Below, one piece after another: positions 1 to 64,000 of a stretch of 64,000 bases of DNA. The notes under the pieces are model-generated. The model made no database searches and was not told the origin of the DNA. It worked only from the letters and a program-made list of their open reading frames with translations. A program made the translations under genes and the position numbers. The stretch comes from Carbonactinospora thermoautotrophica. Its GTDB lineage: Bacteria > Actinomycetota > Actinomycetes > Streptomycetales > Carbonactinosporaceae. The stretch's first letter is position 1, and each line of letters starts with the position of its first letter. The stretch lies in assembly GCF_001543895.1 (NCBI RefSeq), contig NZ_JYIJ01000014.1:1-64000 (forward strand), in the 5' to 3' direction.

Positions 1-397
1 CGCCAGCCGGTCGTAAGTGGCGAGCTGCTAGAAACACCGCGGCGACGGCGGCGACGAGGCCGTTGCCGGTGCCGTAGAGCAGGCCGTATCGCACCGGCTC
101 GGCGTGCTGCTTGGCGTCGCGATCCCGTTCGGGCTCTCGCGGCTCCGGATGTTGGACGACATTCGATCTTCAGCACGGACGACACCGTTGTTCAGTTGCT
201 CGCGTCCGGGTCCGGGTGACGGTTGAGCAGTTGGTCGTACGGGTCGACCGTCGGCAGAGGCCGAGCGTCGGCTTGGTTCGCCGGGGACGCGCACACGGGG
301 GTCTGCGCTTCCGGCGGGCGGGCACGCACCGCCCGCCGCAGAGGATGACCGTCACGTCGGGTCGGCGGACGAGGGCACGCGCCTGGGCGATGGTTCT
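1..397. other. No recognisable gene at the left edge
   Basis: Overlapping ORFs run in several frames here, but none has a convincing ribosome binding site or a family signature. Their compositions (Arg and Pro rich) are typical of antisense shadows of GC-rich DNA. I see nothing I can name. Confidence 0.4.
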
Positions 398-661
398 CTA
401 AAACGATCGTTTCCCGGACCCAGTCGAGGGTGTCCAGCAGTTCCTCGCGCGCGGCGGCCCGGGCCCGGTCCCGGGCCGCCGCGCGCACGCCCCGGCCGCC
501 CGCCGGGCCCGGCGCTTGTGCTCGGTGACCAGCGCTTTGACCCGGTCGCGGGTCCCCCACGGCACCGCGAGGGTGACCTTCACCGTGCCTGCCACATCTG
601 TCACATGCGGGAGCGTATCCGGCCAGATACAAATCTCGCGGTAGTGGCTCGGCCGGGTCAC
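200..661 (-). pseudogene. Possible frameshifted small hypothetical gene
   Basis: From a GTG at 661 the minus strand reads a plausible start (MTRPSHYREICIWPDTL) followed by a strand-like VKVTLAVPWGTRDRVKAL segment and a basic helix. Near 500 the coherent reading moves to another frame, which continues with EELLDTLDWVRETIVLE. This looks like one small helical protein broken by a frameshift, perhaps a DNA-binding or antitoxin-like protein. No family was recognised. It sits beside IS remnants, which fits decay. Confidence 0.25.
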
Positions 662-712
662 GTCCCGGCTGGTGGTGTGTGAGCCAGCCGAACCGATGAT
701 CCGTGGTTGAAG

Positions 713-994
713 TTAAGCGGGGATCGCCTCGGGGGCGATCGGCTGGGCGAGCGATTCGCCGATCACGGCTCTAATGCGGGCCTTGGCCAGCATCCCTCGG
801 CTCATGTAGCAGCGGGCTTCGGTCCATTCGTTGGCCTGTTCGGCCAGCACCGCGCCGACCAACCCGCGATGAAGGCCTCGGTCGGGGAAGATATCGACCA
901 CGTCGGTGCGGCGGCGGATCTCCTTGTTCAGCCGTTCTTGGGGTTGTTCGACCAGATCTGCCGTCAGGCCTCGCGCGGCTGGGCGATGAAAACC
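713..994 (-). pseudogene. IS256-family transposase, C-terminal remnant
   Basis: Read on the minus strand from the IS5 boundary, the frame gives [19 protein letters not shown], then [24 protein letters not shown] and a stop. This is the characteristic C-terminal end of IS256/MULE-type mutator transposases (NPxERLNKEIKRRTDVVGIFP). The N-terminal two thirds and the DDE residues are missing. The adjoining IS5-type element at 995 cuts the coding sequence, so the remnant is dead. Confidence 0.7.
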
Positions 995-1920
995 AGTGAG
1001 GTTTTCTCAGTAGCGTCGTCCGTGTTCGAACTGGGTGAGGACGAGTGCGGCGCGGACGATGGCACCGATGCGCCAGGGGTCGAGGGTGACGTGTTGGAGG
1101 GCCTTCCAGCGGGTTTTGAGCAGTGCGATGCCGCGTTCGGCCACGGCGCGCAGCGCGTTGATGATCCTGTTGCGGGCGCGGTTGTCGACCGACAGCACCT
1201 GGGTGCCGGGCGGGTTACGGATCGGGGTGTGCACGCCGATCCCGGCGCCGATGTAGCCCTTGTCGGCCAGCGTGGGCAGGCGTGAGGCGTACAGAGCCGG
1301 CAGTGCCAGTTCGCGGGCCGCGGCCAGGTCATGGGTACGCCCGGGACTCACCTGCGATGTCCACAGCGGGAACCCGTCCGGTGCACACACAAGCTGAATG
1401 TTGCCGCCGTGACGTGCGTGTTTGCCCGAATACCACTCGTCGTGACCGGCCTCGGTACACGCCGCCACCCGATCGGTTTCGACCAGCGTGCCGTCCAGGA
1501 TCAGATGGGAGATCCCCTCGGTTCGGGAGCGGGTCAGGACCTGGTGCAGGTCGGGAGCGGCGTCGGCGAGCACGTCGATGCCCTCGTGGAGATACCGGTA
1601 GGCCGTGGCGATGGAGATCTTGTGGTCGCGGGCGAGTGCGTCGACCCGGGTGGCGTCGGCGAACCAGCGCAGCACCAGCACGGCCTGGCGGAAGCAGGTC
1701 AACGCGCGGGAGCCCCGCCGGGTGCCCCGGCGTCGCCGTTCCGCGCGCAGCAGGCCCGAGACGAACAGCACCGTCTGGCGTGACACGGCGAGCGTGGCAG
1801 GATAGGTGACCACGTGGAGCCCCTCCGGTAAGACCTGATCCCTCAGCAAGATCAGTCCTACCAGGGGCTTCACGCCTATCTGACACCAGGTCAACCACCC
1901 ATCACTGAGAAAACCTCAGT
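995..1920 (-). mobile_element. IS5-type insertion sequence, copy 1
   Basis: A 926 bp element with one transposase. The ends carry an inverted repeat with the core TGAGGTTTTCTCAGT (left about 997-1011, right about 1905-1919). The sequence looks base-for-base the same as 54000-54925, at a constant offset of 53005, in the same orientation. The triplet AGT occurs at both outer edges of both copies and is either part of the end or a short target duplication. The left flank is an IS256 remnant. Confidence 0.85.
1007..1894 (-). CDS. IS5-family transposase (copy 1)
   Basis: A 295-residue DDE transposase. The N-terminal half carries a helix-turn-helix region (ARDHKISIATAYRYLHEGI, about residues 85-103). 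The catalytic half starts with a DGTLVETDR motif (first Asp near residue 135) and contains HGGNIQLV, DKGYIGAG (second Asp) and a C-terminal helix with RARNRIINALRAVAERGIA. This is the IS5/ISL2-like 'transposase family protein' seen widely in Streptomyces. It has full length and an open frame, so it is probably active. The ATG lies 26 nt inside the right end of the element. Confidence 0.85.
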   Translation of the reverse strand: MTWCQIGVKPLVGLILLRDQVLPEGLHVVTYPATLAVSRQTVLFVSGLLRAERRRRGTRRGSRALTCFRQAVLVLRWFADATRVDALARDHKISIATAYRYLHEGIDVLADAAPDLHQVLTRSRTEGISHLILDGTLVETDRVAACTEAGHDEWYSGKHARHGGNIQLVCAPDGFPLWTSQVSPGRTHDLAAARELALPALYASRLPTLADKGYIGAGIGVHTPIRNPPGTQVLSVDNRARNRIINALRAVAERGIALLKTRWKALQHVTLDPWRIGAIVRAALVLTQFEHGRRY

Positions 1921-2151
1921 ATGCCTCCAGCGCTACCTCGCCCGCAAGATTTACCGTGCCCTCGAAAACGGCTCACACTCCACCGCCAATGCCGCTTGAC
2001 AAGCATAGAAGCGTCGCGGCGGTGGCTGCCTCACGCCGTGACGCCACCCCGGACCGCAGCCCGGACGCCGTACACCACCACCTGGGAGGCATCCCGCGGA
2101 TGTCACTACCAGCGAAGAACTAAACATCATAAAGTATCGCTGAGGTACTAG
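1918..2151 (+). pseudogene. Transposase C-terminal remnants (IS110-like tail and IS701 3' end)
   Basis: Directly right of the IS5 copy, one frame reads CLQRYLARKIYRALE and then stops near 1998, a short tail like those of IS110/IS116-type transposases. Further on, 2093-2151 reads GCHYQRRTKHHKVSLRY and ends in CTAG preceded (in complement) by a CTAGTACC-type terminus. The same CHYQRRxKHH tail and a CTAGTACT terminus occur at the IS701 end near 30673 (and the tail near 5030), so this is the 3' end of a third IS701 relative. Both pieces are non-functional. Confidence 0.45.
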
Positions 2152-2312
2152 ATTTCCGTAGTTTTCCCGGATGTTGGCAAGCGCGTGCAGATTGTTTACT
2201 ACAGCAATAGCTTCACGAGCTGCGAAATAGAAATAATAAAATTCGCTGTTCGGTTAGTGGCTAGCGTGGAAGTGATTGGCCTTGCGTCTGTCGGCTAGCC
2301 CAAGGAGCGGTT
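2152..2312. other. AT-rich intergenic stretch
   Basis: About 160 bp clearly richer in A+T than the surroundings (for example GAAATAGAAATAATAAAATT near 2224-2243). No gene is seen. It precedes a good ribosome binding site at about 2300 and may hold the promoter of the decayed gene at 2313. Confidence 0.35.
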
Positions 2313-2640
2313 ATGGTCAGCCCTCACTCCTCCACATACAATGAGGCCTTCACTACGGTCGAGACGTATCACTGTGAAACCGACGTCGTGTCTGGTTATC
2401 TGCTGAGTGCTTACTTCTGCTATCGCGACGGCAGCGCTCGGGGGTCACGTGCTGTACCGCGCACTTGGCCGTCCAGTGATACAGGCCGATGTCCGCGAAA
2501 CCGAACGTGGCATGAGGGTGGGAGCCTGTGCGGTAGGAAGTGGACAGCCTGCTCTGGGTGGTGGGCAGGGAAGCTGAGGGAGCGCGCGTCGCGACGGTGG
2601 CCAACTACATCGATAACGTCACCGACTAGAAGGTCCAGAG
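2313..2640 (+). pseudogene. Decayed unknown gene with a good start
   Basis: AAGGAGCGGTT precedes an ATG at 2313, and the first 40 residues (YNEAFTTVETYHCETDVV, YLLSAYFCYRDG) look like real protein. The coherent reading then changes frame to GHVLYRALGRPVIQADVRE and again to SLLWVVGREAEGARVATVAN, YIDNVTD, stop near 2629. Three pieces in three frames suggest a single gene with frameshifts. The family is not recognised. Its place among IS remnants supports decay. Confidence 0.35.
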
Positions 2641-3170
2641 AGTCTTCCGGGAGAGCCAGGGCTAACTGGGTACACCCGAACACCAAAGATCTACAACGTC
2701 GATGTACCACTCCATTGATCGGGGTTTGTGATGTCCAGCCAGGACGAGGCCACCCCACCCCTCGCCAGCTGCAGAGTAGTGCTGTGTTCGGGATCCTAGC
2801 CAAGCATTACGGCTTGGACACGTCAGCATCAGGGACTCCGGAGCGACTTCGGTGAGGCCGCCACCGTTCAATTGGAAGATAAGTGTGCGAAGGCGACCTT
2901 TTGCACTCAGCTGAACGGCGTCTTCGGCCCGGTGCAGATCCGGTACAGGGACCGGCCCACGTGCTCCTCGACAGATGCGCACGGGAGAGAAGTTAGGTGC
3001 TGTGTTCAGCGTGTCAGAGTTCCCCGGCCCGCCGCGACCTCATAGTCCAGCGTGCGAGCGCGCGAACTGCGGAGTTTTCACCGATGTCGCGTTTCTCGGA
3101 TGTCTGATCGTTTTCTCGGCTGCGGCGCCACCGCGCTGGCTCCAGTACCTGATTCGGCAGAAGTGAGCGG
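2641..3170. other. Unassigned region between decayed gene and group II intron
   Basis: Short ORFs occur on both strands, none with a family signature or clean start. Two short matches to the IS630 terminus (GTGCTGTGTTC) lie near 2778 and 2998, hinting at more decayed insertion sequences. Nothing can be assigned. Confidence 0.3.
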
Positions 3171-3553
3171 AGACGAGGAGGCGTCGGGCCACTTGCGCCG
3201 TGAAGCAGGGCCGCGTCGTTAGACATTGAGAGAGAGCCGAGCCGAGTGGTTCACGGCGAAGGCCATGGAAGCGGTGAAGATCCTGGAGGCAGCCGCGAGG
3301 GACTCTCCGGCGTAAGAGGGCGCGGAACGTTTAGAAGGTGACGGCGGGAGCTGGGGAGGCCCTCCCCGGCCGAAGCGTGCTGCGGACAGGCGTGGACATC
3401 GTCGTCCTATAACCGGTGTGGAGCCGGGAAGTGGGCGGCGGTCGGGAGGGAGTCGGAGGCGGTCGTAGTACCGATCGAGCCGCAGGACAACACAACCTGT
3501 GGTGAGGGAAGGGCCGCTGCTTCGTTCACGCGCGAGATTGCGAGACGCGACTG

Positions 3554-4926
3554 GTGAGTGCCGCTAGGTCCACCCTGGCGGCTGTCTGTGGGGACAGAGT
3601 CCGTGCCTTGCAGCATGCGCTTTACCGGGCGGCCAAGGCCGACCCGAATCGACGGTTCCACGCGCTGTTCGGCAAAGTCCACCGCAGGGACGTGCTGGAA
3701 CGGGCGTGGGAGGACGTGCGCCGCAACCGCGGCGCTGCCGGCATCGACCAGGTCACGCTGGCGGATGTCGAGGAGTACGGGGAGGCTCGGCTCCTTGACG
3801 AGCTGGCCACGGAGTTGAAGGACAGGCGGTACCGGCCGCTGCCGACCCGGCGGTGTTCATCCCCAAGCCGGGTTCCAGCGAGCAGAGGCCGTTATCGATT
3901 CCTTCGGTCCGTGACCGGATCGTGCAGGCGGCGGTGAAGATCGTGCTCGAGCCGATCTTCGAGGCCGACATGATGGGCTGCTCCTTCGGGTTTCGGCCCA
4001 GGCGGTCCGCGCACGATGCCCTGCAGGTGCTCATCGGTGAGTCCTGGCAGGGGCGCCGCTGGGTGGTGGAGACCGATATCGCCAACTGCTTTGAGGCGAT
4101 TCCCCGCTCCGGGTTGATGCAGGCGATCGAGGAACGCGTCTGTGACCAGGCTGTCCTTGCCCTGCTGCTCCTTGCCCTGCTGCGCAGCATGCTGCGTGCC
4201 GGGGTGATGGAGGCCGGGTCGCTGCGGCGCAATGTGGCCGGTGCGCCGCAAGGTGGGGTGATCTCGCCCCTGCTCTGCAACGTCTACCTGCACCGGCTGG
4301 ACCGGGCCTGGGAGACTCGCGAGCACGGCGTGCTGGTCCGTTACGCCGGCGACGCGCTGGTGATGTGCGATACCCGGGAGCAGGCCGAAGCCGCGCTGGC
4401 GCGGCTGAGTGCTCTGCTGGCCGAACTCGGGCTGGAGCCCAAAGCGGCCAAGACCCGCATTGTGCACCTGGCCGAAGGTGACGAGGGATGTGACTTTCTC
4501 GGGTTTCACCATCGGCTGGTACGTGGGCGGACCCCGAAATCCGCGCATTTGGCCTTCCTCGCTCGCTGGCCCTCACGCAAGGCCACCCAACGGGCACGTG
4601 ACCGGATCCGGGAGATCACCGGCCGGACGTGGCTGTGGGTGCCGGTCGAGGACATCGTGAAGGAGCTCAACCTCTTCCTACGCGGTTGGGCCGGGTACTT
4701 CCGCTACGGCAACTCGGCTCGGGTCCTCGGCCAGATCAGGAACTACGCCTTGATGCGGCTTGCGCTGATGTTGTCCAAGAGGGGCAACCGGCGCAGAGCT
4801 TGGGGATGGGGCATCAGACAGGTGCTGTTATCCCCGGACCATCTCGGCCTGATCAGCCTTGATGGAACCGTGATCCCGCCCAGGCCTTTCCGGGACTGGC
4901 GGGGAAGGACTGAACGCCGCCGGTGA
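3554..4926 (+). pseudogene. ltrA: Group II intron reverse transcriptase/maturase, frameshifted, YAGD
   Basis: The N-terminal part (frame from 3554) has RVRALQHALYRAAKADPNRRF and NRGAAGIDQVTLADVEEYG, the RT-0/RT-1 region. Near 3850 one base is missing, and the protein continues in another frame with VFIPKPGSSEQRPLSIPSV, GCSFGFRPRRSAHDAL, AGAPQGGVISPLLCNVYL, then a maturase X domain (LFLRGWAGYFRYGN). The catalytic box normally YADD reads YAGD (VRYAGDALVM), so the first catalytic Asp is Gly. The frameshift and the lost Asp both indicate a dead enzyme. The intron RNA could still be mobilised in trans. Confidence 0.85.
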
Positions 4927-4937
4927 AGAACGTCGGT

Positions 4938-4974
4938 AAGCCGTGTGCGGGAGAACCGCATGCACGGTTTGACG
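4938..4974 (+). ncRNA. Group II intron domain V
   Basis: A compact hairpin of the catalytic domain V type: AAGCCGTGTGCGG, loop GAGAA, CCGCATGCACGGTTT. It lies just downstream of the maturase stop, as expected for the catalytic core of a group II ribozyme. Confidence 0.7.
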
Positions 4975-5025
4975 GACGGGAAACGGGCCGCGATCTGCAA
5001 AACCGCGCCAGTCCCCGACCCTCCC

Positions 5026-6445
5026 AGTTGGTGATGTTTGAGTCTGCGCTGGTAGTGGCAGGTTCTGGCGCGGGCTTGGTGCTGTCTGCGCCAGAACGAC
5101 CAGTGCAGAATGCGGGTGGGTGGTCGTGGCCGGTCGAGGACCAGCGCATCGATCAGGCGGCGGATCTCGTTGACGGTCAAGGCGATCGGGGCCGGGGTGG
5201 GGGTTTCGGTGCCGGTGCGTGGTCGGGCCGGGGTGGCGGTGGCGGCCACGAAGGCGAGGATGGCCAGGGCGAGCATGGCCAAGGTGATGGGCGGTGCCAG
5301 GAGGTGAAGTGCCGGACCTGGTAGTGGTCCAAGCCGACGCTGCCCTTGGCGGCCTGGAAGCATTCCTCGATCGCCCAGCGGACGCCGGCGATTCTCACGA
5401 CGGTGGCCAGCGGCACCGGCTGGGGGTGAAGCACAGGTAGAACGCCCGCTCGCCGGTGGTCGTGTTGCGGCGGATGAGCAGCTGGCGGCGTTGGCCGTCG
5501 CCGTTCAGAGCGATCCACGCCCAGCGGTAGACGCGCGGGCCCTTGGCGCCGGATCCGGCACTGCGATGCTGCCAGGCGCTGTCGGGCAGGTGTGCGGCGG
5601 CCGTGTCGGCGCGGATCCGGGTGCGGCCGTCGTTGATCCGTACCCGGGTATCGCAGGAGACCGCCAGGACGTAGCCGACGCCGCGGGCTTCCAGCTCGGT
5701 GCGCAAGGTGGGGTCTTGGCCATAGACCTCGTCTGCGGTGACCCAGTCGGCGGGGGTGCCCGCGTCCAGCGCAGCGACGATCATCTCGCGTGCGAGCTGC
5801 GGTTTCGTCGCGAAGGCGGTCTGCTCGGGTATCCCGGCCTGACGGCGGCGCTGTTCGTTGGCGCACCAGGTGTCTTTGGGCAGGTAAAGGCGTCGGTCGA
5901 TCAGCGCCCGCCCGTGCGGGGAGGCGTAGGCGAGGAACACCCCGATCTGGCAGTTCTCGATCCGCCCGGCGGTGCCGGAGTACTGGCGCTGCACGCCAGC
6001 CGAGTGCACGCCCTTCTTCAGGAAGCCGGTCTCGTCCACGATCAGTACCCCATCCGAGTGGCCGAGGTGTTCGACCACCAGGCCGCGCAGGTCGTCGCGG
6101 ATCGCATCGGCGTCCCAGCGGGCCGAGCGCAGCAACCGCTGCATCGCATCGGGTCGCCGGTGACCGGCGTGCTCGGCCAGCGACCAGCAGTTCTTGCGCT
6201 CCAGGCCGGATAGCAGTCCGGTCACAAACGCCCGTGCCGCCGCCCGGGGTTCGACTCGGGCGAACCGACCCGCTACCCGGGCCATCACCTGGTCGAGCAC
6301 CGCACGCCACTGGTCAGGGTCTACGCTATGGCCCGCGGCCACTGCTCGATCTTGAAGAGTCCACACACCTCGTCAAGATCACGCGGTGGCCGTTCCCGGT
6401 TCCCGCCCCGAGAGCCAAGATCACGAAGTGCGGCTGGAGTATTAG
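5026..6445 (-). mobile_element. IS701-family element, frameshifted
   Basis: The right (5') end shows GGAGTATTAG at 6436-6445, the complement of CTAATACTCC, matching the CTAGTACTCC terminus of the IS701 remnant at 30673. The left end is shared with that remnant from CAGTTGGTGATGTTTGAG onward but lacks the outermost terminus, since the group II intron adjoins there. The transposase is broken by two frameshifts. Confidence 0.7.
5030..6366 (-). pseudogene. IS701-family transposase with two frameshifts
   Basis: The N-terminal frame (GTG at 6366 down to about 5400) has RFARVEPRAAARAFVTGLLSG, the first DDE Asp in LIVDETGFLKKG, KDTWCANEQRRRQAGIP, and the second Asp in DWVTADEVYG. Near 5410 it shifts into a frame with VVRIAGVRWAIEECFQAAKG and GLDHYQVRHFTSWHR (third acidic residue region). 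Near 5310 it shifts again into one with TLAMLALAILAFVAATA and ends with CHYQRRLKHH. All segments are collinear with the IS701 family ('IS701 family transposase', about 400 aa). The breaks make it a pseudogene unless frameshifting is programmed. Confidence 0.85.
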
Positions 6446-6621
6446 ACGCCATGCCGTGTCCTTTCCCAACGCGCCGCGGACGCTGTTTGCCAAGGTCACC
6501 GCGCCCAATGCCACAGATATGCATCACTGCTGTGGCGTTTTTGCTCTGGTTCGAGCCGGCTACTCGCGGTTGTGTGCCGAGTACGGCGATCGATCCACCG
6601 ACAACAACGGAGGTGACGGGC

Positions 6622-6813
6622 ATGAGCAGCCGGCAGACGGTGACGACCGTCCCCGTCACGCATAGCCAACCATCCGCCCTGGATCTGCTGCGCAGCACGG
6701 CCACGGTCGTGCTGAACGAGCACGTCAACGCCTACGGCCTGTGCGCGGTGTGCGGCTCGGCCTTCCCGTGCGAGCGTGCCGTGCTCGCCGAACACAACCT
6801 GGCGTCTCTTTGA
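6622..6813 (+). CDS. Small Cys-containing hypothetical protein (63 aa)
   Basis: ATG at 6622, preceded by GGAGGTGACGGGC. The protein has a helical middle (SALDLLRSTATVVLNEH) and a conserved-looking C-terminus with two cysteines spaced CAVCGSAFPCERA, a possible metal-binding turn. Small proteins of this kind occur in actinomycetes next to recombinase-like genes and histidine-kinase-like ATPases, the same neighbours as here. Function unknown. Confidence 0.6.
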   Translation: MSSRQTVTTVPVTHSQPSALDLLRSTATVVLNEHVNAYGLCAVCGSAFPCERAVLAEHNLASL

Positions 6814-7005
6814 AGGCTCCTTGGGCTCGCGTCGATGGACCTCCGGCGCGAGGCCGACGTGCGCCGGAGGTGGTTCCTCCGTCCCCTCCGCCACCTCCGG
6901 CGCACCCCCCGAAAACGCAGGGCCGGAACGCGGCGATGCCGCCGAGCCCGCGCTCCGGCCCCGCTTCCAGCGCAAAGTGCGTCCGACCATAACGGGAAGT
7001 CGCAA

Positions 7006-7309
7006 ATGCCGCCTCTGGTCTTTGGCTACGTCCGAGCGTCCAACGCGGCGGATGCCGCCACATACGTCGACCAGCTCCAGCAGGCCGCCGTCGCCGAGGC
7101 CCTGGTGCTGGCGGATGTCTTTGTCGGCCGGTCGCGTGCGGCTTTCTTCGATGCTGGACCGGCTCTCCTTGCAGCAGGCCGAGGGCGTGATGGTCCTCGC
7201 GGTCCAAGAGCGGGCCTGGGACGCGGAGTTTCAACGGCTTTTCAGAAAACTCCTCGATGACACGGGGGCGCGGCTGTACGTGGCGGCCGAAGTGGAGCGC
7301 TCCTCATGA
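7006..7309 (+). pseudogene. Recombinase/resolvase-like protein, frameshifted
   Basis: The ATG at 7006 starts PPLVFGYVRASNAADAATY, like the first strand of a serine recombinase (xxGYxRxS) although the catalytic context is weak. Near 7148 the reading frame changes; the second part (SMLDRLSLQQAEGVMVLAVQ) ends in AAEVERSS at 7309. The stop overlaps the next ATG at 7306. The join gives a protein of about 100 residues. It may be a decayed gene or a real frameshift. Confidence 0.45.
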
Positions 7310-7806
7310 CGGCTGCTCCGGCCCCTCTGCGCGGCGCGCGTCCGCTGGTGAGCTACCTGGAACTGGCCGGACTGCCGAGTGCGGTGCGCTGGGCCAGACG
7401 GCACACCCGGGACGTGCTTTCGGCGTGGGGCATCGAGCGCAACGCCGTGGAGACGGTCGAGCTGCTGGTGAGCGAGCTGGTGACCAACGCCGTGCGGCAT
7501 GCCCGGGTGCCCGAGGGCGCGGTGACGTACCTGGACCTGGCGGAGGTACGGCGCATTTCCCTGACTTTGCGGCTCCGGCGCGACCGGGTGTCGGTGGAGG
7601 TCTGGGATAGCGATTCGCGACCTCCCGCCGTGAAGGAACAGGACCTCGACGCCGAGGGTGGGCGAGGGCTTTTCCTGGTCGCCACGCTCAGCAAGGAGTG
7701 GGGGTATTACCACCCGCCGATGGGCGGGAAAGTGGTGTGGTGCGTGGTGACGTTCTGTGCTGTCCAGCGGGAGCCCTACACCTGGGTCGAGCAGGCCCGC
7801 GGGTGA
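7306..7806 (+). CDS. ATP-binding protein, anti-sigma-factor kinase type
   Basis: A 166-residue protein of the RsbW/SpoIIAB-like HATPase_c family that is very abundant in actinomycetes. Motifs: N-box ELLVSELVTNAVRHA (about residues 48-62), strand VEVWDSDSRPP (G1-like box) and GGRGLFLVATLSKEWG (G2 box, about residues 112-127). The family binds ATP and usually phosphorylates or sequesters an anti-anti-sigma factor. The ATG overlaps the preceding stop as ATGA, pointing to translational coupling. A partner antagonist is not adjacent. Confidence 0.8.
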   Translation: MTAAPAPLRGARPLVSYLELAGLPSAVRWARRHTRDVLSAWGIERNAVETVELLVSELVTNAVRHARVPEGAVTYLDLAEVRRISLTLRLRRDRVSVEVWDSDSRPPAVKEQDLDAEGGRGLFLVATLSKEWGYYHPPMGGKVVWCVVTFCAVQREPYTWVEQARG

Positions 7807-7861
7807 TCGTCACGCCGGGGACCACGCCGCGAACGCTCGCGTTGGGGCGGGCTGACTCGCC

Positions 7862-8563
7862 TCACTTGGTCCGCCCGTCGGGCAGCCGCGCCGGGTGGGA
7901 GGCGTCGGTGAACTCCTGGAACTCCCCGGTGAGCAGGAACGCCACCTGCTCGGCGATGTCCACGGCGTGGTCGCCTGCCCGTTCGAGCTGCCGCGAGACG
8001 GCCATCATGCGCAACGCCCACTCCAGGAGCCGCGGATCGCCGCCGCAGGCCGCCGTCTCCGGGTACATGTCCCGGTTGATCCGGTCCACGGGCTGGTCCA
8101 TCTCGGGGAGCCGGAGCGCCAGGTCGAGGTCCCGGCGGGCGAAGGCCGCGAGCGCCACGCGGACCATCTCGCCCACCACGGCCGCCATCTCCAGCAGGTG
8201 GTCGACGATCGCGCGCCGGGTGGGCATGCCCTGGGTGGCCTTGACGACCGTCGCCGTGTTGACCGCGGTGTCGCCGACCCGTTCCAGGTGCAGGTTGATG
8301 TGCAAGACAGCGATCACGAGCCGCAGGTCGGTGGCGACCGGGGTCTGCAACGCCAGCAAGTCCAGCGCGCGGCGGTCGATCGCGACGTACCGCTCGTCGA
8401 TGTCGTCGTCCGCCCGGATGATGGAGTCGGCGAGGTCAGCGTCCCCGGAGCCGAGCGCTTGGGCGGCGCGTGCGAGCAGGCCCGTAGCCGCCCGCCCCAT
8501 GGCCAGCAGGTCCCCCTCGAGCTGGTCGAGTTCCTCGTGGAACCGCCGCCGCGTCTCGCTCAT
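7862..8563 (-). CDS. phoU: Phosphate transport system accessory protein PhoU
   Basis: 233 residues, the usual PhoU length, with two three-helix repeats. Typical signatures are RRFHEELDQLEGDLLAMGR at the N-terminus and in repeat 2 the metal-binding-like E/D clusters (HINLHLERVGDTAVN near residue 100; SRQLERAGDHAVDIAEQVAF near residue 200). PhoU represses the PhoR/PhoB (PhoP) response through the Pst transporter and is cytosolic. No pst gene adjoins it, and it is transcribed away from the ATPase gene. Start at ATG 8563. Confidence 0.92.
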   Translation of the reverse strand: MSETRRRFHEELDQLEGDLLAMGRAATGLLARAAQALGSGDADLADSIIRADDDIDERYVAIDRRALDLLALQTPVATDLRLVIAVLHINLHLERVGDTAVNTATVVKATQGMPTRRAIVDHLLEMAAVVGEMVRVALAAFARRDLDLALRLPEMDQPVDRINRDMYPETAACGGDPRLLEWALRMMAVSRQLERAGDHAVDIAEQVAFLLTGEFQEFTDASHPARLPDGRTK

Positions 8564-8649
8564 CCGAACCGCCCGGTGTCGGGGACGACACTGGAAAGTC
8601 TAGGCGGGGCGCTCGGCGCCGGACCGGAAACCAGCCGTGGTGGAGCGAG

Positions 8650-9564
8650 TCAACCGGCGGCGAGCGCCTTGGCCAGCCGGTTCACCGGGCCGCTCAGCGC
8701 CCAGCGCTCCGCCAGCTCGGCCAGCCGCTCCGGGTGCCGGGGCTCGCGTGGCAGGCGGGTGTCCAGGTCGGCCGGCACGGGAGCGTCGCGGGCCACCCGG
8801 ACCACCGGCGAGACGGTGTCCAGGTAGGGGCGTGCCGCCTCCAGCTTGCGCCGCAGGCTCGGGCCCAGCCCGGAGGCGGGGTCGTCGAGCGCGGCGAGCA
8901 GCCCCTCCAGGCTCTCGTACCTGCTGAGCAGCGACGCGGCGGTCTTCTCCCCGACGCCGGGCACGCCGGGCAGCCCGTCGCTGGGGTCGCCGCGCAGCAG
9001 CGCGAAGTCCGCGTACGCGCGGCCCGGGACGCCGTACCGCCGGATCAGCTCGGCATCGTCGATCACCTCGTGCTGGCCGACCCCGCGCGCGGTGTACAGC
9101 AGGCGCACGCCGCGGGTGTCGTCGACGAGCTGGAGCAGGTCCCGGTCCCCGGTCACCACGTCCACGGGCATCCGCGCGCGGGCGCACAACGTGCCGATCA
9201 CGTCGTCGGCCTCGTACCCGGGCACGCCGCAGCAGGCGATCCCGAACGCGTCCAGCACCTGCTCGATGACCGGGATCTGCGCCAGCAGCCCGGCCGGCAC
9301 CTGCTCCCTACCGTCCTCGGCGACGCGGTGCGCCTTGTACTGGGGGAACACCGCGACCCGGAACGCCGGACGCCAGTCGGCGTCCAGGCAGGCGACCAGG
9401 TGGGTGGGCCGGTGGTCGGTGACCATGCGCGCGGTGAAGTCCAACAGCCCGCGCACCGCGTTCACCGGGGTGCCGTCCGGGGCGGTGAGCGACTCCGGTA
9501 CCCCGTAGAACGCGCGGAAGTACAGCGACGGGGTGTCCAGCAGCATCAGTCGGTCTTGGGCCAC
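8650..9564 (-). CDS. 5'-3' exonuclease (DNA polymerase I N-terminal type)
   Basis: A 304-residue stand-alone flap exonuclease. The PIN-like domain has LMLLDTPSLYFRAFYG at the start, LDADWRPAFR and the metal-binding acidic cluster YEADDVIGTL (near residue 118) and VTGDRDLLQLV (near 137). A helix-hairpin-helix follows: LRGDPSDGLPGVPGVGEKTA (near 190-210). Stand-alone versions are common in actinobacteria and probably act in RNA primer removal or repair. Divergently transcribed from the peptidase gene at 9613 over a 48 bp gap. Confidence 0.9.
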   Translation of the reverse strand: MAQDRLMLLDTPSLYFRAFYGVPESLTAPDGTPVNAVRGLLDFTARMVTDHRPTHLVACLDADWRPAFRVAVFPQYKAHRVAEDGREQVPAGLLAQIPVIEQVLDAFGIACCGVPGYEADDVIGTLCARARMPVDVVTGDRDLLQLVDDTRGVRLLYTARGVGQHEVIDDAELIRRYGVPGRAYADFALLRGDPSDGLPGVPGVGEKTAASLLSRYESLEGLLAALDDPASGLGPSLRRKLEAARPYLDTVSPVVRVARDAPVPADLDTRLPREPRHPERLAELAERWALSGPVNRLAKALAAG

Positions 9565-9612
9565 GCCGCCAGCTTCTCACCCGCGGTGACACACCCGGCG
9601 TAGATTGACAGC

Positions 9613-10734
9613 ATGACACGCGCTTCCGATCTGTTTCCCGCCGATCGGCTCACCCGTGCCCAGCAGGCGGCCGCCGCAGCCGGCCTGGACGCCCTGCTGG
9701 TCACGCCCGGCTCCGACCTGCGGTACCTGACCGGGTACGACGCCAAGCCGCTAGAACGGCTCACCTGCCTGGTGCTGCCCGTCGAGGGCGAGCCGGTGAT
9801 GGTGGTGCCGCGGTTGGAGCAGGCCGCCGCCGAGGCCGCCGGGGTCCACCGGCTGGGTATCGAGATCCTGCCGTGGGGCGAGACCGAGGACCCGTACGCG
9901 CTGGTCGCCGCGCGGCTGCCGAGGACCGTGCGCCGGGTCGGCCTGGACAACCACATGTGGGCGGAGAAGGTGCTCGCGCTGCGGGCCGCGCTCCCGGGCG
10001 TGGAGCAGGCGCTCGCCGGCGACGTGCTGCGCGAGCTGCGGATGCGCAAGACCCCGGCGGAGGTCGAGGCTCTGCGCCGTGCCGCCCGGGCGATCGACCG
10101 GGTCCACGAGCGGATCGGCGAGTGGCTCAAGCCCGGCCGCACCGAGCGCGAGGTCGGCAAGGACATCGCGGACGCGATCATCGCCGCCGGCCACGCGCGC
10201 GTGGAGTTCGTGATCGTCGGGTCGGGCCCGAACGCCGCGAGCCCCCACCACGAGCTGTCTGACCGCGTGATCCAGCCCGGTGACGTGGTCGTGGTGGACA
10301 TCGGCGGCAGCACGGAGGAGGGGTACTGCTCCGACGAGACCCGCACCTACGCGGTCGGGGAGCCGCCGAAGGAGTTCGTCGAGTACTACGCGGTGCTGCG
10401 GCGGGCCCAGGCCGCCCAGTGCGAGGCGGCCCGGCCGGGCATGACCGCCGAGGAACTGGACGCGGTCGGCCGGGACATCATCGCCGAGGCCGGCTACGGG
10501 GAGTACTTCATCCACCGCACCGGGCACGGCATCGGCCTGGACGTGCACGAGGAGCCGTACATCGTCGCCGGCAACAAGCTGGAGTTGGCGCCGGGGATGA
10601 CGTTCTCCATCGAGCCGGGTATCTACCTGGCGGGCAAGCACGGCGCTCGGATCGAGGACATCGTCGCGGTCACCGAAGATGGGTGCGAGCGGCTCAACCT
10701 GGTGGACCGGGACCTGGTGGTGCTGGAGGCTTGA
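9613..10734 (+). CDS. M24-family Xaa-Pro dipeptidase (PepQ-like)
   Basis: 373 residues with a creatinase-like N-terminal domain (residues 1-130, LRYLTGYDA) and a pita-bread metallopeptidase domain. The five metal ligands are visible: VVVDIGGS, CSDETRT, HRTGHGIGLDVHE, FSIEPGIYL and ARIEDIV. It cleaves dipeptides with C-terminal proline using two divalent metals, in the cytosol. It is followed after one base pair by the acyl-CoA dehydrogenase start at 10736, so the two are probably co-transcribed. Confidence 0.93.
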   Translation: MTRASDLFPADRLTRAQQAAAAAGLDALLVTPGSDLRYLTGYDAKPLERLTCLVLPVEGEPVMVVPRLEQAAAEAAGVHRLGIEILPWGETEDPYALVAARLPRTVRRVGLDNHMWAEKVLALRAALPGVEQALAGDVLRELRMRKTPAEVEALRRAARAIDRVHERIGEWLKPGRTEREVGKDIADAIIAAGHARVEFVIVGSGPNAASPHHELSDRVIQPGDVVVVDIGGSTEEGYCSDETRTYAVGEPPKEFVEYYAVLRRAQAAQCEAARPGMTAEELDAVGRDIIAEAGYGEYFIHRTGHGIGLDVHEEPYIVAGNKLELAPGMTFSIEPGIYLAGKHGARIEDIVAVTEDGCERLNLVDRDLVVLEA

Positions 10735-10735
10735 C

Positions 10736-11869
10736 ATGGCGGGCGTGGAGCGCTTCCTGCCGACCGATGGGGCGCGGGCGCTCCTCGACCTGACCCGTGA
10801 GCTCGCCGTCGAGGAGCTCGCGCCGAAGGCCGCCGAGTACGAGGCCGAGGGGCGGTTCCCTCGTGAGGTGTTCCGCGCCCTCGGCCGCTACGGCCTGCTC
10901 GGGCTGCCGTACCCGCGGGAATACGGGGGCGGCGCCCAGCCGTACGCCGTGTACCTCCAGGTGCTCGAGGAGCTGGCGTCGGCGTGGCTCACCGTGGGGC
11001 TGGGGGTGGGCGTGCACACGCTCGCCTGCTATCCGCTCGCCCGGTACGGGACGCCGGAGCAGCGGGAGCGCTGGCTGCCCGGCCTGGTCGGCGGCGAGCT
11101 GCTCGGCGCGTACTGCCTGTCCGAGCCGCACTCCGGCTCCGACGCCGCCGCCCTGTCCACGCGGGCGGTCCGCGCCGGGGAGGAGTACGTGGTCAACGGC
11201 GCCAAGGCGTGGACCACCCACGGCGGCGTGGCCGACTTCTACTCGCTGTTCGCACGCACCGCCGACACCGGGCCGCGCGGCATCACCGCGTTCCTGGTGC
11301 CGGCGGGCACGCCGGGGCTCTCGGCCGCGCCGCCGGAGCGCAAGATGGGCCTGAAGGCCTCGACCACCGCGCAGATTCACCTGGACGACGTGCGGGTCCC
11401 GGCCGAGCGGCGCGTCGGGGCGGAGGGGCAGGGCTTCCCGATCGCGCTGTCGGCCCTGGACTCCGGGCGGCTCGGCGTCGCCGCCTGCGCGGTGGGGCTG
11501 GCCCAGGCGGCGTTCGACGTGGCGGTCGCGTACGCGAAGGAACACCGGGTCATCGACTTCGCGGGGCTGGGCTTCCTGCTGGCCGACCTGGCCACCCAGA
11601 TCGAAGCCGGCCGGGCGGTGTACCTGGCCGCGGCCCGCCGCCGGGACGAGGGCCTGCCGTTCACCATCCAGGCGGCCATGGCGAAGCTGTTCTGCACCGA
11701 CATGGCGATGAAGGTCACCACCGACGCGGTGCAGGTGCTCGGCGGGGACGGGTACCTGGCCGACCACCCGGCCGAACGGTACCTGCGCGAGGCCAAGGCG
11801 CTGCAGATCGTCGAGGGCACCAACCAGATCCAGCGCCTGGTGATCAGCCGCCGTCTGGCCGAGGAGTGA
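10736..11869 (+). CDS. Acyl-CoA dehydrogenase
   Basis: 377 residues with the full three-domain FAD fold. Evidence: GLPYPREYGGGAQPY in the N-terminal helical domain, AYCLSEPHSGSDAAAL (FAD/substrate loop, near residue 130), RKMGLKAS, VRVPAERRVG, and the C-terminal LQIVEGTNQIQRLVISR (near 360), whose Glu is the usual catalytic base. It oxidises an acyl-CoA to the 2-enoyl-CoA and passes electrons to ETF. The substrate is not evident. It overlaps the convergent SDR gene by 26 nt at the 3' end. Confidence 0.93.
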   Translation: MAGVERFLPTDGARALLDLTRELAVEELAPKAAEYEAEGRFPREVFRALGRYGLLGLPYPREYGGGAQPYAVYLQVLEELASAWLTVGLGVGVHTLACYPLARYGTPEQRERWLPGLVGGELLGAYCLSEPHSGSDAAALSTRAVRAGEEYVVNGAKAWTTHGGVADFYSLFARTADTGPRGITAFLVPAGTPGLSAAPPERKMGLKASTTAQIHLDDVRVPAERRVGAEGQGFPIALSALDSGRLGVAACAVGLAQAAFDVAVAYAKEHRVIDFAGLGFLLADLATQIEAGRAVYLAAARRRDEGLPFTIQAAMAKLFCTDMAMKVTTDAVQVLGGDGYLADHPAERYLREAKALQIVEGTNQIQRLVISRRLAEE

Positions 11870-12746
11870 GCCCGCCGAGCACGACCTCCTGGAAGTAGGA
11901 GCCCCAGTCGGGTTGGGTGCCGTCTGCGTCGGTGAACCCGTACTCCTTAGCGAGCCTCCAGGTGGCGAGCGCCTGCCCGGTGCGGGCCATGATGTCCGGG
12001 TCGCCGGCCAGCGCCACCACGGCCCGGCCGATGTACGCCGGGGTTTCTGAGTGGGCGAAGTGCGGGTCCTTGGCGATCGCGTCCCGCCAGTTCTCCTCGG
12101 TCACGCCGAAGTGGTCGAGCACGGCCTCCGAGCGCAGGAAGCCCGGGGTGAGCGCGACGGCGGCGACGCCGTACGGGCGCAGGTCCTCGGCCTGGGCGGC
12201 CGCGAGCCGGATCACCGCGGACTTGACCAGGTCGTAGAAGAGGCTGCCCCGATACCCGCTGTCTGGCAGGCCGTCGGTGACCTCGACGATGAGCCCGCGG
12301 CGGCGGGCCACCATGAGCGGCGCGGCGTACCAGCTTGTGACGATATGCGTCTCGACCGCCTGCCGGAGCATCCGCAGGCCGTTGTCCAGGTCGTGCTCCC
12401 AGAACGGCTTGTCCCACTCAGTGAGCGGGTCGCCGCCCCAGATGTCGTTGACCAACACGTCCAGCCGGCCGTCCTGCTCGGCGCGGATGCGCTCGACCAG
12501 CGCCTGGACCTGCGCGCGGTCGCTGTGGTCGACGCGGACCGGGATGCCGGTCCCGCCGGCCGCTGTGACCAGCTCAGCGGTCTCTTCGATGGTCTCCGGG
12601 CGGTTCATGGGGGAGCGGGACTCCCGGGTGGTGCGCCCAGTGACGTACACGGTCGCGCCGGCGGCGCCCAACTGGACCGCGATGCCGCGGCCCGCGCCGC
12701 GGGTCCCGCCGGTGACCAGCGCGACCGCGCCTTCCAGCCGTCCCAT
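11844..12746 (-). CDS. SDR family oxidoreductase
   Basis: 300 residues. The Rossmann motif TGGTRGAGRGIA lies near residues 13-24; then come NDIWGGDPLTEWD and the catalytic Tyr-Lys pair in LFYDLVKSAVIRLAA (YxxxK). The long insert after the NAD motif and the NDIWGG variant are typical of the DHRS1-like (classical, 'SDR family oxidoreductase' of actinobacteria) group. The start at 12746 is chosen because the conserved fold begins there (MGRLEGAVALVTGG); a further upstream reading frame is Arg/Pro-rich and not protein-like. The substrate is unknown. Confidence 0.88.
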   Translation of the reverse strand: MGRLEGAVALVTGGTRGAGRGIAVQLGAAGATVYVTGRTTRESRSPMNRPETIEETAELVTAAGGTGIPVRVDHSDRAQVQALVERIRAEQDGRLDVLVNDIWGGDPLTEWDKPFWEHDLDNGLRMLRQAVETHIVTSWYAAPLMVARRRGLIVEVTDGLPDSGYRGSLFYDLVKSAVIRLAAAQAEDLRPYGVAAVALTPGFLRSEAVLDHFGVTEENWRDAIAKDPHFAHSETPAYIGRAVVALAGDPDIMARTGQALATWRLAKEYGFTDADGTQPDWGSYFQEVVLGGLTPRPDGG

Positions 12747-12822
12747 CGCCTTCTCCGTCCACTCGCCAGCAGGGACAGGGGTCCAGCTTGCCAGGAAGTC
12801 GACCAGCCATCGCGGACGATAG

Positions 12823-12860
12823 CCCACGCGGAGCGCGCCGGGTACGGCGCTCCGCGTGGG
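12823..12860. terminator. 14-bp perfect hairpin upstream of the SDR gene
   Basis: CCCACGCGGAGCGC (12823-12836) and GCGCTCCGCGTGGG (12847-12860) form a perfect 14-bp stem with a 10-nt loop. There is no U-tract. It may end transcription from the right-hand (hsp20) side or be an operator for the SDR gene whose start is 77 bp away. Confidence 0.45.
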
Positions 12861-12950
12861 CCCCCTGCCCCAGGGTGCGGCCCGGTCGTGGCGATCCGGC
12901 CACTGTCCCTCGCGGATCGGCGCCGGGCCGGTGCGCCCGGCGTTAGGCTG

Positions 12951-13142
12951 CAGACAGACACCCCGGGACCGGAACCACTCTGCCCCTTGCCGCGATCCCA
13001 CCACCAGGGTGGGGCACCGGCCGGCTTCAGCGCTAAGCGGGGTGTTGGTTCCGGTCCCGGGATGCCCCTGTCTGAGAGCAGGGCGCCAGGGCACGCAGAA
13101 GGGCTCCGGCTTCCTCGGTTCCCCGGGTGCCGGGGCCCTTCT
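12951..13142. ncRNA. Strongly structured intergenic region, candidate structured RNA
   Basis: Two nested arms enclose a 68-nt loop: CAGACAG (12951-12957) pairs with CTGTCTG (13068-13074), and CCCGGGACCGGAACCA (12962-12977) pairs perfectly with 13046-13061. The loop contains its own hairpin (CCCACC with GGTGGG near 12998-13014). A second hairpin follows: 13097-13109 with 13130-13142 (13 bp, one U-G). No ORF with family features crosses it. It lies between the end of hsp20 and the SDR gene, both on the minus strand. It could be a long 6S-like hairpin RNA, a structured 5' leader of the SDR gene, or paired terminators; I cannot decide. Confidence 0.4.
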
Positions 13143-13303
13143 GACCCGAGTGTCTGACCCGGGCGCGCCGCCGCAGACCGGCGCAACGGAGCCGGCTGGG
13201 AAGCGGCCCGCGCGCTACGCCCGGCCCGGCCGTCGCGGGAGGACCGTCACCCTCGAACGTCAGGGGTGGTCACGCCGACCGCGGGGCAGTGCCGGGTCTG
13301 GGA

Positions 13304-13753
13304 TCACCGGGAGGTGATCTCGATACGGTGCGGCTTGGCCTTCTCGGTCTTGGGCACGCGCACCGTCAGCACGCCGTCGGCCAGCTCGGCCGAGACGCGG
13401 TCGGCGTCCACGTCGGACGGCAGCGTCAGCCGGTAGTCGAACTGGCCGTAGCGGCGGGTGCTCCGACGCAGCACGCCGGTGCGCTCCCGCTCCTTGACCT
13501 CGCCGTGGACGGCGAGCTCCGATCCGACGACCTCCACGGTGAGGTCGTCCCGACGCACGCCCGGCAGCTCCAGTTGAACCACGTAGGCGTCGTCGGTCTC
13601 CTCCACCTCGGCCAGCGGTGACCACGCCGTGACCTCGGATTCGCCGAACACCGACTGCGCCAGCTGGCTCATCCGCTGGCGGAGATCCTCCAACTCGCGG
13701 AACGGATCCCACGTCCAGGGAGAAAGGTCACGGCGCATTACCGGAAGCGCCAT
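13304..13753 (-). CDS. Hsp20/alpha-crystallin small heat shock protein
   Basis: 149 residues. WDPFRELEDLRQRMSQL opens the N-terminal arm, followed by the alpha-crystallin domain (about 45-135) with AYVVQLELPGVRRDDLTVEV and the conserved LPSDVDADRVSAELADGVLTV stretch, ending VRVPKTEKAKPHRIEI. It acts as an ATP-independent holdase. The start is ATG 13753 with GAAGGAGGTGAAC upstream; a GTG at 13756 is also possible. In actinomycetes such genes are often under HspR/HrcA-type control, but no clear HAIR or CIRCE element is seen here. Confidence 0.93.
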   Translation of the reverse strand: MALPVMRRDLSPWTWDPFRELEDLRQRMSQLAQSVFGESEVTAWSPLAEVEETDDAYVVQLELPGVRRDDLTVEVVGSELAVHGEVKERERTGVLRRSTRRYGQFDYRLTLPSDVDADRVSAELADGVLTVRVPKTEKAKPHRIEITSR

Positions 13754-14013
13754 CACCGTTCACCTCCTTCAGCGACTGCTCACGCCTGACACGTGAGCGA
13801 CATTCGCAAGCTTCCCGGTGATGAGGCTTCCATTCATTGGCAACGCGATAAAACCCCATATATTCCTCAGAAATCCGCCTGATCCGCCTGGCTGCCGACG
13901 TGGTGTCCCGGGCCGCGAGGGCACCCCGCTTGCGCGCCACCGCCGCGGTCCTCCGGTGAGCCGGGGCATGGCTGTATCGCTGATGTCCTGGGGTGTCCAC
14001 CCCGGGTGCTCGC

Positions 14014-14268
14014 CTAGCGGTAGTCCTCCTCGTCGAGCGGGACAGTCCACCGCTGCTCGGCGGCGTCCGCCTCGTCCGCCTCCAGCGGAAGCACCGCCTC
14101 CTCCGGCACCAGCGCCCCGGGCTCGTCCGGTGGCTGGCGCTGCTCGACGGCGTCCGCCACCGGCTCCTCCAGGTCCATCTCGGCCCCATCGAGGTCGACG
14201 TCCTCCGGCAGCTCCCCGTACTGGTCCGGGTTCCTCTCCTCGTACGGCTCGAAGTGCTCGTCCGGCAT
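14014..14268 (-). CDS. Small acidic conserved hypothetical protein
   Basis: 84 residues, very acidic. The start MPDEHFEPYEERNPDQYGEL and the following EDVDLDGAEMDL are of a type I recognise as widespread in Streptomyces and relatives without a function. The C-terminus is EEDYR. The ATG at 14268 has CGGAGGTGTGCGGG upstream. It is not in an operon with its neighbours. Confidence 0.65.
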   Translation of the reverse strand: MPDEHFEPYEERNPDQYGELPEDVDLDGAEMDLEEPVADAVEQRQPPDEPGALVPEEAVLPLEADEADAAEQRWTVPLDEEDYR

Positions 14269-14393
14269 CCCGCACACCTCCGCGCGCTGTCTCGCCCGGT
14301 CCCGTCCGCGGGCTCCCGGCCAGGCCCCTTCCCGTTACGTCAACCGCATATGCGCGAAACGCGCAGGCCGCCTGCCGGCGGTCGCCGTTCCCC

Positions 14394-15314
14394 TCACGCC
14401 GCGCCGGTCTCGGCCACAGCGCGGCGCAGTTGCTCGAGACGGTAGGGCAGGGGGCGCCAGCCGGGGGTGCCGGCCAGGTCCTGGTTGATCTCGACGATCG
14501 CCCGGGTGTACGCGCGGGCCAGCCCGCGGGGGCGCAGGGGCATGCCCGGAGGGCGTGGGGTGGCGCCGGCCTCGTCCAAGACGCCGGCGTGGTTGGCGCG
14601 GATCGACACCCACAGGGCGGTCTTGCCGCCCTGCACGGCCTTCACCAGCTCCGCGCGCAGCGCCAGCCAGCGCCGCAGCGCGCCGATCGTGGGTGTGGAG
14701 AGCGGAACGGTCTCGGTGACCGGGGGGTTCACCGATCGGGCCTGCGGGCGACGGGTGATCCGGATCGTGGTGAGATCCGGGGCGAGGTCGTCCACCCGCA
14801 TCGCGCACAGCTCCCCCGCCCGGGCGCCGGTGTCCAGCACCACGCCGATCAGGGCGTGGACCCGCGCTCGGGCGGCGTTGCCCGGCCAGCGGTCGGCGTG
14901 CTCGGTCAGGTACCGCCAGAGCATGCTCCGCTGCCAGGAGGCCACGGTCTCCTTCGGCTCGGGCATGCCGGGCCGGTCCACCGCGAGGGGTGGGAGCCCG
15001 GCGGCCTGGGCGATCAGTTGGAGGCAGTCCACCCGTACCCGCATGCTCGCGGTGGAGGACTGGGTCCGCGCGGAGCTGCGGCTGCGCAGCTCGCCCCGCG
15101 CGGCGAGGTCCAGGTACGCGTCGGCGTTGGCGAGCAGGTCGGCGACGGTGCGCGCGCGGGGGAAGTCTTCCCGGCGCAGGGCACGGGTGAGTTCGCGGGC
15201 GACCCAGCGGAGCTGGCGGGCGCGGGCGGTGCTCACGTCGTCCCGGGCGACGAGCCGCTCAACGAGCGCGTCCAGCTGGCGCGGGACCGGAAGGTGGGCG
15301 TGCGACTCGGCCAT
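14394..15314 (-). CDS. Tyrosine recombinase/integrase-like protein
   Basis: 306 residues. An N-terminal SAM-like DNA-binding region is followed by a catalytic-type region with DTGARAGELCAMRVDDL (near residue 165), the box I Arg context of phage integrases, then SVNPPVTETVPLSTPTIGALR. The box II HxxR and the Tyr nucleophile motif are not evident in the C-terminus, so it may be inactive or highly diverged. No att site or phage genes were seen next to it. Start ATG 15314. Confidence 0.6.
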   Translation of the reverse strand: MAESHAHLPVPRQLDALVERLVARDDVSTARARQLRWVARELTRALRREDFPRARTVADLLANADAYLDLAARGELRSRSSARTQSSTASMRVRVDCLQLIAQAAGLPPLAVDRPGMPEPKETVASWQRSMLWRYLTEHADRWPGNAARARVHALIGVVLDTGARAGELCAMRVDDLAPDLTTIRITRRPQARSVNPPVTETVPLSTPTIGALRRWLALRAELVKAVQGGKTALWVSIRANHAGVLDEAGATPRPPGMPLRPRGLARAYTRAIVEINQDLAGTPGWRPLPYRLEQLRRAVAETGAA

Positions 15315-15506
15315 GAGGTTAAGATAACAGGCCTAATCGTCGCCCACCACGACAACACCCACCATGCAACCGGTGCCACGAACCTCGACAAAGACGCGGG
15401 ACGGGCCGGGTTCAGCGCCGGCTCATGTCCCTCGAACGGGTGGCAAATAACTTCGGGAAAGGAGTTTGGTCCCGCAGGGACCTGGGGAAGACTACGGTTC
15501 TTGTCT

Positions 15507-15947
15507 GTGGAAGAGCTCGATCGACAGATTATTCAGCTGCTGGTCAAGGACGGCCGGATGAGTTACACCGATCTCGGCAAGGCCACCGGCCTGTCGACGT
15601 CCGCCGCCCACCAGCGGGTCCGCCGCCTGGAGCAGCGGGGTGTGATCAAGGGGTACACCGCGGTCATCGACCCGGAGGCCGTTGGGCTGCCGCTCACGGC
15701 GTTCGTCTCAGTCAAGCCGATCGACCCCAGCGCGCCCGACGACACCCCGGAGCGCCTCGCCCACCTGGCGGAGATCGAGGCGTGCCACAGCGTGGCCGGC
15801 GACGAGAACTACATCCTCAAGGTGCGCGTCGCGACCCCGAGCGACCTGGAGCGGCTGCTGGCCGCGATCCGTTCGGTGGCGAACGTGTCGACGCGGACGA
15901 CCGTGGTGCTCTCGACCCCGTACGAGAACCGCCCGCCGCAGGTCTGA
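15507..15947 (+). CDS. Lrp/AsnC-family transcriptional regulator
   Basis: 146 residues. N-terminal helix-turn-helix (VEELDRQIIQLLVKDGRMSY, DLGKATGLSTSAAHQRVRRL, near residues 1-45) and a C-terminal RAM ligand-binding domain (GLPLTAFVSVKPID, ACHSVAGDENYILKV, RTTVVLSTPYENRP). The start is GTG 15507; a TTG at 15501 is also possible. The gene converges on kamA. As Lrp-type proteins often bind lysine or other amino acids, it is a good candidate regulator of the lysine locus. Confidence 0.9.
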   Translation: MEELDRQIIQLLVKDGRMSYTDLGKATGLSTSAAHQRVRRLEQRGVIKGYTAVIDPEAVGLPLTAFVSVKPIDPSAPDDTPERLAHLAEIEACHSVAGDENYILKVRVATPSDLERLLAAIRSVANVSTRTTVVLSTPYENRPPQV

Positions 15948-16008
15948 CCCGGTCAGCCGCTGGATACGTTCGGGGGCTCCGCCGCGGTGGAGGCGCGACA
16001 CCGCACGC

Positions 16009-17466
16009 TCACCGGCGGGTGAGCGCCTCGGCCGCGGCCCGGGAGCGCGACCGCTCGTGCGAGCCGCAGGCCGCCCGGCGCCACCACTCCTGGCCGGACT
16101 CCGGCAGCGTGTGGATCGGGTCGTAGTACTCGTACCTGTGGGTCAGCGCGTCGGGGTCGTCCGCCTCGAGCGCCGTGCGGTAGTTCTTGGTCCAGTAGGA
16201 GATGCCGCGCTCCCGGTCGTACGCGACGGCCTGGTGGACCCACCGCTTCCCCACGAGGGGGACGTCGCAGACGATGCGCGGGGTGGCGAACCCGGGCAGG
16301 TAGCCCATGATCTTGTGCTGGAGTTGCTGCGCCTCCCAGACCGCGAGCCGCCAGTGCTCGCTGAACGGGATCATGTCGCACAGGTAGAAGTAGTACGGCA
16401 TGATCGCCGCGCCGTCCAACAGCGCGAAGCACAGGTCGAGTAGCCGCTCGGCGGAGTCGTTGACCCCGCGCATGAGCACGCCCTGGTTGCGCACGTCCCG
16501 GACGCCGGCCTCCAGCATGGCCTTCGCGGCCCGGGCGACCATCGGCGTGACCTGCTGGGCGGCGTTGACGTGGGTGTGGATCGCGAGCTGGACGCCGCGT
16601 TCGCGGGCCAGTCCGGCCACCCGCTCCATGCCGACGCGGACCTCGTCCTGCAGCCAGTGCTGGGGCAGGCCCATGAGCGCCTTGGTGGCGAGCCGGATGT
16701 CGCGGATGTTGTCGATCGACAGCAGCCGCGTGACGAAGTCCTCGAGCCGGGGCCAGGGCATGTTCGCCACGTCCCCGCCGGACACGACCACGTCGCGCAC
16801 GGTGGGCGTGCGGCGCAGGTAGTCGATCATGGCGTCCAGCCGGTCCGCCGGCTTGAGGGTGAACCTGAGCTTGTCCACCTGTGTGGTGGAGTTCCCCACC
16901 AGGTCCATCCGCGTACAGTGCCCGCAGTACTGGGGACACGTCGGAAGGATCTCGGCGAGCACCTTGGTGGGGTAGCGGTGGGTGAGGCCCTCCGCGACCC
17001 ACATGTCGTGCTCGTGGAGGGAGTCACGGGTGGCGTGCGGGTGCGAGGGCCAGTCGGCGCGCCGGTCGGAGAAGACCGGGATCATGTAGCGCCGCACCGG
17101 ATCGGCGTAGAAGGCGTCGGTGAGGCCGCCGGGGCCGGCCGGCGTGACGTGCGGCGCGACGGTGTTGAGCATCTGCGGCGGGATCAGCATCGACATGGTG
17201 GCCCGCTCGGCCTGGTCACGCGCCAGGTCCGCGTAGAAGCGCTCGTCGAGCAGGTCGCCCATGACGTCGCGCAGCTGCTTGACGTTCTTCACGCAGTGGG
17301 ACCGCTGCCACTGGGCGCTGGCCCACTGCCGCGGCGTGACGTCCTTCCACCCGGGGAAGCGGGTCCAGTCGGGCTCGGTGAGTTCCCGGCGTTCGTACCG
17401 GTACGGCTGCTCGAGCACCGGGGTGTCCCCGGTGGTCTGCGCCGGACGCGCGGCTACCTCAGTCAA
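16009..17466 (-). CDS. kamA: L-lysine 2,3-aminomutase (radical SAM, PLP)
   Basis: 485 residues, close to the length of the clostridial enzyme family. The radical SAM [4Fe-4S] motif CPQYCGHC has its cysteines at residues 177, 181 and 184. It carries VVVSGGDVANMPW, AIHTHVNAAQQVTPMV, RNQGVLMRGVND and MPYYFYLCDM, all family hallmarks. The reaction is L-lysine to L-beta-lysine (3,6-diaminohexanoate), cytosolic and oxygen sensitive, with PLP and SAM as cofactors. It diverges from kdd over a shared promoter region, so beta-lysine probably feeds KamDE. The alternative use of beta-lysine as an antibiotic precursor is less likely because the full catabolic set lies next door. Confidence 0.93.
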   Translation of the reverse strand: MTEVAARPAQTTGDTPVLEQPYRYERRELTEPDWTRFPGWKDVTPRQWASAQWQRSHCVKNVKQLRDVMGDLLDERFYADLARDQAERATMSMLIPPQMLNTVAPHVTPAGPGGLTDAFYADPVRRYMIPVFSDRRADWPSHPHATRDSLHEHDMWVAEGLTHRYPTKVLAEILPTCPQYCGHCTRMDLVGNSTTQVDKLRFTLKPADRLDAMIDYLRRTPTVRDVVVSGGDVANMPWPRLEDFVTRLLSIDNIRDIRLATKALMGLPQHWLQDEVRVGMERVAGLARERGVQLAIHTHVNAAQQVTPMVARAAKAMLEAGVRDVRNQGVLMRGVNDSAERLLDLCFALLDGAAIMPYYFYLCDMIPFSEHWRLAVWEAQQLQHKIMGYLPGFATPRIVCDVPLVGKRWVHQAVAYDRERGISYWTKNYRTALEADDPDALTHRYEYYDPIHTLPESGQEWWRRAACGSHERSRSRAAAEALTRR

Positions 17467-17664
17467 GGTCTCCTCCGTAAGCCTTCAGGCGTATTACCGG
17501 GCGTGCCCCATGTCCTCTTGTATTAAGTGGATCCTACGCAAGAAAATGCTTCTATTTCAGGTATTCTCAAAAATATTTCCAGAGCCTCGGCGCCGCTGTC
17601 CGCGTCCGGCCGGCAGCCGGCCGGACAGGTGGAGCGAACACATGTCAGACAGGAAGGACGTTCC
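17467..17664. promoter_or_regulatory. Divergent kamA/kdd promoter region, AT-rich
   Basis: 198 bp between the two starts. The part at about 17515-17580 is strikingly AT-rich for this genome (TTCTATTTCAGGTATTCTC, AAAAATATTTCC), the usual type of target of Lrp-like proteins. A ribosome binding site AGGAAGG at 17651 lies 7 nt before the kdd GTG. A promoter -10 could not be fixed. Confidence 0.5.
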
Positions 17665-18747
17665 GTGGGAGTGGTGAACGCCCCCAGCTCGCCGATCGGG
17701 CTGCACCGCGTGCTCGAGCCGCGGGGGGTGCTGCCGCAGGCCGCCCGGCGCTTGGACGACCGGCCCGAGATCTGGCCGGATGAGGTGCGGGTGCGGGTAG
17801 AACGGCTCAACCTGGACGCCGCCTCCTACCGGCAGCTCGCCGACAAGCACGGCGGTGACGGGGACGCGATCCGGGCCGAGGTGCTCCAGATCATCACCGC
17901 GCGCGGCAAGATGCACAACCCGGTCACCGGCTCCGGCGGCATGCTCGTCGGCGTCGTCGACGAGGTCGGGCCGGAGTCCCCGCTGGGCCTGCGACCCGGT
18001 GACCGCATCGCCACCCTGGTCTCGCTGACCCTGACCCCGCTGCGCGTTACCGACGGGCTGCGCCGCTGGGACGGGCGGTCCGAGCAGGTGCCCACCGAGG
18101 GCCACGCCATTCTGTTCGGTCGGTCCATCGCCGCCCAGCTCCCCGACGACCTGCCCACCGAGCTGGCGCTCGCGGTCATGGACGTGTGCGGAGCGCCCGC
18201 CCTCACCGCCCGCGTCGTCGGCTCCTACGCGCGCAAGCACCCGGAGAAGGAGCAGGTCCCGAGCGTGGCGGTGATCGGCGCTGCCGGCAAGAGCGGATCG
18301 CTCTCGCTGGCTGCCGCCCGGCGCGCGGGCGCCAAGACCCTGATCGCGGTCGTGCCCGAAGAGCGCGAACGCGCCCTGCTCGCGGACACCGGACTCGCGG
18401 ACGAGATCGTGCTGGCCGACGCCCGCGACCCGGTCGGGCTCATGACCGCCGTTCACGCCGCCGGCGGCCCCGCCGACGTCACCGTCGTGTGCGTCGACGT
18501 GCCCGGCTGCGAGCACGGCGCGATCCTCGCCACCGCCGACGCCGGCACCGTTGTCTTCTTCTCGATGGCGACCTCGTTCACCGCCGCCGCGCTGGGTGCG
18601 GAGGGGCTGGCGGCCGACGTCACCATGCTGGTCGGCAACGGCTACGTGCCCGGCCACGCCGCCTACGCCCTGGACCTGCTGCGGCACGAGCCCAGAGTCC
18701 GGCGCATCTTCGAGCAGCGCCTGGCCGCCGAGGTCTCCGGGAAGTGA
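17665..18747 (+). CDS. kdd: L-erythro-3,5-diaminohexanoate dehydrogenase
   Basis: About 360 residues. The Rossmann nucleotide site VAVIGAAGKSGSLSLAAARR lies near residue 207, after an N-terminal barrel part (GLHRVLEPRGVLPQAARRL) typical of the Kdd family in lysine fermentation. It oxidises 3,5-diaminohexanoate to 3-keto-5-aminohexanoate with NAD+. The GTG at 17665 fits the AGGAAGG site; the ORF runs further upstream, but there it is poor protein. It leads the operon kdd, amidohydrolase, kamD, kamE, kal, mutL-like. Confidence 0.88.
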   Translation: MGVVNAPSSPIGLHRVLEPRGVLPQAARRLDDRPEIWPDEVRVRVERLNLDAASYRQLADKHGGDGDAIRAEVLQIITARGKMHNPVTGSGGMLVGVVDEVGPESPLGLRPGDRIATLVSLTLTPLRVTDGLRRWDGRSEQVPTEGHAILFGRSIAAQLPDDLPTELALAVMDVCGAPALTARVVGSYARKHPEKEQVPSVAVIGAAGKSGSLSLAAARRAGAKTLIAVVPEERERALLADTGLADEIVLADARDPVGLMTAVHAAGGPADVTVVCVDVPGCEHGAILATADAGTVVFFSMATSFTAAALGAEGLAADVTMLVGNGYVPGHAAYALDLLRHEPRVRRIFEQRLAAEVSGK

Positions 18748-18780
18748 CACCGCATGGGGTCCAGGCTCGAAGATGGCGGT

Positions 18781-20403
18781 ATGACGAGCTTGACGACCGG
18801 ACTGATCCTGCTGCGCGGCGGCCGCGTCTACACGCCTGCCGCCCCCGACGCGACCGCCATGGTGGTGCGCGGTGACACCGTCGAGTGGGTGGGCACCGAC
18901 TCGGCGGCCCAGGTGGCGTACGGGGACGCCGCCGACCAGGTGATCGACCTCGACGGTGCCCTGGTCACGCCCGCCTTCGTGGACGCGCACGTACACCTCA
19001 CCAGCACCGGGCTCGCGCTCTCGGGCCTGGATCTGGCCGGTTGCCGTTCCCTCGCCGAAGCCCTCGACCGGCTCGCGCGCCACGCCCGCGAGCACCCCGG
19101 GGAGGTCATCTGCGGGCAGGGCTGGGATGAGACCGACTGGCCGGAGGGCCGCCCGCCGACCCGGGCCGAGATCGACGCCGCGGCCGGGGACGCGCTGGTG
19201 TACCTGAGCCGGGTCGACGTGCACTCGGCGGTGGTCTCCAGCGCGTTGCTCGCCGCCGCGCCCGGGATCCAGCAGGCCGACGGGTACACCGAGGACGGCT
19301 GGCTGCGCCGCGAGGCGCACCACATCGCTCGCCGCGTGGCCCGGGACGCGATCACGCCTGGGCAGCGGCGCGTGCTCCAGCGGGCAGCGTTGCGCCGGGC
19401 CGCCGAGCTGGGCATCGGCGCCCTGCACGAGTGCGGCGGCCCCGAGATCTCCGGCGAGGACGACTTCACCGACCTGCTCCGGCTGGCCGGCGAGGAGCCC
19501 GGGCCGGAGGTGTACGGACTGTGGGGCGAGCTGGGCGCGGTCGACAAGGCCGAGCGGCTGGGCGCGCACGCCGTGGCGGGCGACCTGTGCTGCGACGGGG
19601 CGATCGGGTCGCGCACCGCGTACCTGCGTGAGCCGTACGCGGACGCCCCGGACACCCGCGGCGCGCGGTACCTTACCGCCGGCGACGTCGCCGAGCACCT
19701 GGTGGCCTGCACCCGCGCCGGCGTCCAGGCCGGGTTCCACGCGATCGGGGACGCCGCCTTGGACGCGGTCGTCGAGGGGTTCGCCAAGGCCGCGCAGGTG
19801 GTGGGGGAGGCGGCGCTGGTCGCCGCCCGCCACCGGGTGGAGCACGCCGAGATGGCGGACACGGACCTGATCGCCGCGTTCGCCCGGTACGGGGTCATCG
19901 CGAGCGTGCAGCCGGCGTTCGACGCCGCCTGGGGCGGGCCGGACGGCATGTACGCCCGGCGGCTGGGCGCGGAGCGGGCGCTGGCGATGAACCCGTTCGC
20001 CGCGCTCGCCGCGGCCGGGGTGCCGCTGGCGTTCGGGTCGGACGCGCCGGTGACCCCGCTGGACCCGTGGGGCGCGATCCGGGCGGCGGTGTACCACCAC
20101 AACCCGGACCAGCGGATCAGCGCCCGGGCCGCGTTCACCGCGCACACGCGCGGCGGGTGGCGGGCGCTGGGCCGGGACACCGAGGGCGTGCTGCGGCCCG
20201 GCGCGCCCGCCACGTACGCGATCTGGCAGGTCGGGGAGCTGGTCGTGCAGGCGCCGGACGAGCGGATCCAGGCGTGGTCGACCGATCCCCGGTCCCGCGT
20301 CCCCGGCCTGCCGGACCTGTCGCCCGGCGTGGCACCGCCCCGATGCCTGCGCACGGTCGTGCGCGGCCGCATCGTGTACACGCGCGAAGGAGCGCTGGAG
20401 TGA
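18781..20403 (+). CDS. Amidohydrolase family protein (YtcJ-like) inside the lysine operon
   Basis: 540 residues. Metal-dependent hydrolase of the amidohydrolase-3 group: DAHVHLTSTGLAL (HxH, near residue 67), ICGQGWDETDWPEGRPPT, DGAIGSRTAYL, GFHAIGDAALDAVVE (catalytic His), HRVEHAEM and LAFGSDAPVTPLDPW (Asp). The family hydrolyses C-N bonds of many substrates. It starts 33 nt after kdd and ends in a GTGA overlap with kamD, so it is part of the operon. It is not part of the described lysine fermentation; it may hydrolyse an acyl- or lactam form of a diamino acid. Function in this setting is not known. Confidence 0.85.
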   Translation: MTSLTTGLILLRGGRVYTPAAPDATAMVVRGDTVEWVGTDSAAQVAYGDAADQVIDLDGALVTPAFVDAHVHLTSTGLALSGLDLAGCRSLAEALDRLARHAREHPGEVICGQGWDETDWPEGRPPTRAEIDAAAGDALVYLSRVDVHSAVVSSALLAAAPGIQQADGYTEDGWLRREAHHIARRVARDAITPGQRRVLQRAALRRAAELGIGALHECGGPEISGEDDFTDLLRLAGEEPGPEVYGLWGELGAVDKAERLGAHAVAGDLCCDGAIGSRTAYLREPYADAPDTRGARYLTAGDVAEHLVACTRAGVQAGFHAIGDAALDAVVEGFAKAAQVVGEAALVAARHRVEHAEMADTDLIAAFARYGVIASVQPAFDAAWGGPDGMYARRLGAERALAMNPFAALAAAGVPLAFGSDAPVTPLDPWGAIRAAVYHHNPDQRISARAAFTAHTRGGWRALGRDTEGVLRPGAPATYAIWQVGELVVQAPDERIQAWSTDPRSRVPGLPDLSPGVAPPRCLRTVVRGRIVYTREGALE

Positions 20404-21971
20404 ATCCGAAGCTGCGGCTCGACCCCGAGATGGTGCGCAAGGCCCGGCGGCTGGCCGAGCGGGCCGCGCAGCCGGTGGTCGAGCTGGCGAGAACCCACAC
20501 CACCGTGTCGGTGGAGCGGGCCGTGCTGCGGCTCGCCGGCCTCAGCGGCGCCGACCCCGACGGCACCCCCTGGGTGAACCACCTGGTGGACGCCGTGCGG
20601 GCCGACGTGGGCCTGGCGCACGGGGTCGCGTTGCCGGTGTGGGACGCGCTGCTGCGCGGAGGGTACGACGACCTGACCCAGCTCGCGCAGAAGGCGTCCG
20701 CCGTGCGGTTCCGGATCCCGGAGGGGGACGCCGCCCGGGAGGCGCGCGCGGCGGCGCGGGCCGCGGTCGCCCGGGGGATCGCGCGGATCGACGCGCGGCG
20801 CCGGGAGCGGGAGCGGCTGATCGAGCGGTGGGGTGACCCGCCGCAGCCGTGGATCTACCTGATCGTGGCGACCGGGGACATCTACGAGGACATCCCGCAG
20901 GCCAAGGCCGCGGCCCGGGAGGGCGCGGACGTCATCGCGGTGATCCGGTCCACGGGCCAGTCGCTGCTGGACTACGTGCCGGAGGGCGCGACCCGCGAGG
21001 GGTACGCGGGCACGTACGCCACCCAGGAGAACTTCCGGCTGATGCGCGCGGCGCTGGACGAGGTGTCGGCGGAGCTGGGCCGGTACGTGCGGCTGACGAA
21101 CTACGCCTCCGGGCTGTGCATGCCGGAGATCGCGACCCTGGCCGGCCTGGAGCGGCTGGACATGATGCTGAACGACTCGATGTACGGGATCCTGTTCCGG
21201 GACATCAACCCGATCCGCACGCTCGTCGACCAGCGGTTCAGCCGGCAGGTGCACGCCCGGGCGGGCATCATCATCAACACCGGCGAGGACAACTACCTCA
21301 CCACCGCCGACGCGGTCGAGGCCGCGCACACGGTCACGGTCTCCCAGCTGCTGAACGAGTACTTCGCCAAGGAGGCCGGGCTGGCGGACTGGCAGCTGGG
21401 CCTGGGGCACGCGTTCGAGATCGACCCGTGGCTGCCGGACTCGTTCCGGCTGGAGCTGGCGCACGCGCTGCTGGCGCGGGAGCTGTTCCCGGACTGCCCG
21501 CTGAAGTGGATGCCGCCGACCCGGCACATGACCGGGGACATCTTCTTCGGGTACCTGCACGACGCGTTCTTCAACCTGGCCGGCGCGCTGACCGGGCAGG
21601 GCATCCTGCTGGTCGGCATGATGACCGAGGCGATCACCACCCCCTGGCTTTCTGACCGGGACCTGGCGCTGCAGAACGTGCGGTACGTGCTGCGCACGGC
21701 CGGGCGGCTGCGGGAGGACTTCCACCCGGCCCCGGACGGGTTCATCGCGCAGCGGGCCCGGCAGGTGCTGGGCGAGGCGGTGGACCTGCTGGAACGCATC
21801 GTGGACCACGGGCTGCTCAACGCGATCGCGGACGGCACGTTCGGGCTGATGAAGCGCCCGCCCGAGGGCGGCAAGGGCCGCGAGGGGGTGTTCGCGCACG
21901 CGGACGGCTACTACAACCCGGCGACCGAGCTGCTGGAGTCCACCTCCTATGAGGGGACGCGGGATGAGTGA
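20400..21971 (+). CDS. kamD: Lysine 5,6-aminomutase alpha subunit
   Basis: 523 residues, matching the usual 515-525 of the alpha subunit. Family segments: LRLDPEMVRKARRLAERAA at the start, STGQSLLDYVPEGATREG, TYATQENFRLMRAAL, SGLCMPEIATLAGLERLDMM, LNDSMYGILFRDINPIRT, and INTGEDNYLTTADAVEAAHT. The enzyme, with KamE, adenosylcobalamin and PLP, moves the 6-amino group of beta-lysine (or D-lysine) to C5. The GTG start overlaps the upstream stop by GTGA. kamE starts 8 nt inside its end. Confidence 0.92.
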   Translation: MNPKLRLDPEMVRKARRLAERAAQPVVELARTHTTVSVERAVLRLAGLSGADPDGTPWVNHLVDAVRADVGLAHGVALPVWDALLRGGYDDLTQLAQKASAVRFRIPEGDAAREARAAARAAVARGIARIDARRRERERLIERWGDPPQPWIYLIVATGDIYEDIPQAKAAAREGADVIAVIRSTGQSLLDYVPEGATREGYAGTYATQENFRLMRAALDEVSAELGRYVRLTNYASGLCMPEIATLAGLERLDMMLNDSMYGILFRDINPIRTLVDQRFSRQVHARAGIIINTGEDNYLTTADAVEAAHTVTVSQLLNEYFAKEAGLADWQLGLGHAFEIDPWLPDSFRLELAHALLARELFPDCPLKWMPPTRHMTGDIFFGYLHDAFFNLAGALTGQGILLVGMMTEAITTPWLSDRDLALQNVRYVLRTAGRLREDFHPAPDGFIAQRARQVLGEAVDLLERIVDHGLLNAIADGTFGLMKRPPEGGKGREGVFAHADGYYNPATELLESTSYEGTRDE

Positions 21972-22725
21972 GGCACCTGAGAAGAAGATCGTCCGCCCGT
22001 ACGGCGACACGACCGGCGACGGCATGGTGCAGCTGTCGTTCACGCTGCCGCTGCCGCACGGCAAGCGGGCCGAGGGCGCGGCGTTGCAGCTGGCCAGGAA
22101 GATGGGCCTGGACCCGGCGATGGTCGTGCACGCCAAGGCGATGGGCCCGGACTTCACGTTCTTCATCGTCTACGGGCGGGTCAACCACCTGGTCGACGTG
22201 TCGCAGGTACAGGTGGTGGAGCGGGAGTACCCGCTGCTGTCGCCGAAGGAGATCAACCAGCTCATCCGGGAGCGGCTGGGCCGCAAGCTGGTCGTGGTGG
22301 GCGCGTGCATCGGCACGGACGCGCACACGGTCGGGATCGACGCGATCCTCAACATCAAGGGGTTCGCCGGGGAGAAGGGCCTGGAGTACTACCGGGAGAT
22401 GCGCGTGGTGAACCTGGGCGCGCAGGTCCCGGTGCCGGAGCTGGTGGCGCGCGCGCAGCAGGAGCGCGCCGACGCGGTGCTGGTCTCCCAGGTGGTGACG
22501 CAGCGGGACGCCCACCTGCACAACACCCGGGAGATGGCGGCGGCGTTCCGTGAGGCGTACCCGCAGCGGCCGCTGCTCGTCGTGGGCGGCCCGCGGTTCG
22601 ACGAGACGATGGCCGGCGAGCTGGGCGTGGACCGGATCTTCACCAAGGGGACCACGCCCCGGGAGGTCGCCAGCTACCTGGTGTACGCCCTGTTCGGTGA
22701 CGCGACACTGGAGAGGTCCGCATGA
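21964..22725 (+). CDS. kamE: Lysine 5,6-aminomutase beta subunit
   Basis: 253 residues. It carries the base-off cobalamin motif DxHxxG as DAHTVG (Asp 119, His 121) within a Rossmann domain and [14 protein letters not shown], where Lys 132 is 11 residues after the His. The known enzyme has the same spacing (His133/Lys144 in the clostridial beta subunit), so Lys 132 is probably the PLP lysine. The C-terminal half ([34 protein letters not shown]) is the rest of the B12 domain. ATG at 21964; overlaps kal by ATGA. Confidence 0.92.
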
Positions 22726-23117
22726 GCGACGACCCGCGGGTGGGGCTCTCGGTCACCCACCGCCGCTACGTCCCGTACTCCCACGCCCACTACGGCGGCA
22801 ACCTGGTCGACGGGGCGTACGTGCTGGGCATGTTCGGCGACGTGGCTACCGAGGTGTGCATCCGCACGGACGGGGACGAGGGGCTGTTCGCCTCGTACGA
22901 GGACGTGCAGTTCAAGGCGCCGCTGCGGGCGGGGGACGTGGTGGAGGCGACGGCGACGGTCACCCACGTGGGGCGGCGGTCGCGCAGGCTGGCGTTCGAG
23001 GCGCGCGTGGTGTGCCGGGCGCGGCCGGACAAGTCGCCGTCGGCTGCGGAGGTGCTGGCCGAGCCGATCACCGTGGTGACCGCGACCGGCACCGTGGTGG
23101 TGCCACCGGCGTCGTGA
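22722..23117 (+). CDS. kal: 3-aminobutyryl-CoA ammonia-lyase
   Basis: 131 residues, single hotdog domain. [19 protein letters not shown] and [19 protein letters not shown] are the typical sequence of Kal, followed by [20 protein letters not shown]. It removes ammonia from L-3-aminobutyryl-CoA to give crotonyl-CoA, the last dedicated step of the lysine route. It overlaps kamE by ATGA and the next gene by GTGA. Confidence 0.88.
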
Positions 23118-24646
23118 GCGCCGGTCACACCGCCGGTCACGGTGCCGGTCATCGAGTGTGCGTGTCGTCACCTGTGACGGCACGCACACTCGACGCGGGC
23201 CGGGCCGCGGCGGTGCAGGTGTTCGCGCCCGGCCCGCACGCCGGGCGTGAGCTGGTGGTGTGCGTGGACTTCGGGTCGACCTTTACGAAGGTGGCGGTCG
23301 TGGACCTGGTCGCGGGGGAGCTGGTCGCCACGGCCGAGCATCCGACGACGGTCGGCTCGGATCTGCTGGACGGGTTCGCGGCGGCGCGGGAGGCGCTGGC
23401 GGCGGCCCTACCCGGGGCGTGCCTGGACCGGGCGCTGGCGTGTTCCAGCGCCGGGGGCGGGCTGCGGCTGGCCGTGGTCGGGTACGAGCGGGCGATCACC
23501 GCCGAGGCCGGGCACCGGGTGGGCCTGTCGGCGGGGGCGCGGGTGGAGCACGTGTCGGCCGGGCCGCTGCACGAGCCTGAGGTGGCCGCGCTGGTGGCGG
23601 CGCGGCCGGACGTGGTCCTGCTGGCGGGCGGCACCGACGGGGGGAACGCGGAGATCCTGCTGCACAACGCTGGTGCGCTGGCCACAGCGCCGCTGGACGT
23701 GCCGGTGGTGGTGGCCGGGAACGCGGCGGTGCGGGACGAGGTGTGCGCGCTGCTGGCGGCGGGCGGCAAGACCGCGGTCCCGACGGCGAACGTGCTGCCA
23801 CGGATCGGCGTGCTGGAGCCGCGCCCGGCCCGGGAGACGATCCGGGAGGTGTTCATCCGGCACGTGATCGGCGGCAAGGGGCTGTCAGCGTTGCCGGAGC
23901 TCGCGTCGATGGTGCGCGCCGCTACCCCGGACGCGGTGCTGCACGCGGTCGAGCTGCTCGCCGACGGCGCCGGGCGGGTCGCGGGCACAGGCGACGTGGT
24001 GGTGGTCGACGTGGGCGGGGCGACCACGGACGTGTACTCGGTCGTCACCCCCGACGCGGAGCAGGCGGGGCTGCGCGGGGAGGTGGTGCAGCCCCTGTGG
24101 CGGTCCCGCACGGTCGAGGGTGACCTGGGGATGCGGTGGAACGCCCTCGGCGTCGTCGAGGCGGCGGCCGCGGAACGGCTGCTGGACGGGGACGAGCCGG
24201 GGCTGCGCGCGGCGGCCGCTCGGCGGGTGGCTGACCCCGCGTACGTGCCGGACAGCCCGGGTGAGGCAGCGGTGGACGCGCGGCTCGCGGCGCTGGCCGC
24301 CACGGTCGCGCTGCGCCGGCACGCCCGGCCGCAGCTGCCGCAGACCCCGGCGACGGTCCGGCACGGCGGCAAGGACCTGCGGGAGGTCCGGCTGGTGGTC
24401 GGCTCCGGCGGGGTGTTCCGGCACGCGTCGCCGCAGCGGCTGGGTGCCGCCCTGCGCGCGCCGCTGCGGGACCACGCCGGCGGCTGGCCGGTGCCGGAGC
24501 GGGCCGCGCTGGCGGTGGACCGCCACTACGTGCTGGCCGCCGCCGGGCTGATCGGCCTGGACCACCCGGAGGTGGCCTGCCACCTGCTCAGGCGGTACCT
24601 GCGGCTGGTGGAGACGGGCGTGGCGTCGGCGACTCCGGGCGGGTGA
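23114..24646 (+). CDS. MutL-like ATPase, probable aminomutase reactivase
   Basis: About 510 residues of the glutamate mutase MutL/ASKHA family. Actin-like ATPase motifs: [20 protein letters not shown] (phosphate 1, near residue 50), [50 protein letters not shown] (phosphate 2) and [13 protein letters not shown] (adenosine motif). In glutamate and ornithine mutases such proteins reactivate the inhibited B12 holoenzyme. Adjacency to kamDE suggests the same role for lysine 5,6-aminomutase. Start GTG 23114 overlaps the kal stop; GTG 23156 or 23162 are alternatives. A hairpin follows at 24698. Confidence 0.85.
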
Positions 24647-24697
24647 GGAGCACGAGCCGCGGTCGCTGGAGCAGTTTCCCACCGCGCGGCGCCCCGG

Positions 24698-24740
24698 CTT
24701 GGCGGGCATGCGGGTCGCCCGAGGCGTCCCGCCCGCCAAG
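24698..24740 (+). terminator. Hairpin after the lysine operon
   Basis: CTTGGCGGGC (24698-24707) and GCCCGCCAAG (24731-24740) form a perfect 10-bp stem with a 23-nt loop, 52 bp after the stop of the MutL-like gene. There is no U-tract, as is usual in this group. A probable operon terminator. Confidence 0.5.
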
Positions 24741-25116
24741 GCCCACGGCGTACCGGCGTGACCTGATCGCCAGCTGTGTCCGCGGCACTCGCGGGATCGG
24801 GGCACGAGGAGTCGCGGCCCGCTCCGGCCACGGGAAGGGTTCCCGCCGCGGTCTCGCCTCAAGACCCGTCCGGGGGTACGCTCTCTGAGCGTTCGGCTGA
24901 CGTGACGTGAATAGAACTTACTATTATTCTATTTCACGATTTCACGATTGCGAATGTTCCTCGCGTCCGGGCACCTGTTGGTGAGGGTGAGGCGGATGTG
25001 AGCAGCCACCTGGATGTCGGGTCCGCAACTGTAACCGGCGGATAGTTCTCGCCGATGTGGCGATGGCGCAAGAGCCTCGCGTTACCGGGCGGTGCAGGTT
25101 CAAGGGGGCGATCCCT
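24741..25116. promoter_or_regulatory. Intergenic region with AT-rich inverted repeat before the regulator gene
   Basis: AATAGAA (24910-24916) and TTCTATT (24927-24933) are inverted arms 10 bp apart in the only AT-rich part of this gap. TTTCACGAT is followed directly by TTCACGATT (24932-24949). This is the kind of site expected for autoregulation or a promoter of the regulator gene at 25117. No other gene is seen here. Confidence 0.4.
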
Positions 25117-26922
25117 ATGGCGAACTTCCCGTTACCGACACCTCATGACGTCGCCCGCGCCCGTGAACGATTCCTGTCAGCCGGGGAAGAGGCGGAGGGA
25201 GCCGTCCGCGAGACGATCCTGGCGTCGTGGCGTCGTTCCCGGTTCTGGGGCGTCGAGGTGGACCGGTTGGAACCGCCTCATCAGCCGGACGTGGACTCCG
25301 ACGGCCCGCTCATGCGCGCCGCGCGGCCCGTGCTGGAGCGGCTGGAACGTGAGATCGCCGACATGCCGCTGAGCGTCATCCTGACCGACGCGCACGCCCT
25401 GGTCCTCCATCGCCGAACCGGTGAGCGTTCCTTGAACGCCCACCTCGACGCGGTGTCGCTCGCGCCGGGCTTCAGCTACGCGGAGCAATTCGTCGGAACC
25501 AACGGCATCGGCACGGCCCTCGAAGAGCGCAAGGCGGCGCATGTCTTCGGCCACGAGCACTTCTCCGAACGCCTGCAACTGTTGTCCTGCGCGGGAGCCC
25601 CGATCCGTAACCTGCTGACGGGACGGATCGAGGGCGTCATCGACATCACGTGCTGGCGTGATGACGCGAGCCCGCTGATGCGGGTGCTCGTGCAGGAGGC
25701 GGCGCGTGACATCGAGCGCAGGCTTCTGGAGCAGAGCAGCAAACGGGAACGCATCCTGCTCCAGGAGTTCCTCGCGCGCTGCCGCCGCACGAAGAAGCCC
25801 GTCCTCTGCATGGGCGACAACCTGATCATCACGAACTCCTCGGCGGCGCACCTTCTCGACCCCAACGACCACGTCATCCTGCGGGAGACGGTGGCGGAGC
25901 TGCTGGCGTCAAGGTACCGGACGGACGTCCAGGTCAACCTGTCCCGCGGCCAGACCGCGAAGCTGCGCTTTCACCGGGTCCCGGGCCCGACGGGCACGGC
26001 CGGGGCGGTCGTCGAGATCGACATCATGCCGCGGACGTCGTCGTTCCGCACCGAGACCGAGCCCCCCGACACGTGGCTGCCCGGTCTGGTGGGGCGCAGC
26101 CCCGCGTGGACCGCGGCCTGCCAGAAGGTTTCCGCGCACTGCCGAACGCGCACCTCGTTGCTCCTCATCGGGGAGCCGGGTGTTGGGAAGTTCGCGCTGG
26201 TGCAGGCCGCCCATCGGCAGTTCTTCCCCGCGTCGTGCCTGTCCGTGCTCGACGCCGCGGCCTGCAAGGCCGACGCACCCGAGGAGTGGCTGAGGGAGGT
26301 CGAGGCCTGGGTGACCGGTACGGACGGCACGGTCGTGCTCCGTCATCTGGACCGCCTCGACCCCGCGGCGATGAGACGCCTGGGCAACGCGCTCGGACGC
26401 GAGAGCAAGTACCGGCCATGGATCGTCGGCACGTTCACCACGGACGCGAGCGCCGGCCTGGCGAGCGCCGGTGCCGACGGCCTCCTGTGCCACTTCTCGG
26501 CCACGGTCACCGTTCCTCCGTCGCGCCACCGCATCGCGGACGTGTGGGACCTCGTACCGGCGCTCCTGGAGCGGCACACCCGTGGCCGGGAGGTGGGGTG
26601 CGCGCCCGAAGCGCTGCGGATCCTGCTGCGGTGCCAGTGGCCCGGGAACGTCGCGCAGCTCGACCGCGCCCTGCAGTTCGCGCTCTCGCGTCGGCCAGCC
26701 GGCGGGCGGATCCAGCCGCAGGATCTCCCGCCTGAGTGCCACGTGGTGAGCCGCCGGGTCCTGACGCCGTGGGAGTCGCTGGAACGCGACGCCATCGTCA
26801 CCGCACTCATCGAAGCCGGGGGCAACCGGGAGAAAGCTGCGATGAGCCTTGGCATCTCCCGAGCGACCATCTACCGCAAGATCAATACGTACGGGATCGT
26901 GCTCGACGCGCCTCAGAAGTAG
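25117..26922 (+). CDS. GAF-AAA+-Fis transcriptional activator (AcoR/MimR-like)
   Basis: 601 residues. An N-terminal sensor region (ASWRRSRFWGVEVD, near 40) leads to a GAF domain (FSYAEQFVGTNGIGTALEE, SERLQLLSCAGAPIRNLLTG), then a degenerate AAA+ domain with Walker A LLIGEPGVGKFALV and a poor Walker B VVLRHLDRL, and a Fis helix-turn-helix at the end (NREKAAMSLGISRATIYRK). The GAFTGA loop that contacts sigma-54 is missing, as in actinobacterial MimR/AcoR-type activators. Such proteins control propane/acetone oxidation or acetoin use. ATG 25117 has AAGGGGGCG upstream. The relevant target may be the operon at 61.8 kb or elsewhere. Confidence 0.8.
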   Translation: MANFPLPTPHDVARARERFLSAGEEAEGAVRETILASWRRSRFWGVEVDRLEPPHQPDVDSDGPLMRAARPVLERLEREIADMPLSVILTDAHALVLHRRTGERSLNAHLDAVSLAPGFSYAEQFVGTNGIGTALEERKAAHVFGHEHFSERLQLLSCAGAPIRNLLTGRIEGVIDITCWRDDASPLMRVLVQEAARDIERRLLEQSSKRERILLQEFLARCRRTKKPVLCMGDNLIITNSSAAHLLDPNDHVILRETVAELLASRYRTDVQVNLSRGQTAKLRFHRVPGPTGTAGAVVEIDIMPRTSSFRTETEPPDTWLPGLVGRSPAWTAACQKVSAHCRTRTSLLLIGEPGVGKFALVQAAHRQFFPASCLSVLDAAACKADAPEEWLREVEAWVTGTDGTVVLRHLDRLDPAAMRRLGNALGRESKYRPWIVGTFTTDASAGLASAGADGLLCHFSATVTVPPSRHRIADVWDLVPALLERHTRGREVGCAPEALRILLRCQWPGNVAQLDRALQFALSRRPAGGRIQPQDLPPECHVVSRRVLTPWESLERDAIVTALIEAGGNREKAAMSLGISRATIYRKINTYGIVLDAPQK

Positions 26923-26934
26923 TACCCAAGAAGT

Positions 26935-26972
26935 AGTACTGCAACGTCCTCGCCAAGTGCCGTTGCAGTACT
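26935..26972. terminator. 12-bp perfect inverted repeat after the regulator
   Basis: AGTACTGCAACG (26935-26946) and CGTTGCAGTACT (26961-26972) form a 12-bp perfect stem with a 14-nt loop. It lies 12 bp after the regulator stop, with AGAAGTAGTAC repeated just before. It is probably a terminator, or the end of an unknown insertion; the IS982 left end begins at its right arm. Confidence 0.45.
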
Positions 26973-27087
26973 AGATGGTTGATGTGAATTTCGTTGCTGG
27001 TGGCGACACGCGTGGCGGGTAGGGGCGGAGAAGGCGGAGAGTGTCCAGGATCGGCGTTGCACACCCAACGTCGACCATGGGGGCCGA

Positions 27088-27987
27088 GTGGACGCCGACC
27101 TGGACACTCTTCTGATCGCACTCTACGTGGCCTTGGAGGATCACATCATCCCGGCCAGACGGACACGCCGGGCCGGTCCGGGCCGCCGGCCAAAGGTCAC
27201 CGATGCCGAACTGGTGTGCCTGGCCGTGGCGCAGGCGCTGCTGCGCTACCCCGATGAGCATCACTGGCTACGTGCCGCACCCGCCCGGGTCGGGCACCTG
27301 TTCCCGCGGCTGTTGTCGCAACCGGAGTACAACCGCCGGCTCCGCGCCGCCGCTGACCTGATGGAAGACGCGCTGCGGTGGCTGGCCGACCACACCCCGG
27401 CCACCGCCGAACCGCTGCGGCTGATGGACGGCACACCGGTGCCCTGCGGCGCCTCCCGGACCACCGCGAGGCGCTCGAACCTGTTCGGCTGGGCCGGCTA
27501 CGGCCACGACACCTCCCACCACCGCTTCTACTGGGGTACCAGGCTGATGCTCCTGGTCACCGCCGAGGGCACCATCACCGGGTTCGGGCTGGCCAACCCC
27601 AAGCTGGTCGGCGAACGCCAGCAGGTGCTGGGCCTGCTCGCCCGCCGCAAGAACCTGCCGTCCCCAGGCAGCACGATCGTGTGTGACAAGGGCTTCGCCG
27701 GCCGAGACTTCGCCATCGCCCTGGCCGGCAAGGCCCTGACCGTGCTCCGCCCGGCCCGCAAGGACGAACCCGACCCGGGCATCTTCCCCCACTGGCTACG
27801 CCAACGCGTCGAAGCGATCATCTGGACCTTGAAAGGCCAACTCCACCTCGAACACCACGGCGGGCGCATCCCCACCGGCCTGTGGGCCCGCATCGTGCAG
27901 CGTCTGCTCGCCCTCAACGCCGCGATCTGGCACAACCACCACAACGGACAACCCACCCTGCGGTCACTGATCGCCTACGACTCTTAA
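27088..27987 (+). CDS. IS982-family transposase
   Basis: 299 residues. DDE motifs: LRLMDGTPVPC (first Asp near residue 114), STIVCDKGFAGRDFA (second Asp, near 197) and VEAIIWTLKGQLHLEHHGGR (Glu). The N-terminal part with RRPKVTDAELVCLAVAQALL is typical of IS982. GTG start at 27088. Full length, probably still active, though its element is interrupted downstream by an IS110. Confidence 0.85.
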   Translation: MDADLDTLLIALYVALEDHIIPARRTRRAGPGRRPKVTDAELVCLAVAQALLRYPDEHHWLRAAPARVGHLFPRLLSQPEYNRRLRAAADLMEDALRWLADHTPATAEPLRLMDGTPVPCGASRTTARRSNLFGWAGYGHDTSHHRFYWGTRLMLLVTAEGTITGFGLANPKLVGERQQVLGLLARRKNLPSPGSTIVCDKGFAGRDFAIALAGKALTVLRPARKDEPDPGIFPHWLRQRVEAIIWTLKGQLHLEHHGGRIPTGLWARIVQRLLALNAAIWHNHHNGQPTLRSLIAYDS

Positions 27988-27995
27988 TAACGTTG

Positions 27996-29186
27996 TCAAG
28001 CCGCTGCGGGCGCCGGTGGTGTGGTCTGGTAGCAACGCCCGTCGCGGAGCAGGGCCCACAGGACGTTGACCCGTCTGCGGGCCAGGGCGAGCACGGCCTG
28101 GGTGTGACGTTTACCCTCAGCGCGCTTGCGATCGTAGAAGGCGCGGGAGGCCGGGCAGCAGCGGATGCTGATCAGCGCGGAGGTGTAGAAGACCCGCTGC
28201 AGGCTGCGGCTGTATCGCTTGGGCCGGTGCAGGTTCCCGGTGCGTTTGCCTGAGTCGCGGGGGACGGGGGCCACGCCGGCGAGGCTGGCCAGGTGGTCAG
28301 CGGAGTCGAAGACGGCCAGGTCGCCGCCGGTGGCGGCGAGGAACTCCGCCCCCAGCAGGACACCGATGCCGGGCAGGCTGCTGATCACTTCGGCGTGGTG
28401 ATGCCGGCGGAACCGCTCCTCGATGAGTGCGTCGATCTCGGCGATCTGCTCATCGAGGTCCATCACCTCCCTCGCGAGCCGGGCCACCAGGCGGGCCGTC
28501 AGCTTCTCTCCGGGCAAGGTGATGTGCTGGGCATGCGCGGCCTCCACCACGCGGTCGGCCAGGTCCGCGGCACCGCGGACCTTCCGGTTCCGCAGCCAGG
28601 CCTCCAACCGCTTTCTGCCGGTGCGACGGATCACAGCTGGGGTCTGGTAACCGGTCAACAGCACCAGCGGACCTCGATTGGTCAGGTCCAGGACGCGTTC
28701 CAGCCCCGGGAAGACGGCAACAAGCTGAACACGCAGCCGGTTGACGATGCGGGTGCGGTCCGCGACCAGGTCAGCCCGCCACGCGGTGAGCAGCCGCAGC
28801 TCAACGACCAGCTCATCATCGGCGCGCACCGCGTGCAGGTCCCGGCGCATGCGGGCGGTGTCGGCGATGACATAGGCGTCCTTGGCGTCGGTCTTGCCCT
28901 CGCCACGGTAGGAACCGGCGACCCGGTTCACGGCCATGCCAGGCACGTAGACGACACGCTGGTTGTGATCGAACAGCAGGGCCAGCAGCAGCGCGGCCTC
29001 ACTACTGGTGAGATCGACCGCCCAGGTGACTTCCTCTGCCAGCGCCAGCACCTCAGCGAGCAGATCCAGCAGCGCCGGCTCCTCGTTAGGCACTCGCCGG
29101 GACAGCAGCCGCGTCCCTTCGGCGTCGACCACCACCGCGTGATGATGGCCCTTCCCGATGTCCACGCCGGCCCACACCCGCTCCAC
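27996..29186 (-). CDS. IS110-family transposase (DEDD), copy A
   Basis: 396 residues from the GTG at 29186. The N-terminal RuvC-like DEDD domain has VWAGVDIGKGHHHAVVV and GKTDAKDAYVIAD. The C-terminal Tnp_20 domain has SSLPGIGVLLGAEFLAATGG and PASRAFYDRKRAEGKRHTQA, with the Ser nucleophile. The open frame is intact. This type of recombinase uses a bridge RNA to pick its target, expected from the adjacent non-coding left end. Confidence 0.85.
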   Translation of the reverse strand: MERVWAGVDIGKGHHHAVVVDAEGTRLLSRRVPNEEPALLDLLAEVLALAEEVTWAVDLTSSEAALLLALLFDHNQRVVYVPGMAVNRVAGSYRGEGKTDAKDAYVIADTARMRRDLHAVRADDELVVELRLLTAWRADLVADRTRIVNRLRVQLVAVFPGLERVLDLTNRGPLVLLTGYQTPAVIRRTGRKRLEAWLRNRKVRGAADLADRVVEAAHAQHITLPGEKLTARLVARLAREVMDLDEQIAEIDALIEERFRRHHHAEVISSLPGIGVLLGAEFLAATGGDLAVFDSADHLASLAGVAPVPRDSGKRTGNLHRPKRYSRSLQRVFYTSALISIRCCPASRAFYDRKRAEGKRHTQAVLALARRRVNVLWALLRDGRCYQTTPPAPAAA

Positions 29187-29420
29187 CCGTCCCCTCCCAG
29201 TCCGTGATCCACCTGCCCCACGCACGACCTCGCCGTCAGGTCCCTACACAGCGATCAACCCGCAACTCTCAATCAGCGGCCGGGCCGTGGCGAAGAGCCG
29301 GGCGGCCAGCCGTAGGAAGCCATGGACGGCAGACCACTAAAAGCCACACCCGGCACTTCCAGGGCGCCCGAACCTGACGACTGGCCCGGACAGACCAAAA
29401 AGTAGGGACCACTGACCAAG
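29187..29420 (-). ncRNA. Candidate bridge RNA region of IS110 copy A
   Basis: A 230-bp non-coding stretch upstream of the transposase, the place of the bridge RNA in IS110-group elements. It shares CCTACACAGCGATC and a following TCAGCGGCC-like segment with the other IS110 copies, while the rest varies. The RNA strand should be the transposase strand. Position and strand are inferred from family knowledge; the RNA fold was not computed. Confidence 0.4.
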
Positions 29421-29454
29421 GCCCTGACCAGCCCACAAATTCACATCAACGATC

Positions 29455-30672
29455 TAGTGCTGTGTTCCTCAAAGATCATGTATTTTGATCGTTGATCTTG
29501 TTGGGTGGGTTGCAGGGGCGTGGGTTCTGCCCAGGAGGCTGGTCGCGCGGCCGCCGCGGGATGCGGTGGAGGAGCGCACGGTGCGGAAGCTGGCGGGTGC
29601 TCGGCACGCGCCGGGGGACTGGATCCAGCGGGCCCGGATGGTGGTGGCCAGCTGGGAGGGCCAGACCACGCTGATCGCGGCGGAGCTGGGGTGTCACCCG
29701 CAGACGGTGCGCGAGCGGCTGCACCGGTTGGAACGCCGAGGGCGTGGACGGGCTGGGGGATCGCCCGGGCCCGGGGCGGCGACCGCGGCTGACCGAGGCC
29801 GAGCGCGGCCGGATCGTGGCCCTGGTCGGCACGCCCCCGCCCGGCCGGCTGGTGCGTGGGTCGGACGGCACGCTCGCGCCGGCGGCTGAGGGCGGGCCGG
29901 TGCACTGGACGCTGGACACCCGCACCGCGGCGGCAGGCGCCGAGGGCATCGTCGTGGGTCGCAGCCAGGTGCGCCGGATCCTGCTCGCCGAAGGAGTGCG
30001 GTGGCGGCGGACCCGCTCGTGGACGACGAGCCGGGATCCGCAGTTCGCCCCACAAGAACCCGCATCGTCGGCCTGGACACCCGCCCGCCGGAGAACGCGA
30101 CGGTGGTCTGCGCCGACGAGCTCGGCCCGGTAACCCCGCGCACGTTCGGTCCCGCGCCGGGCTGGTCGGTCGACGGACATCGGATCAAGGCGCCCTTGGA
30201 GTGCTCCCGAGGCTCGGACAAGACCTGGGGCTTGCGGGGCGCTGCGGGTGCGTGATGGCGAAGCGGTCACGATGACCGCCTCCTCGCGGAACAGCGTCAA
30301 CTACCAGCGGTTTGGGGAGCTGGTCGAGCGGGCCAATCCCACCGGCGACATCTGGGTGATCATCGACAATCTCTCCAGTCACCACAGCGTTTCCACCCGC
30401 GCGTGGCTGGCCGACCGTCCCCGGATCAAGCACGCGTTCATCCCCGTCGGCGCGTGCTGGCTCAACCTGCAGGAGGCTTGGTGGCGGATCTTCCGCCGCG
30501 AGGCCCTGGCCGGGCAGACGTTCGCCGACGCCGCCGAGATCAGGCAGGCCACCGTCCACGCCACCGCCGCCCTCAATCGCCGGGCCAGGCCCTGGATCTG
30601 GGGACGCCCACCCCCGCCACCCCGACATCGGCGACGCCGCTTCGTGTACTGCCTTTGAGGAACACAGCACTA
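29455..30672 (+). mobile_element. IS630-family element in a TA target
   Basis: Ends: GTGCTGTGTTCCTCAAAG at 29457-29474 and its perfect 18-bp complement at 30653-30670, flanked on both sides by TA (29455-29456 and 30671-30672), the classic IS630/Tc1 target duplication. The element landed in the outermost bases of the IS982 right end, next to the IS701 end that begins at 30673. Confidence 0.85.
29485..30658 (+). pseudogene. IS630 transposase, split over several frames
   Basis: The N-terminal frame (from 29485) carries a helix-turn-helix: QTTLIAAELGCHPQTVRERL. Near 29740 the frame changes to GVDGLGDRPGPGRRPRLTEA; then another, RIVGLDTRPPENATVVCADE (first DDE Asp context, near 30070-30115); then, from 30248, WVIIDNLSSHHS (second Asp), HAFIPVGACWLNLQEAWW (Glu), stop 30658. 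All pieces are collinear with IS630 transposases. At least three frameshifts make it a pseudogene. Confidence 0.85.
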
Positions 30673-30800
30673 GTACTCCAGCAGCAGTTGGTGATGTTTG
30701 AGTCTGCGCTGGTAGTGGCTGGTGCTGGCGTGGGCTTGGTGTTGTCTGCGCCAGCGTGACCAGGCCAGGGCGTGCTCGCCCAAGAACTGGCGCATCCCGC
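30673..30800 (-). repeat. IS701 terminal remnant
   Basis: From 30684 (CAGTTGGTGATGTTTGAG) about 90 bp closely match the left end of the IS701 at 5025-5120, with the terminus CTAGTACTCCAGC at 30670. The complement reads the transposase tail (CHYQRR-type residues). Only the C-terminal end remains. Nothing else is assigned up to the SARP gene. Confidence 0.7.
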
Positions 30801-31074
30801 GAGGCCGGCCGCGGACCCGCCCGCATCAGCACCCTTGGGCCGTGCTGACCCTTCACCCGCAACCCGAGGCCGGGAAACGCTCAATGATCTTCAACACCCA
30901 TTCGGGTATCGGGTATATGTCGTGCTGTGCCGAGCATTTTCGAAGAATTTCCGCACGAGGCTTCACACGGTTTGGAGAAAGACGTCCACGGGTTCCGCGC
31001 GCATGCGCGACAACGCATGGACGTACGAAAGTGCTGACGCGTTTTCCCGAACGGGCACCGGGACGTGGCCGGAT
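30801..31074. other. No recognised gene before the SARP gene end
   Basis: Several overlapping ORFs exist on the plus strand, none with a family signature. The stretch around 30880-31020 has a mixed, less GC-rich composition. It lies after the end of the SARP gene (minus strand) and is probably decayed IS flank. Confidence 0.3.
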
Positions 31075-31902
31075 TTACGGTGTTACATCCTGCAATCGCT
31101 TCTGTCCGGTGCGCACATCGACGTCACCTAAGTCGAAGTCGTGCAGGAGCCTGCGCGTGAGCGGGCTGGGTGCGACCCCCAACTCCGCGCCCAGGATGCT
31201 CGCGCACTCCTCGTACTGCCGGCGTGCTTCACAGAGATTCCCCTGGGCGAGGTGCACGCTGATCATCACCCGGTGCGCGCTCTCGCGCAGCGGGTCGCTG
31301 CCCAGAGCAGCGAGCGCCGCCTCGAGCGCGGCGCCGAAACGTCGTTGCGCCGTCAGGCGTTGCGCGAGAACCTCCAGGGCGTGCAGCCGCAACTGCCGCA
31401 GCCGCTCGCGCTCGAAGACGATCCACTCGTCGTCCCAGCCCGGCATGAGCTCGGCGTCCCGGAGCAGGAGCGGGAAATCCGCGGGTACCCGCTCCTCATC
31501 GGGGAGCAGGATCTCGTGCGCGACGCGCATCACGTCGTGTACGTCCACCCAGACCGACTCCGCCAGGGACAGGATGCCCGGACGCGTCTCGATCAGCCCG
31601 GGGTGATCCCGTTGCAGGCGCCACACCGCGGTCCTCAGGCGCCCCTGGGCGTGTGCCTCGGTGGCTTCCGGCCAGAGCGTGCCGGCGATCTTGGCGCGTG
31701 TCGTAGGCCCACGCAGGGCCAGGAACGTAACGATCCGCCAGACACTGGCCGGCAGTGGCGTAGGAACGTACGTGCCTAACGAGAAGCCGTCGAGCAAGGT
31801 CAGTCGAAGTGTCCCCGTCCCCCGCTCACCGGTAGATCCTTCGCCGGCCCGAGCGGGTAGCCTGTCGGACCACGACTCAAGATCTCCTATATACCGCTCC
31901 AC
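31075..31902 (-). CDS. SARP-family cluster regulator (BTAD domain)
   Basis: 275 residues. The N-terminal OmpR-like winged helix (LRLTLLDGFSLGTYVPT, LALRGPTTRAKIAGTLWPEATEAHAQGRL, near residues 32-90) precedes a bacterial transcriptional activation domain of helical repeats (ALEVLAQRLTAQRRFGAAL, SAHRVMISVHLAQGNLCEAR, YEECASILGAELGVAPSP). This is the pathway-specific activator type of aromatic polyketide clusters. The GTG at 31902 has AGGGGGACAT upstream. Divergent to the biosynthetic operon, which it probably activates. Confidence 0.88.
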   Translation of the reverse strand: MERYIGDLESWSDRLPARAGEGSTGERGTGTLRLTLLDGFSLGTYVPTPLPASVWRIVTFLALRGPTTRAKIAGTLWPEATEAHAQGRLRTAVWRLQRDHPGLIETRPGILSLAESVWVDVHDVMRVAHEILLPDEERVPADFPLLLRDAELMPGWDDEWIVFERERLRQLRLHALEVLAQRLTAQRRFGAALEAALAALGSDPLRESAHRVMISVHLAQGNLCEARRQYEECASILGAELGVAPSPLTRRLLHDFDLGDVDVRTGQKRLQDVTP

Positions 31903-32163
31903 ATGTCCCCCCTAGCGGTCAAGTTCCCCTGAGCCAAAGGTTTGAGTAATTCCATTCGCCTGTCAATACCTAGGTCACTGGGTCACTCGTGTTACTCAGT
32001 TTTACCAATGAGTGGCGCTCGCGAACCTACAGGGAGAAAACGACATTTCAGGACGCGTTCGGAGATTGATTTGCTCTGTGACGCAGCGGTGACGCCGCGG
32101 TGATCCGATGAGCTGTATCACCTTGGATCGGCAGGGCATTCGAATGATCGAACGGGAGTCGTC
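31903..32163. promoter_or_regulatory. Divergent promoter region with GTCACT repeats
   Basis: The 261 bp between the SARP and the SchA/CurD gene contain GTCACT at 31975-31980 and again at 31983-31988, then GTTACTCAG at 31992-32000: short, closely spaced direct repeats of the kind SARP proteins bind. The ATG of the next gene (32164) has GAACGGGAGTCGTC upstream. A promoter -10 was not fixed. Confidence 0.4.
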
Positions 32164-32532
32164 ATGCCGCAATTCGCTGCTGTTACCTGGAAGGTCAAGC
32201 CCGGATATGAGGCGGAACTCGCCGAGTTGTTCGCCAATTACAAGCGCCCTGACTCCTTCATTGTGCGCGACGCCCAGGGAGCCGAGGTCGGCAAGGTCAT
32301 GGCCACCGCGGTGTTCATGAAGGACGACACGATTGTGCGCGTGATCCAGTTCGAGGGCCCGCTGGACGAGGTGCTCCGGCACATGTCCCGCCAGCAGGGG
32401 GTCCGCGAGCTAGAGGACGCGGTGGACAAGTACCTCGTCGAGCCGCGCGACACCACTTCGCCCGAGGGCTTCAGGCAGTTCTTCCAGCGCAGCAGCATGC
32501 GCTGCCTGGTCCAGCGGTTCGCGGACGTGTAG
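32164..32532 (+). CDS. SchA/CurD-like polyketide biosynthesis protein
   Basis: 122 residues. A ferredoxin-like alpha/beta start (QFAAVTWKVKPGYEAELAEL) and DDTIVRVIQFEGPLDEVLRH, SRQQGVRELEDAVDKYL, SMRCLVQRFADV match the SchA/CurD family of spore-pigment and pentangular clusters (WhiE-ORFI relatives). The reported role is in folding or oxygenation of the polyketide, not settled. First gene of the large operon; a short gap of 8 bp leads to the next gene. Confidence 0.8.
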   Translation: MPQFAAVTWKVKPGYEAELAELFANYKRPDSFIVRDAQGAEVGKVMATAVFMKDDTIVRVIQFEGPLDEVLRHMSRQQGVRELEDAVDKYLVEPRDTTSPEGFRQFFQRSSMRCLVQRFADV

Positions 32533-32540
32533 GCCCAGCC

Positions 32541-33434
32541 ATGACGACCGAACTCGCTTTCCTCGGCCTCGGGGGGATGGGGGCCGGGATGGCCCACCGG
32601 TTGGCCGAGCAGGGCTTCGCGCTCACTGTCTACAACCGGACACCGAGCAAGGCGCAGCCGCTCGTCGCCGCCGGCGCGACGGCCGCGGCGACACCGGCGG
32701 AAGCGGCCGAGAAGGCTGACGCGGTCCTGCTCAGCCTGAGCGACGAGGCCGCTGTGGACGCTGTGCTGTTCGAGGCGGGGGGTGTCCAAGAGACGCTGCG
32801 CCCTAAGACACTCGTGATCGACACCTCGACCGTGTCCCCGGCGTACTCCCGTCAGGTCACGCAGCGACTCGCCGCTCTCGGTGCCCGTCGCGTGGAGGCA
32901 TGCGTCCTCGGCAACCCGCACCAGGCCCGCGCGGGCGAGCTGCGCGTGCTGGCAGCAGGCGACGCCGATGCGGTCGACGCGGCGATGCCGGTGCTTGAGG
33001 TACTGGGCAAGCAGGTTGTACGCCTGGGCCCGGTGGGGACAGCGGCCACGACGAAGTTGGCCTTCAACAGCCTCTTGGCCGCCCAGGTGGCGGCCCTGGC
33101 CGAGGCCGTGCAACTTGGCGTGCAGGCCGGACTGGACCGGGACATGCTGCTCGCCGCCATGGCGGGCAGCGGGTTCAGCTCCCCGGTCCTGGCGTTCCGG
33201 GCCGGCCTTATGCGCGAGCGCCGGTACGAGCCGGCCGCCTTCCGGGCCCGGCTCATGGACAAGGACCTGCGGCTCGTCCTCGCCGAGGCCGCACGCCTGG
33301 GCGTGGGGATGCCGGTCGCTGAAGCGGTGGCCCGGTGGTACGGGAGCGTGGTCGAGGCCGGGGACGGCGACCGCGACGCTGCGGTGATCGTCGAGCGGCC
33401 TGCGCCGGCAAACCCTGGAGGTGCGGCGCCGTGA
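32541..33434 (+). CDS. NAD(P)-dependent beta-hydroxyacid dehydrogenase-like protein
   Basis: 297 residues. The N-terminal Rossmann site FLGLGGMGAGMAHRLAEQG, with LTVYNRTPSKAQPLV (Asn-Arg as in NADP users), is followed by VIDTSTVSPAYSRQ and the substrate region GTAATTKLAFNSLLAAQ, whose Lys is the catalytic residue of the 3-hydroxyisobutyrate dehydrogenase family. It reduces or oxidises an acid or imine substrate. Such an enzyme is not a standard part of type II PKS loci. It overlaps the next gene by GTGA. Confidence 0.85.
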   Translation: MTTELAFLGLGGMGAGMAHRLAEQGFALTVYNRTPSKAQPLVAAGATAAATPAEAAEKADAVLLSLSDEAAVDAVLFEAGGVQETLRPKTLVIDTSTVSPAYSRQVTQRLAALGARRVEACVLGNPHQARAGELRVLAAGDADAVDAAMPVLEVLGKQVVRLGPVGTAATTKLAFNSLLAAQVAALAEAVQLGVQAGLDRDMLLAAMAGSGFSSPVLAFRAGLMRERRYEPAAFRARLMDKDLRLVLAEAARLGVGMPVAEAVARWYGSVVEAGDGDRDAAVIVERPAPANPGGAAP

Positions 33435-34465
33435 CCGTCGTCGACGTCCACGCCCACCTGGTCCACCCCGACACCGTACGGCGCTTCCCGGTGCCTCCGG
33501 TGCTGGGTGACGTCGCCGGCCTCGTCGAAGCCAAAGCAGCGGCCGGCATCGACCTCACCATCGTCGGTAGCCCCAATGGGGCTGGCACGATGGTCCCGGT
33601 GCCGGGTGGAGGTAACTATCACCAGCCGCTGGACCGGCTGTGCGCGTTCCACGACTGGCTCGGCCAGGTTGTCGCCGACCATCGGGACCGGCTGCGCGCC
33701 TACGTGTACTGCGATCCCTTCGGTGATGCGCGAATGCTGGAGGCAGCCGCGCAGTACCTGGCGACAGAGGAGTTCGTCGGGATCATCACCAATCCGACGC
33801 TGCGGGGGGAGTATCTCGACTCGCCGCGGGCGGACGACTTCTTCGCCCTCGTCGCGGAGCTCGGCGTGCCGGTCATGATCCACTCCGGTGCGGAGCCCGC
33901 CTGCTGCGCCGGCATCGGCGACTACGGCCTGGTCGAGATGGTAGGCCGGTACTGCGACGTCACTCTCGGGCTCGCCGCCATCGTGCTGTCTGGACGGCTC
34001 GAACAACACCCCGATATCCCAATCATTGGCACGGCCAGCGGTGGCGCGCTCAACCTGCTGGCCGGGCGCCTCGACCTGGCCTGGCGACCGCGCCACTGGG
34101 GGCCGGCCGCCACCGGCGGTGAGGACGGCAGGCCCGGACAGCTGGACCGAGCGCCCCACCGGAGCAGGACCAAAGCGCCGCCGAGCGAGCTGGTACGACG
34201 CCTGTACGTGGACACCAGCCTCGACGGGCGGCATGCGCACCTGGTCAACCTCGAGGTGTTCGGTCCGGACCGAATGCTGTTCGGCACCGACTGGCCGCCT
34301 GTGCCTGTGGATCACGCGGCCAAGATCCGCATGGTGGAGGAGCTACCGGTCGCCGACGCCGAGCGGCAGGCGATCCTTGGCGGTACGGCGCTGCGCCTGT
34401 TCGGCCTGGAGGAGCCCGGCGGTCCGGCCGTCCTCGCGGCCCAGGCAGAGGGGAGCCAGCCGTGA
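33431..34465 (+). CDS. Amidohydrolase-2/ACMSD-like family protein
   Basis: 344 residues. The metal site begins VDVHAHLVHPDTVRRFP (HxH at about residues 5 and 7), continues with VPVMIHSGAEPACC (His) and ends FGTDWPPVPVDHAA (Asp). The fold is that of aminocarboxymuconate decarboxylase and aromatic acid decarboxylases (gamma-resorcylate, 5-carboxyvanillate). The GTG start is chosen because the ORF upstream is Arg-rich and the overlap with the previous stop is GTGA. In a polyketide cluster a decarboxylase would fit removal of the terminal carboxylate. Inference only. Confidence 0.82.
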   Translation: MTVVDVHAHLVHPDTVRRFPVPPVLGDVAGLVEAKAAAGIDLTIVGSPNGAGTMVPVPGGGNYHQPLDRLCAFHDWLGQVVADHRDRLRAYVYCDPFGDARMLEAAAQYLATEEFVGIITNPTLRGEYLDSPRADDFFALVAELGVPVMIHSGAEPACCAGIGDYGLVEMVGRYCDVTLGLAAIVLSGRLEQHPDIPIIGTASGGALNLLAGRLDLAWRPRHWGPAATGGEDGRPGQLDRAPHRSRTKAPPSELVRRLYVDTSLDGRHAHLVNLEVFGPDRMLFGTDWPPVPVDHAAKIRMVEELPVADAERQAILGGTALRLFGLEEPGGPAVLAAQAEGSQP

Positions 34466-34788
34466 GCCACCGCACCTTGATCGTCGCCCGGATGGACCCG
34501 GCGGACGCCGAGCGGGTCGCAGACATCTTCGCCGAGTCCGACGCCGGTACCCTGCCGCGGCGCATCGGGGTCACCCGGCGCAGCCTATTCAGCTTCCACG
34601 GCCTGTACTTCCACCTCATCGAGGCGGAGCGCGACATCGGGCCGGCACTGGCGGTGCACCGGGACGACCCCGACTTCCTCGACATCAACCGCCGCCTCAG
34701 CGCGTACATCACCGCATACGACCCGCAGACCTGGCGCGGTCCACGCGACGCCATGGCCCGTGAGTTCTACACCTGGCAGGCCTCCTGA
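34462..34788 (+). CDS. TcmI-family type II polyketide cyclase
   Basis: 108 residues, the usual TcmI length. It has TLIVARMDPADAERVADIF, PRRIGVTRRSLFSFHGLYFH and DINRRLSAYITAYDPQTW. These dimeric alpha/beta barrel proteins close the later rings of tetracenomycin-type polyketides. The GTG start overlaps the amidohydrolase stop by GTGA. The gene lies with other cyclase-type genes. Confidence 0.9.
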   Translation: MSHRTLIVARMDPADAERVADIFAESDAGTLPRRIGVTRRSLFSFHGLYFHLIEAERDIGPALAVHRDDPDFLDINRRLSAYITAYDPQTWRGPRDAMAREFYTWQAS

Positions 34789-34819
34789 CCGGCGGCCACC
34801 ACGATCCAGGGGGGACGCG

Positions 34820-36442
34820 ATGACCACGCTGATCAACGAGACCACACCTGACACCCGGGGCCGGGCCGCACCCCCGGCGGTCCGGACCCGCCGCTCGACC
34901 CGCGAGCGGGTCGCGGAGCTGGCCCGCATCCGGGAGGAGGCGCACCGTGGCCCGGACCCGGCGGCGACCAAGCGCCAGCACGCGAAGGGCAAGCTGACCG
35001 CCCGCGAGCGCATCGACCTCCTGGTGGACCCCGGGTCCTTCACCGAGTTGGAGCCGCTGCGCCGGCACCGGGCGAGCGGCTTCGGCCTGGAGCGGCGCCG
35101 CCCGTACACCGACGGGGTCGTCACCGGCTGGGGCACCGTGCACGGGCGTCAGGTCTTCGTGTACGCGCACGACTTCCGCATCTTCGGCGGATCGCTCGGC
35201 GAGGCACACGCCCAGAAGATCCACAAGCTCATGGACCTGGCCACGACCACCGGAGCGCCTCTCATCGGGCTCAACGACGGCGCCGGTGCCCGCATCCAGG
35301 AGGGGGTGACGGCGCTCGCCGGCTACGGCGGGATCTTCCGGCGCAACGTCGCAGCCTCCGGAGTCATCCCGCAGATCAGCGTGATGCTCGGCCCCTGCGC
35401 CGGGGGCGCCTCGTATTCCCCGGCGCTTACCGACTTCGTGTTCGCGGTGCGCGGCACCGCGCACATGTTCATCACCGGGCCCGACGTGGTGGCCGCGGTG
35501 ACGGGGGAGCACGTCAGCCACGAGGAGCTGGGCGGGGCGCTCACCCACGCCACGCGCTCCGGCGTGGCCACGTTCGTCCACGACGATGAGGCCGACTGCC
35601 TGGAGGACGTGCGCTTCCTGCTGTCCCTGCTGCCCTCCAACAACGCTGAGCTGCCCCCTTACTACCCGCCGGACGACCCCGCCGACCGGTCCTGCGATGC
35701 GCTGCTCGACCTGGTACCGGACGACCCGGCCCGGCCGTACGACATGCGGGCGGTGATCGCTGAGATCGTGGACGACGGCGAGTACCTGGAGCTGCACGAA
35801 GCCTGGGCGCCCAACGTCGTGTGTGCGTTGGCTCGCCTCGACGGCCACGTCGTCGGGATCGTCGCCAACCAGCCCCAGGTGCTCGCGGGCGCCCTAGACA
35901 TCCACGCCTGCGAGAAGGCCGCCCGGTTCGTGCGCACCTGCGACGCCTTCAACATCCCGCTGGTCACCCTGGTCGACGTGCCCGGCTTCCTGCCCGGCAC
36001 CGAGCAGGAGCACGGCGGCATCATCCGGCATGGGGCGAAGCTGTTGTACGCGTACTGCGAGGCCACCGTGCCCCGCGTCCAGGTGATCCTGCGCAAGGCG
36101 TATGGCGGCGCGTACATCGTCATGGACTCGCGCTCTATCGGCGCGGACCTGTCCTACGCCTGGCCGACCAACGAGATCGCCGTGATGGGCGCCGAGGGCG
36201 CCGCCAACGTGATCTTCCGCAAGGAACTCGCCGCCGCGGCCGACCCCGGCGCGCTGCGTCGGCGGTTGGTCACCGAGTACGCAGAACAGCTCATGCACCC
36301 GTACTACGCCGCGGAGCGCGGCCTGGTCGACGACGTCATCGATCCTCGCGACACCCGCCGGGTGATCGCGCGCGGCCTCGCCATGCTGCGCTCCAAGCAC
36401 GCGAACCTACCCCACCGCAAGCACGGCAACCCGCCACTGTAG
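34820..36442 (+). CDS. Acyl-CoA carboxylase carboxyltransferase (beta) subunit
   Basis: 540 residues, the usual AccB/PccB length. Evidence: [75 protein letters not shown] (oxyanion loop), [15 protein letters not shown] and [41 protein letters not shown]. It transfers CO2 from biotin to an acyl-CoA, here presumably acetyl-CoA to malonyl-CoA. No biotin-carrying alpha subunit is in the cluster, so it must use one from elsewhere. The epsilon subunit is at 41528. Confidence 0.93.
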
Positions 36443-36480
36443 CCGCCGATCAGATCACCAGCCGAATCCAGGGGGTGCTC

Positions 36481-36900
36481 GTGTCCCGCAAGCACACGAC
36501 GATCACCGTCGACGACGTGCCCGCCAACCGTCGCCGCGGCGGCGATATCCGCGCCCTGCTCACCCCGACGACGGTCGGGTCGACGTCGGGGTTCCTGGGC
36601 GTCGCCACGATCGCGCCCGGTGAGTTCATCAGCGAGCACTACCACCCGTATTCCGAGGAGTTCGTGTACCTGGTCCGCGGTGCGCTCACCGTACGGCTGG
36701 ACGGGGAGCCGACCGAACTACGCGCCGGGCAGGCGGTGTTCATCGCCTGCGAGGTCCGCCACCGGCTGGAGAACCACGGTGACGAGGACGCGTTCATCGT
36801 CTTCCACCTTGGACCGCTCGCCCCCCGCCCCGACCTGGGCCACGTGGACACCGAGGAGCTGCCGCACCCAGAGGCGCCGCTGCCCGGAGGCACCCGGTGA
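36481..36900 (+). CDS. Cupin-domain protein
   Basis: 139 residues. Cupin motif 1 in [19 protein letters not shown] (His, His, Glu) and motif 2 in [19 protein letters not shown] (His). Cupins in type II PKS clusters (for example in pentangular and angucycline-type loci) act as cyclases or oxygenases; metal-site residues are present here. The GTG at 36481 follows CAGGGGGTGCTC. The stop overlaps the KS-alpha GTG by GTGA. Confidence 0.85.
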
Positions 36901-38168
36901 GCGGCCGGCGCGTCGCCGTCACCGGCCTCGGCGTCGTCGCGCCGGGCGGCATCGGCACCAAGGCCTTCTGGGAGCTGCTCACCGCCGGGCGGACCGCCAC
37001 GCGCGCGATCACCCTCTTTGACCCGACCGGCTTCCGATCCCGGATCGCCGCGGAGTGCGATTTCGACCCGGCGGCGGAGGGGCTGTCACCGCAGGAGACC
37101 CGGCGGATGGACCGGTGCGTGCAGTTCGCGGTCGTGGCTGCCCGCGAGGCGATCGCCGACGCCGGCCTGGAACCGGACAGCGAGCCCTCGCACCGGATCG
37201 GCGTCAGCATCGGCAGCGCGGTCGGCTGCACGATGACGCTGGAAGAGGAGTACGTGGTGGTCAGCGACCACGGCCGGCACTGGCTGGTCGACCACACGTA
37301 CGCCATTCCGCACCTGTACCAGAGCCTGGTGCCGAGCACGCTGGCCGTCGAGGTGGCCTGGCTGGTCGGTGCCGAGGGCCCGGCTGCCGTGATCTCCACC
37401 GGGTGCACGTCCGGCTTGGACGCGGTGGGCCATGCCGCTGCCCTGATCGCCGAGGGCTCGGCCGATGTGGTGATCTCAGGTGCGTCCGACGCGCCGATCT
37501 CGCCGATCTCGGTCGCCTGCTTCGACGCGATCAAGGCGACGTCGCCTAACAACGCGGATCCTGAACATGCCTCGCGGCCCTTCGACCGGCACCGCGACGG
37601 GTTCGTGCTCGGCGAGGGGGCCGCGGTGCTCGTCCTGGAGGAGTACGAGCGCGCCCGGCAGCGCGGCGCCCACGTGTACGCCGAGATCGCCGGGTTCGCC
37701 AGCCGCAGCAACGCCTACCACATGACGGGGCTGAAGCCGGACGGCCTGGACATGGCCGAGGCGATCCGGGCCGCGCTCGACCAGGCGCGGCTGAACCCCG
37801 ACGACGTCGACTACATCAACGCCCACGGCTCGGGCACCCGGCAGAACGACCGGCACGAGACCGCCGCGTTCAAGCGCAGCCTGGGCAGGCGCGCGTACCA
37901 GGTGCCGGTCAGCTCCATCAAGTCGATGGTGGGCCACTCGCTCGGTGCTATCGGCTCGATCGAGTTGGCCGCCTGCGCGTTGGCGATCGAGCACGGCGTC
38001 GTGCCGCCCACCGCCAACCTGACGACACCCGACCCAGAGTGTGACCTGGACTATGTGCCGCGCACCGCCCGCGAGCAGCAGGTCGACGTCGTGCTCAGCG
38101 TGGGCAGCGGTTTCGGCGGCTTCCAGACCGCGGTGCTGCTGGCTCGTCCCGGGGAGGTGGCGAGGTGA
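36897..38168 (+). CDS. Type II PKS ketosynthase alpha (KS)
   Basis: 423 residues, the usual KS-alpha length. The active-site Cys is Cys 170 in [10 protein letters not shown], with His 310 (NAHGSGT) and His 347 (SMVGHSLGA). It condenses malonyl-ACP with KS-beta into the poly-beta-ketone. GTG start overlapping the cupin stop; overlaps CLF by GTGA. Confidence 0.96.
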
Positions 38169-39385
38169 TCGGGAACCCGGTGATCACTGGGATCGGCGTC
38201 GTCGCTCCTAACGGGTTCGGCGCCGAAGAGTACTGGCAGGCGACCCTGGCCGGGCGGAGCGGCATCCGCCCCATCAGTCGCTTCGATGCTGCCCGCTACC
38301 CCGTACGGCTCGCGGGCGAGGTGCGCGACTTCGAGCCTGCGGACCACGTGCCGAGCCGTCTGATCGTCCAGACCGACCGCTGGACGCAGCTGGCGCTCAC
38401 CGCCACCGCCATGGCGCTGCAGGACGCGGCCATCGACCCGGCCGGCCTGCCCGAGTACGAGATGGCGGTCGTCACCGCAAGCTCCTCAGGCGGCAACGAG
38501 TTCGGCCAGCGCGAGATCCAGAGCCTGTGGAGCAAGGGGTCGCAGTTCGTCACCGCGTACCAGTCGATCGCCTGGTTCTACGCCGCCACCACCGGCCAGA
38601 TCTCCATCCGCCACGGCATGAAGGGTCCCTGCGGGGTGGTCGTGACTGAGCAGGCCGGCGGTCTGGACGCGGTCGCCCAGGCCCGTCGCGTGCTGCGGCA
38701 GGGGGCGCGCATCGCGGTCACCGGTGGCACCGAGGCGCCCCTCGGCCCCTACGCGCTGACCTGCCAGTTGCCCAACGGCCGGCTCAGCACCCGTCCCGAC
38801 CCGGCCCGGGCGTACGTGCCGTTCGACGTGGCCGCCTGCGGCTACGTGCCGGGCGAGGGCGGTGCGATCCTCATCGCCGAGCAACCGGCGGCGGCCCGGG
38901 AGCGGGGCGCCCGCGTCTACGCGGAGATCGCCGGGTACGCGGCCAGCTTCGACCCCCGGCCGGGCAGCGGCCGTCCGCCCGCGCTGCGCCACGCGATCGA
39001 GGGGGCGCTCATCGACGCGGGGTGCGCGCCCGAGGAGATCGACGTGGTCTTCGCCGACGCGGCTGGCGTGCCCGCGCTCGATCGGGTGGAGGCCGACACA
39101 CTGGCGTTCGTCTTCGAGCCTTACGGCGTGCCGGTCACCGCCCCGAAGACCATGACTGGCCGCCTGTACGCGGGGGGCGCCGCGCTCGACCTCGCCGCTG
39201 CGGTCCTCGCGCTGCGCGACCAGGTGATCCCGCCGACCGTCGGCGTGTGCGAGGTGCCGGCGGACTACCAGCTCGACCTGGTACGTGACCAGCCCCGCCC
39301 GGCCAGATTGCACGCCGCCCTTGTGGTAGCGCGCGGCTTTGGCGGGTTCAACGCGGCCGTGGTCGTACGGCGCTTCACCGACTGA
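38165..39385 (+). CDS. Type II PKS chain length factor (KS-beta/CLF)
   Basis: 406 residues. The KS fold is the same but the active Cys is replaced by Gln 163 in [10 protein letters not shown], the hallmark of a CLF. Together with KS-alpha it sets chain length and starts synthesis by decarboxylating malonyl-ACP. The GTG at 38165 overlaps the KS-alpha stop (GTGA), so the two are made in equal amounts. Confidence 0.96.
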
Positions 39386-39426
39386 CCAGCACAAGTGACC
39401 AGCACAGCAGAAGTGAGGAGACGCAG

Positions 39427-40895
<1,469 letters not shown>

Positions 40896-40896
<1 letters not shown>

Positions 40897-41216
40897 TGGG
40901 GCACCCGGTGTTCCGTGTCGAGCTCACCATGCGCATCCACCCCGGCAAGGAGGCGGAGTTCGAGCGCACGTGGCTCAGCATCGGGGAGGCGGTCACCAGC
41001 CACCCGGCCAACCTCGGGCAGTGGTTGTCGCGCAGCGCGGACGACGTCGGCACGTACGTCATCGTCAGCGACTGGGTGGACGAGCAGCGGTTCCGCGAGT
41101 TCGAGCGCAGCGAGCGGCACCGCGTCCACCGCGAGATGTTGCATCCGCTGCGCGCCAGCGGGTCGATGACCACCATGACCGTGCTGTACTACCTGCCGGG
41201 AGCTGCGTCGCGATGA
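40896..41216 (+). CDS. ABM-family monooxygenase/cyclase 1
   Basis: 106 residues. Antibiotic biosynthesis monooxygenase fold: VFRVELTMRIHPGKEAEFER, SADDVGTYVIVSDWVDEQ, FREFERSERHRVHREML. Such small cofactor-free enzymes make quinones or aid cyclisation. The ATG overlaps the KR stop (TGATG). It is followed by a similar gene by ATGA overlap, a pair typical of pentangular clusters (PdmH-type). Confidence 0.85.
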
Positions 41217-41521
41217 CCGGGCGGGTCCGTGTCCTGGTCTACCTCACCGCGCCCGACGGGGATGTGAGCGTGATCGAGGAGGCCTACCACGCGATCAGCG
41301 GCCGGCTGCAGGGCACCCCGGGGCTGGTCGGCAACGAGCTGCTGCGCTCGCTCAGCGACCCGGACAGCTTCGCAGTGATCAGCGAGTGGGAGAGCCTCGA
41401 CGCTTTCCGCGCCTGGGAACAGGGGCCTGACCATCGGGACGTGACTGCGCCGCTGCGGCCCTTCCAGAGCGTCACGATGCGGCCGGCCGTGTATGAGGTG
41501 ACCGCTGCGTACGGCGGGTGA
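41213..41521 (+). CDS. ABM-family monooxygenase/cyclase 2
   Basis: 102 residues, the second of a pair. VRVLVYLTAPDGDVSVIEEAY, GTPGLVGNELLRSLSDPDSF, VISEWESLDAFRAWEQGPDH are the usual pattern. ATG at 41213 overlaps the preceding stop (ATGA). Probably hydroxylates or oxidises the polyketide core. Confidence 0.85.
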   Translation: MTGRVRVLVYLTAPDGDVSVIEEAYHAISGRLQGTPGLVGNELLRSLSDPDSFAVISEWESLDAFRAWEQGPDHRDVTAPLRPFQSVTMRPAVYEVTAAYGG

Positions 41522-41527
41522 GTTCGC

Positions 41528-41737
41528 GTGGCCGCGAGCGGTGCACCGCTGGTCCGCGTCCTCCGGGGCTGCCCCACCCCGGAGGAGGTGGCGGCACTGA
41601 TCACCGTGCTCGCCGCCCGGGCCGGGCAGGCGGGGCCGCAGCCCCGGCCTGCTCGGCCCCGCACCGTGCCCACGCACGCGTACGTCCCGCCCGGCTCGTG
41701 GCACGCGGTGCCACGGCAACCTTGGACGGTTTCGTGA
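41528..41737 (+). CDS. Acyl-CoA carboxylase epsilon subunit
   Basis: 69 residues. PLVRVLRGCPTPEEVAALIT and the C-terminal Trp region (GSWHAVPRQPW) are the pattern of the small AccE/PccE subunit that activates the beta subunit in actinomycetes. GTG start 6 bp after the ABM stop. It is the natural partner of the AccB at 34820, and its place at the end of the PKS operon fits dedicated malonyl-CoA supply. Confidence 0.8.
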   Translation: MAASGAPLVRVLRGCPTPEEVAALITVLAARAGQAGPQPRPARPRTVPTHAYVPPGSWHAVPRQPWTVS

Positions 41738-41757
41738 GGGGGCGTCAGAGCAGATAA

Positions 41758-42210
41758 GGAGACTTCTGAGGTTGTCACGCCGCCGTGGTGACCGGTGTGG
41801 TGTGGGCTGGTAGCACCGTCCGTCGTGAGGCAGCGCCAAGACGTTGACGCGGCGTCGGGCGGGGGTGAGGACAGCGGCGAGGAGTTGCAGCAGTTCGTCG
41901 CCTGCCACCCGACGCGACAGCAGCCGCCTGCCTTCCGCGTCGGTCACCACACAGTGGTGGTGGGTCTTCCCGGCATCCACGCCCGTCTAGGCCACGGGCA
42001 CTTCCGCAGGTTCGAGGTGTATCCGTCCCGCAGACGACCTCGCCGGCGTTGTCCTACATAGCGATACGTTCGCACATCCCGATCGGCGGCCAGGTCGTCG
42101 CGGGGCGCCAGACGGCCCAGTCTCCCGAACCGCGCACAGCAACGTCATACCAGCCACCCGGCGCCCCCAGGTGATCAGAACCCTCCGAGTGGCCCGATCA
42201 ACCCGGGAAG
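41758..42210 (-). pseudogene. IS110 remnant with an internal deletion
   Basis: The minus strand reads the N-terminal RuvC-like start VDAGKTHHHCVVTDAEGRRL directly joined, in frame, to the C-terminal tail ARRRVNVLALPHDGRCYQ, so the central two thirds is gone. A TAG sits just before the start region where Trp is expected. The right end (GTTGTCACGCC near 41774) and left end with CCTACATAGCGATA match the other copies. The left end finishes at AAGAAAGGTAGGACGCC, right in front of the NmrA ATG. Confidence 0.7.
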
Positions 42211-42224
42211 AAAGGTAGGACGCC

Positions 42225-43073
42225 ATGGAGGTTCTCGTCGTCGGTGCCACCGGCCGCCAGGGCGGCGCTGTCGCCCGCGAGCTCGGGTCCTGCGGGCACG
42301 CGGTCCGCGCGTTCACCCGCCACCCGGACAGCGACGCGGCCCGGGAGCTGGCGGCCGCCGGGATGAGGGTGCACGCGGGCGACCTGCGTGACGCCGACTC
42401 GGTCGCCCGGGCTGCGAAGGGGGCGGACGCGGTCTTTCTCATGGCTGATTTCCGTGCCGGCCCGGGCGAGGAGGTCCGGGCCGGCTCCTGCGCGCTGGAG
42501 GGCCTGCGGGCGGCCGGTGTCGGCCACGTGGTCTACAGCTCGGTGGCCAGCGCTGACCGGCGGACTGGTATCCCGCACTTTGAGAGCAAGCGCTGGATCG
42601 AGGAGCTGCTGCGCCGCTCCGGCCTGCCCCACACGGTGGTGGCGCCAGTGTTTTTCATGGACAACCCCAAGCCGTCGCTCGCCGCGACGGGTGGGACCGT
42701 GCTCGCCATGCCGCTGGCCGAGACGACCGTGCTGCAGCAGGTCGCGGTCCGTGACATCGGCGCGTTCGTCCGGCATGTGCTGGAGCATCCCGACGAGGTG
42801 GTGGGGGAGCGCATCGAGATCGCTGGGGACGCCCTCACCGGCCCGCAGGCCGCTGCGGTGCTGTCCTGCGTCACGGGTCGCCCCGTCCGCTATCAGGCGA
42901 TCCCGGCCTGCCCGGACCGCTTCGGCCCCGACATCGCCGCGATGTTCGCCTGGCTCGACCGGGTCGGGTACCAGGTCGACATCCCCGCCTTGCACGCGAG
43001 GTTCCCCGGGATCGGCTGGCACACGTTCGAGGCGTGGGCGCGGGATGGGGGAGTGATACCCGGGTCGGCGTGA
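42225..43073 (+). CDS. NmrA-like NAD(P)-binding oxidoreductase
   Basis: 282 residues. VLVVGATGRQGGAVARELGS (dinucleotide site), FTRHPDSDAARELAAAGM, VVYSSVASADRRTGIPHF, FFMDNPK. The family includes reductases that shape polyketide quinones (ActVI-type and others) and NADP sensors. It may reduce an intermediate of the cluster. The ATG follows GAAAGGTAGGACGCC, which belongs to the IS110 remnant end. Confidence 0.82.
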   Translation: MEVLVVGATGRQGGAVARELGSCGHAVRAFTRHPDSDAARELAAAGMRVHAGDLRDADSVARAAKGADAVFLMADFRAGPGEEVRAGSCALEGLRAAGVGHVVYSSVASADRRTGIPHFESKRWIEELLRRSGLPHTVVAPVFFMDNPKPSLAATGGTVLAMPLAETTVLQQVAVRDIGAFVRHVLEHPDEVVGERIEIAGDALTGPQAAAVLSCVTGRPVRYQAIPACPDRFGPDIAAMFAWLDRVGYQVDIPALHARFPGIGWHTFEAWARDGGVIPGSA

Positions 43074-43074
43074 G

Positions 43075-43557
43075 TCATCCGTCCCGGGTGGACGCCGCGG
43101 TGAACAGCCGCTGCAGCAGCTCATACAGCTGTGTGCGCTCGGCCTCGTTCAACGGTTCCATGAACTCCTCGCTGAGCTGGATCTGCACGGTGCGGACGTG
43201 CTCGATGTGGGCGCGGCCGGCGTCGGTGAGCTGCAGGAGGATCGCGCGACGGTCCTTCGGATCGGCGACGCGGGTAAGGAGGCCTTCGCGTTCCAGGGCG
43301 TCGACGACTGTGGTGACCGTGCGGCCGGCGACGCCGAGTTCGCTCGCGATGTCGCCCATCCGGGGGGTTCCGCCGTGGTCCCAGAGGGCCTGGAGCAGGC
43401 GCATCCGGGGGACCGACATGTCGTAGTCGGCCAGGCGGGCGTTGTGGTGGCGTTTCAGCAGGTGGGTGACCTGGAGCAGGGTTTCGACGACCTCGGCGGG
43501 CGAGGGCGGGCGGCCGCTCGGGGCCGGGGTGGGGCCCGGGGCCTCATCCCTTGACAT
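43075..43557 (-). CDS. MarR-family regulator
   Basis: 160 residues. Winged helix: RLLQALWDHGGTPRMGDIAS, ELGVAGRTVTTVVDALEREG, RVADPKDRRAILLQLTDAGR (the wing with the DxRA signature). Such proteins repress efflux genes and release them on binding the product. It is divergent from the drrA-like ABC gene, the expected target. Confidence 0.9.
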   Translation of the reverse strand: MSRDEAPGPTPAPSGRPPSPAEVVETLLQVTHLLKRHHNARLADYDMSVPRMRLLQALWDHGGTPRMGDIASELGVAGRTVTTVVDALEREGLLTRVADPKDRRAILLQLTDAGRAHIEHVRTVQIQLSEEFMEPLNEAERTQLYELLQRLFTAASTRDG

Positions 43558-43648
43558 GCCATATCCTCCTGAGTATGTTCACTGACGCAACTATGATAGA
43601 TGCAGCACTCACTTTATACGATGCAGCAGTTATGTGAAAGAGACTACG
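43558..43648. promoter_or_regulatory. Divergent marR/drrA operator region
   Basis: 91 bp holding ATGCAGCA (43599-43606) and again ATGCAGCA (43621-43628), each in the context GATGCAGCA/CGATGCAGCA. ATATCCTCCT at 43560-43569 is the ribosome binding site of marR read in complement. The repeated motif is the likely MarR operator or overlaps the drrA promoter. Confidence 0.4.
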
Positions 43649-44635
43649 ATGAACGGAAACGATCTGGCGATCCGGGCCGAGGGGCTGACCAAGCGGTTCG
43701 GGTCCACCGAGGCCCTGCGTGGGCTCGACCTCCACGCCGAGGCCGGTACCGTGCTCGCGGTTCTCGGACCCAACGGCGCCGGGAAGACCACCGCCGTACG
43801 CATCCTCACCACACTCCTGAAACCGGACTCCGGCTGTGCCGAGATCGCGGGGTTCGACGTCGTCCGCGACGCCGCCAAACTACGTGCCCACATCGGGCTG
43901 ACCGGGCAGTACGCGGCCGTGGATGAGCACCTGACGGGCCGGGAGAACCTGGAGCTGATCGGCCGCCTGTACCACCTGGGTCGCCGCGATGCGCAGCGGC
44001 GGGCCGCCTGGCTGCTGGAGCGGTTCGACCTCACCGACGCCGCCGGGCGACTGGTCAAGACGTACTCCGGCGGCATGCGCCGGCGTCTCGACCTGGCGGC
44101 GAGCCTCGTCATGGCGCCTCCCGTCCTCATCCTCGACGAGCCGACCACCGGTCTTGACCCGCGCAGTCGCCTGGCCGTGTGGGAGGTCGTCGAGGAGTTG
44201 GTCACGGCCGGCACCACGGTCCTACTCACCACCCAGTACCTGGAGGAGGCCGACCGGCTGGCCACGCGCATCGCCGTCGTCGACGGGGGACGTGTCATCG
44301 CCGAGGGCACCTCGGACGAGCTCAAGGCCCGCGTCGGCGGGGAGCGGCTGGAGATCACGCTGGAGGCCGGGGACGACACGAGCAAAGCCGCCGAGGTGCT
44401 CGCCGCCCACGGGCACGGGGAGATCCACCTCGCCCGGGCGCGTAACTCCCTGTCGGTACCCGTCAGCGACGGCGCCCGTCGCCTCGCAGAGATCGTCCGC
44501 GACCTGGACGCGGCCGGAGTCCACGTCGTCGACTTCGGCGTCCGCCGGCCCACGCTGGACGACGTCTTCCTCACCCTCACCGGCCACACCACGGCCGGGG
44601 AGACCGAGGAGGACGAGGGGAGGGAAGCTGCCTAA
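43649..44635 (+). CDS. drrA: Daunorubicin-type exporter ATPase (DrrA)
   Basis: 328 residues. Walker A VLGPNGAGKTTAVR, signature TYSGGMRRRLDLAASL, Walker B VLILDEPTTGLDPRS, H-loop LLTTQYLEEADRLA, and the DrrA-type C-terminal domain (GVRRPTLDDVFLTLTGH). It energises product export through the DrrB permease. ATG 43649 follows GAAAGAGACTAC. The cognate drrB lies 1.4 kb downstream because an IS110 sits between the two. Confidence 0.93.
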   Translation: MNGNDLAIRAEGLTKRFGSTEALRGLDLHAEAGTVLAVLGPNGAGKTTAVRILTTLLKPDSGCAEIAGFDVVRDAAKLRAHIGLTGQYAAVDEHLTGRENLELIGRLYHLGRRDAQRRAAWLLERFDLTDAAGRLVKTYSGGMRRRLDLAASLVMAPPVLILDEPTTGLDPRSRLAVWEVVEELVTAGTTVLLTTQYLEEADRLATRIAVVDGGRVIAEGTSDELKARVGGERLEITLEAGDDTSKAAEVLAAHGHGEIHLARARNSLSVPVSDGARRLAEIVRDLDAAGVHVVDFGVRRPTLDDVFLTLTGHTTAGETEEDEGREAA

Positions 44636-44643
44636 TGTGCGTG

Positions 44644-45846
44644 TCAAGCCGCAGCGGCGCGCGGCCGTGGCTGGTAGGGCTGGCGGGTGCGCAGGATCGC
44701 GTGCAGGACGTTGACGCGTCGGCGGGCCAGGGCGATGAGGGCTTGGTGGTGGCGTTTACCTTCGGCGCGTTTGCGGGCGTAGAAGGCGCGGCTGGTCGGG
44801 TCGCGTTGGATGGCGCAGAACGCGGACTGGTAGAAGACGCGTTTGAGGGCCTTGTTGCCGGCGGTGGCGCGCTGCAGGTAGCGGACCTTGCCGGACTGTT
44901 TGAGGACCGGGGCCAGGCCCGCGGCGGAGGCGAGCTGGTCGGCGGTGGGGAACCGGGTGATGCCGCCTGCCTCGGCGAGAAACTCCGCGGTGAGGGTGGC
45001 CCCCATCCCGGGCAGGCTGCGGACGAGGGCCGCGTCAGGGTGGCGCTGCAGCACCGCCTCGATGCGCTGGTCGATCTGGTGGAGCCGGTCGCGGGTGGTG
45101 AGCGCTTCGCGGGCCAGATCGCGGATGATGTCGGCGGCCACGGCCTCACCGGGGATGGTGACGTGCTGGGCGTGCGCCGCGGTGAGCGCGGCGTCGACCA
45201 GGGCATTGATCGTGACCGCCTTCAGGTTCCCCGCCCTGACCAGGTGCCTGCTCAGGCGGGTGCGTCCGGCGGCGCGGATCTCGCCGGGGGTGACGTAGCG
45301 GGTCAGCAGCCACAGCCCGGCCTTGCCGGTCACGTCCACCACCCGTTCCAGGCCGGGGAAGATCGAGGCCAGCAGGTCCCGCAGCCGCCCCAGGCGGCGG
45401 GTCTGGTCGGCCACCAGTTCCCGGCGGCGCCCGACCAGCAGCCGCAGCTCGGCGTCGATCTGGTTCAGGCCGGTGACCGGGCGCAGGTCCTCGCGCATGC
45501 GGACCTGGTCGGCGATCACTCGTGCGTCTTTGGGGTCGCTTTTGCGTTCCCCGCCCACGGTCGCGCGGCGGGCCCGGTTGACCGCCAGCCCGGGCACGTG
45601 CACCACCCTCAGCCCCGCCTCCAGGAGCATCGCCTGCACCAGTCCGGCGATCCCGCCCAACACGTCCACCCCGACCGTGGCCGGGCCGTGCTGCACCTGG
45701 GCGGCCTCGATGTCTGCGATCAGCGTCTGGATCCCGGCCGGGGTGTTGTCCACCCGTCGGCTGACCAGCACCTTTCCCGTCTCGGCGACCACGAGCACGG
45801 CCCAGTGGAACTCCTTGGCCACATCGATCCCGACCGCGACCGCCAT
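44644..45846 (-). CDS. IS110-family transposase (DEDD), copy B
   Basis: 400 residues from the ATG at 45846. VAVGIDVAKEFHWAVLVVA and GERKSDPKDARVIADQVRM are the DEDD domain; PGMGATLTAEFLAEAGG and RDPTSRAFYARKRAEGKRHH are the Tnp_20 domain with the Ser. The frame is intact. A longer reading frame starts at 45897, but the family pattern begins at 45846. Confidence 0.87.
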   Translation of the reverse strand: MAVAVGIDVAKEFHWAVLVVAETGKVLVSRRVDNTPAGIQTLIADIEAAQVQHGPATVGVDVLGGIAGLVQAMLLEAGLRVVHVPGLAVNRARRATVGGERKSDPKDARVIADQVRMREDLRPVTGLNQIDAELRLLVGRRRELVADQTRRLGRLRDLLASIFPGLERVVDVTGKAGLWLLTRYVTPGEIRAAGRTRLSRHLVRAGNLKAVTINALVDAALTAAHAQHVTIPGEAVAADIIRDLAREALTTRDRLHQIDQRIEAVLQRHPDAALVRSLPGMGATLTAEFLAEAGGITRFPTADQLASAAGLAPVLKQSGKVRYLQRATAGNKALKRVFYQSAFCAIQRDPTSRAFYARKRAEGKRHHQALIALARRRVNVLHAILRTRQPYQPRPRAAAA

Positions 45847-46060
45847 GCCCCTCCCTTCCCTGGTAGCGACCATGCCCGGCTTCCGTCCGCCGTCCATGCC
45901 CTACACAGCGATCTGTCGCAGTGCCTAATCAGCGGTCAGACGAAAGCGACGGGACCGGGGGCCAAGCCTCCCAAGCCATCACCGGCAGCCGACATGACAA
46001 CCATCCCGGCCCCGTCTGCGTACTCCGATCCTTCCGGACGGCCGGAGCACGAACAGAAAG
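45847..46060 (-). ncRNA. Candidate bridge RNA region of IS110 copy B
   Basis: The non-coding left end (214 bp) upstream of the transposase, corresponding to the bridge RNA region of the IS110 group. It shares CCTACACAGCGATC and ATCAGCGG segments with copy A (near 29240-29280). Inferred from family knowledge; no fold was computed. Confidence 0.4.
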
Positions 46061-46070
46061 GTAGGGCGGC

Positions 46071-46919
46071 ATGAGCACCACCGTCACCCCCGCGGCGAAG
46101 GCGGTCGCCACGCTGGCTGCCGCCAGCAGCCCCTCGCCGTTGCGGCGCGGCGCCCTGTACTGGGCGTTCGCCGACGGCCTCGTGCTGGCCGGGCGCCAGC
46201 TGCGCAAGATCCCACGGGTGCCGGAGCAGCTAGTGTTCGCCACGGTGCAGCCGATCCTGTTCGTGCTGCTGTTCCGGTACGTGTTCGGCGGCGCCATCCA
46301 CCCGGAGGGCACGACGTACCCCAACTTCCTCATGGCCGGTGTCTTCGTGCAGACCGTGGTGATCGGCTCGGCCGCCACCTGCGTCGGCATCGCCGAGGAC
46401 CTGCAGTGCGGTCTCATCGACCGTTTCCGGTCCCTGCCGATGGCTCGCTCGGCCGTGCTGACCGGGCGCACGCTCGCCGACGCTGCCCGCAACCTCTTCA
46501 CGGTCGCGGTCATGTTCGGGGTGGGCCTGGTCGTCGGCTTCCGGCCCCAGGGCAGCCCGCTTGCCTGGCTGGAGGCGATCGTGTTGCTGCTGCTCATCGG
46601 GTACGCCTTCTCCTGGGTGGGAGCCACCATCGGACTTGCCGTACGCACCGTCGAGGCCGCGCAGTCGGCCGGCCTGTCCTGGGTGTTCCCGCTGACCTTC
46701 CTGAGCAGCGCCTTCGTACCCACCGAGACCATGCCGGGCTGGCTGCGCGCCTTCGCTGAGAACCAGCCGATCACCGCCTTCATCGAGGCCGTCCGTGCCC
46801 TGCTGCTGGACCGGCCGGTCGGTTCCTCGGTCGCGATCACACTCGCCTGGACGATCGGCGTCTTGTGCGTGTTCGCGCCGCTGTCGGTGGCCCTGTACCG
46901 GCGCGTCACCACCCGCTAG
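46071..46919 (+). CDS. drrB: Daunorubicin-type exporter permease (DrrB)
   Basis: 282 residues, ABC-2 type membrane protein with about six hydrophobic segments (for example LFVLLFRYVFGGAI, VAVMFGVGLVVGF, AIVLLLLIGYAFSWVG, IGVLCVFAPLSVALY). It pairs with DrrA for export of the aromatic product. Its ribosome binding site AAAGGTAGGG is within or at the edge of the IS110 end. A 16-bp terminator hairpin follows at 46921. Confidence 0.92.
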   Translation: MSTTVTPAAKAVATLAAASSPSPLRRGALYWAFADGLVLAGRQLRKIPRVPEQLVFATVQPILFVLLFRYVFGGAIHPEGTTYPNFLMAGVFVQTVVIGSAATCVGIAEDLQCGLIDRFRSLPMARSAVLTGRTLADAARNLFTVAVMFGVGLVVGFRPQGSPLAWLEAIVLLLLIGYAFSWVGATIGLAVRTVEAAQSAGLSWVFPLTFLSSAFVPTETMPGWLRAFAENQPITAFIEAVRALLLDRPVGSSVAITLAWTIGVLCVFAPLSVALYRRVTTR

Positions 46920-46920
46920 C

Positions 46921-46964
46921 CGTCAGGTGCCCGGCCTGCCCCGACCTTGGCCGGGCACCTGACG
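46921..46964 (+). terminator. 16-bp perfect hairpin after drrB
   Basis: CGTCAGGTGCCCGGCC (46921-46936) and GGCCGGGCACCTGACG (46949-46964), loop 12 nt, two bp after the drrB stop. A strong rho-independent-like stem without a U-tract. It separates the exporter genes from the methyltransferase-P450 unit. Confidence 0.75.
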
Positions 46965-47055
46965 GAGACGTGACGGCCGGGTGACGGTGCCGCCACTACA
47001 AACAGCTCGCGAAGTCCAACGGGCCACCTGAGGACCCGGCGAGAAAGAGGCGACC

Positions 47056-48084
47056 ATGACCGATCTCCAGGGCCAGCCACACTCCCCGCCGCCACCGGCG
47101 AGGGTTATGCAGATGATCTGCGGGTACTGGGTCACCCAGTCCATTCACGTAGCCGCCGAGCTGCGGATCCCCGATCTCATCGCCGCCGGCACCGGCAAGC
47201 TGGACGACCTCGCAACCGTCACCGGGGCGCACCCAGGCGCCCTCGCCCGGCTGTTGCGCGCCCTGGAGAGCCTCGAACTTCTGGCGCGCCAGTCCGACGG
47301 GCGCTACCAGCTCACGCCGCTCGGCGAGTGCCTGCGCGAGGGGGTACCGAACTCGATGCGCAACCTGGCACTGCTGGCCGGGGAGGAGCACTACCGCATC
47401 TGGGCACACCTGGACCACAGTGTGCGCACCGGTGAGCCCGCCCTGGAGCGGGCGCTTGGCGCGCCCTTGTGGGCATACCTGGAGACCCACCCCGAGGCGG
47501 CTGTCCGCTTCAACAACGCCATGTCGGACCTGGCACGCAACGTCCACCTGGCAGCCGTCGCCGCGTACGACTTCAGCACGGTCAAGAAGGTCGTCGACGT
47601 GGGCGGCGGCACCGGCAGCCTGCTGGCGCACGTGCTTGCCACGCACGACCACCTCACCGGGGTGCTGTTCGACCTGCCGCGTGTCGTCGCCAAGGCCGGC
47701 CCGGTGCTCGAGCAGGCGGGCGTGCAAGACCGGTGCGAGGTGGTCGGCGGAGACTTCTTCGCCGGCGGCGTGCCGACTGACGGCGACGTGTACCTGATGT
47801 CGCTGGTGCTGCACGACTTCGACGATGAGCAGTCCGTCCGCATCCTCAAGAGCGTCCGCGAAGCGATCCCGGACCACGGCAAGCTCGTCATCCTCGAGCA
47901 GGTCGTGCCGGCCGACGGCAAGCCGCACATCTCCAAGCTGGTCGACGTCAACATGCTCGTGGTCAGCGGCGGGCGGGAGCGCACCGAGGCGGAGTTCGCC
48001 CAGCTCCTCAACAGCGCCGGATTCCGGTTCGAGAGCACGTTGCCCTCTCCCACGACGATCAACGCCATCGTCGGCACCCCGTGA
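47056..48084 (+). CDS. O-methyltransferase (SAM-dependent, DmpM/TcmO-like)
   Basis: 342 residues. N-terminal dimerisation/winged helix (IHVAAELRIPDLIAAGTGKL, HPGALARLLRALESLELLAR) and a C-terminal Rossmann domain with VVDVGGGTGSLLAHVLATHD (SAM motif I), GDFFAGGVPTDGDVYLMSLV and ILEQVVPADGK. It probably methylates a phenol hydroxyl of the polyketide. An independent promoter is likely, as a terminator precedes it. It ends in a GTGA region with a possible P450 start at 48081. Confidence 0.92.
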   Translation: MTDLQGQPHSPPPPARVMQMICGYWVTQSIHVAAELRIPDLIAAGTGKLDDLATVTGAHPGALARLLRALESLELLARQSDGRYQLTPLGECLREGVPNSMRNLALLAGEEHYRIWAHLDHSVRTGEPALERALGAPLWAYLETHPEAAVRFNNAMSDLARNVHLAAVAAYDFSTVKKVVDVGGGTGSLLAHVLATHDHLTGVLFDLPRVVAKAGPVLEQAGVQDRCEVVGGDFFAGGVPTDGDVYLMSLVLHDFDDEQSVRILKSVREAIPDHGKLVILEQVVPADGKPHISKLVDVNMLVVSGGRERTEAEFAQLLNSAGFRFESTLPSPTTINAIVGTP

Positions 48085-48113
48085 CATCTCCTGACCTGAA
48101 GGGAACAGCTGGC

Positions 48114-49397
48114 ATGACACCCCAGGCGCACAAGACCGAGGAGTACTCGTACCCCGAGTTCTTCACCGACGACTTCATCAAGAACCCGTACCCGACCTAC
48201 GCCCACCTGCGCGAGAACGAACCGGTCTTCCACACCACATACCCGGGGGAGCCAGTCGAGATCTACGTCCTGTCCCGGTATGACGACGTCAAGGAAGCGT
48301 TCAGCCACCCGTGCATCAGCAAGCAGCGCAAGCACGTCACCCAGGGCCTGCTCGCGCCGAACGCCATGCACCGCAAGCTCAAGGGCTTCCACACCAACCT
48401 CGTCATGGTCGACCCGCCGGTGCATACCCGGATGCGCAAGGTCGTAACCCGTGAGCTCAACCCGGCCCGGATCAACGCGCTGAAGGAGCGCGCCCAGGAG
48501 TACATCGACGAGCTCATCGACGCGATGGCGCCGCGCGGCGAGGCCGACCTGATCGGCGACTTCGCCAACCCGCTGCCTACGAAGGTGCTGGGCGAGTGGA
48601 TGCTCGGCATCCCGCCGAGCAAGGAGTGGGACGAGTTCCTGGAGAAGTCCACGCTGCTCGTCACGCCCCGTTACGACTACCGGGCTGAGGACTACGACGC
48701 GCTCAAGCTCACCATGAACGAGTTCATCCTCGACCTGTTGGAGCACAAGCGCGCCAACCCCGCGGACGACCTGCTGACGGCGTTCGTCACCGCCCATGCC
48801 AACGGGGAGATCGACGACGACGAGGTCATCGGCATCACGGTCACCATGCTGCTCGCCGGGTTCGCCTCGACCACCTTCCTCATCGGCAACGCCGCACTCG
48901 CTCTGCTCACCCACCCCGACCAGATGAAGCTCCTGCAGGAGCGCCCCGAGCTGCTGGACTCCGCGGTCGAGGAGTTCATCCGGTACGACGGGTCGATGCA
49001 GACCGCCACCTTCCGGTTCACGTCCGAGGACCTGGAGATCCAGGGCACCACGATCCCGCGCGGATCGATCATCGTGCTCGCGCTGGCCAGCGCCCACCGC
49101 GACCCGGATGCGTTCGAACGGCCCGACGAGTTCGACATCACGCGTGGGCACAACCCGCACATGGGGTTCGGGCTCGGCGTCCACTCCTGCCCGGGCAACC
49201 GGCTGGGCCGGCTGTTCACCAAGATGGCGATCGGCAGCCTGGTGCAGCGTATTCCGGATCTGACCCTGGCCGTCGACCCCGACGAGCTGAAGTGGCGTCC
49301 CGGCCTGCTGCACCGCGGCCTATTCGAGCTGCCCGTGCGGTTCACCCCGCAGCCGGGGCCCGCGACAGGTGCGGTGTCGGAGGAGGTGACGCCATGA
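48114..49397 (+). CDS. Cytochrome P450 (1), altered I-helix
   Basis: 427 residues. Heme loop FGLGVHSCPGNRLGR with Cys 359 as the iron ligand; ExxR in EEFIRYD. The I-helix motif, normally AGxET, reads LLAGFASTTFLIG, so the acid-alcohol pair (Glu/Asp-Thr) is Ala-Ser. This may affect oxygen activation and is unusual for a monooxygenase. ATG 48114 has AAGGGAACAGCT upstream; GTG 48081 (overlap with the methyltransferase stop) is an alternative. It overlaps the next P450 by ATGA. Confidence 0.92.
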   Translation: MTPQAHKTEEYSYPEFFTDDFIKNPYPTYAHLRENEPVFHTTYPGEPVEIYVLSRYDDVKEAFSHPCISKQRKHVTQGLLAPNAMHRKLKGFHTNLVMVDPPVHTRMRKVVTRELNPARINALKERAQEYIDELIDAMAPRGEADLIGDFANPLPTKVLGEWMLGIPPSKEWDEFLEKSTLLVTPRYDYRAEDYDALKLTMNEFILDLLEHKRANPADDLLTAFVTAHANGEIDDDEVIGITVTMLLAGFASTTFLIGNAALALLTHPDQMKLLQERPELLDSAVEEFIRYDGSMQTATFRFTSEDLEIQGTTIPRGSIIVLALASAHRDPDAFERPDEFDITRGHNPHMGFGLGVHSCPGNRLGRLFTKMAIGSLVQRIPDLTLAVDPDELKWRPGLLHRGLFELPVRFTPQPGPATGAVSEEVTP

Positions 49398-50662
49398 CCG
49401 AGACTGGCCCGGCCATTTCGATGTTCGGGCCGGATTTCCACGTCGACCCGTACCCGACGTACGCGCGGCTGCGGGACGAAGCGCCGGTCTGCCGGGTGAC
49501 CACGCCGATGGGGTTCGACACCTGGCTCGTCACCCGCTACGAGGACGCCCGCGCGGCGCTCGCCGACCCGCGGCTCAGCAAGGACATGCACCTCGCTGGC
49601 CAGAAGTACCTGGAGATCTTCGGCGAGACGTCCGCGGCGCTCGACGAGAACATGCTCAACTCCGACCCGCCGAACCACACCCGGCTGCGGCGCCTGGTCT
49701 CCAAGGCGTTCACACCGCGGCGGATCGAGGCGCTGCGCCCCCGCGTCGAGGAGGTGGCCGAGGAGCTCCTCGACAAGATCGCCCCGCACGGGGAGGCGGA
49801 GCTCATGAGCGACTTCGCCTTCCCGCTGCCGGTGACAATCATCTGCGACCTGCTCGGGGTACCACCGCAGGACCGGGAGGCGTTCACCGGGTGGGCGCGC
49901 AGCATGGGCACGTTCGGGTTCGACGACAGCGGCGCTGCCCAGGACGCGGAGCGAAGCCTGTACAACTACCTGACCCGGCTTATCGAGCGCAAGCGCGCAC
50001 AGCCTGAGGAGGATATGCTGAGCGCGCTCATCGCCGCCCGGGACGGGGAGGGTCGGCTGTCGGAGAGCGAGTTGATCTCGACGGCGTTCCTCCTGCTGTT
50101 CGCCGGTCACGAGACCACCGCCAACTTCATCGGCAACGCCGTCCTGGCGCTGCTGCTCAACCCCGAACAGATGCGGCTGCTGCTCGACAAGCCGGCACTG
50201 CTGCCGGGCGCGATCGAGGAACTGCTGCGGTATGACGGATCGGTCGAGAACGCGACCTTCCGGTTCGCCGCCGAGGACCTAGAGATCGCCGGGACCCGCA
50301 TCCCCAAGGGGTCAGTGGTGACCATCGTGCTCAACTCCGCCAACCGTGACCCCGCCCGGTTCACCGACCCCGATCGGGTCGACATCACCCGCGCGGAGAA
50401 CGCGCACCTGGCGTTCGGGCACGGTATTCATTACTGCCTCGGCGCGCCGCTCGCCCGGATGGAGGCGCAGATCGGGATCGGCATGCTGCTGCACCGGCTG
50501 CCCAACCTGTGCCTCGCGGTACGCCCGGACAAGCTGCGCTGGCTGCCGGCGGCTGTCCCCTTCCGGGGACTGCACGAACTGCCGGTGTGGTTCACCCCGG
50601 AAGTCACCCACAGCCGGAAGGACGCTTGGCGGCTCTCCGGGGCGAGCGCGACAATCACCTAA
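49394..50662 (+). CDS. Cytochrome P450 (2), canonical
   Basis: 422 residues. Heme loop FGHGIHYCLGAPLARME, ExxR in EELLRYD, and the normal I-helix LLFAGHETTANFIG. ATG 49394 overlaps the P450 (1) stop. An IS5-type element starts within its TAA: T60 belongs to the host and the following A bases to the IS. The host sequence across the empty site would read TAG, so the protein end is unchanged. Likely a tailoring hydroxylase of the polyketide. Confidence 0.94.
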   Translation: MTETGPAISMFGPDFHVDPYPTYARLRDEAPVCRVTTPMGFDTWLVTRYEDARAALADPRLSKDMHLAGQKYLEIFGETSAALDENMLNSDPPNHTRLRRLVSKAFTPRRIEALRPRVEEVAEELLDKIAPHGEAELMSDFAFPLPVTIICDLLGVPPQDREAFTGWARSMGTFGFDDSGAAQDAERSLYNYLTRLIERKRAQPEEDMLSALIAARDGEGRLSESELISTAFLLLFAGHETTANFIGNAVLALLLNPEQMRLLLDKPALLPGAIEELLRYDGSVENATFRFAAEDLEIAGTRIPKGSVVTIVLNSANRDPARFTDPDRVDITRAENAHLAFGHGIHYCLGAPLARMEAQIGIGMLLHRLPNLCLAVRPDKLRWLPAAVPFRGLHELPVWFTPEVTHSRKDAWRLSGASATIT

Positions 50663-51549
50663 AGGTTGTCTCGTAACTCGGGGCGGTGTCGGCCGTTGGT
50701 CGGGGTATGGGTCAGGTGATCTCTGCTGCTCAGGCGGGGTGGATCACTCCGTTCACCGGGTTGACACCCCGGCAGTTCCGCAAGCTGGTGCGTACCGTGG
50801 CCGAGCGGGGCGGGGACAGGATCGCCGACGGTCGCGCCTGCCGGCCGTGGCGATTGTGTCTGGCGGATCGGGTGTTGCTGGTCGCGGTGTACTGGCGCAC
50901 GAACCTGACGTTGCGGCAGGTCGGCCCGCTGTTCGGGATCTCCCATGCCGCGGCGCACCGGGTCGTGGAGACGGTGGGGCCGCTGCTGGCCCTGGCCCCG
51001 GCCCGGCGCCGCAGCGTCGATCAGGTGTGCATCGTGGACGGCACCCTGGTGCCCACCCGGGATCGCCGCCTGGCGGAGCGCAGCAAGAACTACCGGTACT
51101 CGACCAACCTCCAGGTCGCGATCGACGCCGACACCCGCCTGGTCGTCGCCGTCGGGGACCCCCAGCCGGGCAACCGCAACGACTGCCGGGCCTACCGCGA
51201 GTCCGGCATTGACCAGGTCCTGGCTGGCAGGCCTGTCATGGCCGACGGGGGCTATCAGGGCAACCCGGGCGTGATCATCCCCTACCGTAGGCCCCGGGAC
51301 GGCACGCCCCTGCCGGAGTGGCAGGAGGAGCTCAACGCGGTCCATCGCAGCGTCCGGGCTCGGATCGAGCACACCCTGGCGAGGATGAAGTGTTGGAAGA
51401 TCCTGCGCGATTACCGGCGCAAGGCCCATACCCTGCGCGACACCGCCGCCGGCATCGCCTTCCTGCACAACCTCGCCCTCACTGGTTGATCAGAGCAGGC
51501 GCCGGCCAGCATCGCACGCAACCCAGAAGACCAGTTACGTGACAGCCTT
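50662..51549 (+). mobile_element. IS5-type element at the end of the PKS cluster
   Basis: Inverted repeats AAGGTTGTCTCGTAACTCG (50662-50680) and, in complement of 51531-51549, AAGGCTGTCACGTAACTGG, 16 of 19 positions the same. TA flanks both sides (50660-50661, 51550-51551), a 2-bp target duplication as in the IS427 group of IS5. One intact transposase fills it. Confidence 0.82.
50707..51489 (+). CDS. IS5-family (IS427-like) transposase
   Basis: 260 residues. N-terminal helix-turn-helix LTLRQVGPLFGISHAAAHRV, DDE residues in VCIVDGTLVPTRDR, MADGGYQGNPGVI and RARIEHTLARMKCWKILRDY. A longer frame starts at 50686 (GTG), but ATG 50707 fits better. Full length, probably active. It differs from the two IS5-type copies at 1 kb and 54 kb. 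Confidence 0.88.
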   Translation: MGQVISAAQAGWITPFTGLTPRQFRKLVRTVAERGGDRIADGRACRPWRLCLADRVLLVAVYWRTNLTLRQVGPLFGISHAAAHRVVETVGPLLALAPARRRSVDQVCIVDGTLVPTRDRRLAERSKNYRYSTNLQVAIDADTRLVVAVGDPQPGNRNDCRAYRESGIDQVLAGRPVMADGGYQGNPGVIIPYRRPRDGTPLPEWQEELNAVHRSVRARIEHTLARMKCWKILRDYRRKAHTLRDTAAGIAFLHNLALTG

Positions 51550-51605
51550 TAGGCGAACGTCGCCCAAGCGACCGGGTGACGTGCTGGGGGAACACGAGGG
51601 GAATC

Positions 51606-52262
51606 ATGGGGCACTTCGTGGGCTTCTCGCCCAAGGCGTTCGAGTTCTTCGAGGGCCTGCTCGCCGACAACTCCAAGGAGTACTGGGCCAAGCACCGTGA
51701 CACGTACAAGGAGTATGTGAAGGAGCCGGTGAAGGCCCTTGTCGAAGCTCTGCAGCCGGACTTCGGTGAGTCGGTCCGGGTGATGAGTCTGCAGCGGGAC
51801 ACGCGGTTCGCGCCGGACAAGCCCCCGTACAAGACGTCACAGATCGCGCTGGTCAACCGGGACGACGGCACGTGCTACCACCTGGAGCTGTCCGCGGACG
51901 GCCTGGTTGTCGGCGGGGGGCTGTGGTTCGCTGCCAAGGACCAGCAGACCCGCATGCGCGAGGCGATCGACGCCGAGGACACCGGCAAGGAGCTGGAGCA
52001 CCTGCTCGGCCAGCTGCGCGACGCTGGCTTTGAGCTGGTGGGCGACACGCTGAAGACCCGCCCGCGCGGATATGCCGCCGACCACCCGCGCATCGACCTG
52101 CTGCGGTACGAGTCGCTGCGCGTCGAGCGCGGCCACGAGCGGGCCGACTGGATGCACACGCCCGAGGTTTTCGACCGGGTGCGCGACGCCTGGCGGGCGG
52201 TCCGGCCGCTCAACGAGTGGTTCGGCACCCACGTGGGGCCGCCGGGAGAGCCCTGTCGGTAG
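51606..52262 (+). CDS. DUF2461-family protein
   Basis: 218 residues. GFSPKAFEFFEGLLADNSKEYW at the start, YKEYVKEPVKALVEAL, RDTRFAPDKPPYKTSQIAL and YHLELSADGLVVGGGLWFAA, as in the DUF2461 (TIGR02453-like) family, whose function is unknown. ATG 51606 has AGGGGAATC upstream. A terminator-like hairpin follows at 52286. It lies outside the polyketide cluster proper. Confidence 0.85.
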   Translation: MGHFVGFSPKAFEFFEGLLADNSKEYWAKHRDTYKEYVKEPVKALVEALQPDFGESVRVMSLQRDTRFAPDKPPYKTSQIALVNRDDGTCYHLELSADGLVVGGGLWFAAKDQQTRMREAIDAEDTGKELEHLLGQLRDAGFELVGDTLKTRPRGYAADHPRIDLLRYESLRVERGHERADWMHTPEVFDRVRDAWRAVRPLNEWFGTHVGPPGEPCR

Positions 52263-52285
52263 TCGGAACCGGACGTGTCGGAACC

Positions 52286-52316
52286 GGGGCCGTGCGCGGT
52301 CTTCGCGCGCGGCCCC
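52286..52316 (+). terminator. GC-rich hairpin after the DUF2461 gene
   Basis: GGGGCCGTGCGCG (52286-52298) pairs with CGCGCGCGGCCCC (52304-52316), 13 bp with one U-G pair and a 5-nt loop, 23 bp after the stop. A likely terminator without a U-tract. Confidence 0.65.
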
Positions 52317-52434
52317 CGGGTCTCCTTGCTGGGGATCACCGGTGACGGCGTCCTGACAGACGGACCGCGCGTCAGAATCGGCCCTGCGATGCCGCCGGAC
52401 CCGGCGGCCTGTGTTCGAGCGAAGGTGGAGACAC

Positions 52435-52720
52435 GTGGCACGTTCAGGACGGCCCAGCCGACGCCGTGCTCTCCGTGCGGTGGGCGTTCTCGCGATCCTG
52501 GCGTCCTCACGATCGCGGCGCCCTCCGCAGCCGCGCCGTGTGGACGCGACTGGCCAACATGGCAGAAGGACTGGTACGGCTCCCGGCACAACCCGGCCGG
52601 GTTCGGCATCAACCGAATGACGGTGGCGAAACCGCGGCCGAGGTGGACGTTTGTGTTCCCCCACTCGGGTGGGATGCAGTCCAGCCAGCGGCCGTGACCG
52701 GCGGGACGGTCTACGTCGAC
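52435..52720 (+). pseudogene. PQQ beta-propeller-like secreted protein, N-terminal remnant
   Basis: A GTG at 52435 (GTGGAGACAC upstream) opens a signal peptide-like start (ARSGRPSRRRALRAVGVLAI). Near 52530 the frame changes to WPTWQKDWYGSRHNPAGF then TVAKPRPRWTFVFP, the first blade of PQQ-type (quinoprotein-like) propellers. A further frame gives AVTGGTVYV at about 52694-52720, the next blade strand. A transposase remnant then takes over. The gene is dead. Confidence 0.5.
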
Positions 52721-53020
52721 TTGATTGGTCATTCGTCGAGCGTGGTGACCTTTATCGAACGTCTTGCGCCGGACGAGCTGTGGAAGCTGCTCCAGAACGT
52801 GGTGCCGCCGGGTCCGACGCGGCCGCAGGGCGGTGCTCGGCGGCAGGCCGGCGGCCGGGAAGCGCTGGCTGCTTCCGCCGCGGTCTCGGGGTGCACCTGG
52901 CGGCAGCTTTCCCGTGTTCGGCGCCCAGACCGCACCGCCGCTTCACCGAATGGACCCGGCCCCGCGTGTGGGCCAAGCTGCACCGGGTCGTGCTGGACCG
53001 GCTCGGTGACGGCTTGACCC
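52720..53020 (+). pseudogene. IS5-family transposase N-terminal remnant
   Basis: SSVVTFIERLAPDELWKLLQ and NVVPPGP give the N-terminal region of IS5-type transposases of actinomycetes (LVPDELWxLVQPLLPP). A second frame near 52930-53010 gives RRFTEWTRPRVWAKLHRVVL, DRLG, which continues the same domain. The catalytic part is missing. It interrupts the PQQ-like remnant. Confidence 0.55.
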
Positions 53021-53999
53021 CTGGCGCACTTCGTGGCGAAGGTCATGTTCCGGCAGGTCAAAGTTATGGAGGAACGCGGACGGCTTGTCGGGACTGGCCA
53101 GCGGGGACCGTCAAGCCCATGACCAGGTTTCTATACGTACATGCGGTGTCGAGAAGCCTCGGTTTCGGACTGCGGTTGGAGGTATTAGTCCATACGGGTG
53201 ACCTCCGCAACATCAGTTGAGAATAGTTCCTTCAGACGGATGCCCAGGTCAGCCACAGAAAGCGAGATCGAAACGCATTCGTGGGGATAGCGCGGGCAGG
53301 GGAGCTGAATCCCCACAGCGGGTAACCGCCGAATGGGGATGTTTGCGTTCTTGTCCCTCGCCGGGATGGCGCTCATCGTCAGTGATCCCGCTGGTTGTCC
53401 GCCCTACTCGGTCGGGGATGTTCCGACAGCCGAAGGCAGAACTGGGGCTGCGATGGCAGATCAAGATCAGCGCAACCGCTGAGACGACGGAGGCTTGCCG
53501 CCCGTAGAGCCTACGAGGCTGTGCTGTCGGTGTTGTTTCCCGAATCGGGGAAAGAGCAGCGGCCGGGCATTTTCACCGGTACCAGCGCGGGCTCCATGCG
53601 GTGCTCTTCGCCGCACTGACGCATTTGCCCGTTGAGCAAGCCGTCGAGCGAGCCCTCGCGCTGCGGCGAGGAGTGAAGAAAGAAGACGGCTGCCACCAGG
53701 CCCTCTGGACCACACCGGTGTCAGGACCGCGCGATCTTCTCGGATCGCTGAACCTGCCGGGCCGACTGAGCCGGAGGTACCCGCACAAGTTGGTCCGGGC
53801 TGGGTCGAAAACAACAGGCCCCAGTACCGCTGTGCCATTTTCCGCGATCGCGTCCAGCAATGCGGTCGGCAACCAACGCTGTCGCCCCCATGGGAACGAA
53901 CTGCGAAGCAACTTGCTTGAGCACAACTACCCATCTTCAGCGAGACAAGGAGAGCACAAGGAGAGCGCGGTGACGGTCAGGAAGGCCAGCCAGTAAGAG
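53021..53999. other. Unassigned decayed region
   Basis: Small ORFs run on both strands (for example 53601-53996 plus and 53573-53926 minus), but none has a start with a good ribosome binding site, nor motifs I recognise. Composition varies. Flanked by transposase remnants and an IS5-type copy, so it is probably fragmented DNA. Confidence 0.4.
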
Positions 54000-54925
54000 A
54001 GTGAGGTTTTCTCAGTAGCGTCGTCCGTGTTCGAACTGGGTGAGGACGAGTGCGGCGCGGACGATGGCACCGATGCGCCAGGGGTCGAGGGTGACGTGTT
54101 GGAGGGCCTTCCAGCGGGTTTTGAGCAGTGCGATGCCGCGTTCGGCCACGGCGCGCAGCGCGTTGATGATCCTGTTGCGGGCGCGGTTGTCGACCGACAG
54201 CACCTGGGTGCCGGGCGGGTTACGGATCGGGGTGTGCACGCCGATCCCGGCGCCGATGTAGCCCTTGTCGGCCAGCGTGGGCAGGCGTGAGGCGTACAGA
54301 GCCGGCAGTGCCAGTTCGCGGGCCGCGGCCAGGTCATGGGTACGCCCGGGACTCACCTGCGATGTCCACAGCGGGAACCCGTCCGGTGCACACACAAGCT
54401 GAATGTTGCCGCCGTGACGTGCGTGTTTGCCCGAATACCACTCGTCGTGACCGGCCTCGGTACACGCCGCCACCCGATCGGTTTCGACCAGCGTGCCGTC
54501 CAGGATCAGATGGGAGATCCCCTCGGTTCGGGAGCGGGTCAGGACCTGGTGCAGGTCGGGAGCGGCGTCGGCGAGCACGTCGATGCCCTCGTGGAGATAC
54601 CGGTAGGCCGTGGCGATGGAGATCTTGTGGTCGCGGGCGAGTGCGTCGACCCGGGTGGCGTCGGCGAACCAGCGCAGCACCAGCACGGCCTGGCGGAAGC
54701 AGGTCAACGCGCGGGAGCCCCGCCGGGTGCCCCGGCGTCGCCGTTCCGCGCGCAGCAGGCCCGAGACGAACAGCACCGTCTGGCGTGACACGGCGAGCGT
54801 GGCAGGATAGGTGACCACGTGGAGCCCCTCCGGTAAGACCTGATCCCTCAGCAAGATCAGTCCTACCAGGGGCTTCACGCCTATCTGACACCAGGTCAAC
54901 CACCCATCACTGAGAAAACCTCAGT
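54000..54925 (-). mobile_element. IS5-type insertion sequence, copy 2
   Basis: Appears identical to 995-1920 in sequence, length and orientation, with the same TGAGGTTTTCTCAGT-type inverted ends. Flanks differ from copy 1. The two copies bracket 52 kb that includes the lysine and polyketide loci. Confidence 0.85.
54012..54899 (-). CDS. IS5-family transposase (copy 2)
   Basis: 295 residues, the same protein as the one at 1007-1894, residue for residue. Motifs: DGTLVETDR, DKGYIGAG and the helix-turn-helix KISIATAYRYL. An intact gene. Confidence 0.85.
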   Translation of the reverse strand: MTWCQIGVKPLVGLILLRDQVLPEGLHVVTYPATLAVSRQTVLFVSGLLRAERRRRGTRRGSRALTCFRQAVLVLRWFADATRVDALARDHKISIATAYRYLHEGIDVLADAAPDLHQVLTRSRTEGISHLILDGTLVETDRVAACTEAGHDEWYSGKHARHGGNIQLVCAPDGFPLWTSQVSPGRTHDLAAARELALPALYASRLPTLADKGYIGAGIGVHTPIRNPPGTQVLSVDNRARNRIINALRAVAERGIALLKTRWKALQHVTLDPWRIGAIVRAALVLTQFEHGRRY

Positions 54926-54980
54926 GACCCTATCGTCATTCCACCGACAGCGGGCTGGCATCCACGGAAGGAAGCGACCG

Positions 54981-55196
54981 ATGCACGAGATCCTCGTGCA
55001 GTACGAGCAGTACGAAGGCGGGAGCGCCGAGGCGGAACGGCTGCTCTTCGAGCAGCTCACCCGCGACCTCATGCGGGTGCAGGTCAAGGTCAAGGAGCGC
55101 AGCGGCGCCGCGGACATCGCGCGAGCGTGCCACGCGAAGGCAGTGCTGGGGACTACTACGACCGATTCTTCATCAGGTTCTTCATCAGGGGCCTGA
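54981..55196 (+). pseudogene. Truncated gene, possibly the N-terminus of a catalase-like protein
   Basis: ATG 54981 with GGAAGCGACCG upstream. MHEILVQYEQYEGGSAEAER and LLFEQLTRDLMRVQVKVKER, then IARACHAKAVLG, resemble the starts of catalase-related proteins (AFHAKGVL-type heme-proximal strand). After about residue 55 it runs into a Ser/Gly-rich stretch and a stop. No heme-binding Tyr region follows. Probably a fragment; assignment is tentative. Confidence 0.35.
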
Positions 55197-55807
55197 CCGG
55201 GGCACACCGCCTGCACGCCAGGCATTGGGAAGCAGGGTCGGCCTGACGGAGGTTCCGGTAGTACCTAACACTGCTGGCGAATCAGCAGCGCCGTACCCAA
55301 GGAATTGAAGTTTGCCCAGCTCAGCGATAGCGCCGGGCTGGTCAAGCCAACGAAGGCGAGATCAGTACCGGTATCTGACGGGATAACGACACAAGATCAA
55401 TTGGTTCGACCCTGGAGGCCAGGGTATACATATAATACGAAAGAATGTCCCCCCGGGACGTCGAGCGCTTGTTGCGCGTAACTTCTCTGGGTCGCCGGGC
55501 AAACATCCTCAATTGCAACCCGCGCGGTACCGGGTCGCTTGGGCTTACCCCTGCGCCAACCGACCGTACTGGACCCAGGAATTCGGAACCCCGCGATAAC
55601 CTGACGGTCACCCCGTGTAGGGGCCGCCGGGCCCGGCTTTATTGTCGCCCATCTGCGCGTCGCCGTTTTTACGCCGAGGGATAAGGAGCGACTAGCCACC
55701 GTACGAAAAGTATCAGTCAGAGCAGATGTGGAGTCGTGTGCGGGTCCCTTTTGTGACCGACCGTGCCGCATTCGCGATTCACAATCGCCGGAGAAGGGAA
55801 TACTTCC
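55197..55807. promoter_or_regulatory. Long intergenic region before the DUF1036 gene
   Basis: No protein-like ORF is seen in these 611 bp. TATACATATAATACGAAAG at about 55424-55442 is AT-rich and could be a promoter. GAGAAGGGAATACTTCC just before 55808 is the ribosome binding site of the next gene. Confidence 0.4.
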
Positions 55808-56344
55808 ATGAAATCGTCACAGCTCAACTCGTGCCGGCTCGGCGTATTCGGCGCGTTCGTCAGTCTGGTCACCATGGTCGGGATTACTACCGCGACGGCT
55901 GCCCCTGCCAGCGCGGCGGCGCCGCAGCACCGCCTGACCGTGACCGATCAGCGTCAGCAGCCACAGTTGACGACTCAGCGGACTCACAACGAGCTGCGCT
56001 TCCGCAATTACTACAAGTCCCCCGTATACGTCGCGCTCATGTACCGAGACTATTCGGGAGGATGCGATGACTACGGAGGCTGGGCAACCAAGGGATGGTG
56101 GAAAGTTGATCGGGGTGAGACTGTGCATGTGCTGAACACTAAAAATAGGCATGTTTATTTCTATGCTAAATCCGCGGGCGGACAGGCCGCCTGGTCGGGA
56201 AATAGCAGCTACATGTATGTTAACGATAGCAGCGCGTTCAATAGCTGCAAGGACATTGGAAGTACCGCTTGGCGGCGGGTCGGACTAAGACATGTCAACA
56301 TGGGCGAGAGTTTCACCGTCCACACGGTGAACCTCCGTAAATGA
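55808..56344 (+). CDS. Secreted DUF1036 protein
   Basis: 178 residues. A Sec signal peptide with GVFGAFVSLVTMVGITTATA and an AxA-type cleavage site near residue 37. The mature part has LRFRNYYKSPVYVALMYRDY, CDDYGGWATKGWWKVDRGE, and VYFYAKSAGGQAAWSG, as in DUF1036, a family of small cell-surface or secreted proteins of unknown role. Two Cys may form a disulphide. The gene has a lower GC content than its neighbours (ATTTATTTCTATGC type codons), suggesting transfer. Confidence 0.85.
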   Translation: MKSSQLNSCRLGVFGAFVSLVTMVGITTATAAPASAAAPQHRLTVTDQRQQPQLTTQRTHNELRFRNYYKSPVYVALMYRDYSGGCDDYGGWATKGWWKVDRGETVHVLNTKNRHVYFYAKSAGGQAAWSGNSSYMYVNDSSAFNSCKDIGSTAWRRVGLRHVNMGESFTVHTVNLRK

Positions 56345-56860
56345 GTCCTAGCCTGAAGGCCAAGGCCGTGAAGTGAGGGCTTCGGGGCTGGTGGTAGGGG
56401 CGGGTCCGGATGTGGTGGATCGCCGGACGCGGGAAGCGGAGCTCCGGGAGAACGGCTTGTCCGCCAAGACGAGTCGTTGCCCACGGGGCTCCGCTGTCCG
56501 GTCATCGCCACCCGCGAGGTCGCGGTGGCCGACGGTGTGCTCGCCTCGGGCCAGCTGGGCGAGTCCACCCGGGTCGTGCCGTGCGCAACGGTCGACGCTC
56601 GCCGACTGCGGGGCGACCCGGGTCCAGGCTCACCGGTGCGCCGCGTTCCCTGCCCGTGCCGCCCCGCCAGGGCTCACGCTGGGCCGGCCCGCTGGTGGTC
56701 GCGATCGACGGCACCTGCCCGGACGCGTGGCGGCGCCCGGGACGCGGGTCAGCACTCGAAGACCCCTTCTCAAGATGAGACCAGCCAACGCGTCGGCACG
56801 TGCTTCATTGTTCTCCCAACGGAGTGTGACCAGGTGGGCGAATGACGCGGGAGGTGCGGC
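56345..56860. other. Decayed region before the IclR gene
   Basis: Three plus-strand frames contain short protein-like pieces (CPVIATREVAVADGVLASGQ; PLVVAIDGTCPDAWRR), in different frames, so a gene may have decayed here. No family is assigned. ACCAGGTGGGCGAATGACGCG precedes the IclR start. Confidence 0.3.
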
Positions 56861-57886
56861 ATGCGAGAGAACCCGTCAGTCGACCTCGGTCGCGTTACCT
56901 CAGGGGAGCCGGAGCGGACACCGGACGTCTCACTGCCCGCACCGCGGCGGCGGAACGGCGTTTCGGGCAGTGGGGACGAACGCGGCCAGCGTCGCACGCT
57001 GGCGACCGCGGTGAACGTGGTCCAGGCGCTTGAGGCGGTGGCCGCGGATCCGCGCGGGGTACCCGCCAAGGCGGTCGCACGTCGGCTGGGGCAGAGCCTG
57101 TCTTCGGCGTACTACGTGCTGCAGTCGTTGTCCGCGCTGGGTTTCGTCGAGCCCTCGCCGGTGTCGCACGGCCTCTACACGCTCGGCCCGAAGATCGCCG
57201 AACTGTTCCGCGGCTATGTCGCCTCGTGGACGCTGCCGCACCGGCTCGAACCGATCCTCCTGGAGTTGCGCGAGCGGGCCGGAGTCCGTGTCTACGCCGC
57301 GCGGTGGAGCGACGCCGATCTTGAGGTCACGTGCGTGCGAGGGCGTCGGGGCGCGACCGAGCTGCAGGACGTCTCCGTCGGGTTCCGTGGGGCGGCTCAC
57401 GCCCTTGCGCTCGGCAAGGTGCTGCTCGAGGCGGTTCCCCCCGACCACTGGCCCGCATACCTGCGCAAGCCCCGGTTCCAGGCCTACACCGAGGCGACGA
57501 TCACCGTGCCGAACCGCCTGCACGAGGAGCTTCTCCGGGTGCGTCGCGTCGGCCACGCGCTCGATGTGGAGGAGTACGCACGCAACGTCTGCTGTGTGGC
57601 CGCGCCGATCCGGGACGGGGCCGGGCGGGTGCTCGCGGCGATCGGGGCGTCGGTGTCGGCGCGGCGCTTCCGGTACGAGGAGAACGAACTGCGCGCGGCA
57701 GTGCTGGAGGTCGCCGCGACGGCGTCAAGGCTGCTCAAGGCACTGGACCCGCTGAGCATGTTCCTCTCGACCGTGACCCCACGGGTCTGCTACGAGGGGA
57801 AGAAGGAGCCGGCCGCGCAGGCCGTCGAGTCGCTCGAAGGTGAGGCCAGGGGCAACGCGCGGCGAGATAGCCGTGCGGTGCCGTGA
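56861..57886 (+). CDS. IclR-family transcriptional regulator
   Basis: 341 residues. A winged helix (ALEAVAADPRGVPAKAVARR, LGQSLSSAYYVLQSLSALGF) and a GAF-like effector domain (RVYAARWSDADLEVTCVRG, AAHALALGKVLLEAVPP, EEYARNVCCVAAPIRDGAGR, IGASVSARRF). It is preceded by a 45-residue extension that could be shorter if a later start is used. Its target may be the copper-type block that converges on it or the amidohydrolase operon. Confidence 0.88.
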   Translation: MRENPSVDLGRVTSGEPERTPDVSLPAPRRRNGVSGSGDERGQRRTLATAVNVVQALEAVAADPRGVPAKAVARRLGQSLSSAYYVLQSLSALGFVEPSPVSHGLYTLGPKIAELFRGYVASWTLPHRLEPILLELRERAGVRVYAARWSDADLEVTCVRGRRGATELQDVSVGFRGAAHALALGKVLLEAVPPDHWPAYLRKPRFQAYTEATITVPNRLHEELLRVRRVGHALDVEEYARNVCCVAAPIRDGAGRVLAAIGASVSARRFRYEENELRAAVLEVAATASRLLKALDPLSMFLSTVTPRVCYEGKKEPAAQAVESLEGEARGNARRDSRAVP

Positions 57887-57927
57887 TCGCCGCTGCGCGG
57901 CCGGGTAGCGGTACAAGCGGTGGGACC

Positions 57928-58770
57928 CTACCGCACCTGGAGCGTGATCGGCGCGGTGTGGACCGTCTGGCCCGCCTGGAACTGGATGTAGATCCGATAG
58001 CGACCGGGGAAGAGGAACTGCGCGGCCACGTCGAGCTTCGGCCCACCGGGCTTGTCACCCGCCGCCTGCTGCTCCGGGTGCAGGTGCGTCACCGCGAGGT
58101 CACCTTCGTGGAAACCGGTGAGGTGAGCGTAGGCTCCCAGGAACGGTTGAAGATCCGTCACGGGCCGGCCGTCACGCGAGAAACGCAGGGTGAGCGGGGA
58201 GATCCGGCCAGCCACGGGTTGCCCGTCCACCGACACCTCGTACCCGTCGACAGCGGTGCTCGACGTTGGCGGCGGCAGCGTCGCGGCCTGGTAGGCGCCG
58301 GGGACCTCGATGTCCGTGCCCAGCACGAGGTGGTGTGTGACACCCTGGTCGTCCTTTGCCAGGAACTCCGCCACCACACGGTACGGGCCCGGGCGCTCCA
58401 GGGTGAGCGGCGTCGACCACGTCCCGTCCGCGGCCATTTCCGGATGCACGTGATCGAAGTCCGTGAGGTCCTTGCGTACGACATACACGTGCATCTTCTT
58501 GGTCTGTTCGATTTCGAACTCCGTCTGCGCCCGTCCCGACGGGGCGTAGACGCGGAAGGATAGCCTCCCTGTCTTCCCGGCCGTCGGCGGCCCGCTCACC
58601 TCACCCAGCCGGTAGCCATGCACGACCTCCGTAAGACCGTTGCCGGTGTAGTGGGCCATGTGCCCGTGGTCGTGACCGGCGTGGTCGTGAGCGTGCGTGT
58701 CCTGCTGGCCGCCGCATGCGGCGGCCAGCAGGAGGAGCGCCGGGAACACGGCCCGAGTCGTCCTCATCAT
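57928..58770 (-). CDS. His-rich secreted lipoprotein, probable copper-related
   Basis: 280 residues. Signal with lipobox ALLLLAAACGG (Cys near residue 20), then THAHDHAGHDHGHMAH, a metal-binding His cluster. The rest is beta-rich (LSFRVYAPSGRAQTEFEIEQ; FDHVHPEMAADGTWSTPL; LHPEQQAAG), like secreted proteins found with YcnI and CopCD. It may bind or deliver copper outside the membrane. Start ATG 58770; ATG 58767 is also possible. Confidence 0.75.
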   Translation of the reverse strand: MMRTTRAVFPALLLLAAACGGQQDTHAHDHAGHDHGHMAHYTGNGLTEVVHGYRLGEVSGPPTAGKTGRLSFRVYAPSGRAQTEFEIEQTKKMHVYVVRKDLTDFDHVHPEMAADGTWSTPLTLERPGPYRVVAEFLAKDDQGVTHHLVLGTDIEVPGAYQAATLPPPTSSTAVDGYEVSVDGQPVAGRISPLTLRFSRDGRPVTDLQPFLGAYAHLTGFHEGDLAVTHLHPEQQAAGDKPGGPKLDVAAQFLFPGRYRIYIQFQAGQTVHTAPITLQVR

Positions 58771-58807
58771 GATCGTGCTCCTGCTCGGTCTTCTGCGCAG
58801 CGACTGA

Positions 58808-59479
58808 TCAGCGGCGCCGGGCCGATATCCCGGCTGCGAGACCGCCCGCGCCGAGCAGCAGAGCCGCGACGGAGAGGATCAGGGCGGGGTCGTCGTCCTT
58901 AGCCGCGACTTCCGCCGTGGGCTCCGGGGTTTCGTCGGCCTTGGGCACCAGCTTGAGGACGGGGGCGGGGTGCTCCGGCTCGGTGGTGGCGCCCGGGGCG
59001 GCCTCCTCGATCCAGCGAACCACCTCGCCGCTGTCGTAGGTCTGCAGCGCCTTGAACACCATTCGCTCGGCGGTGGGCAGCCGGCCGATGCTGATCTGGA
59101 ACTCCTCGAACTCGGTGGCGCCGATCCCCGCGTTCGCGCCCGCGGTCCAGGTGATCTTGCGCACGACTTCGGTCACCTGCGAGCCATGCGCCTCGACCGG
59201 CTGGTCGAGCTTGACCTTCTCCAACTGGTATGACCAGCCCGGGTGTGGCTTGACCCGCACGGAAGTGAGCGGCTGCTCCTGGGGGATGACGATCTCCAGC
59301 TTGACGGTGCGTGCGTCGTCACGCTCATTGGGAACGCGGAAGGTCAACGTCGTATAGCTGCCCTGTTCGGCTTCCTGCGGTACCACGGTGACATGCGCGG
59401 CGGCCGGGAGAGCGCAGCTCACGACGAGCGCGATGGCACCGCCTGACGTTGCTAGCAGGCGTGATCGGATACGCGTCAC
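58808..59479 (-). CDS. YcnI-family copper-related membrane-anchored protein
   Basis: 223 residues. Signal peptide (LLATSGGAIALVVSCALPAA), then mature AHVTVVPQEAEQGSYTTLTF with the N-terminal His that binds copper in YcnI proteins, LTFRVPNERDDARTVKLEI, and a C-terminal membrane helix (ALILSVAALLLGAGGLAAG) followed by RRR. The GTG at 59479 overlaps the CopCD stop (TAGTG). Function: copper handling at the outer face. Confidence 0.9.
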   Translation of the reverse strand: MTRIRSRLLATSGGAIALVVSCALPAAAHVTVVPQEAEQGSYTTLTFRVPNERDDARTVKLEIVIPQEQPLTSVRVKPHPGWSYQLEKVKLDQPVEAHGSQVTEVVRKITWTAGANAGIGATEFEEFQISIGRLPTAERMVFKALQTYDSGEVVRWIEEAAPGATTEPEHPAPVLKLVPKADETPEPTAEVAAKDDDPALILSVAALLLGAGGLAAGISARRR

Positions 59480-61122
59480 TACCGTCCTCCATGGTGGTGA
59501 GTAACTGGTTTCGCGGCGCCCACCCGGATCGTGGTGGTCACCACGTAGGCGTCGATGTCCGAGGTACGAAGCGCCAGGTCGAGTCGCCAGGCGCCGGCGA
59601 AGAACAACGTCATCTCGCCGCCGTACCCGGCGGACCCGTGGGACCGCAACGGCACCTCGAACGGCCCCAGGCCACGTCCTGGCAGGCTGACGCGCATCGT
59701 CATCTCCGGGACGGCACGGGCGCGGCCGGCCTGGTCGCGGACGACGATGCGCACTTGGTTCGGACCGACAGCGGCGGGCGCCACGTGGACCTCGGCCGTG
59801 CCGCCGTCGGGCAGGGACAACACGGCGTGGGCGGACCCGCCGGCCGCGGTGGCCTCCGCGTGGCGCGCGGGGGGCATGGTGACGAGCACGGCGGTCAGCC
59901 CGAGCACCACCGCCAGGCAGGCGACCTCGATCGGGACGATGCGGCGTAGCCGCCCGGCGGCGTCGCCGCGTACGGCGCGCATCGCGAGGGCGCCGAGGAC
60001 GAGCAGAACCGTGAAGAGGGCGATCTTGACGAGGAGGAGCCGCCCATAGGGCGTGCCGGTGAGCCCGGCGAACGAGCCCACCTGCCGCCAGGTCTGGAAC
60101 AGCCCGGTCGCCGCCAACACACCCACCGAGCCCAGGGCCAGCCGGGAGAACCGGGTCAGGGCGTCGCCGAGCGTGGGGCGGTGGCGGGGTCGCAGCGCGC
60201 AGGCGGCGAGCAGCACGAGCCCACCGGCCCACAGGCTCATCGCGGCCAGGTGGAGCCCGTCGCTGACCATCGCGAGGGCACGCCGCTCCCCGGCGGCGGC
60301 GTGCCCGGCTCCCACGTACGTCGCCACCACGCCGGCCAGCAGCACCGCCGCCCCCAGCGCCGCCCTTCCCGGCCGGTGACCCGGCGTCAAGATGGCACGC
60401 AACGGTCGCGCGAGCGCGAGCAGAAGGCAGAGCCGGGCCAGGTGCAGCAGGCCGAACCGCGTGCCCGCGGTGTCGGCGAGTAGGCGGGGGTCGAGCGCCG
60501 AGACCAGCGGGCGTCCTGTGAGGTACGGCCCGTGGACCAGCAGGGCGAGGACAGGCGTCGCAACGGCGGCGACCCATCCGGCGGCGACCGTCCGCCGGGC
60601 CAGCGCGCGACCCGCGGGCCAGCACACGACGAGGAACACGCTCCCGCCCAGGATCAGGGCGAGGCCGGCGTACCCGATCCAGCGGCACAGCATGAGCGCC
60701 ACCTCGGCGCCGGACGCGCCTGCCGGGGGCGGAGCCGTCGCCAGGCTTCCTGGTTCGACCCCGATGCCGAAGGCGAACGCGCCCGAGACCGGATGCGTGT
60801 CGCTGGAGACGACACGCCACGTCACGACGTACACCCCGCGCGGCAGGTCCGGCGGGAGCGGCAGCAGCAGGCTTCGGCCCAGCGTCCGTAGCTCCCCGGT
60901 GCTCACCGGCCGCCCGTCGGCGTCCAGGAGGCGAGTGACGACGGGCTGTACCTGCTCGGTGAACTCCAGCACAACCGCCCGCGGTGGGGTGTCCAGCCGC
61001 TGCCTGTCCGTCGGAGAGGTACGGACGAGTTCGGCGTGTGCGGACGCCGGGGGCGCCAGGGCGACGAGGACCATCCAGACGGCCGCGAATCCGGCCGCGA
61101 ATCCGGCGCAGCGGGCGAACAC
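59479..61122 (-). CDS. CopC-CopD fusion, copper import/resistance
   Basis: About 547 residues. Signal peptide (FAAVWMVLVALAPPASA), CopC domain: HAELVRTSPTDRQRLD (N-terminal His), VVTWRVVSSDTHPVSGAF (His). CopD-like domain with about eight membrane helices (IGYAGLALILGGSVFLVVCW; SDGLHLAAMSLWAGGLVLL; LLLVKIALFTVLLVLGALAM) and a C-terminal extracytoplasmic YtkA-like domain ending THHHGGR. The start is tentative (GTG 61122); the ORF reaches 61257. It is the first gene of copCD, ycnI and, after a gap, the lipoprotein. Confidence 0.85.
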   Translation of the reverse strand: MFARCAGFAAGFAAVWMVLVALAPPASAHAELVRTSPTDRQRLDTPPRAVVLEFTEQVQPVVTRLLDADGRPVSTGELRTLGRSLLLPLPPDLPRGVYVVTWRVVSSDTHPVSGAFAFGIGVEPGSLATAPPPAGASGAEVALMLCRWIGYAGLALILGGSVFLVVCWPAGRALARRTVAAGWVAAVATPVLALLVHGPYLTGRPLVSALDPRLLADTAGTRFGLLHLARLCLLLALARPLRAILTPGHRPGRAALGAAVLLAGVVATYVGAGHAAAGERRALAMVSDGLHLAAMSLWAGGLVLLAACALRPRHRPTLGDALTRFSRLALGSVGVLAATGLFQTWRQVGSFAGLTGTPYGRLLLVKIALFTVLLVLGALAMRAVRGDAAGRLRRIVPIEVACLAVVLGLTAVLVTMPPARHAEATAAGGSAHAVLSLPDGGTAEVHVAPAAVGPNQVRIVVRDQAGRARAVPEMTMRVSLPGRGLGPFEVPLRSHGSAGYGGEMTLFFAGAWRLDLALRTSDIDAYVVTTTIRVGAAKPVTHHHGGR

Positions 61123-61177
61123 GCTCCCGACCCCATCTCTCCTTCGCAGAGGCTCCTGGCCGCGGTGCCCTCGCCGC

Positions 61178-61423
61178 TCAGCGCCCGGCGGGTCCGCATC
61201 CGTCGAACGCGGGGATCGGCGGGGAGCATGGCTCACACGACGGTGCGATCCGACCACGCGGGCGGCGCGTCGGTGTCGACTCGGGCTGGGAGGAGGCCGT
61301 GTCCCTCGGGCGACTCCTGTCGCGGCCCACGAGGAAGACCATCACCTGGATGGTGAGCAGGGCCGACGATCCACCGAGGAACACCATGAGAGCTTCGAGG
61401 TTCTCAGACACGAGCGTCTCCAT
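61178..61423 (-). CDS. Small membrane protein next to copCD
   Basis: 81 residues. METLVSENLEALMVFLGGSS, then ALLTIQVMVFLVG forms one transmembrane helix; the rest is Arg/Pro-rich and soluble. The ATG lies before a long upstream gap. It could be a real small protein of the copper block, or chance. Family unknown. Confidence 0.35.
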   Translation of the reverse strand: METLVSENLEALMVFLGGSSALLTIQVMVFLVGRDRSRPRDTASSQPESTPTRRPRGRIAPSCEPCSPPIPAFDGCGPAGR

Positions 61424-61793
61424 ATCGACGAGTCGGCGGATCGCGATGCGGTAAGCGTGATCCCGACCGCTGCTCGAGGAAAGCCTTACCCGCAGATATC
61501 ACGCGGTTCTTCCGAGCGAATGCGAAGAACGAAATGATTGGCGTACCACCGGGTCGGTTACGCGAAGCCCTGCGGTAACTCCGATCCGCGCCGCGGAGGC
61601 GGCCCGGTGCGGTACGGCGCGCGTCATCGGCCGTAGTTTCCACACCGGTCGGAAGACATAGGGTTTTTCCCTCCCCGGACCTTGGCGCGGCGACTGGCGC
61701 TTCCTTAACTGACAGTGTTACGGCGACGTTACGGCCGGTTACCGCGTTCGGGCCGTGGCGGTGAAACCGCTGGGCGTCACATGAGGAGGACGC
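61424..61793. promoter_or_regulatory. Divergent region before the amidohydrolase operon
   Basis: 370 bp without a convincing gene. AAACCGCTGGGCGTCACATGAGGAGGACGC precursor region: GAGGAGGACGC at 61783-61793 is the ribosome binding site of the amidohydrolase. No -24/-12 or other promoter motif was fixed with confidence. Confidence 0.35.
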
Positions 61794-62801
61794 ATGTACG
61801 AGAAGGACGGGCGGCGGTTCTACGTGGTCGACGGCCACATCCACCTGTGGGACGGGTCGCCCGCGAACCAGCGCAACAAGTACGGCACCGGGTGGATCCA
61901 GTGCTTCTACGACTACCACAAGGGGCTCAGCCCCGAAGAGTGGTTGTGGAGCAAGGACAAGTTCGAGCGGTACGAGGTCGACGACCTCCTACGCGACGTG
62001 TTCGAGGAGGGACACGTCGACGTCGGCATCTTCCTCCCGACGATCCTCTCCGAGTTCTTCGTCAACGGGTTCCACCGCCACGAGGAAGCGATAGCGCTCC
62101 GGGACGCCTACCCCGACAAGATCATCCTCAACGGTGCCTGGGACCCGCGTGACGGTGAGGCCGGCCTGGAGCGCTTCGAGGAGGAGGCGCGGCGTCTGGG
62201 CTACCGCGGCGTGAAGCTGTACACCGCGGAGTGGCGCGACGGCTCGAAGGGGTACTCGCTCACCGACCCGATGAGCTACCGCTACCTGGAGAAGTGCCAG
62301 GAACTCGGGGTGACGAACATCCACGTGCACAAGGGCCCGACCGTCTGGCCGCTCAACCGGGACGCGTTCGACGTGCACGACATCGACGACGTGGCCACCG
62401 CTTTCCCCGACCTGAATTTCATTGTCGAGCACATCGGCCTGCCTCGCCTGGAAGATTTCTGCTGGATCGCGACCCAGGAGTCCAACGTGTACGCGGGAAT
62501 GGCGGTCGCGATGCCGTTCATCCACGGACGCCCTCGCTATTTCGCGCAAATCATGGGCGAACTCATCTACTGGCTCGGCGAGGACAAGATCCTGTTCGCG
62601 AGCGACTACGCGATCTGGCACCCGAAGTGGCTGGTCGAGAAATTCGTGGACTTCCAGATCCCCGCGGACATGCAGTCCGAGTACGGAACGATCAGCGACG
62701 AAGCCAAGGCCAAGATCCTCGGCCTGAACGCGGCCCGACTGTACGACCTGCCGGTTCCCGACGGTGTCGTCGGCGCTCCGCGCCACCTGGCGGAGGTGTG
62801 A
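61794..62801 (+). CDS. Amidohydrolase-2 family protein of propane-type operons
   Basis: 335 residues. The metal site starts DGHIHLWDGSPANQRNKYG (HxH) and continues with INHVHKGP-like residues NIHVHKGPTVWPLNRD, FIVEHIGLPRLEDFCW and ILFASDYAIWHPKW (Asp). This protein is the conserved gene that follows the monooxygenase of propane/acetone operons (mimABCD, prmABCD) and is needed for the system's maturation or for product metabolism; its reaction is unsettled. It is followed by the DUF59 gene after 2 bp. Confidence 0.85.
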   Translation: MYEKDGRRFYVVDGHIHLWDGSPANQRNKYGTGWIQCFYDYHKGLSPEEWLWSKDKFERYEVDDLLRDVFEEGHVDVGIFLPTILSEFFVNGFHRHEEAIALRDAYPDKIILNGAWDPRDGEAGLERFEEEARRLGYRGVKLYTAEWRDGSKGYSLTDPMSYRYLEKCQELGVTNIHVHKGPTVWPLNRDAFDVHDIDDVATAFPDLNFIVEHIGLPRLEDFCWIATQESNVYAGMAVAMPFIHGRPRYFAQIMGELIYWLGEDKILFASDYAIWHPKWLVEKFVDFQIPADMQSEYGTISDEAKAKILGLNAARLYDLPVPDGVVGAPRHLAEV

Positions 62802-62803
62802 CC

Positions 62804-63499
62804 ATGACCGACCTGGCAGCCGTCTACGCGGCCCTCGCCCAGGTACGCGATCCCGAGGTGGACGAGCCCATCACCGCGATGGGGTTCGTCGCGGATGTCG
62901 CGTCGCGCGAGGACGGCATCCACGTGACGCTGCGGCTGCCGACCTACTTCTGCGCGCCGAACTTCACCTACCTCATGATGGCCGACGCGCAGCGCGCGGT
63001 CGAAGCTGTCGCCGGCCGGGTTCACGTCGCGCTCGAGGGGCACTTCGAGTCCGGGCGGCTCAACACGGCGCTCGCTGAGCACCAGGAGTTCTCGGCGGCG
63101 TTCGGCGATGAGGCCACCGGTGAGCTGGACGAGATCCGCGACCGCTTCCGCCGCAAGGCGTTCCTCGTCCGCCAGGAACGCCTGTGCCGGCTGCTGGAGG
63201 AGGAGGGAGCTGACGCGCAGGCGCTTCTCACGCTCACGATCGGCGACCTGCCGCCGTCCCGCGCATGTGAGGAGTACCTGCGCCTGCGGGCGGAACTCGG
63301 CATCGACTGCGACCCGGGGGCTCCGTTCCTCGTGGCCGCCGACGGCACCCGGGTGCGCCCGGACCGGCTCCACATCCACCGCAGGTCGGCCAGCGTGCTC
63401 GCGCTCTCCTTCGAGAGCAACGGAGCGCTGTGCCGGGCCCTGCTCACCGCACGTTACGACCAGCCAGACCCGGTGGCCCGGGAAGGAGCACACACATGA
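62804..63499 (+). CDS. DUF59/MIP18-type iron-sulfur assembly-like protein
   Basis: 231 residues. The N-terminal DUF59 domain shows QVRDPEVDEPITAMGFVADV and LRLPTYFCAPNFTYLMMADA (the usual Cys). The C-terminus has an extra region with RLRAELGIDCDPGAPFLVAA. These proteins accompany the amidohydrolase and the alcohol dehydrogenase in the same order in propane/acetone loci; they are presumed to aid metal cluster or monooxygenase assembly. ATG 62804; overlaps the ADH by ATGA. Confidence 0.85.
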   Translation: MTDLAAVYAALAQVRDPEVDEPITAMGFVADVASREDGIHVTLRLPTYFCAPNFTYLMMADAQRAVEAVAGRVHVALEGHFESGRLNTALAEHQEFSAAFGDEATGELDEIRDRFRRKAFLVRQERLCRLLEEEGADAQALLTLTIGDLPPSRACEEYLRLRAELGIDCDPGAPFLVAADGTRVRPDRLHIHRRSASVLALSFESNGALCRALLTARYDQPDPVAREGAHT

Positions 63500-64000
63500 A
63501 GGCAGCACGTCTTCACGACTACGCGGAAGGGCGGCTCCGCCTCGACGAGGTCGCGACCCCCACGGTGACCGGTCCGCACGACGTGATCGTCCGCATCGGC
63601 GGAGCCGGGGTGTGCCGTACCGACCTCCACGTCATCGAGAGCGTCTGGAAGGAGACGCTCCAGCCGCGGCTGCCCTACACCCTCGGGCACGAGAACGCGG
63701 GATGGGTCGAGGAGATCGGATCCGCCGTGACGACGGTCCGCCCCGGTGACGCGGTCATCCTGCATCCCCTGGTCACCTGCGGCGTGTGCGCCGGCTGCCG
63801 GCGCGGCGAGGACATGTACTGCGCGAACAGCTCTTTCCCCGGCCTCAACGCCGACGGCGGCTTCGCCGAATACATCCGGACCAACGAGCGGGCCGTCATC
63901 CGTCTCGCGGAACATCTGGAACCGCGCGAGGTCGCGCCGTTCGCGGACGCGGGCATCACCGCGTACCGGGCGGTCAAGAAGGCGGCGTCCCAGCTCACCG
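63496..64000 (+). CDS. Zinc-dependent alcohol dehydrogenase, cut by the window edge
   Basis: The first 168 residues are visible. GroES-like domain: GGAGVCRTDLHVIESVW (catalytic Zn Cys), LGHENAGWVEEIG (His-Glu), and the structural zinc set CGVCAGCRRGEDMYC. The Rossmann part begins at the end. It would oxidise a secondary alcohol (2-propanol in the propane pathway). The remainder lies beyond 64000. Confidence 0.93.
   Translation, partial: MKAARLHDYAEGRLRLDEVATPTVTGPHDVIVRIGGAGVCRTDLHVIESVWKETLQPRLPYTLGHENAGWVEEIGSAVTTVRPGDAVILHPLVTCGVCAGCRRGEDMYCANSSFPGLNADGGFAEYIRTNERAVIRLAEHLEPREVAPFADAGITAYRAVKKAASQLT

Follow-up and report, generated by a model that had tools for sequence, protein, structure and literature searches.

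A type II polyketide synthase cluster of Carbonactinospora thermoautotrophica with a pentangular-type gene set and a putative portable tailoring set

The closest described systems are the pentangular clusters of frankiamicin (fkm), pradimicin and benastatin, and the excerpts of PMC4383371 used here are the source of the marks by which such clusters were recognised: three cyclases (TcmN, TcmJ and TcmI types), two adjacent ABM monooxygenases and a matching ketoreductase (KR). According to the same excerpts, the KR is the sole tailoring gene of the Frankia clusters. A more distant likeness, again by description, is offered by the rishirilide cluster, where an amidohydrolase gene (rslH) lies within an aromatic polyketide cluster, and where, in the part of PMC7221717 consulted, its deletion left rishirilide production unaffected.

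The stretch of DNA that we analysed (64,000 nucleotides, hereafter the window) carries all the pentangular marks and, among its 22 genes as in the excerpted accounts, neither a type III KS nor a stand-alone adenylation gene. Frankiamicin, pradimicin and benastatin were compared with it by published description, not by sequence, and, as far as these descriptions go, the window exceeds them in having SchA/CurD, HIBADH-like, AmidoH, ACC, NmrA, O-methyltransferase, DrrAB, SARP and MarR genes and two P450s. In the part of the open-licence literature covered, we found no characterised cluster with both a HIBADH and an amidohydrolase in a type II PKS setting.

Gene content of the locus

Positions 31075 to 50662 of the window contain an intact type II PKS cluster, composed as follows.

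31075..31902, minus: SARP-type regulator, BTAD domain alone recognised (Pfam PF03704, E 2.4e-13)
32164..32532, plus: SchA/CurD-like protein, 122 aa (PF04486, E 4.5e-46)
32541..33434, plus: HIBADH-like beta-hydroxyacid dehydrogenase (PF03446, E 4.9e-42; PF14833, E 1.3e-20)
33431..34465, plus: AmidoH, ACMSD-like amidohydrolase, 344 aa (PF04909, E 3.7e-25)
34462..34788, plus: TcmI-type cyclase (PF04673, E 4.1e-44; TcmI 1tuw, E 1.1e-27)
34760..36442, plus: acyl-CoA carboxylase (ACC) beta subunit, carboxyltransferase (PF01039, E 5.9e-197)
36439..36900, plus: cupin, probable TcmJ-type cyclase (PF07883, E 8.6e-19)
36897..38168, plus: KS-alpha, Cys170 (Pfam E 1.5e-56; actinorhodin KS 1tqy_A, E 7.8e-183)
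38165..39385, plus: CLF (KS-beta), Gln163, gate residues N-G-I-Y-A (1tqy_B, E 2.6e-142)
39427..39684, plus: ACP, DSL at 40 (Pfam E 4.2e-11; motif)
39681..40181, plus: single-domain aromatase/cyclase (polyketide cyclase 3tvr, E 4.1e-61; TcmN 2rer, E 1.2e-54)
40159..40896, plus: KR, probably pentangular (C-6) type (Pfam SDR, E 2.9e-68)
40896..41216, plus: ABM monooxygenase 1 (PF03992, E 5.3e-12)
41213..41521, plus: ABM monooxygenase 2 (PF03992, E 3.7e-13)
41528..41737, plus: ACC epsilon subunit (PF13822, E 2.2e-12)
41906..42117, no strand given: IS110-like remnant (219 bp alignable at 67% identity with 29091-29307, at the end of the IS110 ORF upstream)
42225..43073, plus: NmrA-like NAD(P)-binding reductase (PF05368, E 4.2e-49)
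43075..43557, minus: MarR-family regulator (PF01047, E 5.6e-13)
43634..44635, plus: DrrA-like ABC ATPase (PF00005, E 1.9e-30; PF13732)
44644..45897, minus: IS110-family transposase ORF between drrA and drrB (PF01548, E 1.2e-39; PF02371, E 2.2e-22)
46071..46919, plus: DrrB-like ABC-2 permease (PF01061, E 5e-28)
47056..48084, plus: O-methyltransferase (PF00891, E 7.1e-53)
48081..49397, plus: P450a (PF00067, E 1.9e-29; motif)
49394..50662, plus: P450b, PikC-like (PikC 2vz7, E 1e-118)

Across the 22 genes the best Pfam E-value lies between 4.2e-11 (ACP) and 5.9e-197 (ACC beta), all far beyond what chance would give. Pfam and motif checks found every gene named by an earlier, sequence-only reading of this DNA to be present and open where that reading had placed it, including the claimed Cys170 of KS-alpha and Gln163 of CLF; its list had nevertheless omitted the ACC carboxyltransferase, the ACC epsilon subunit and the IS110 ORF in the drrA/drrB gap. 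The overlapping stops and starts that it described around the two unusual genes exist at the HIBADH/AmidoH and AmidoH/TcmI junctions (4 nt each, GTGA at 33431 and 34462), whereas SchA/CurD and HIBADH are separated by an 8-bp gap. All the biosynthetic reading frames are intact, as are the active-site motifs checked, among them the ACP DSL, the KR YxxxK and the haem motifs of both P450s. The most likely start sites of AmidoH and P450b are 33431 and 49394. P450 I-helices usually carry an acid-Thr pair, which the AGFAS of P450a lacks. Outside the cluster, the upstream flank contains an IS630-like element, whose inverted repeats lie at 29456 and 30653, together with an IS110 ORF (27996-29225), and the downstream flank a DDE transposase (50686-51489).

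A minimal PKS (KS-alpha, CLF and ACP) was recognised by Pfam and by the matches to 1tqy, and is accompanied by a single-domain TcmN-like ARO/CYC, a TcmI-like cyclase and a TcmJ-like cupin, the last assigned from its Pfam match and from a comparison with the cupin of a Pseudofrankia locus (L030), to which it is 60% identical. The two adjacent ABM monooxygenases, presumably PdmH/PdmI-like, are 65% and 48% identical to the L030 pair, with which they were compared. Counting matches that span at least half the length, the KR is 50-60% identical to the KRs of five loci with the pentangular gene set and at most 43% identical to those of the other loci surveyed, suggesting that it is probably of the pentangular C-6 (BenL/PdmG-like) type, an assignment that draws on KRs from loci sharing its gene set. 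At the level of sequence, the minimal PKS together with its KR, three cyclases and paired ABM enzymes is supported as the set known from pentangular clusters.

KS/CLF tree and CLF gate

The core had been called pentangular-like. By gene content this agrees with the marks excerpted from PMC4383371, but the KS/CLF tree, a quick tree built without characterised reference clusters, revealed no specific grouping with other pentangular-type loci. The window falls inside a 36-row clade (support 99), at whose base it branches; four of its loci show the pentangular gene set, and 31 of its rows are without the pentangular label (29 of them 'other'). Two pentangular-labelled loci, L030 and L136, are placed elsewhere. 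The window is also outside the 17-row spore-pigment clade (support 100) where the second cluster of the same genome resides, so the possibility, raised in the sequence-only reading, that its KS and CLF belong to an ordinary spore-pigment clade did not hold.

The CLF gate of the window, NGIYA, is close to the NGLYA of L030, whose gene set resembles the description of frankiamicin's, and identical to that of this genome's spore-pigment-type CLF. Within its own clade, the four pentangular-type loci have other gates (TGIYG, TGMYG, VGLYG and VGIFG). The nearest rows of the tree, from Sphaerisporangium corydalis (L009) and [Actinomadura] parvosata (L069), with KS identities of 77% and 74% (best segment), share with the window the cupin, TcmI, KR, ABM1 and ABM2, but differ from it in their gate residues and, within the stretch examined, matched neither HIBADH nor AmidoH.

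Distribution and active site of AmidoH

The description of the two extra enzymes as not standard was fair, since AmidoH is found in 1 of 80 KS loci (in the stretch examined), but incomplete: the gene is rare yet not unique, and 28 AmidoH genes were found overall, the window included. Type II PKS genes accompany ten of these, 17 belong to a stand-alone operon and one has an unclear setting. The operon, found in one Streptomyces-like genus, has the order ABM-HIBADH-AmidoH-P450, and its existence means that the set can occur without a neighbouring PKS. A HIBADH-AmidoH pair lies beside cupin-KS-CLF in two other genomes as well (L130 and L102), which brings to three the lineages whose type II PKS clusters have the two genes side by side. 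In 27 of the 28 cases AmidoH has an oxidoreductase gene as its neighbour (HIBADH in 20, SDR-like in six, one of which has HIBADH too, and NmrA-like in one; none in genome G851), the SDR and NmrA labels being derived from tblastn matches with the KR and NmrA of the window. A SchA/CurD gene is near AmidoH in 10/10 type II PKS settings versus 0/17 stand-alone ones. Seven of the AmidoH-bearing type II PKS loci are in the KS tree, where they are spread over at least three parts, and L130 lies inside the spore-pigment clade. Among plasmids, one AmidoH match was obtained, from Nonomuraea gerenzanensis (L136), on a stretch without annotation; 91 plasmid records have a KS match, with general gene names only among the matches listed (40 of 91).

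P450b, the last gene of the cluster, is 54-58% identical to the P450s of the stand-alone operon, and in a P450 tree it groups with these and with two P450s from Geodermatophilaceae type II PKS clusters (support 89). Because the operon P450 is such close kin, HIBADH, AmidoH and P450b look like one portable tailoring set; since P450b lies 15 kb from HIBADH/AmidoH in the window, the unit is deduced from other genomes. With identities this low (HIBADH 39-48%, AmidoH 39-54%) and such long branches in the tree, the enzymes may not have the same function in every setting.

The structural relatives of AmidoH include PDB 4icm (E 7.9e-11) and 8yt2 (E 9.1e-10), and the solved relatives found are mostly decarboxylases, of 5-carboxyvanillate, ACMS, uracil-5-carboxylate and gamma-resorcylate. 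As in the ACMSD family (Amidohydro_2), the metal-binding HxH, His and Asp are kept: in the 28-row alignment, H7, H9 and H151 are present in all rows and D287 in 27, the remaining one being a fragment. In contrast to ACMSD, AmidoH has Ala, Thr or Gly at the His228 position (Ala202 in the window) and His in none of the 28, an equivalence drawn from sequence alignment, a two-sequence AlphaFold run of AmidoH having been poor (mean pLDDT 45.7). It further has an invariant Glu169 at the Trp194 position and a variable-length insert before the last strands; Arg or Lys occupies the Arg239 position in 28/28. According to the part of PMC11650718 consulted, the H228A change lowers the decarboxylation kcat of ACMSD 142-fold while its tautomerase activity is kept. 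As the His required for decarboxylation by ACMSD is missing from every AmidoH, plain decarboxylation by AmidoH is doubtful. Here is a family whose fold suggests one reaction and whose active site argues against it.

The HIBADH-like protein keeps Lys172 of a KLxxN motif and LGN at 123-125, and Lys and LGN are present in 20/20 aligned relatives. Its NCBIfam matches all fell far below the curated cut-offs that would place it with 3-hydroxyisobutyrate or tartronate-semialdehyde dehydrogenases (best 176 bits versus 397; HIBADH model 151 versus 292).

Predicted pathway, alternatives and the stand-alone operon

We lean, by a modest degree, towards reading the locus as a type II PKS cluster of pentangular type that is equipped with a portable tailoring set, with product and reactions predicted from the genes. 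An acetate-primed chain, perhaps of 24 carbons, would be cyclised to a pentangular core, with the ACC subunits supplying part of the malonyl-CoA and DrrAB exporting the product, an export that the IS110 ORF between drrA and drrB could have damaged. With moderate confidence, we propose that HIBADH, AmidoH and P450b work on this polyketide as one unit: P450b would add oxygen, HIBADH would alter the oxidation state there or at an adjacent position, and a metal-assisted step by AmidoH would follow. Because AmidoH keeps the metal site but is without the decarboxylation His of ACMSD, an isomerisation, a dehydration or a ring closure seems to us likelier than simple decarboxylation. The two odd genes would in this way be tied to a recurrent module.

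It is possible, if rather doubtful, that AmidoH works as an ordinary decarboxylase of the ACMSD kind, taking the terminal carboxyl off the polyketide with another residue as base, and that HIBADH is an unrelated reductase. The intact metal ligands, the decarboxylases among the solved relatives and the conserved Arg/Lys would fit such an enzyme, but the missing His, whose loss is so costly to ACMSD, and the invariant Glu speak against it, as does the adjacency of HIBADH and AmidoH in the window, L130, L102 and the stand-alone operons. We also consider it unlikely that HIBADH-AmidoH-P450-ABM is a small-molecule catabolism set captured by chance; 17 of the 28 AmidoH genes do have no KS near them as far as the surrounding stretch was examined, but the ten type II PKS settings, the scatter of seven of them over the KS tree, the constant proximity of SchA/CurD there and the finding of stand-alone operons only in genomes with a spore-pigment-type KS all count against it.

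A spore-pigment (whiE-type) cluster is very improbable, and we rejected it on the KS/CLF tree and the gene content. The cupin, TcmI-type cyclase, single-domain ARO and NGIYA gate are indeed common to this genome's spore-pigment-type cluster, the closest solved ARO is 3tvr, which we take to be the WhiE aromatase, and the AmidoH-bearing L130 belongs to the spore-pigment clade. Against this, the KS and CLF lie outside that supported clade, the window has a KR, two adjacent ABM enzymes, ACC, DrrAB, a SARP and two P450s, and the genome already holds a spore-pigment-type cluster at C19:1160555. A decaying, silent cluster, as the flanking IS630-like, IS110 and DDE elements, the IS110 ORF in the drrA/drrB gap and the remnant at about 41.9-42.1 kb might indicate, is improbable in view of the intact biosynthetic frames and checked motifs.

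As regards the stand-alone operon, in one draw of 295 genomes a whiE-type (spore-pigment-type) KS was present in 15/15 genomes with the operon versus 177/278 without AmidoH (Fisher p 0.0017), with an E cut-off for whiE-type KS chosen after seeing an earlier KS search, and with the operon and KS genome sets taken as identical, their identifiers agreeing as far as listed. On an rpoB tree of 80 genomes, selected by order of identifier, the operon changes 10 times; supported branches gave 6 independent pairs, in which the two traits went the same way in 2.6 (average), in opposite ways never, and showed no difference in 3.4, and the tree-corrected test on these 80 genomes was not significant (median p 0.25). 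Of the 33 genomes of this tree labelled whiE-negative, 19 were listed so and 14 were inferred from their absence among the matching genomes. The link is suggestive rather than demonstrated, given that tree-corrected p value, and provides a lead on tailoring of Streptomyces spore pigment by genes outside whiE. Quite tentatively, HIBADH, the His-less AmidoH and the PikC-like P450 might be a portable module for the tailoring of aromatic polyketides, one that performs a metal-dependent, non-decarboxylating step of a new type. A small number of pentangular and spore-pigment-like clusters would have incorporated this module, and certain Streptomyces-like genomes would keep it separate, as a stand-alone operon whose enzymes complete the spore pigment of a distant whiE cluster. 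The host of the window is the only genome of its family in the genome collection searched and carries RuBisCO; it looks like a rare, autotrophic lineage.

Gene content of the cluster

The region 31075-50662 contains 22 intact genes for biosynthesis, regulation and transport, and one IS110 ORF, arranged as follows:

First part: SARP regulator (minus strand), SchA/CurD, HIBADH (3-hydroxyisobutyrate-dehydrogenase-like), AmidoH (ACMSD-like amidohydrolase), TcmI-type cyclase, acyl-CoA carboxylase beta, cupin
Middle: KS-alpha, CLF, ACP, ARO/CYC, KR, ABM1, ABM2, acyl-CoA carboxylase epsilon, NmrA
End: MarR (minus strand), DrrA, IS110 (minus strand), DrrB, O-methyltransferase, P450a, P450b

The genes named in the sequence-only reading are all present, with HIBADH and AmidoH lying, as claimed, between the SchA/CurD and TcmI genes, and Cys170 of KS-alpha and Gln163 of CLF were both found; that reading had missed the two acyl-CoA carboxylase subunits. 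The ACP DSL and KR YxxxK motifs and the haem Cys of both P450s are likewise present. Four-base start/stop overlaps link HIBADH to AmidoH, AmidoH to TcmI and P450a to P450b. The P450 I-helix normally carries an acid-Thr pair, and since P450a (48081-49397) has AGFAS in its place, this protein may not be a normal monooxygenase. In the SARP regulator (31075-31902) the BTAD domain alone was recognised, and no N-terminal DNA-binding domain was seen at E 0.001.

According to PMC4383371, the features common to pentangular clusters are a TcmN-, a TcmJ- and a TcmI-like cyclase, a neighbouring pair of ABM monooxygenases and a C-6 ketoreductase. Genes of all six kinds occur in the window, its ketoreductase being probably of the C-6 type; the best match of the ARO/CYC is 3tvr (E 4.1e-61), with TcmN also matching, and that of the small cyclase is TcmI (E 1.1e-27). 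Over matches that span at least half the length, the KR shares 50-60% identity with the KRs of the five surveyed loci that have this gene set; for the remaining loci the figure is at most 43%. Judged by its gene content, the cluster is of the pentangular type, and it carries a dehydrogenase-amidohydrolase-P450 set that is rare yet recurs elsewhere. In the related set of PMC4383371, clusters with non-acetate starters have either a stand-alone adenylation domain or a type III ketosynthase; both are absent among the 22 cluster genes.

KS/CLF phylogeny and chain length

A KS-alpha scan of the genome contigs gave at least 80 loci, and kin nearer than these may exist. A KS+CLF tree of 69 rows was built by a quick method with SH-aLRT support, its rows being classed by our own gene-content rule and including no characterised reference sequences. 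In this tree the window branches basally within a 36-row clade (support 99) and falls outside the 17-row clade of spore-pigment-type clusters (support 100), ruling out membership of the latter. The second type II cluster of the genome (C19:1160555, two rows) falls within the spore-pigment clade. The 36-row clade is mixed: the pentangular gene set is present in four of its loci (L031, L034, L009 of Sphaerisporangium corydalis and L069 of [Actinomadura] parvosata), two more have just cupin and ARO, and a further 29 bear neither label. The pentangular-type loci L030 (Pseudofrankia) and L136 (Nonomuraea gerenzanensis; cut CLF, long branch) are placed elsewhere. The pentangular-like core claimed earlier is supported by gene content, but the tree by itself does not show a pentangular clade.

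Using the gate positions given in PMC4383371, we mapped CLF residues onto actinorhodin CLF positions 109, 112, 116, 194 and 195. The window has N-G-I-Y-A and L030 has N-G-L-Y-A; the inner spore-pigment clade (13 rows) has G-G-L-Y-S, and most other rows have F-G-L-W-G or F-T-F-W-G. Because frankiamicin is described there as a 24-carbon pentangular compound (PMC4383371), and the L030 gene set is similar to that of frankiamicin, the polyketide chain of the window could be C24. This suggestion is weakened by the gates of the four pentangular-type loci of its own clade (T/V-G-I/M/L-Y/F-G in L009, L069, L031 and L034), which do not match, and by the spore-pigment-type second cluster, whose CLF likewise reads NGIYA.

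Recurrence of the dehydrogenase-amidohydrolase-P450 set

AmidoH was found in four overlapping draws with differing cut-offs: 6/394 class genomes (our own included), 17/295 of the genus of G182, 5/250 of the family of G055 and 1/35 of the order of G370. It was also present in one of the at least 80 KS loci (L054) and in L136, for a total of 28 distinct genes that counts the one of the window. Seventeen belong to ABM-HIBADH-AmidoH-P450 operons that stand alone, the 12-40 kb examined showing no KS. KS-alpha is near AmidoH in eight (window, L130, L102, L054, L134 with L051, L136, G055 and G798), two have other type II PKS genes only (G777 and G815), and one (G851) fits no group clearly. The extra enzymes, described previously as not standard, are rare but recur across stand-alone and type II PKS settings.

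SchA/CurD accompanies AmidoH in 10/10 PKS settings and 0/17 stand-alone settings, and the SchA/CurD-HIBADH-AmidoH-cupin-KS-CLF order of L130 and L102 resembles that of the window. An oxidoreductase gene adjoins AmidoH in 27/28 cases: an SDR-like gene stands in for HIBADH in L134, L136, G055, G815 and G798, both occur in G777, and L054 has an NmrA-like gene. The G851 AmidoH (L227/L228, C13:107949-108902) adjoins an ABM gene, without an adjoining oxidoreductase or KS match. The stand-alone genes each form one supported clade (AmidoH 100, HIBADH 99, P450 100), the AmidoH and HIBADH trees giving long-branch warnings for the window. P450b, PikC-like, groups (support 89) with the P450s of the operon and with two P450s of type II PKS loci in Geodermatophilaceae, linking the final gene of the cluster to HIBADH and AmidoH near its start. 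AmidoH has a variable insert, enlarged in L130 to a long Gly/Ser-rich stretch; the AmidoH of one stand-alone operon (L133, 8474-10672) is split or truncated close to the position of this insert.

Each of the 17 genomes with the stand-alone operon carries a KS at least 75% identical to the spore-pigment-type KS of this genome, as against 8/17 comparison genomes (at least 74%). In the 295-genome draw a KS of this type occurs in 194 genomes: 15/15 with the stand-alone operon versus 177/278 without AmidoH (Fisher p 0.0017), and 2/2 with AmidoH in a PKS cluster. On an rpoB tree of 80 genomes the operon is scattered (10 changes), and over independent pairs the association was never reversed and was not significant (median p 0.25). 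A tie between operon and spore pigment is suggested as a lead only.

Active sites and genome setting

The HIBADH Lys is kept in 20/20 aligned proteins (G777 left out), all sharing LGN at the site where the HIBADH family has a serine-glycine-glycine motif. All 28 aligned AmidoH proteins retain the three His that bind metal, and 27 the ligand Asp, the other being a fragment. Where ACMSD has His228, AmidoH has Thr (18), Ala (6) or Gly (4); where it has Trp194, AmidoH has Glu in 28/28; and the site of Arg239 carries Arg (20) or Lys (8). As PMC11650718 reports that H228A lowers the decarboxylation kcat of ACMSD 142-fold with oxaloacetate tautomerase activity retained, the absence of His at this position speaks against plain ACMSD-type decarboxylation. 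The step might instead be isomerisation, dehydration or ring closure, the choice among the three being a guess. Another Amidohydro_2 protein of the window, unrelated and at 61794-62801, shows by eye a His in the apparently equivalent loop (VEH).

The genome (5.13 Mb) encodes RuBisCO and is the sole member of its family in the collection, in the same order as the Streptomyces-like genus of the stand-alone operon. Its cluster is flanked and interrupted by insertion elements. The IS110 transposase ORF lies in the interval between drrA and drrB (44635-46071), whereas the L009 matches to these genes are 36 bp apart, so the two pump genes may have been uncoupled by an insertion. A stretch immediately upstream of the cluster (29456-30671) we read as an IS630-like element with 19-bp inverted repeats and broken frames. 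Finally, 16009-24646 has genes that match both subunits (alpha and beta) of D-lysine 5,6-aminomutase and a MutL protein; alongside are an Amidohydro_3 protein and weak matches of the dehydrogenase and radical-SAM kinds.
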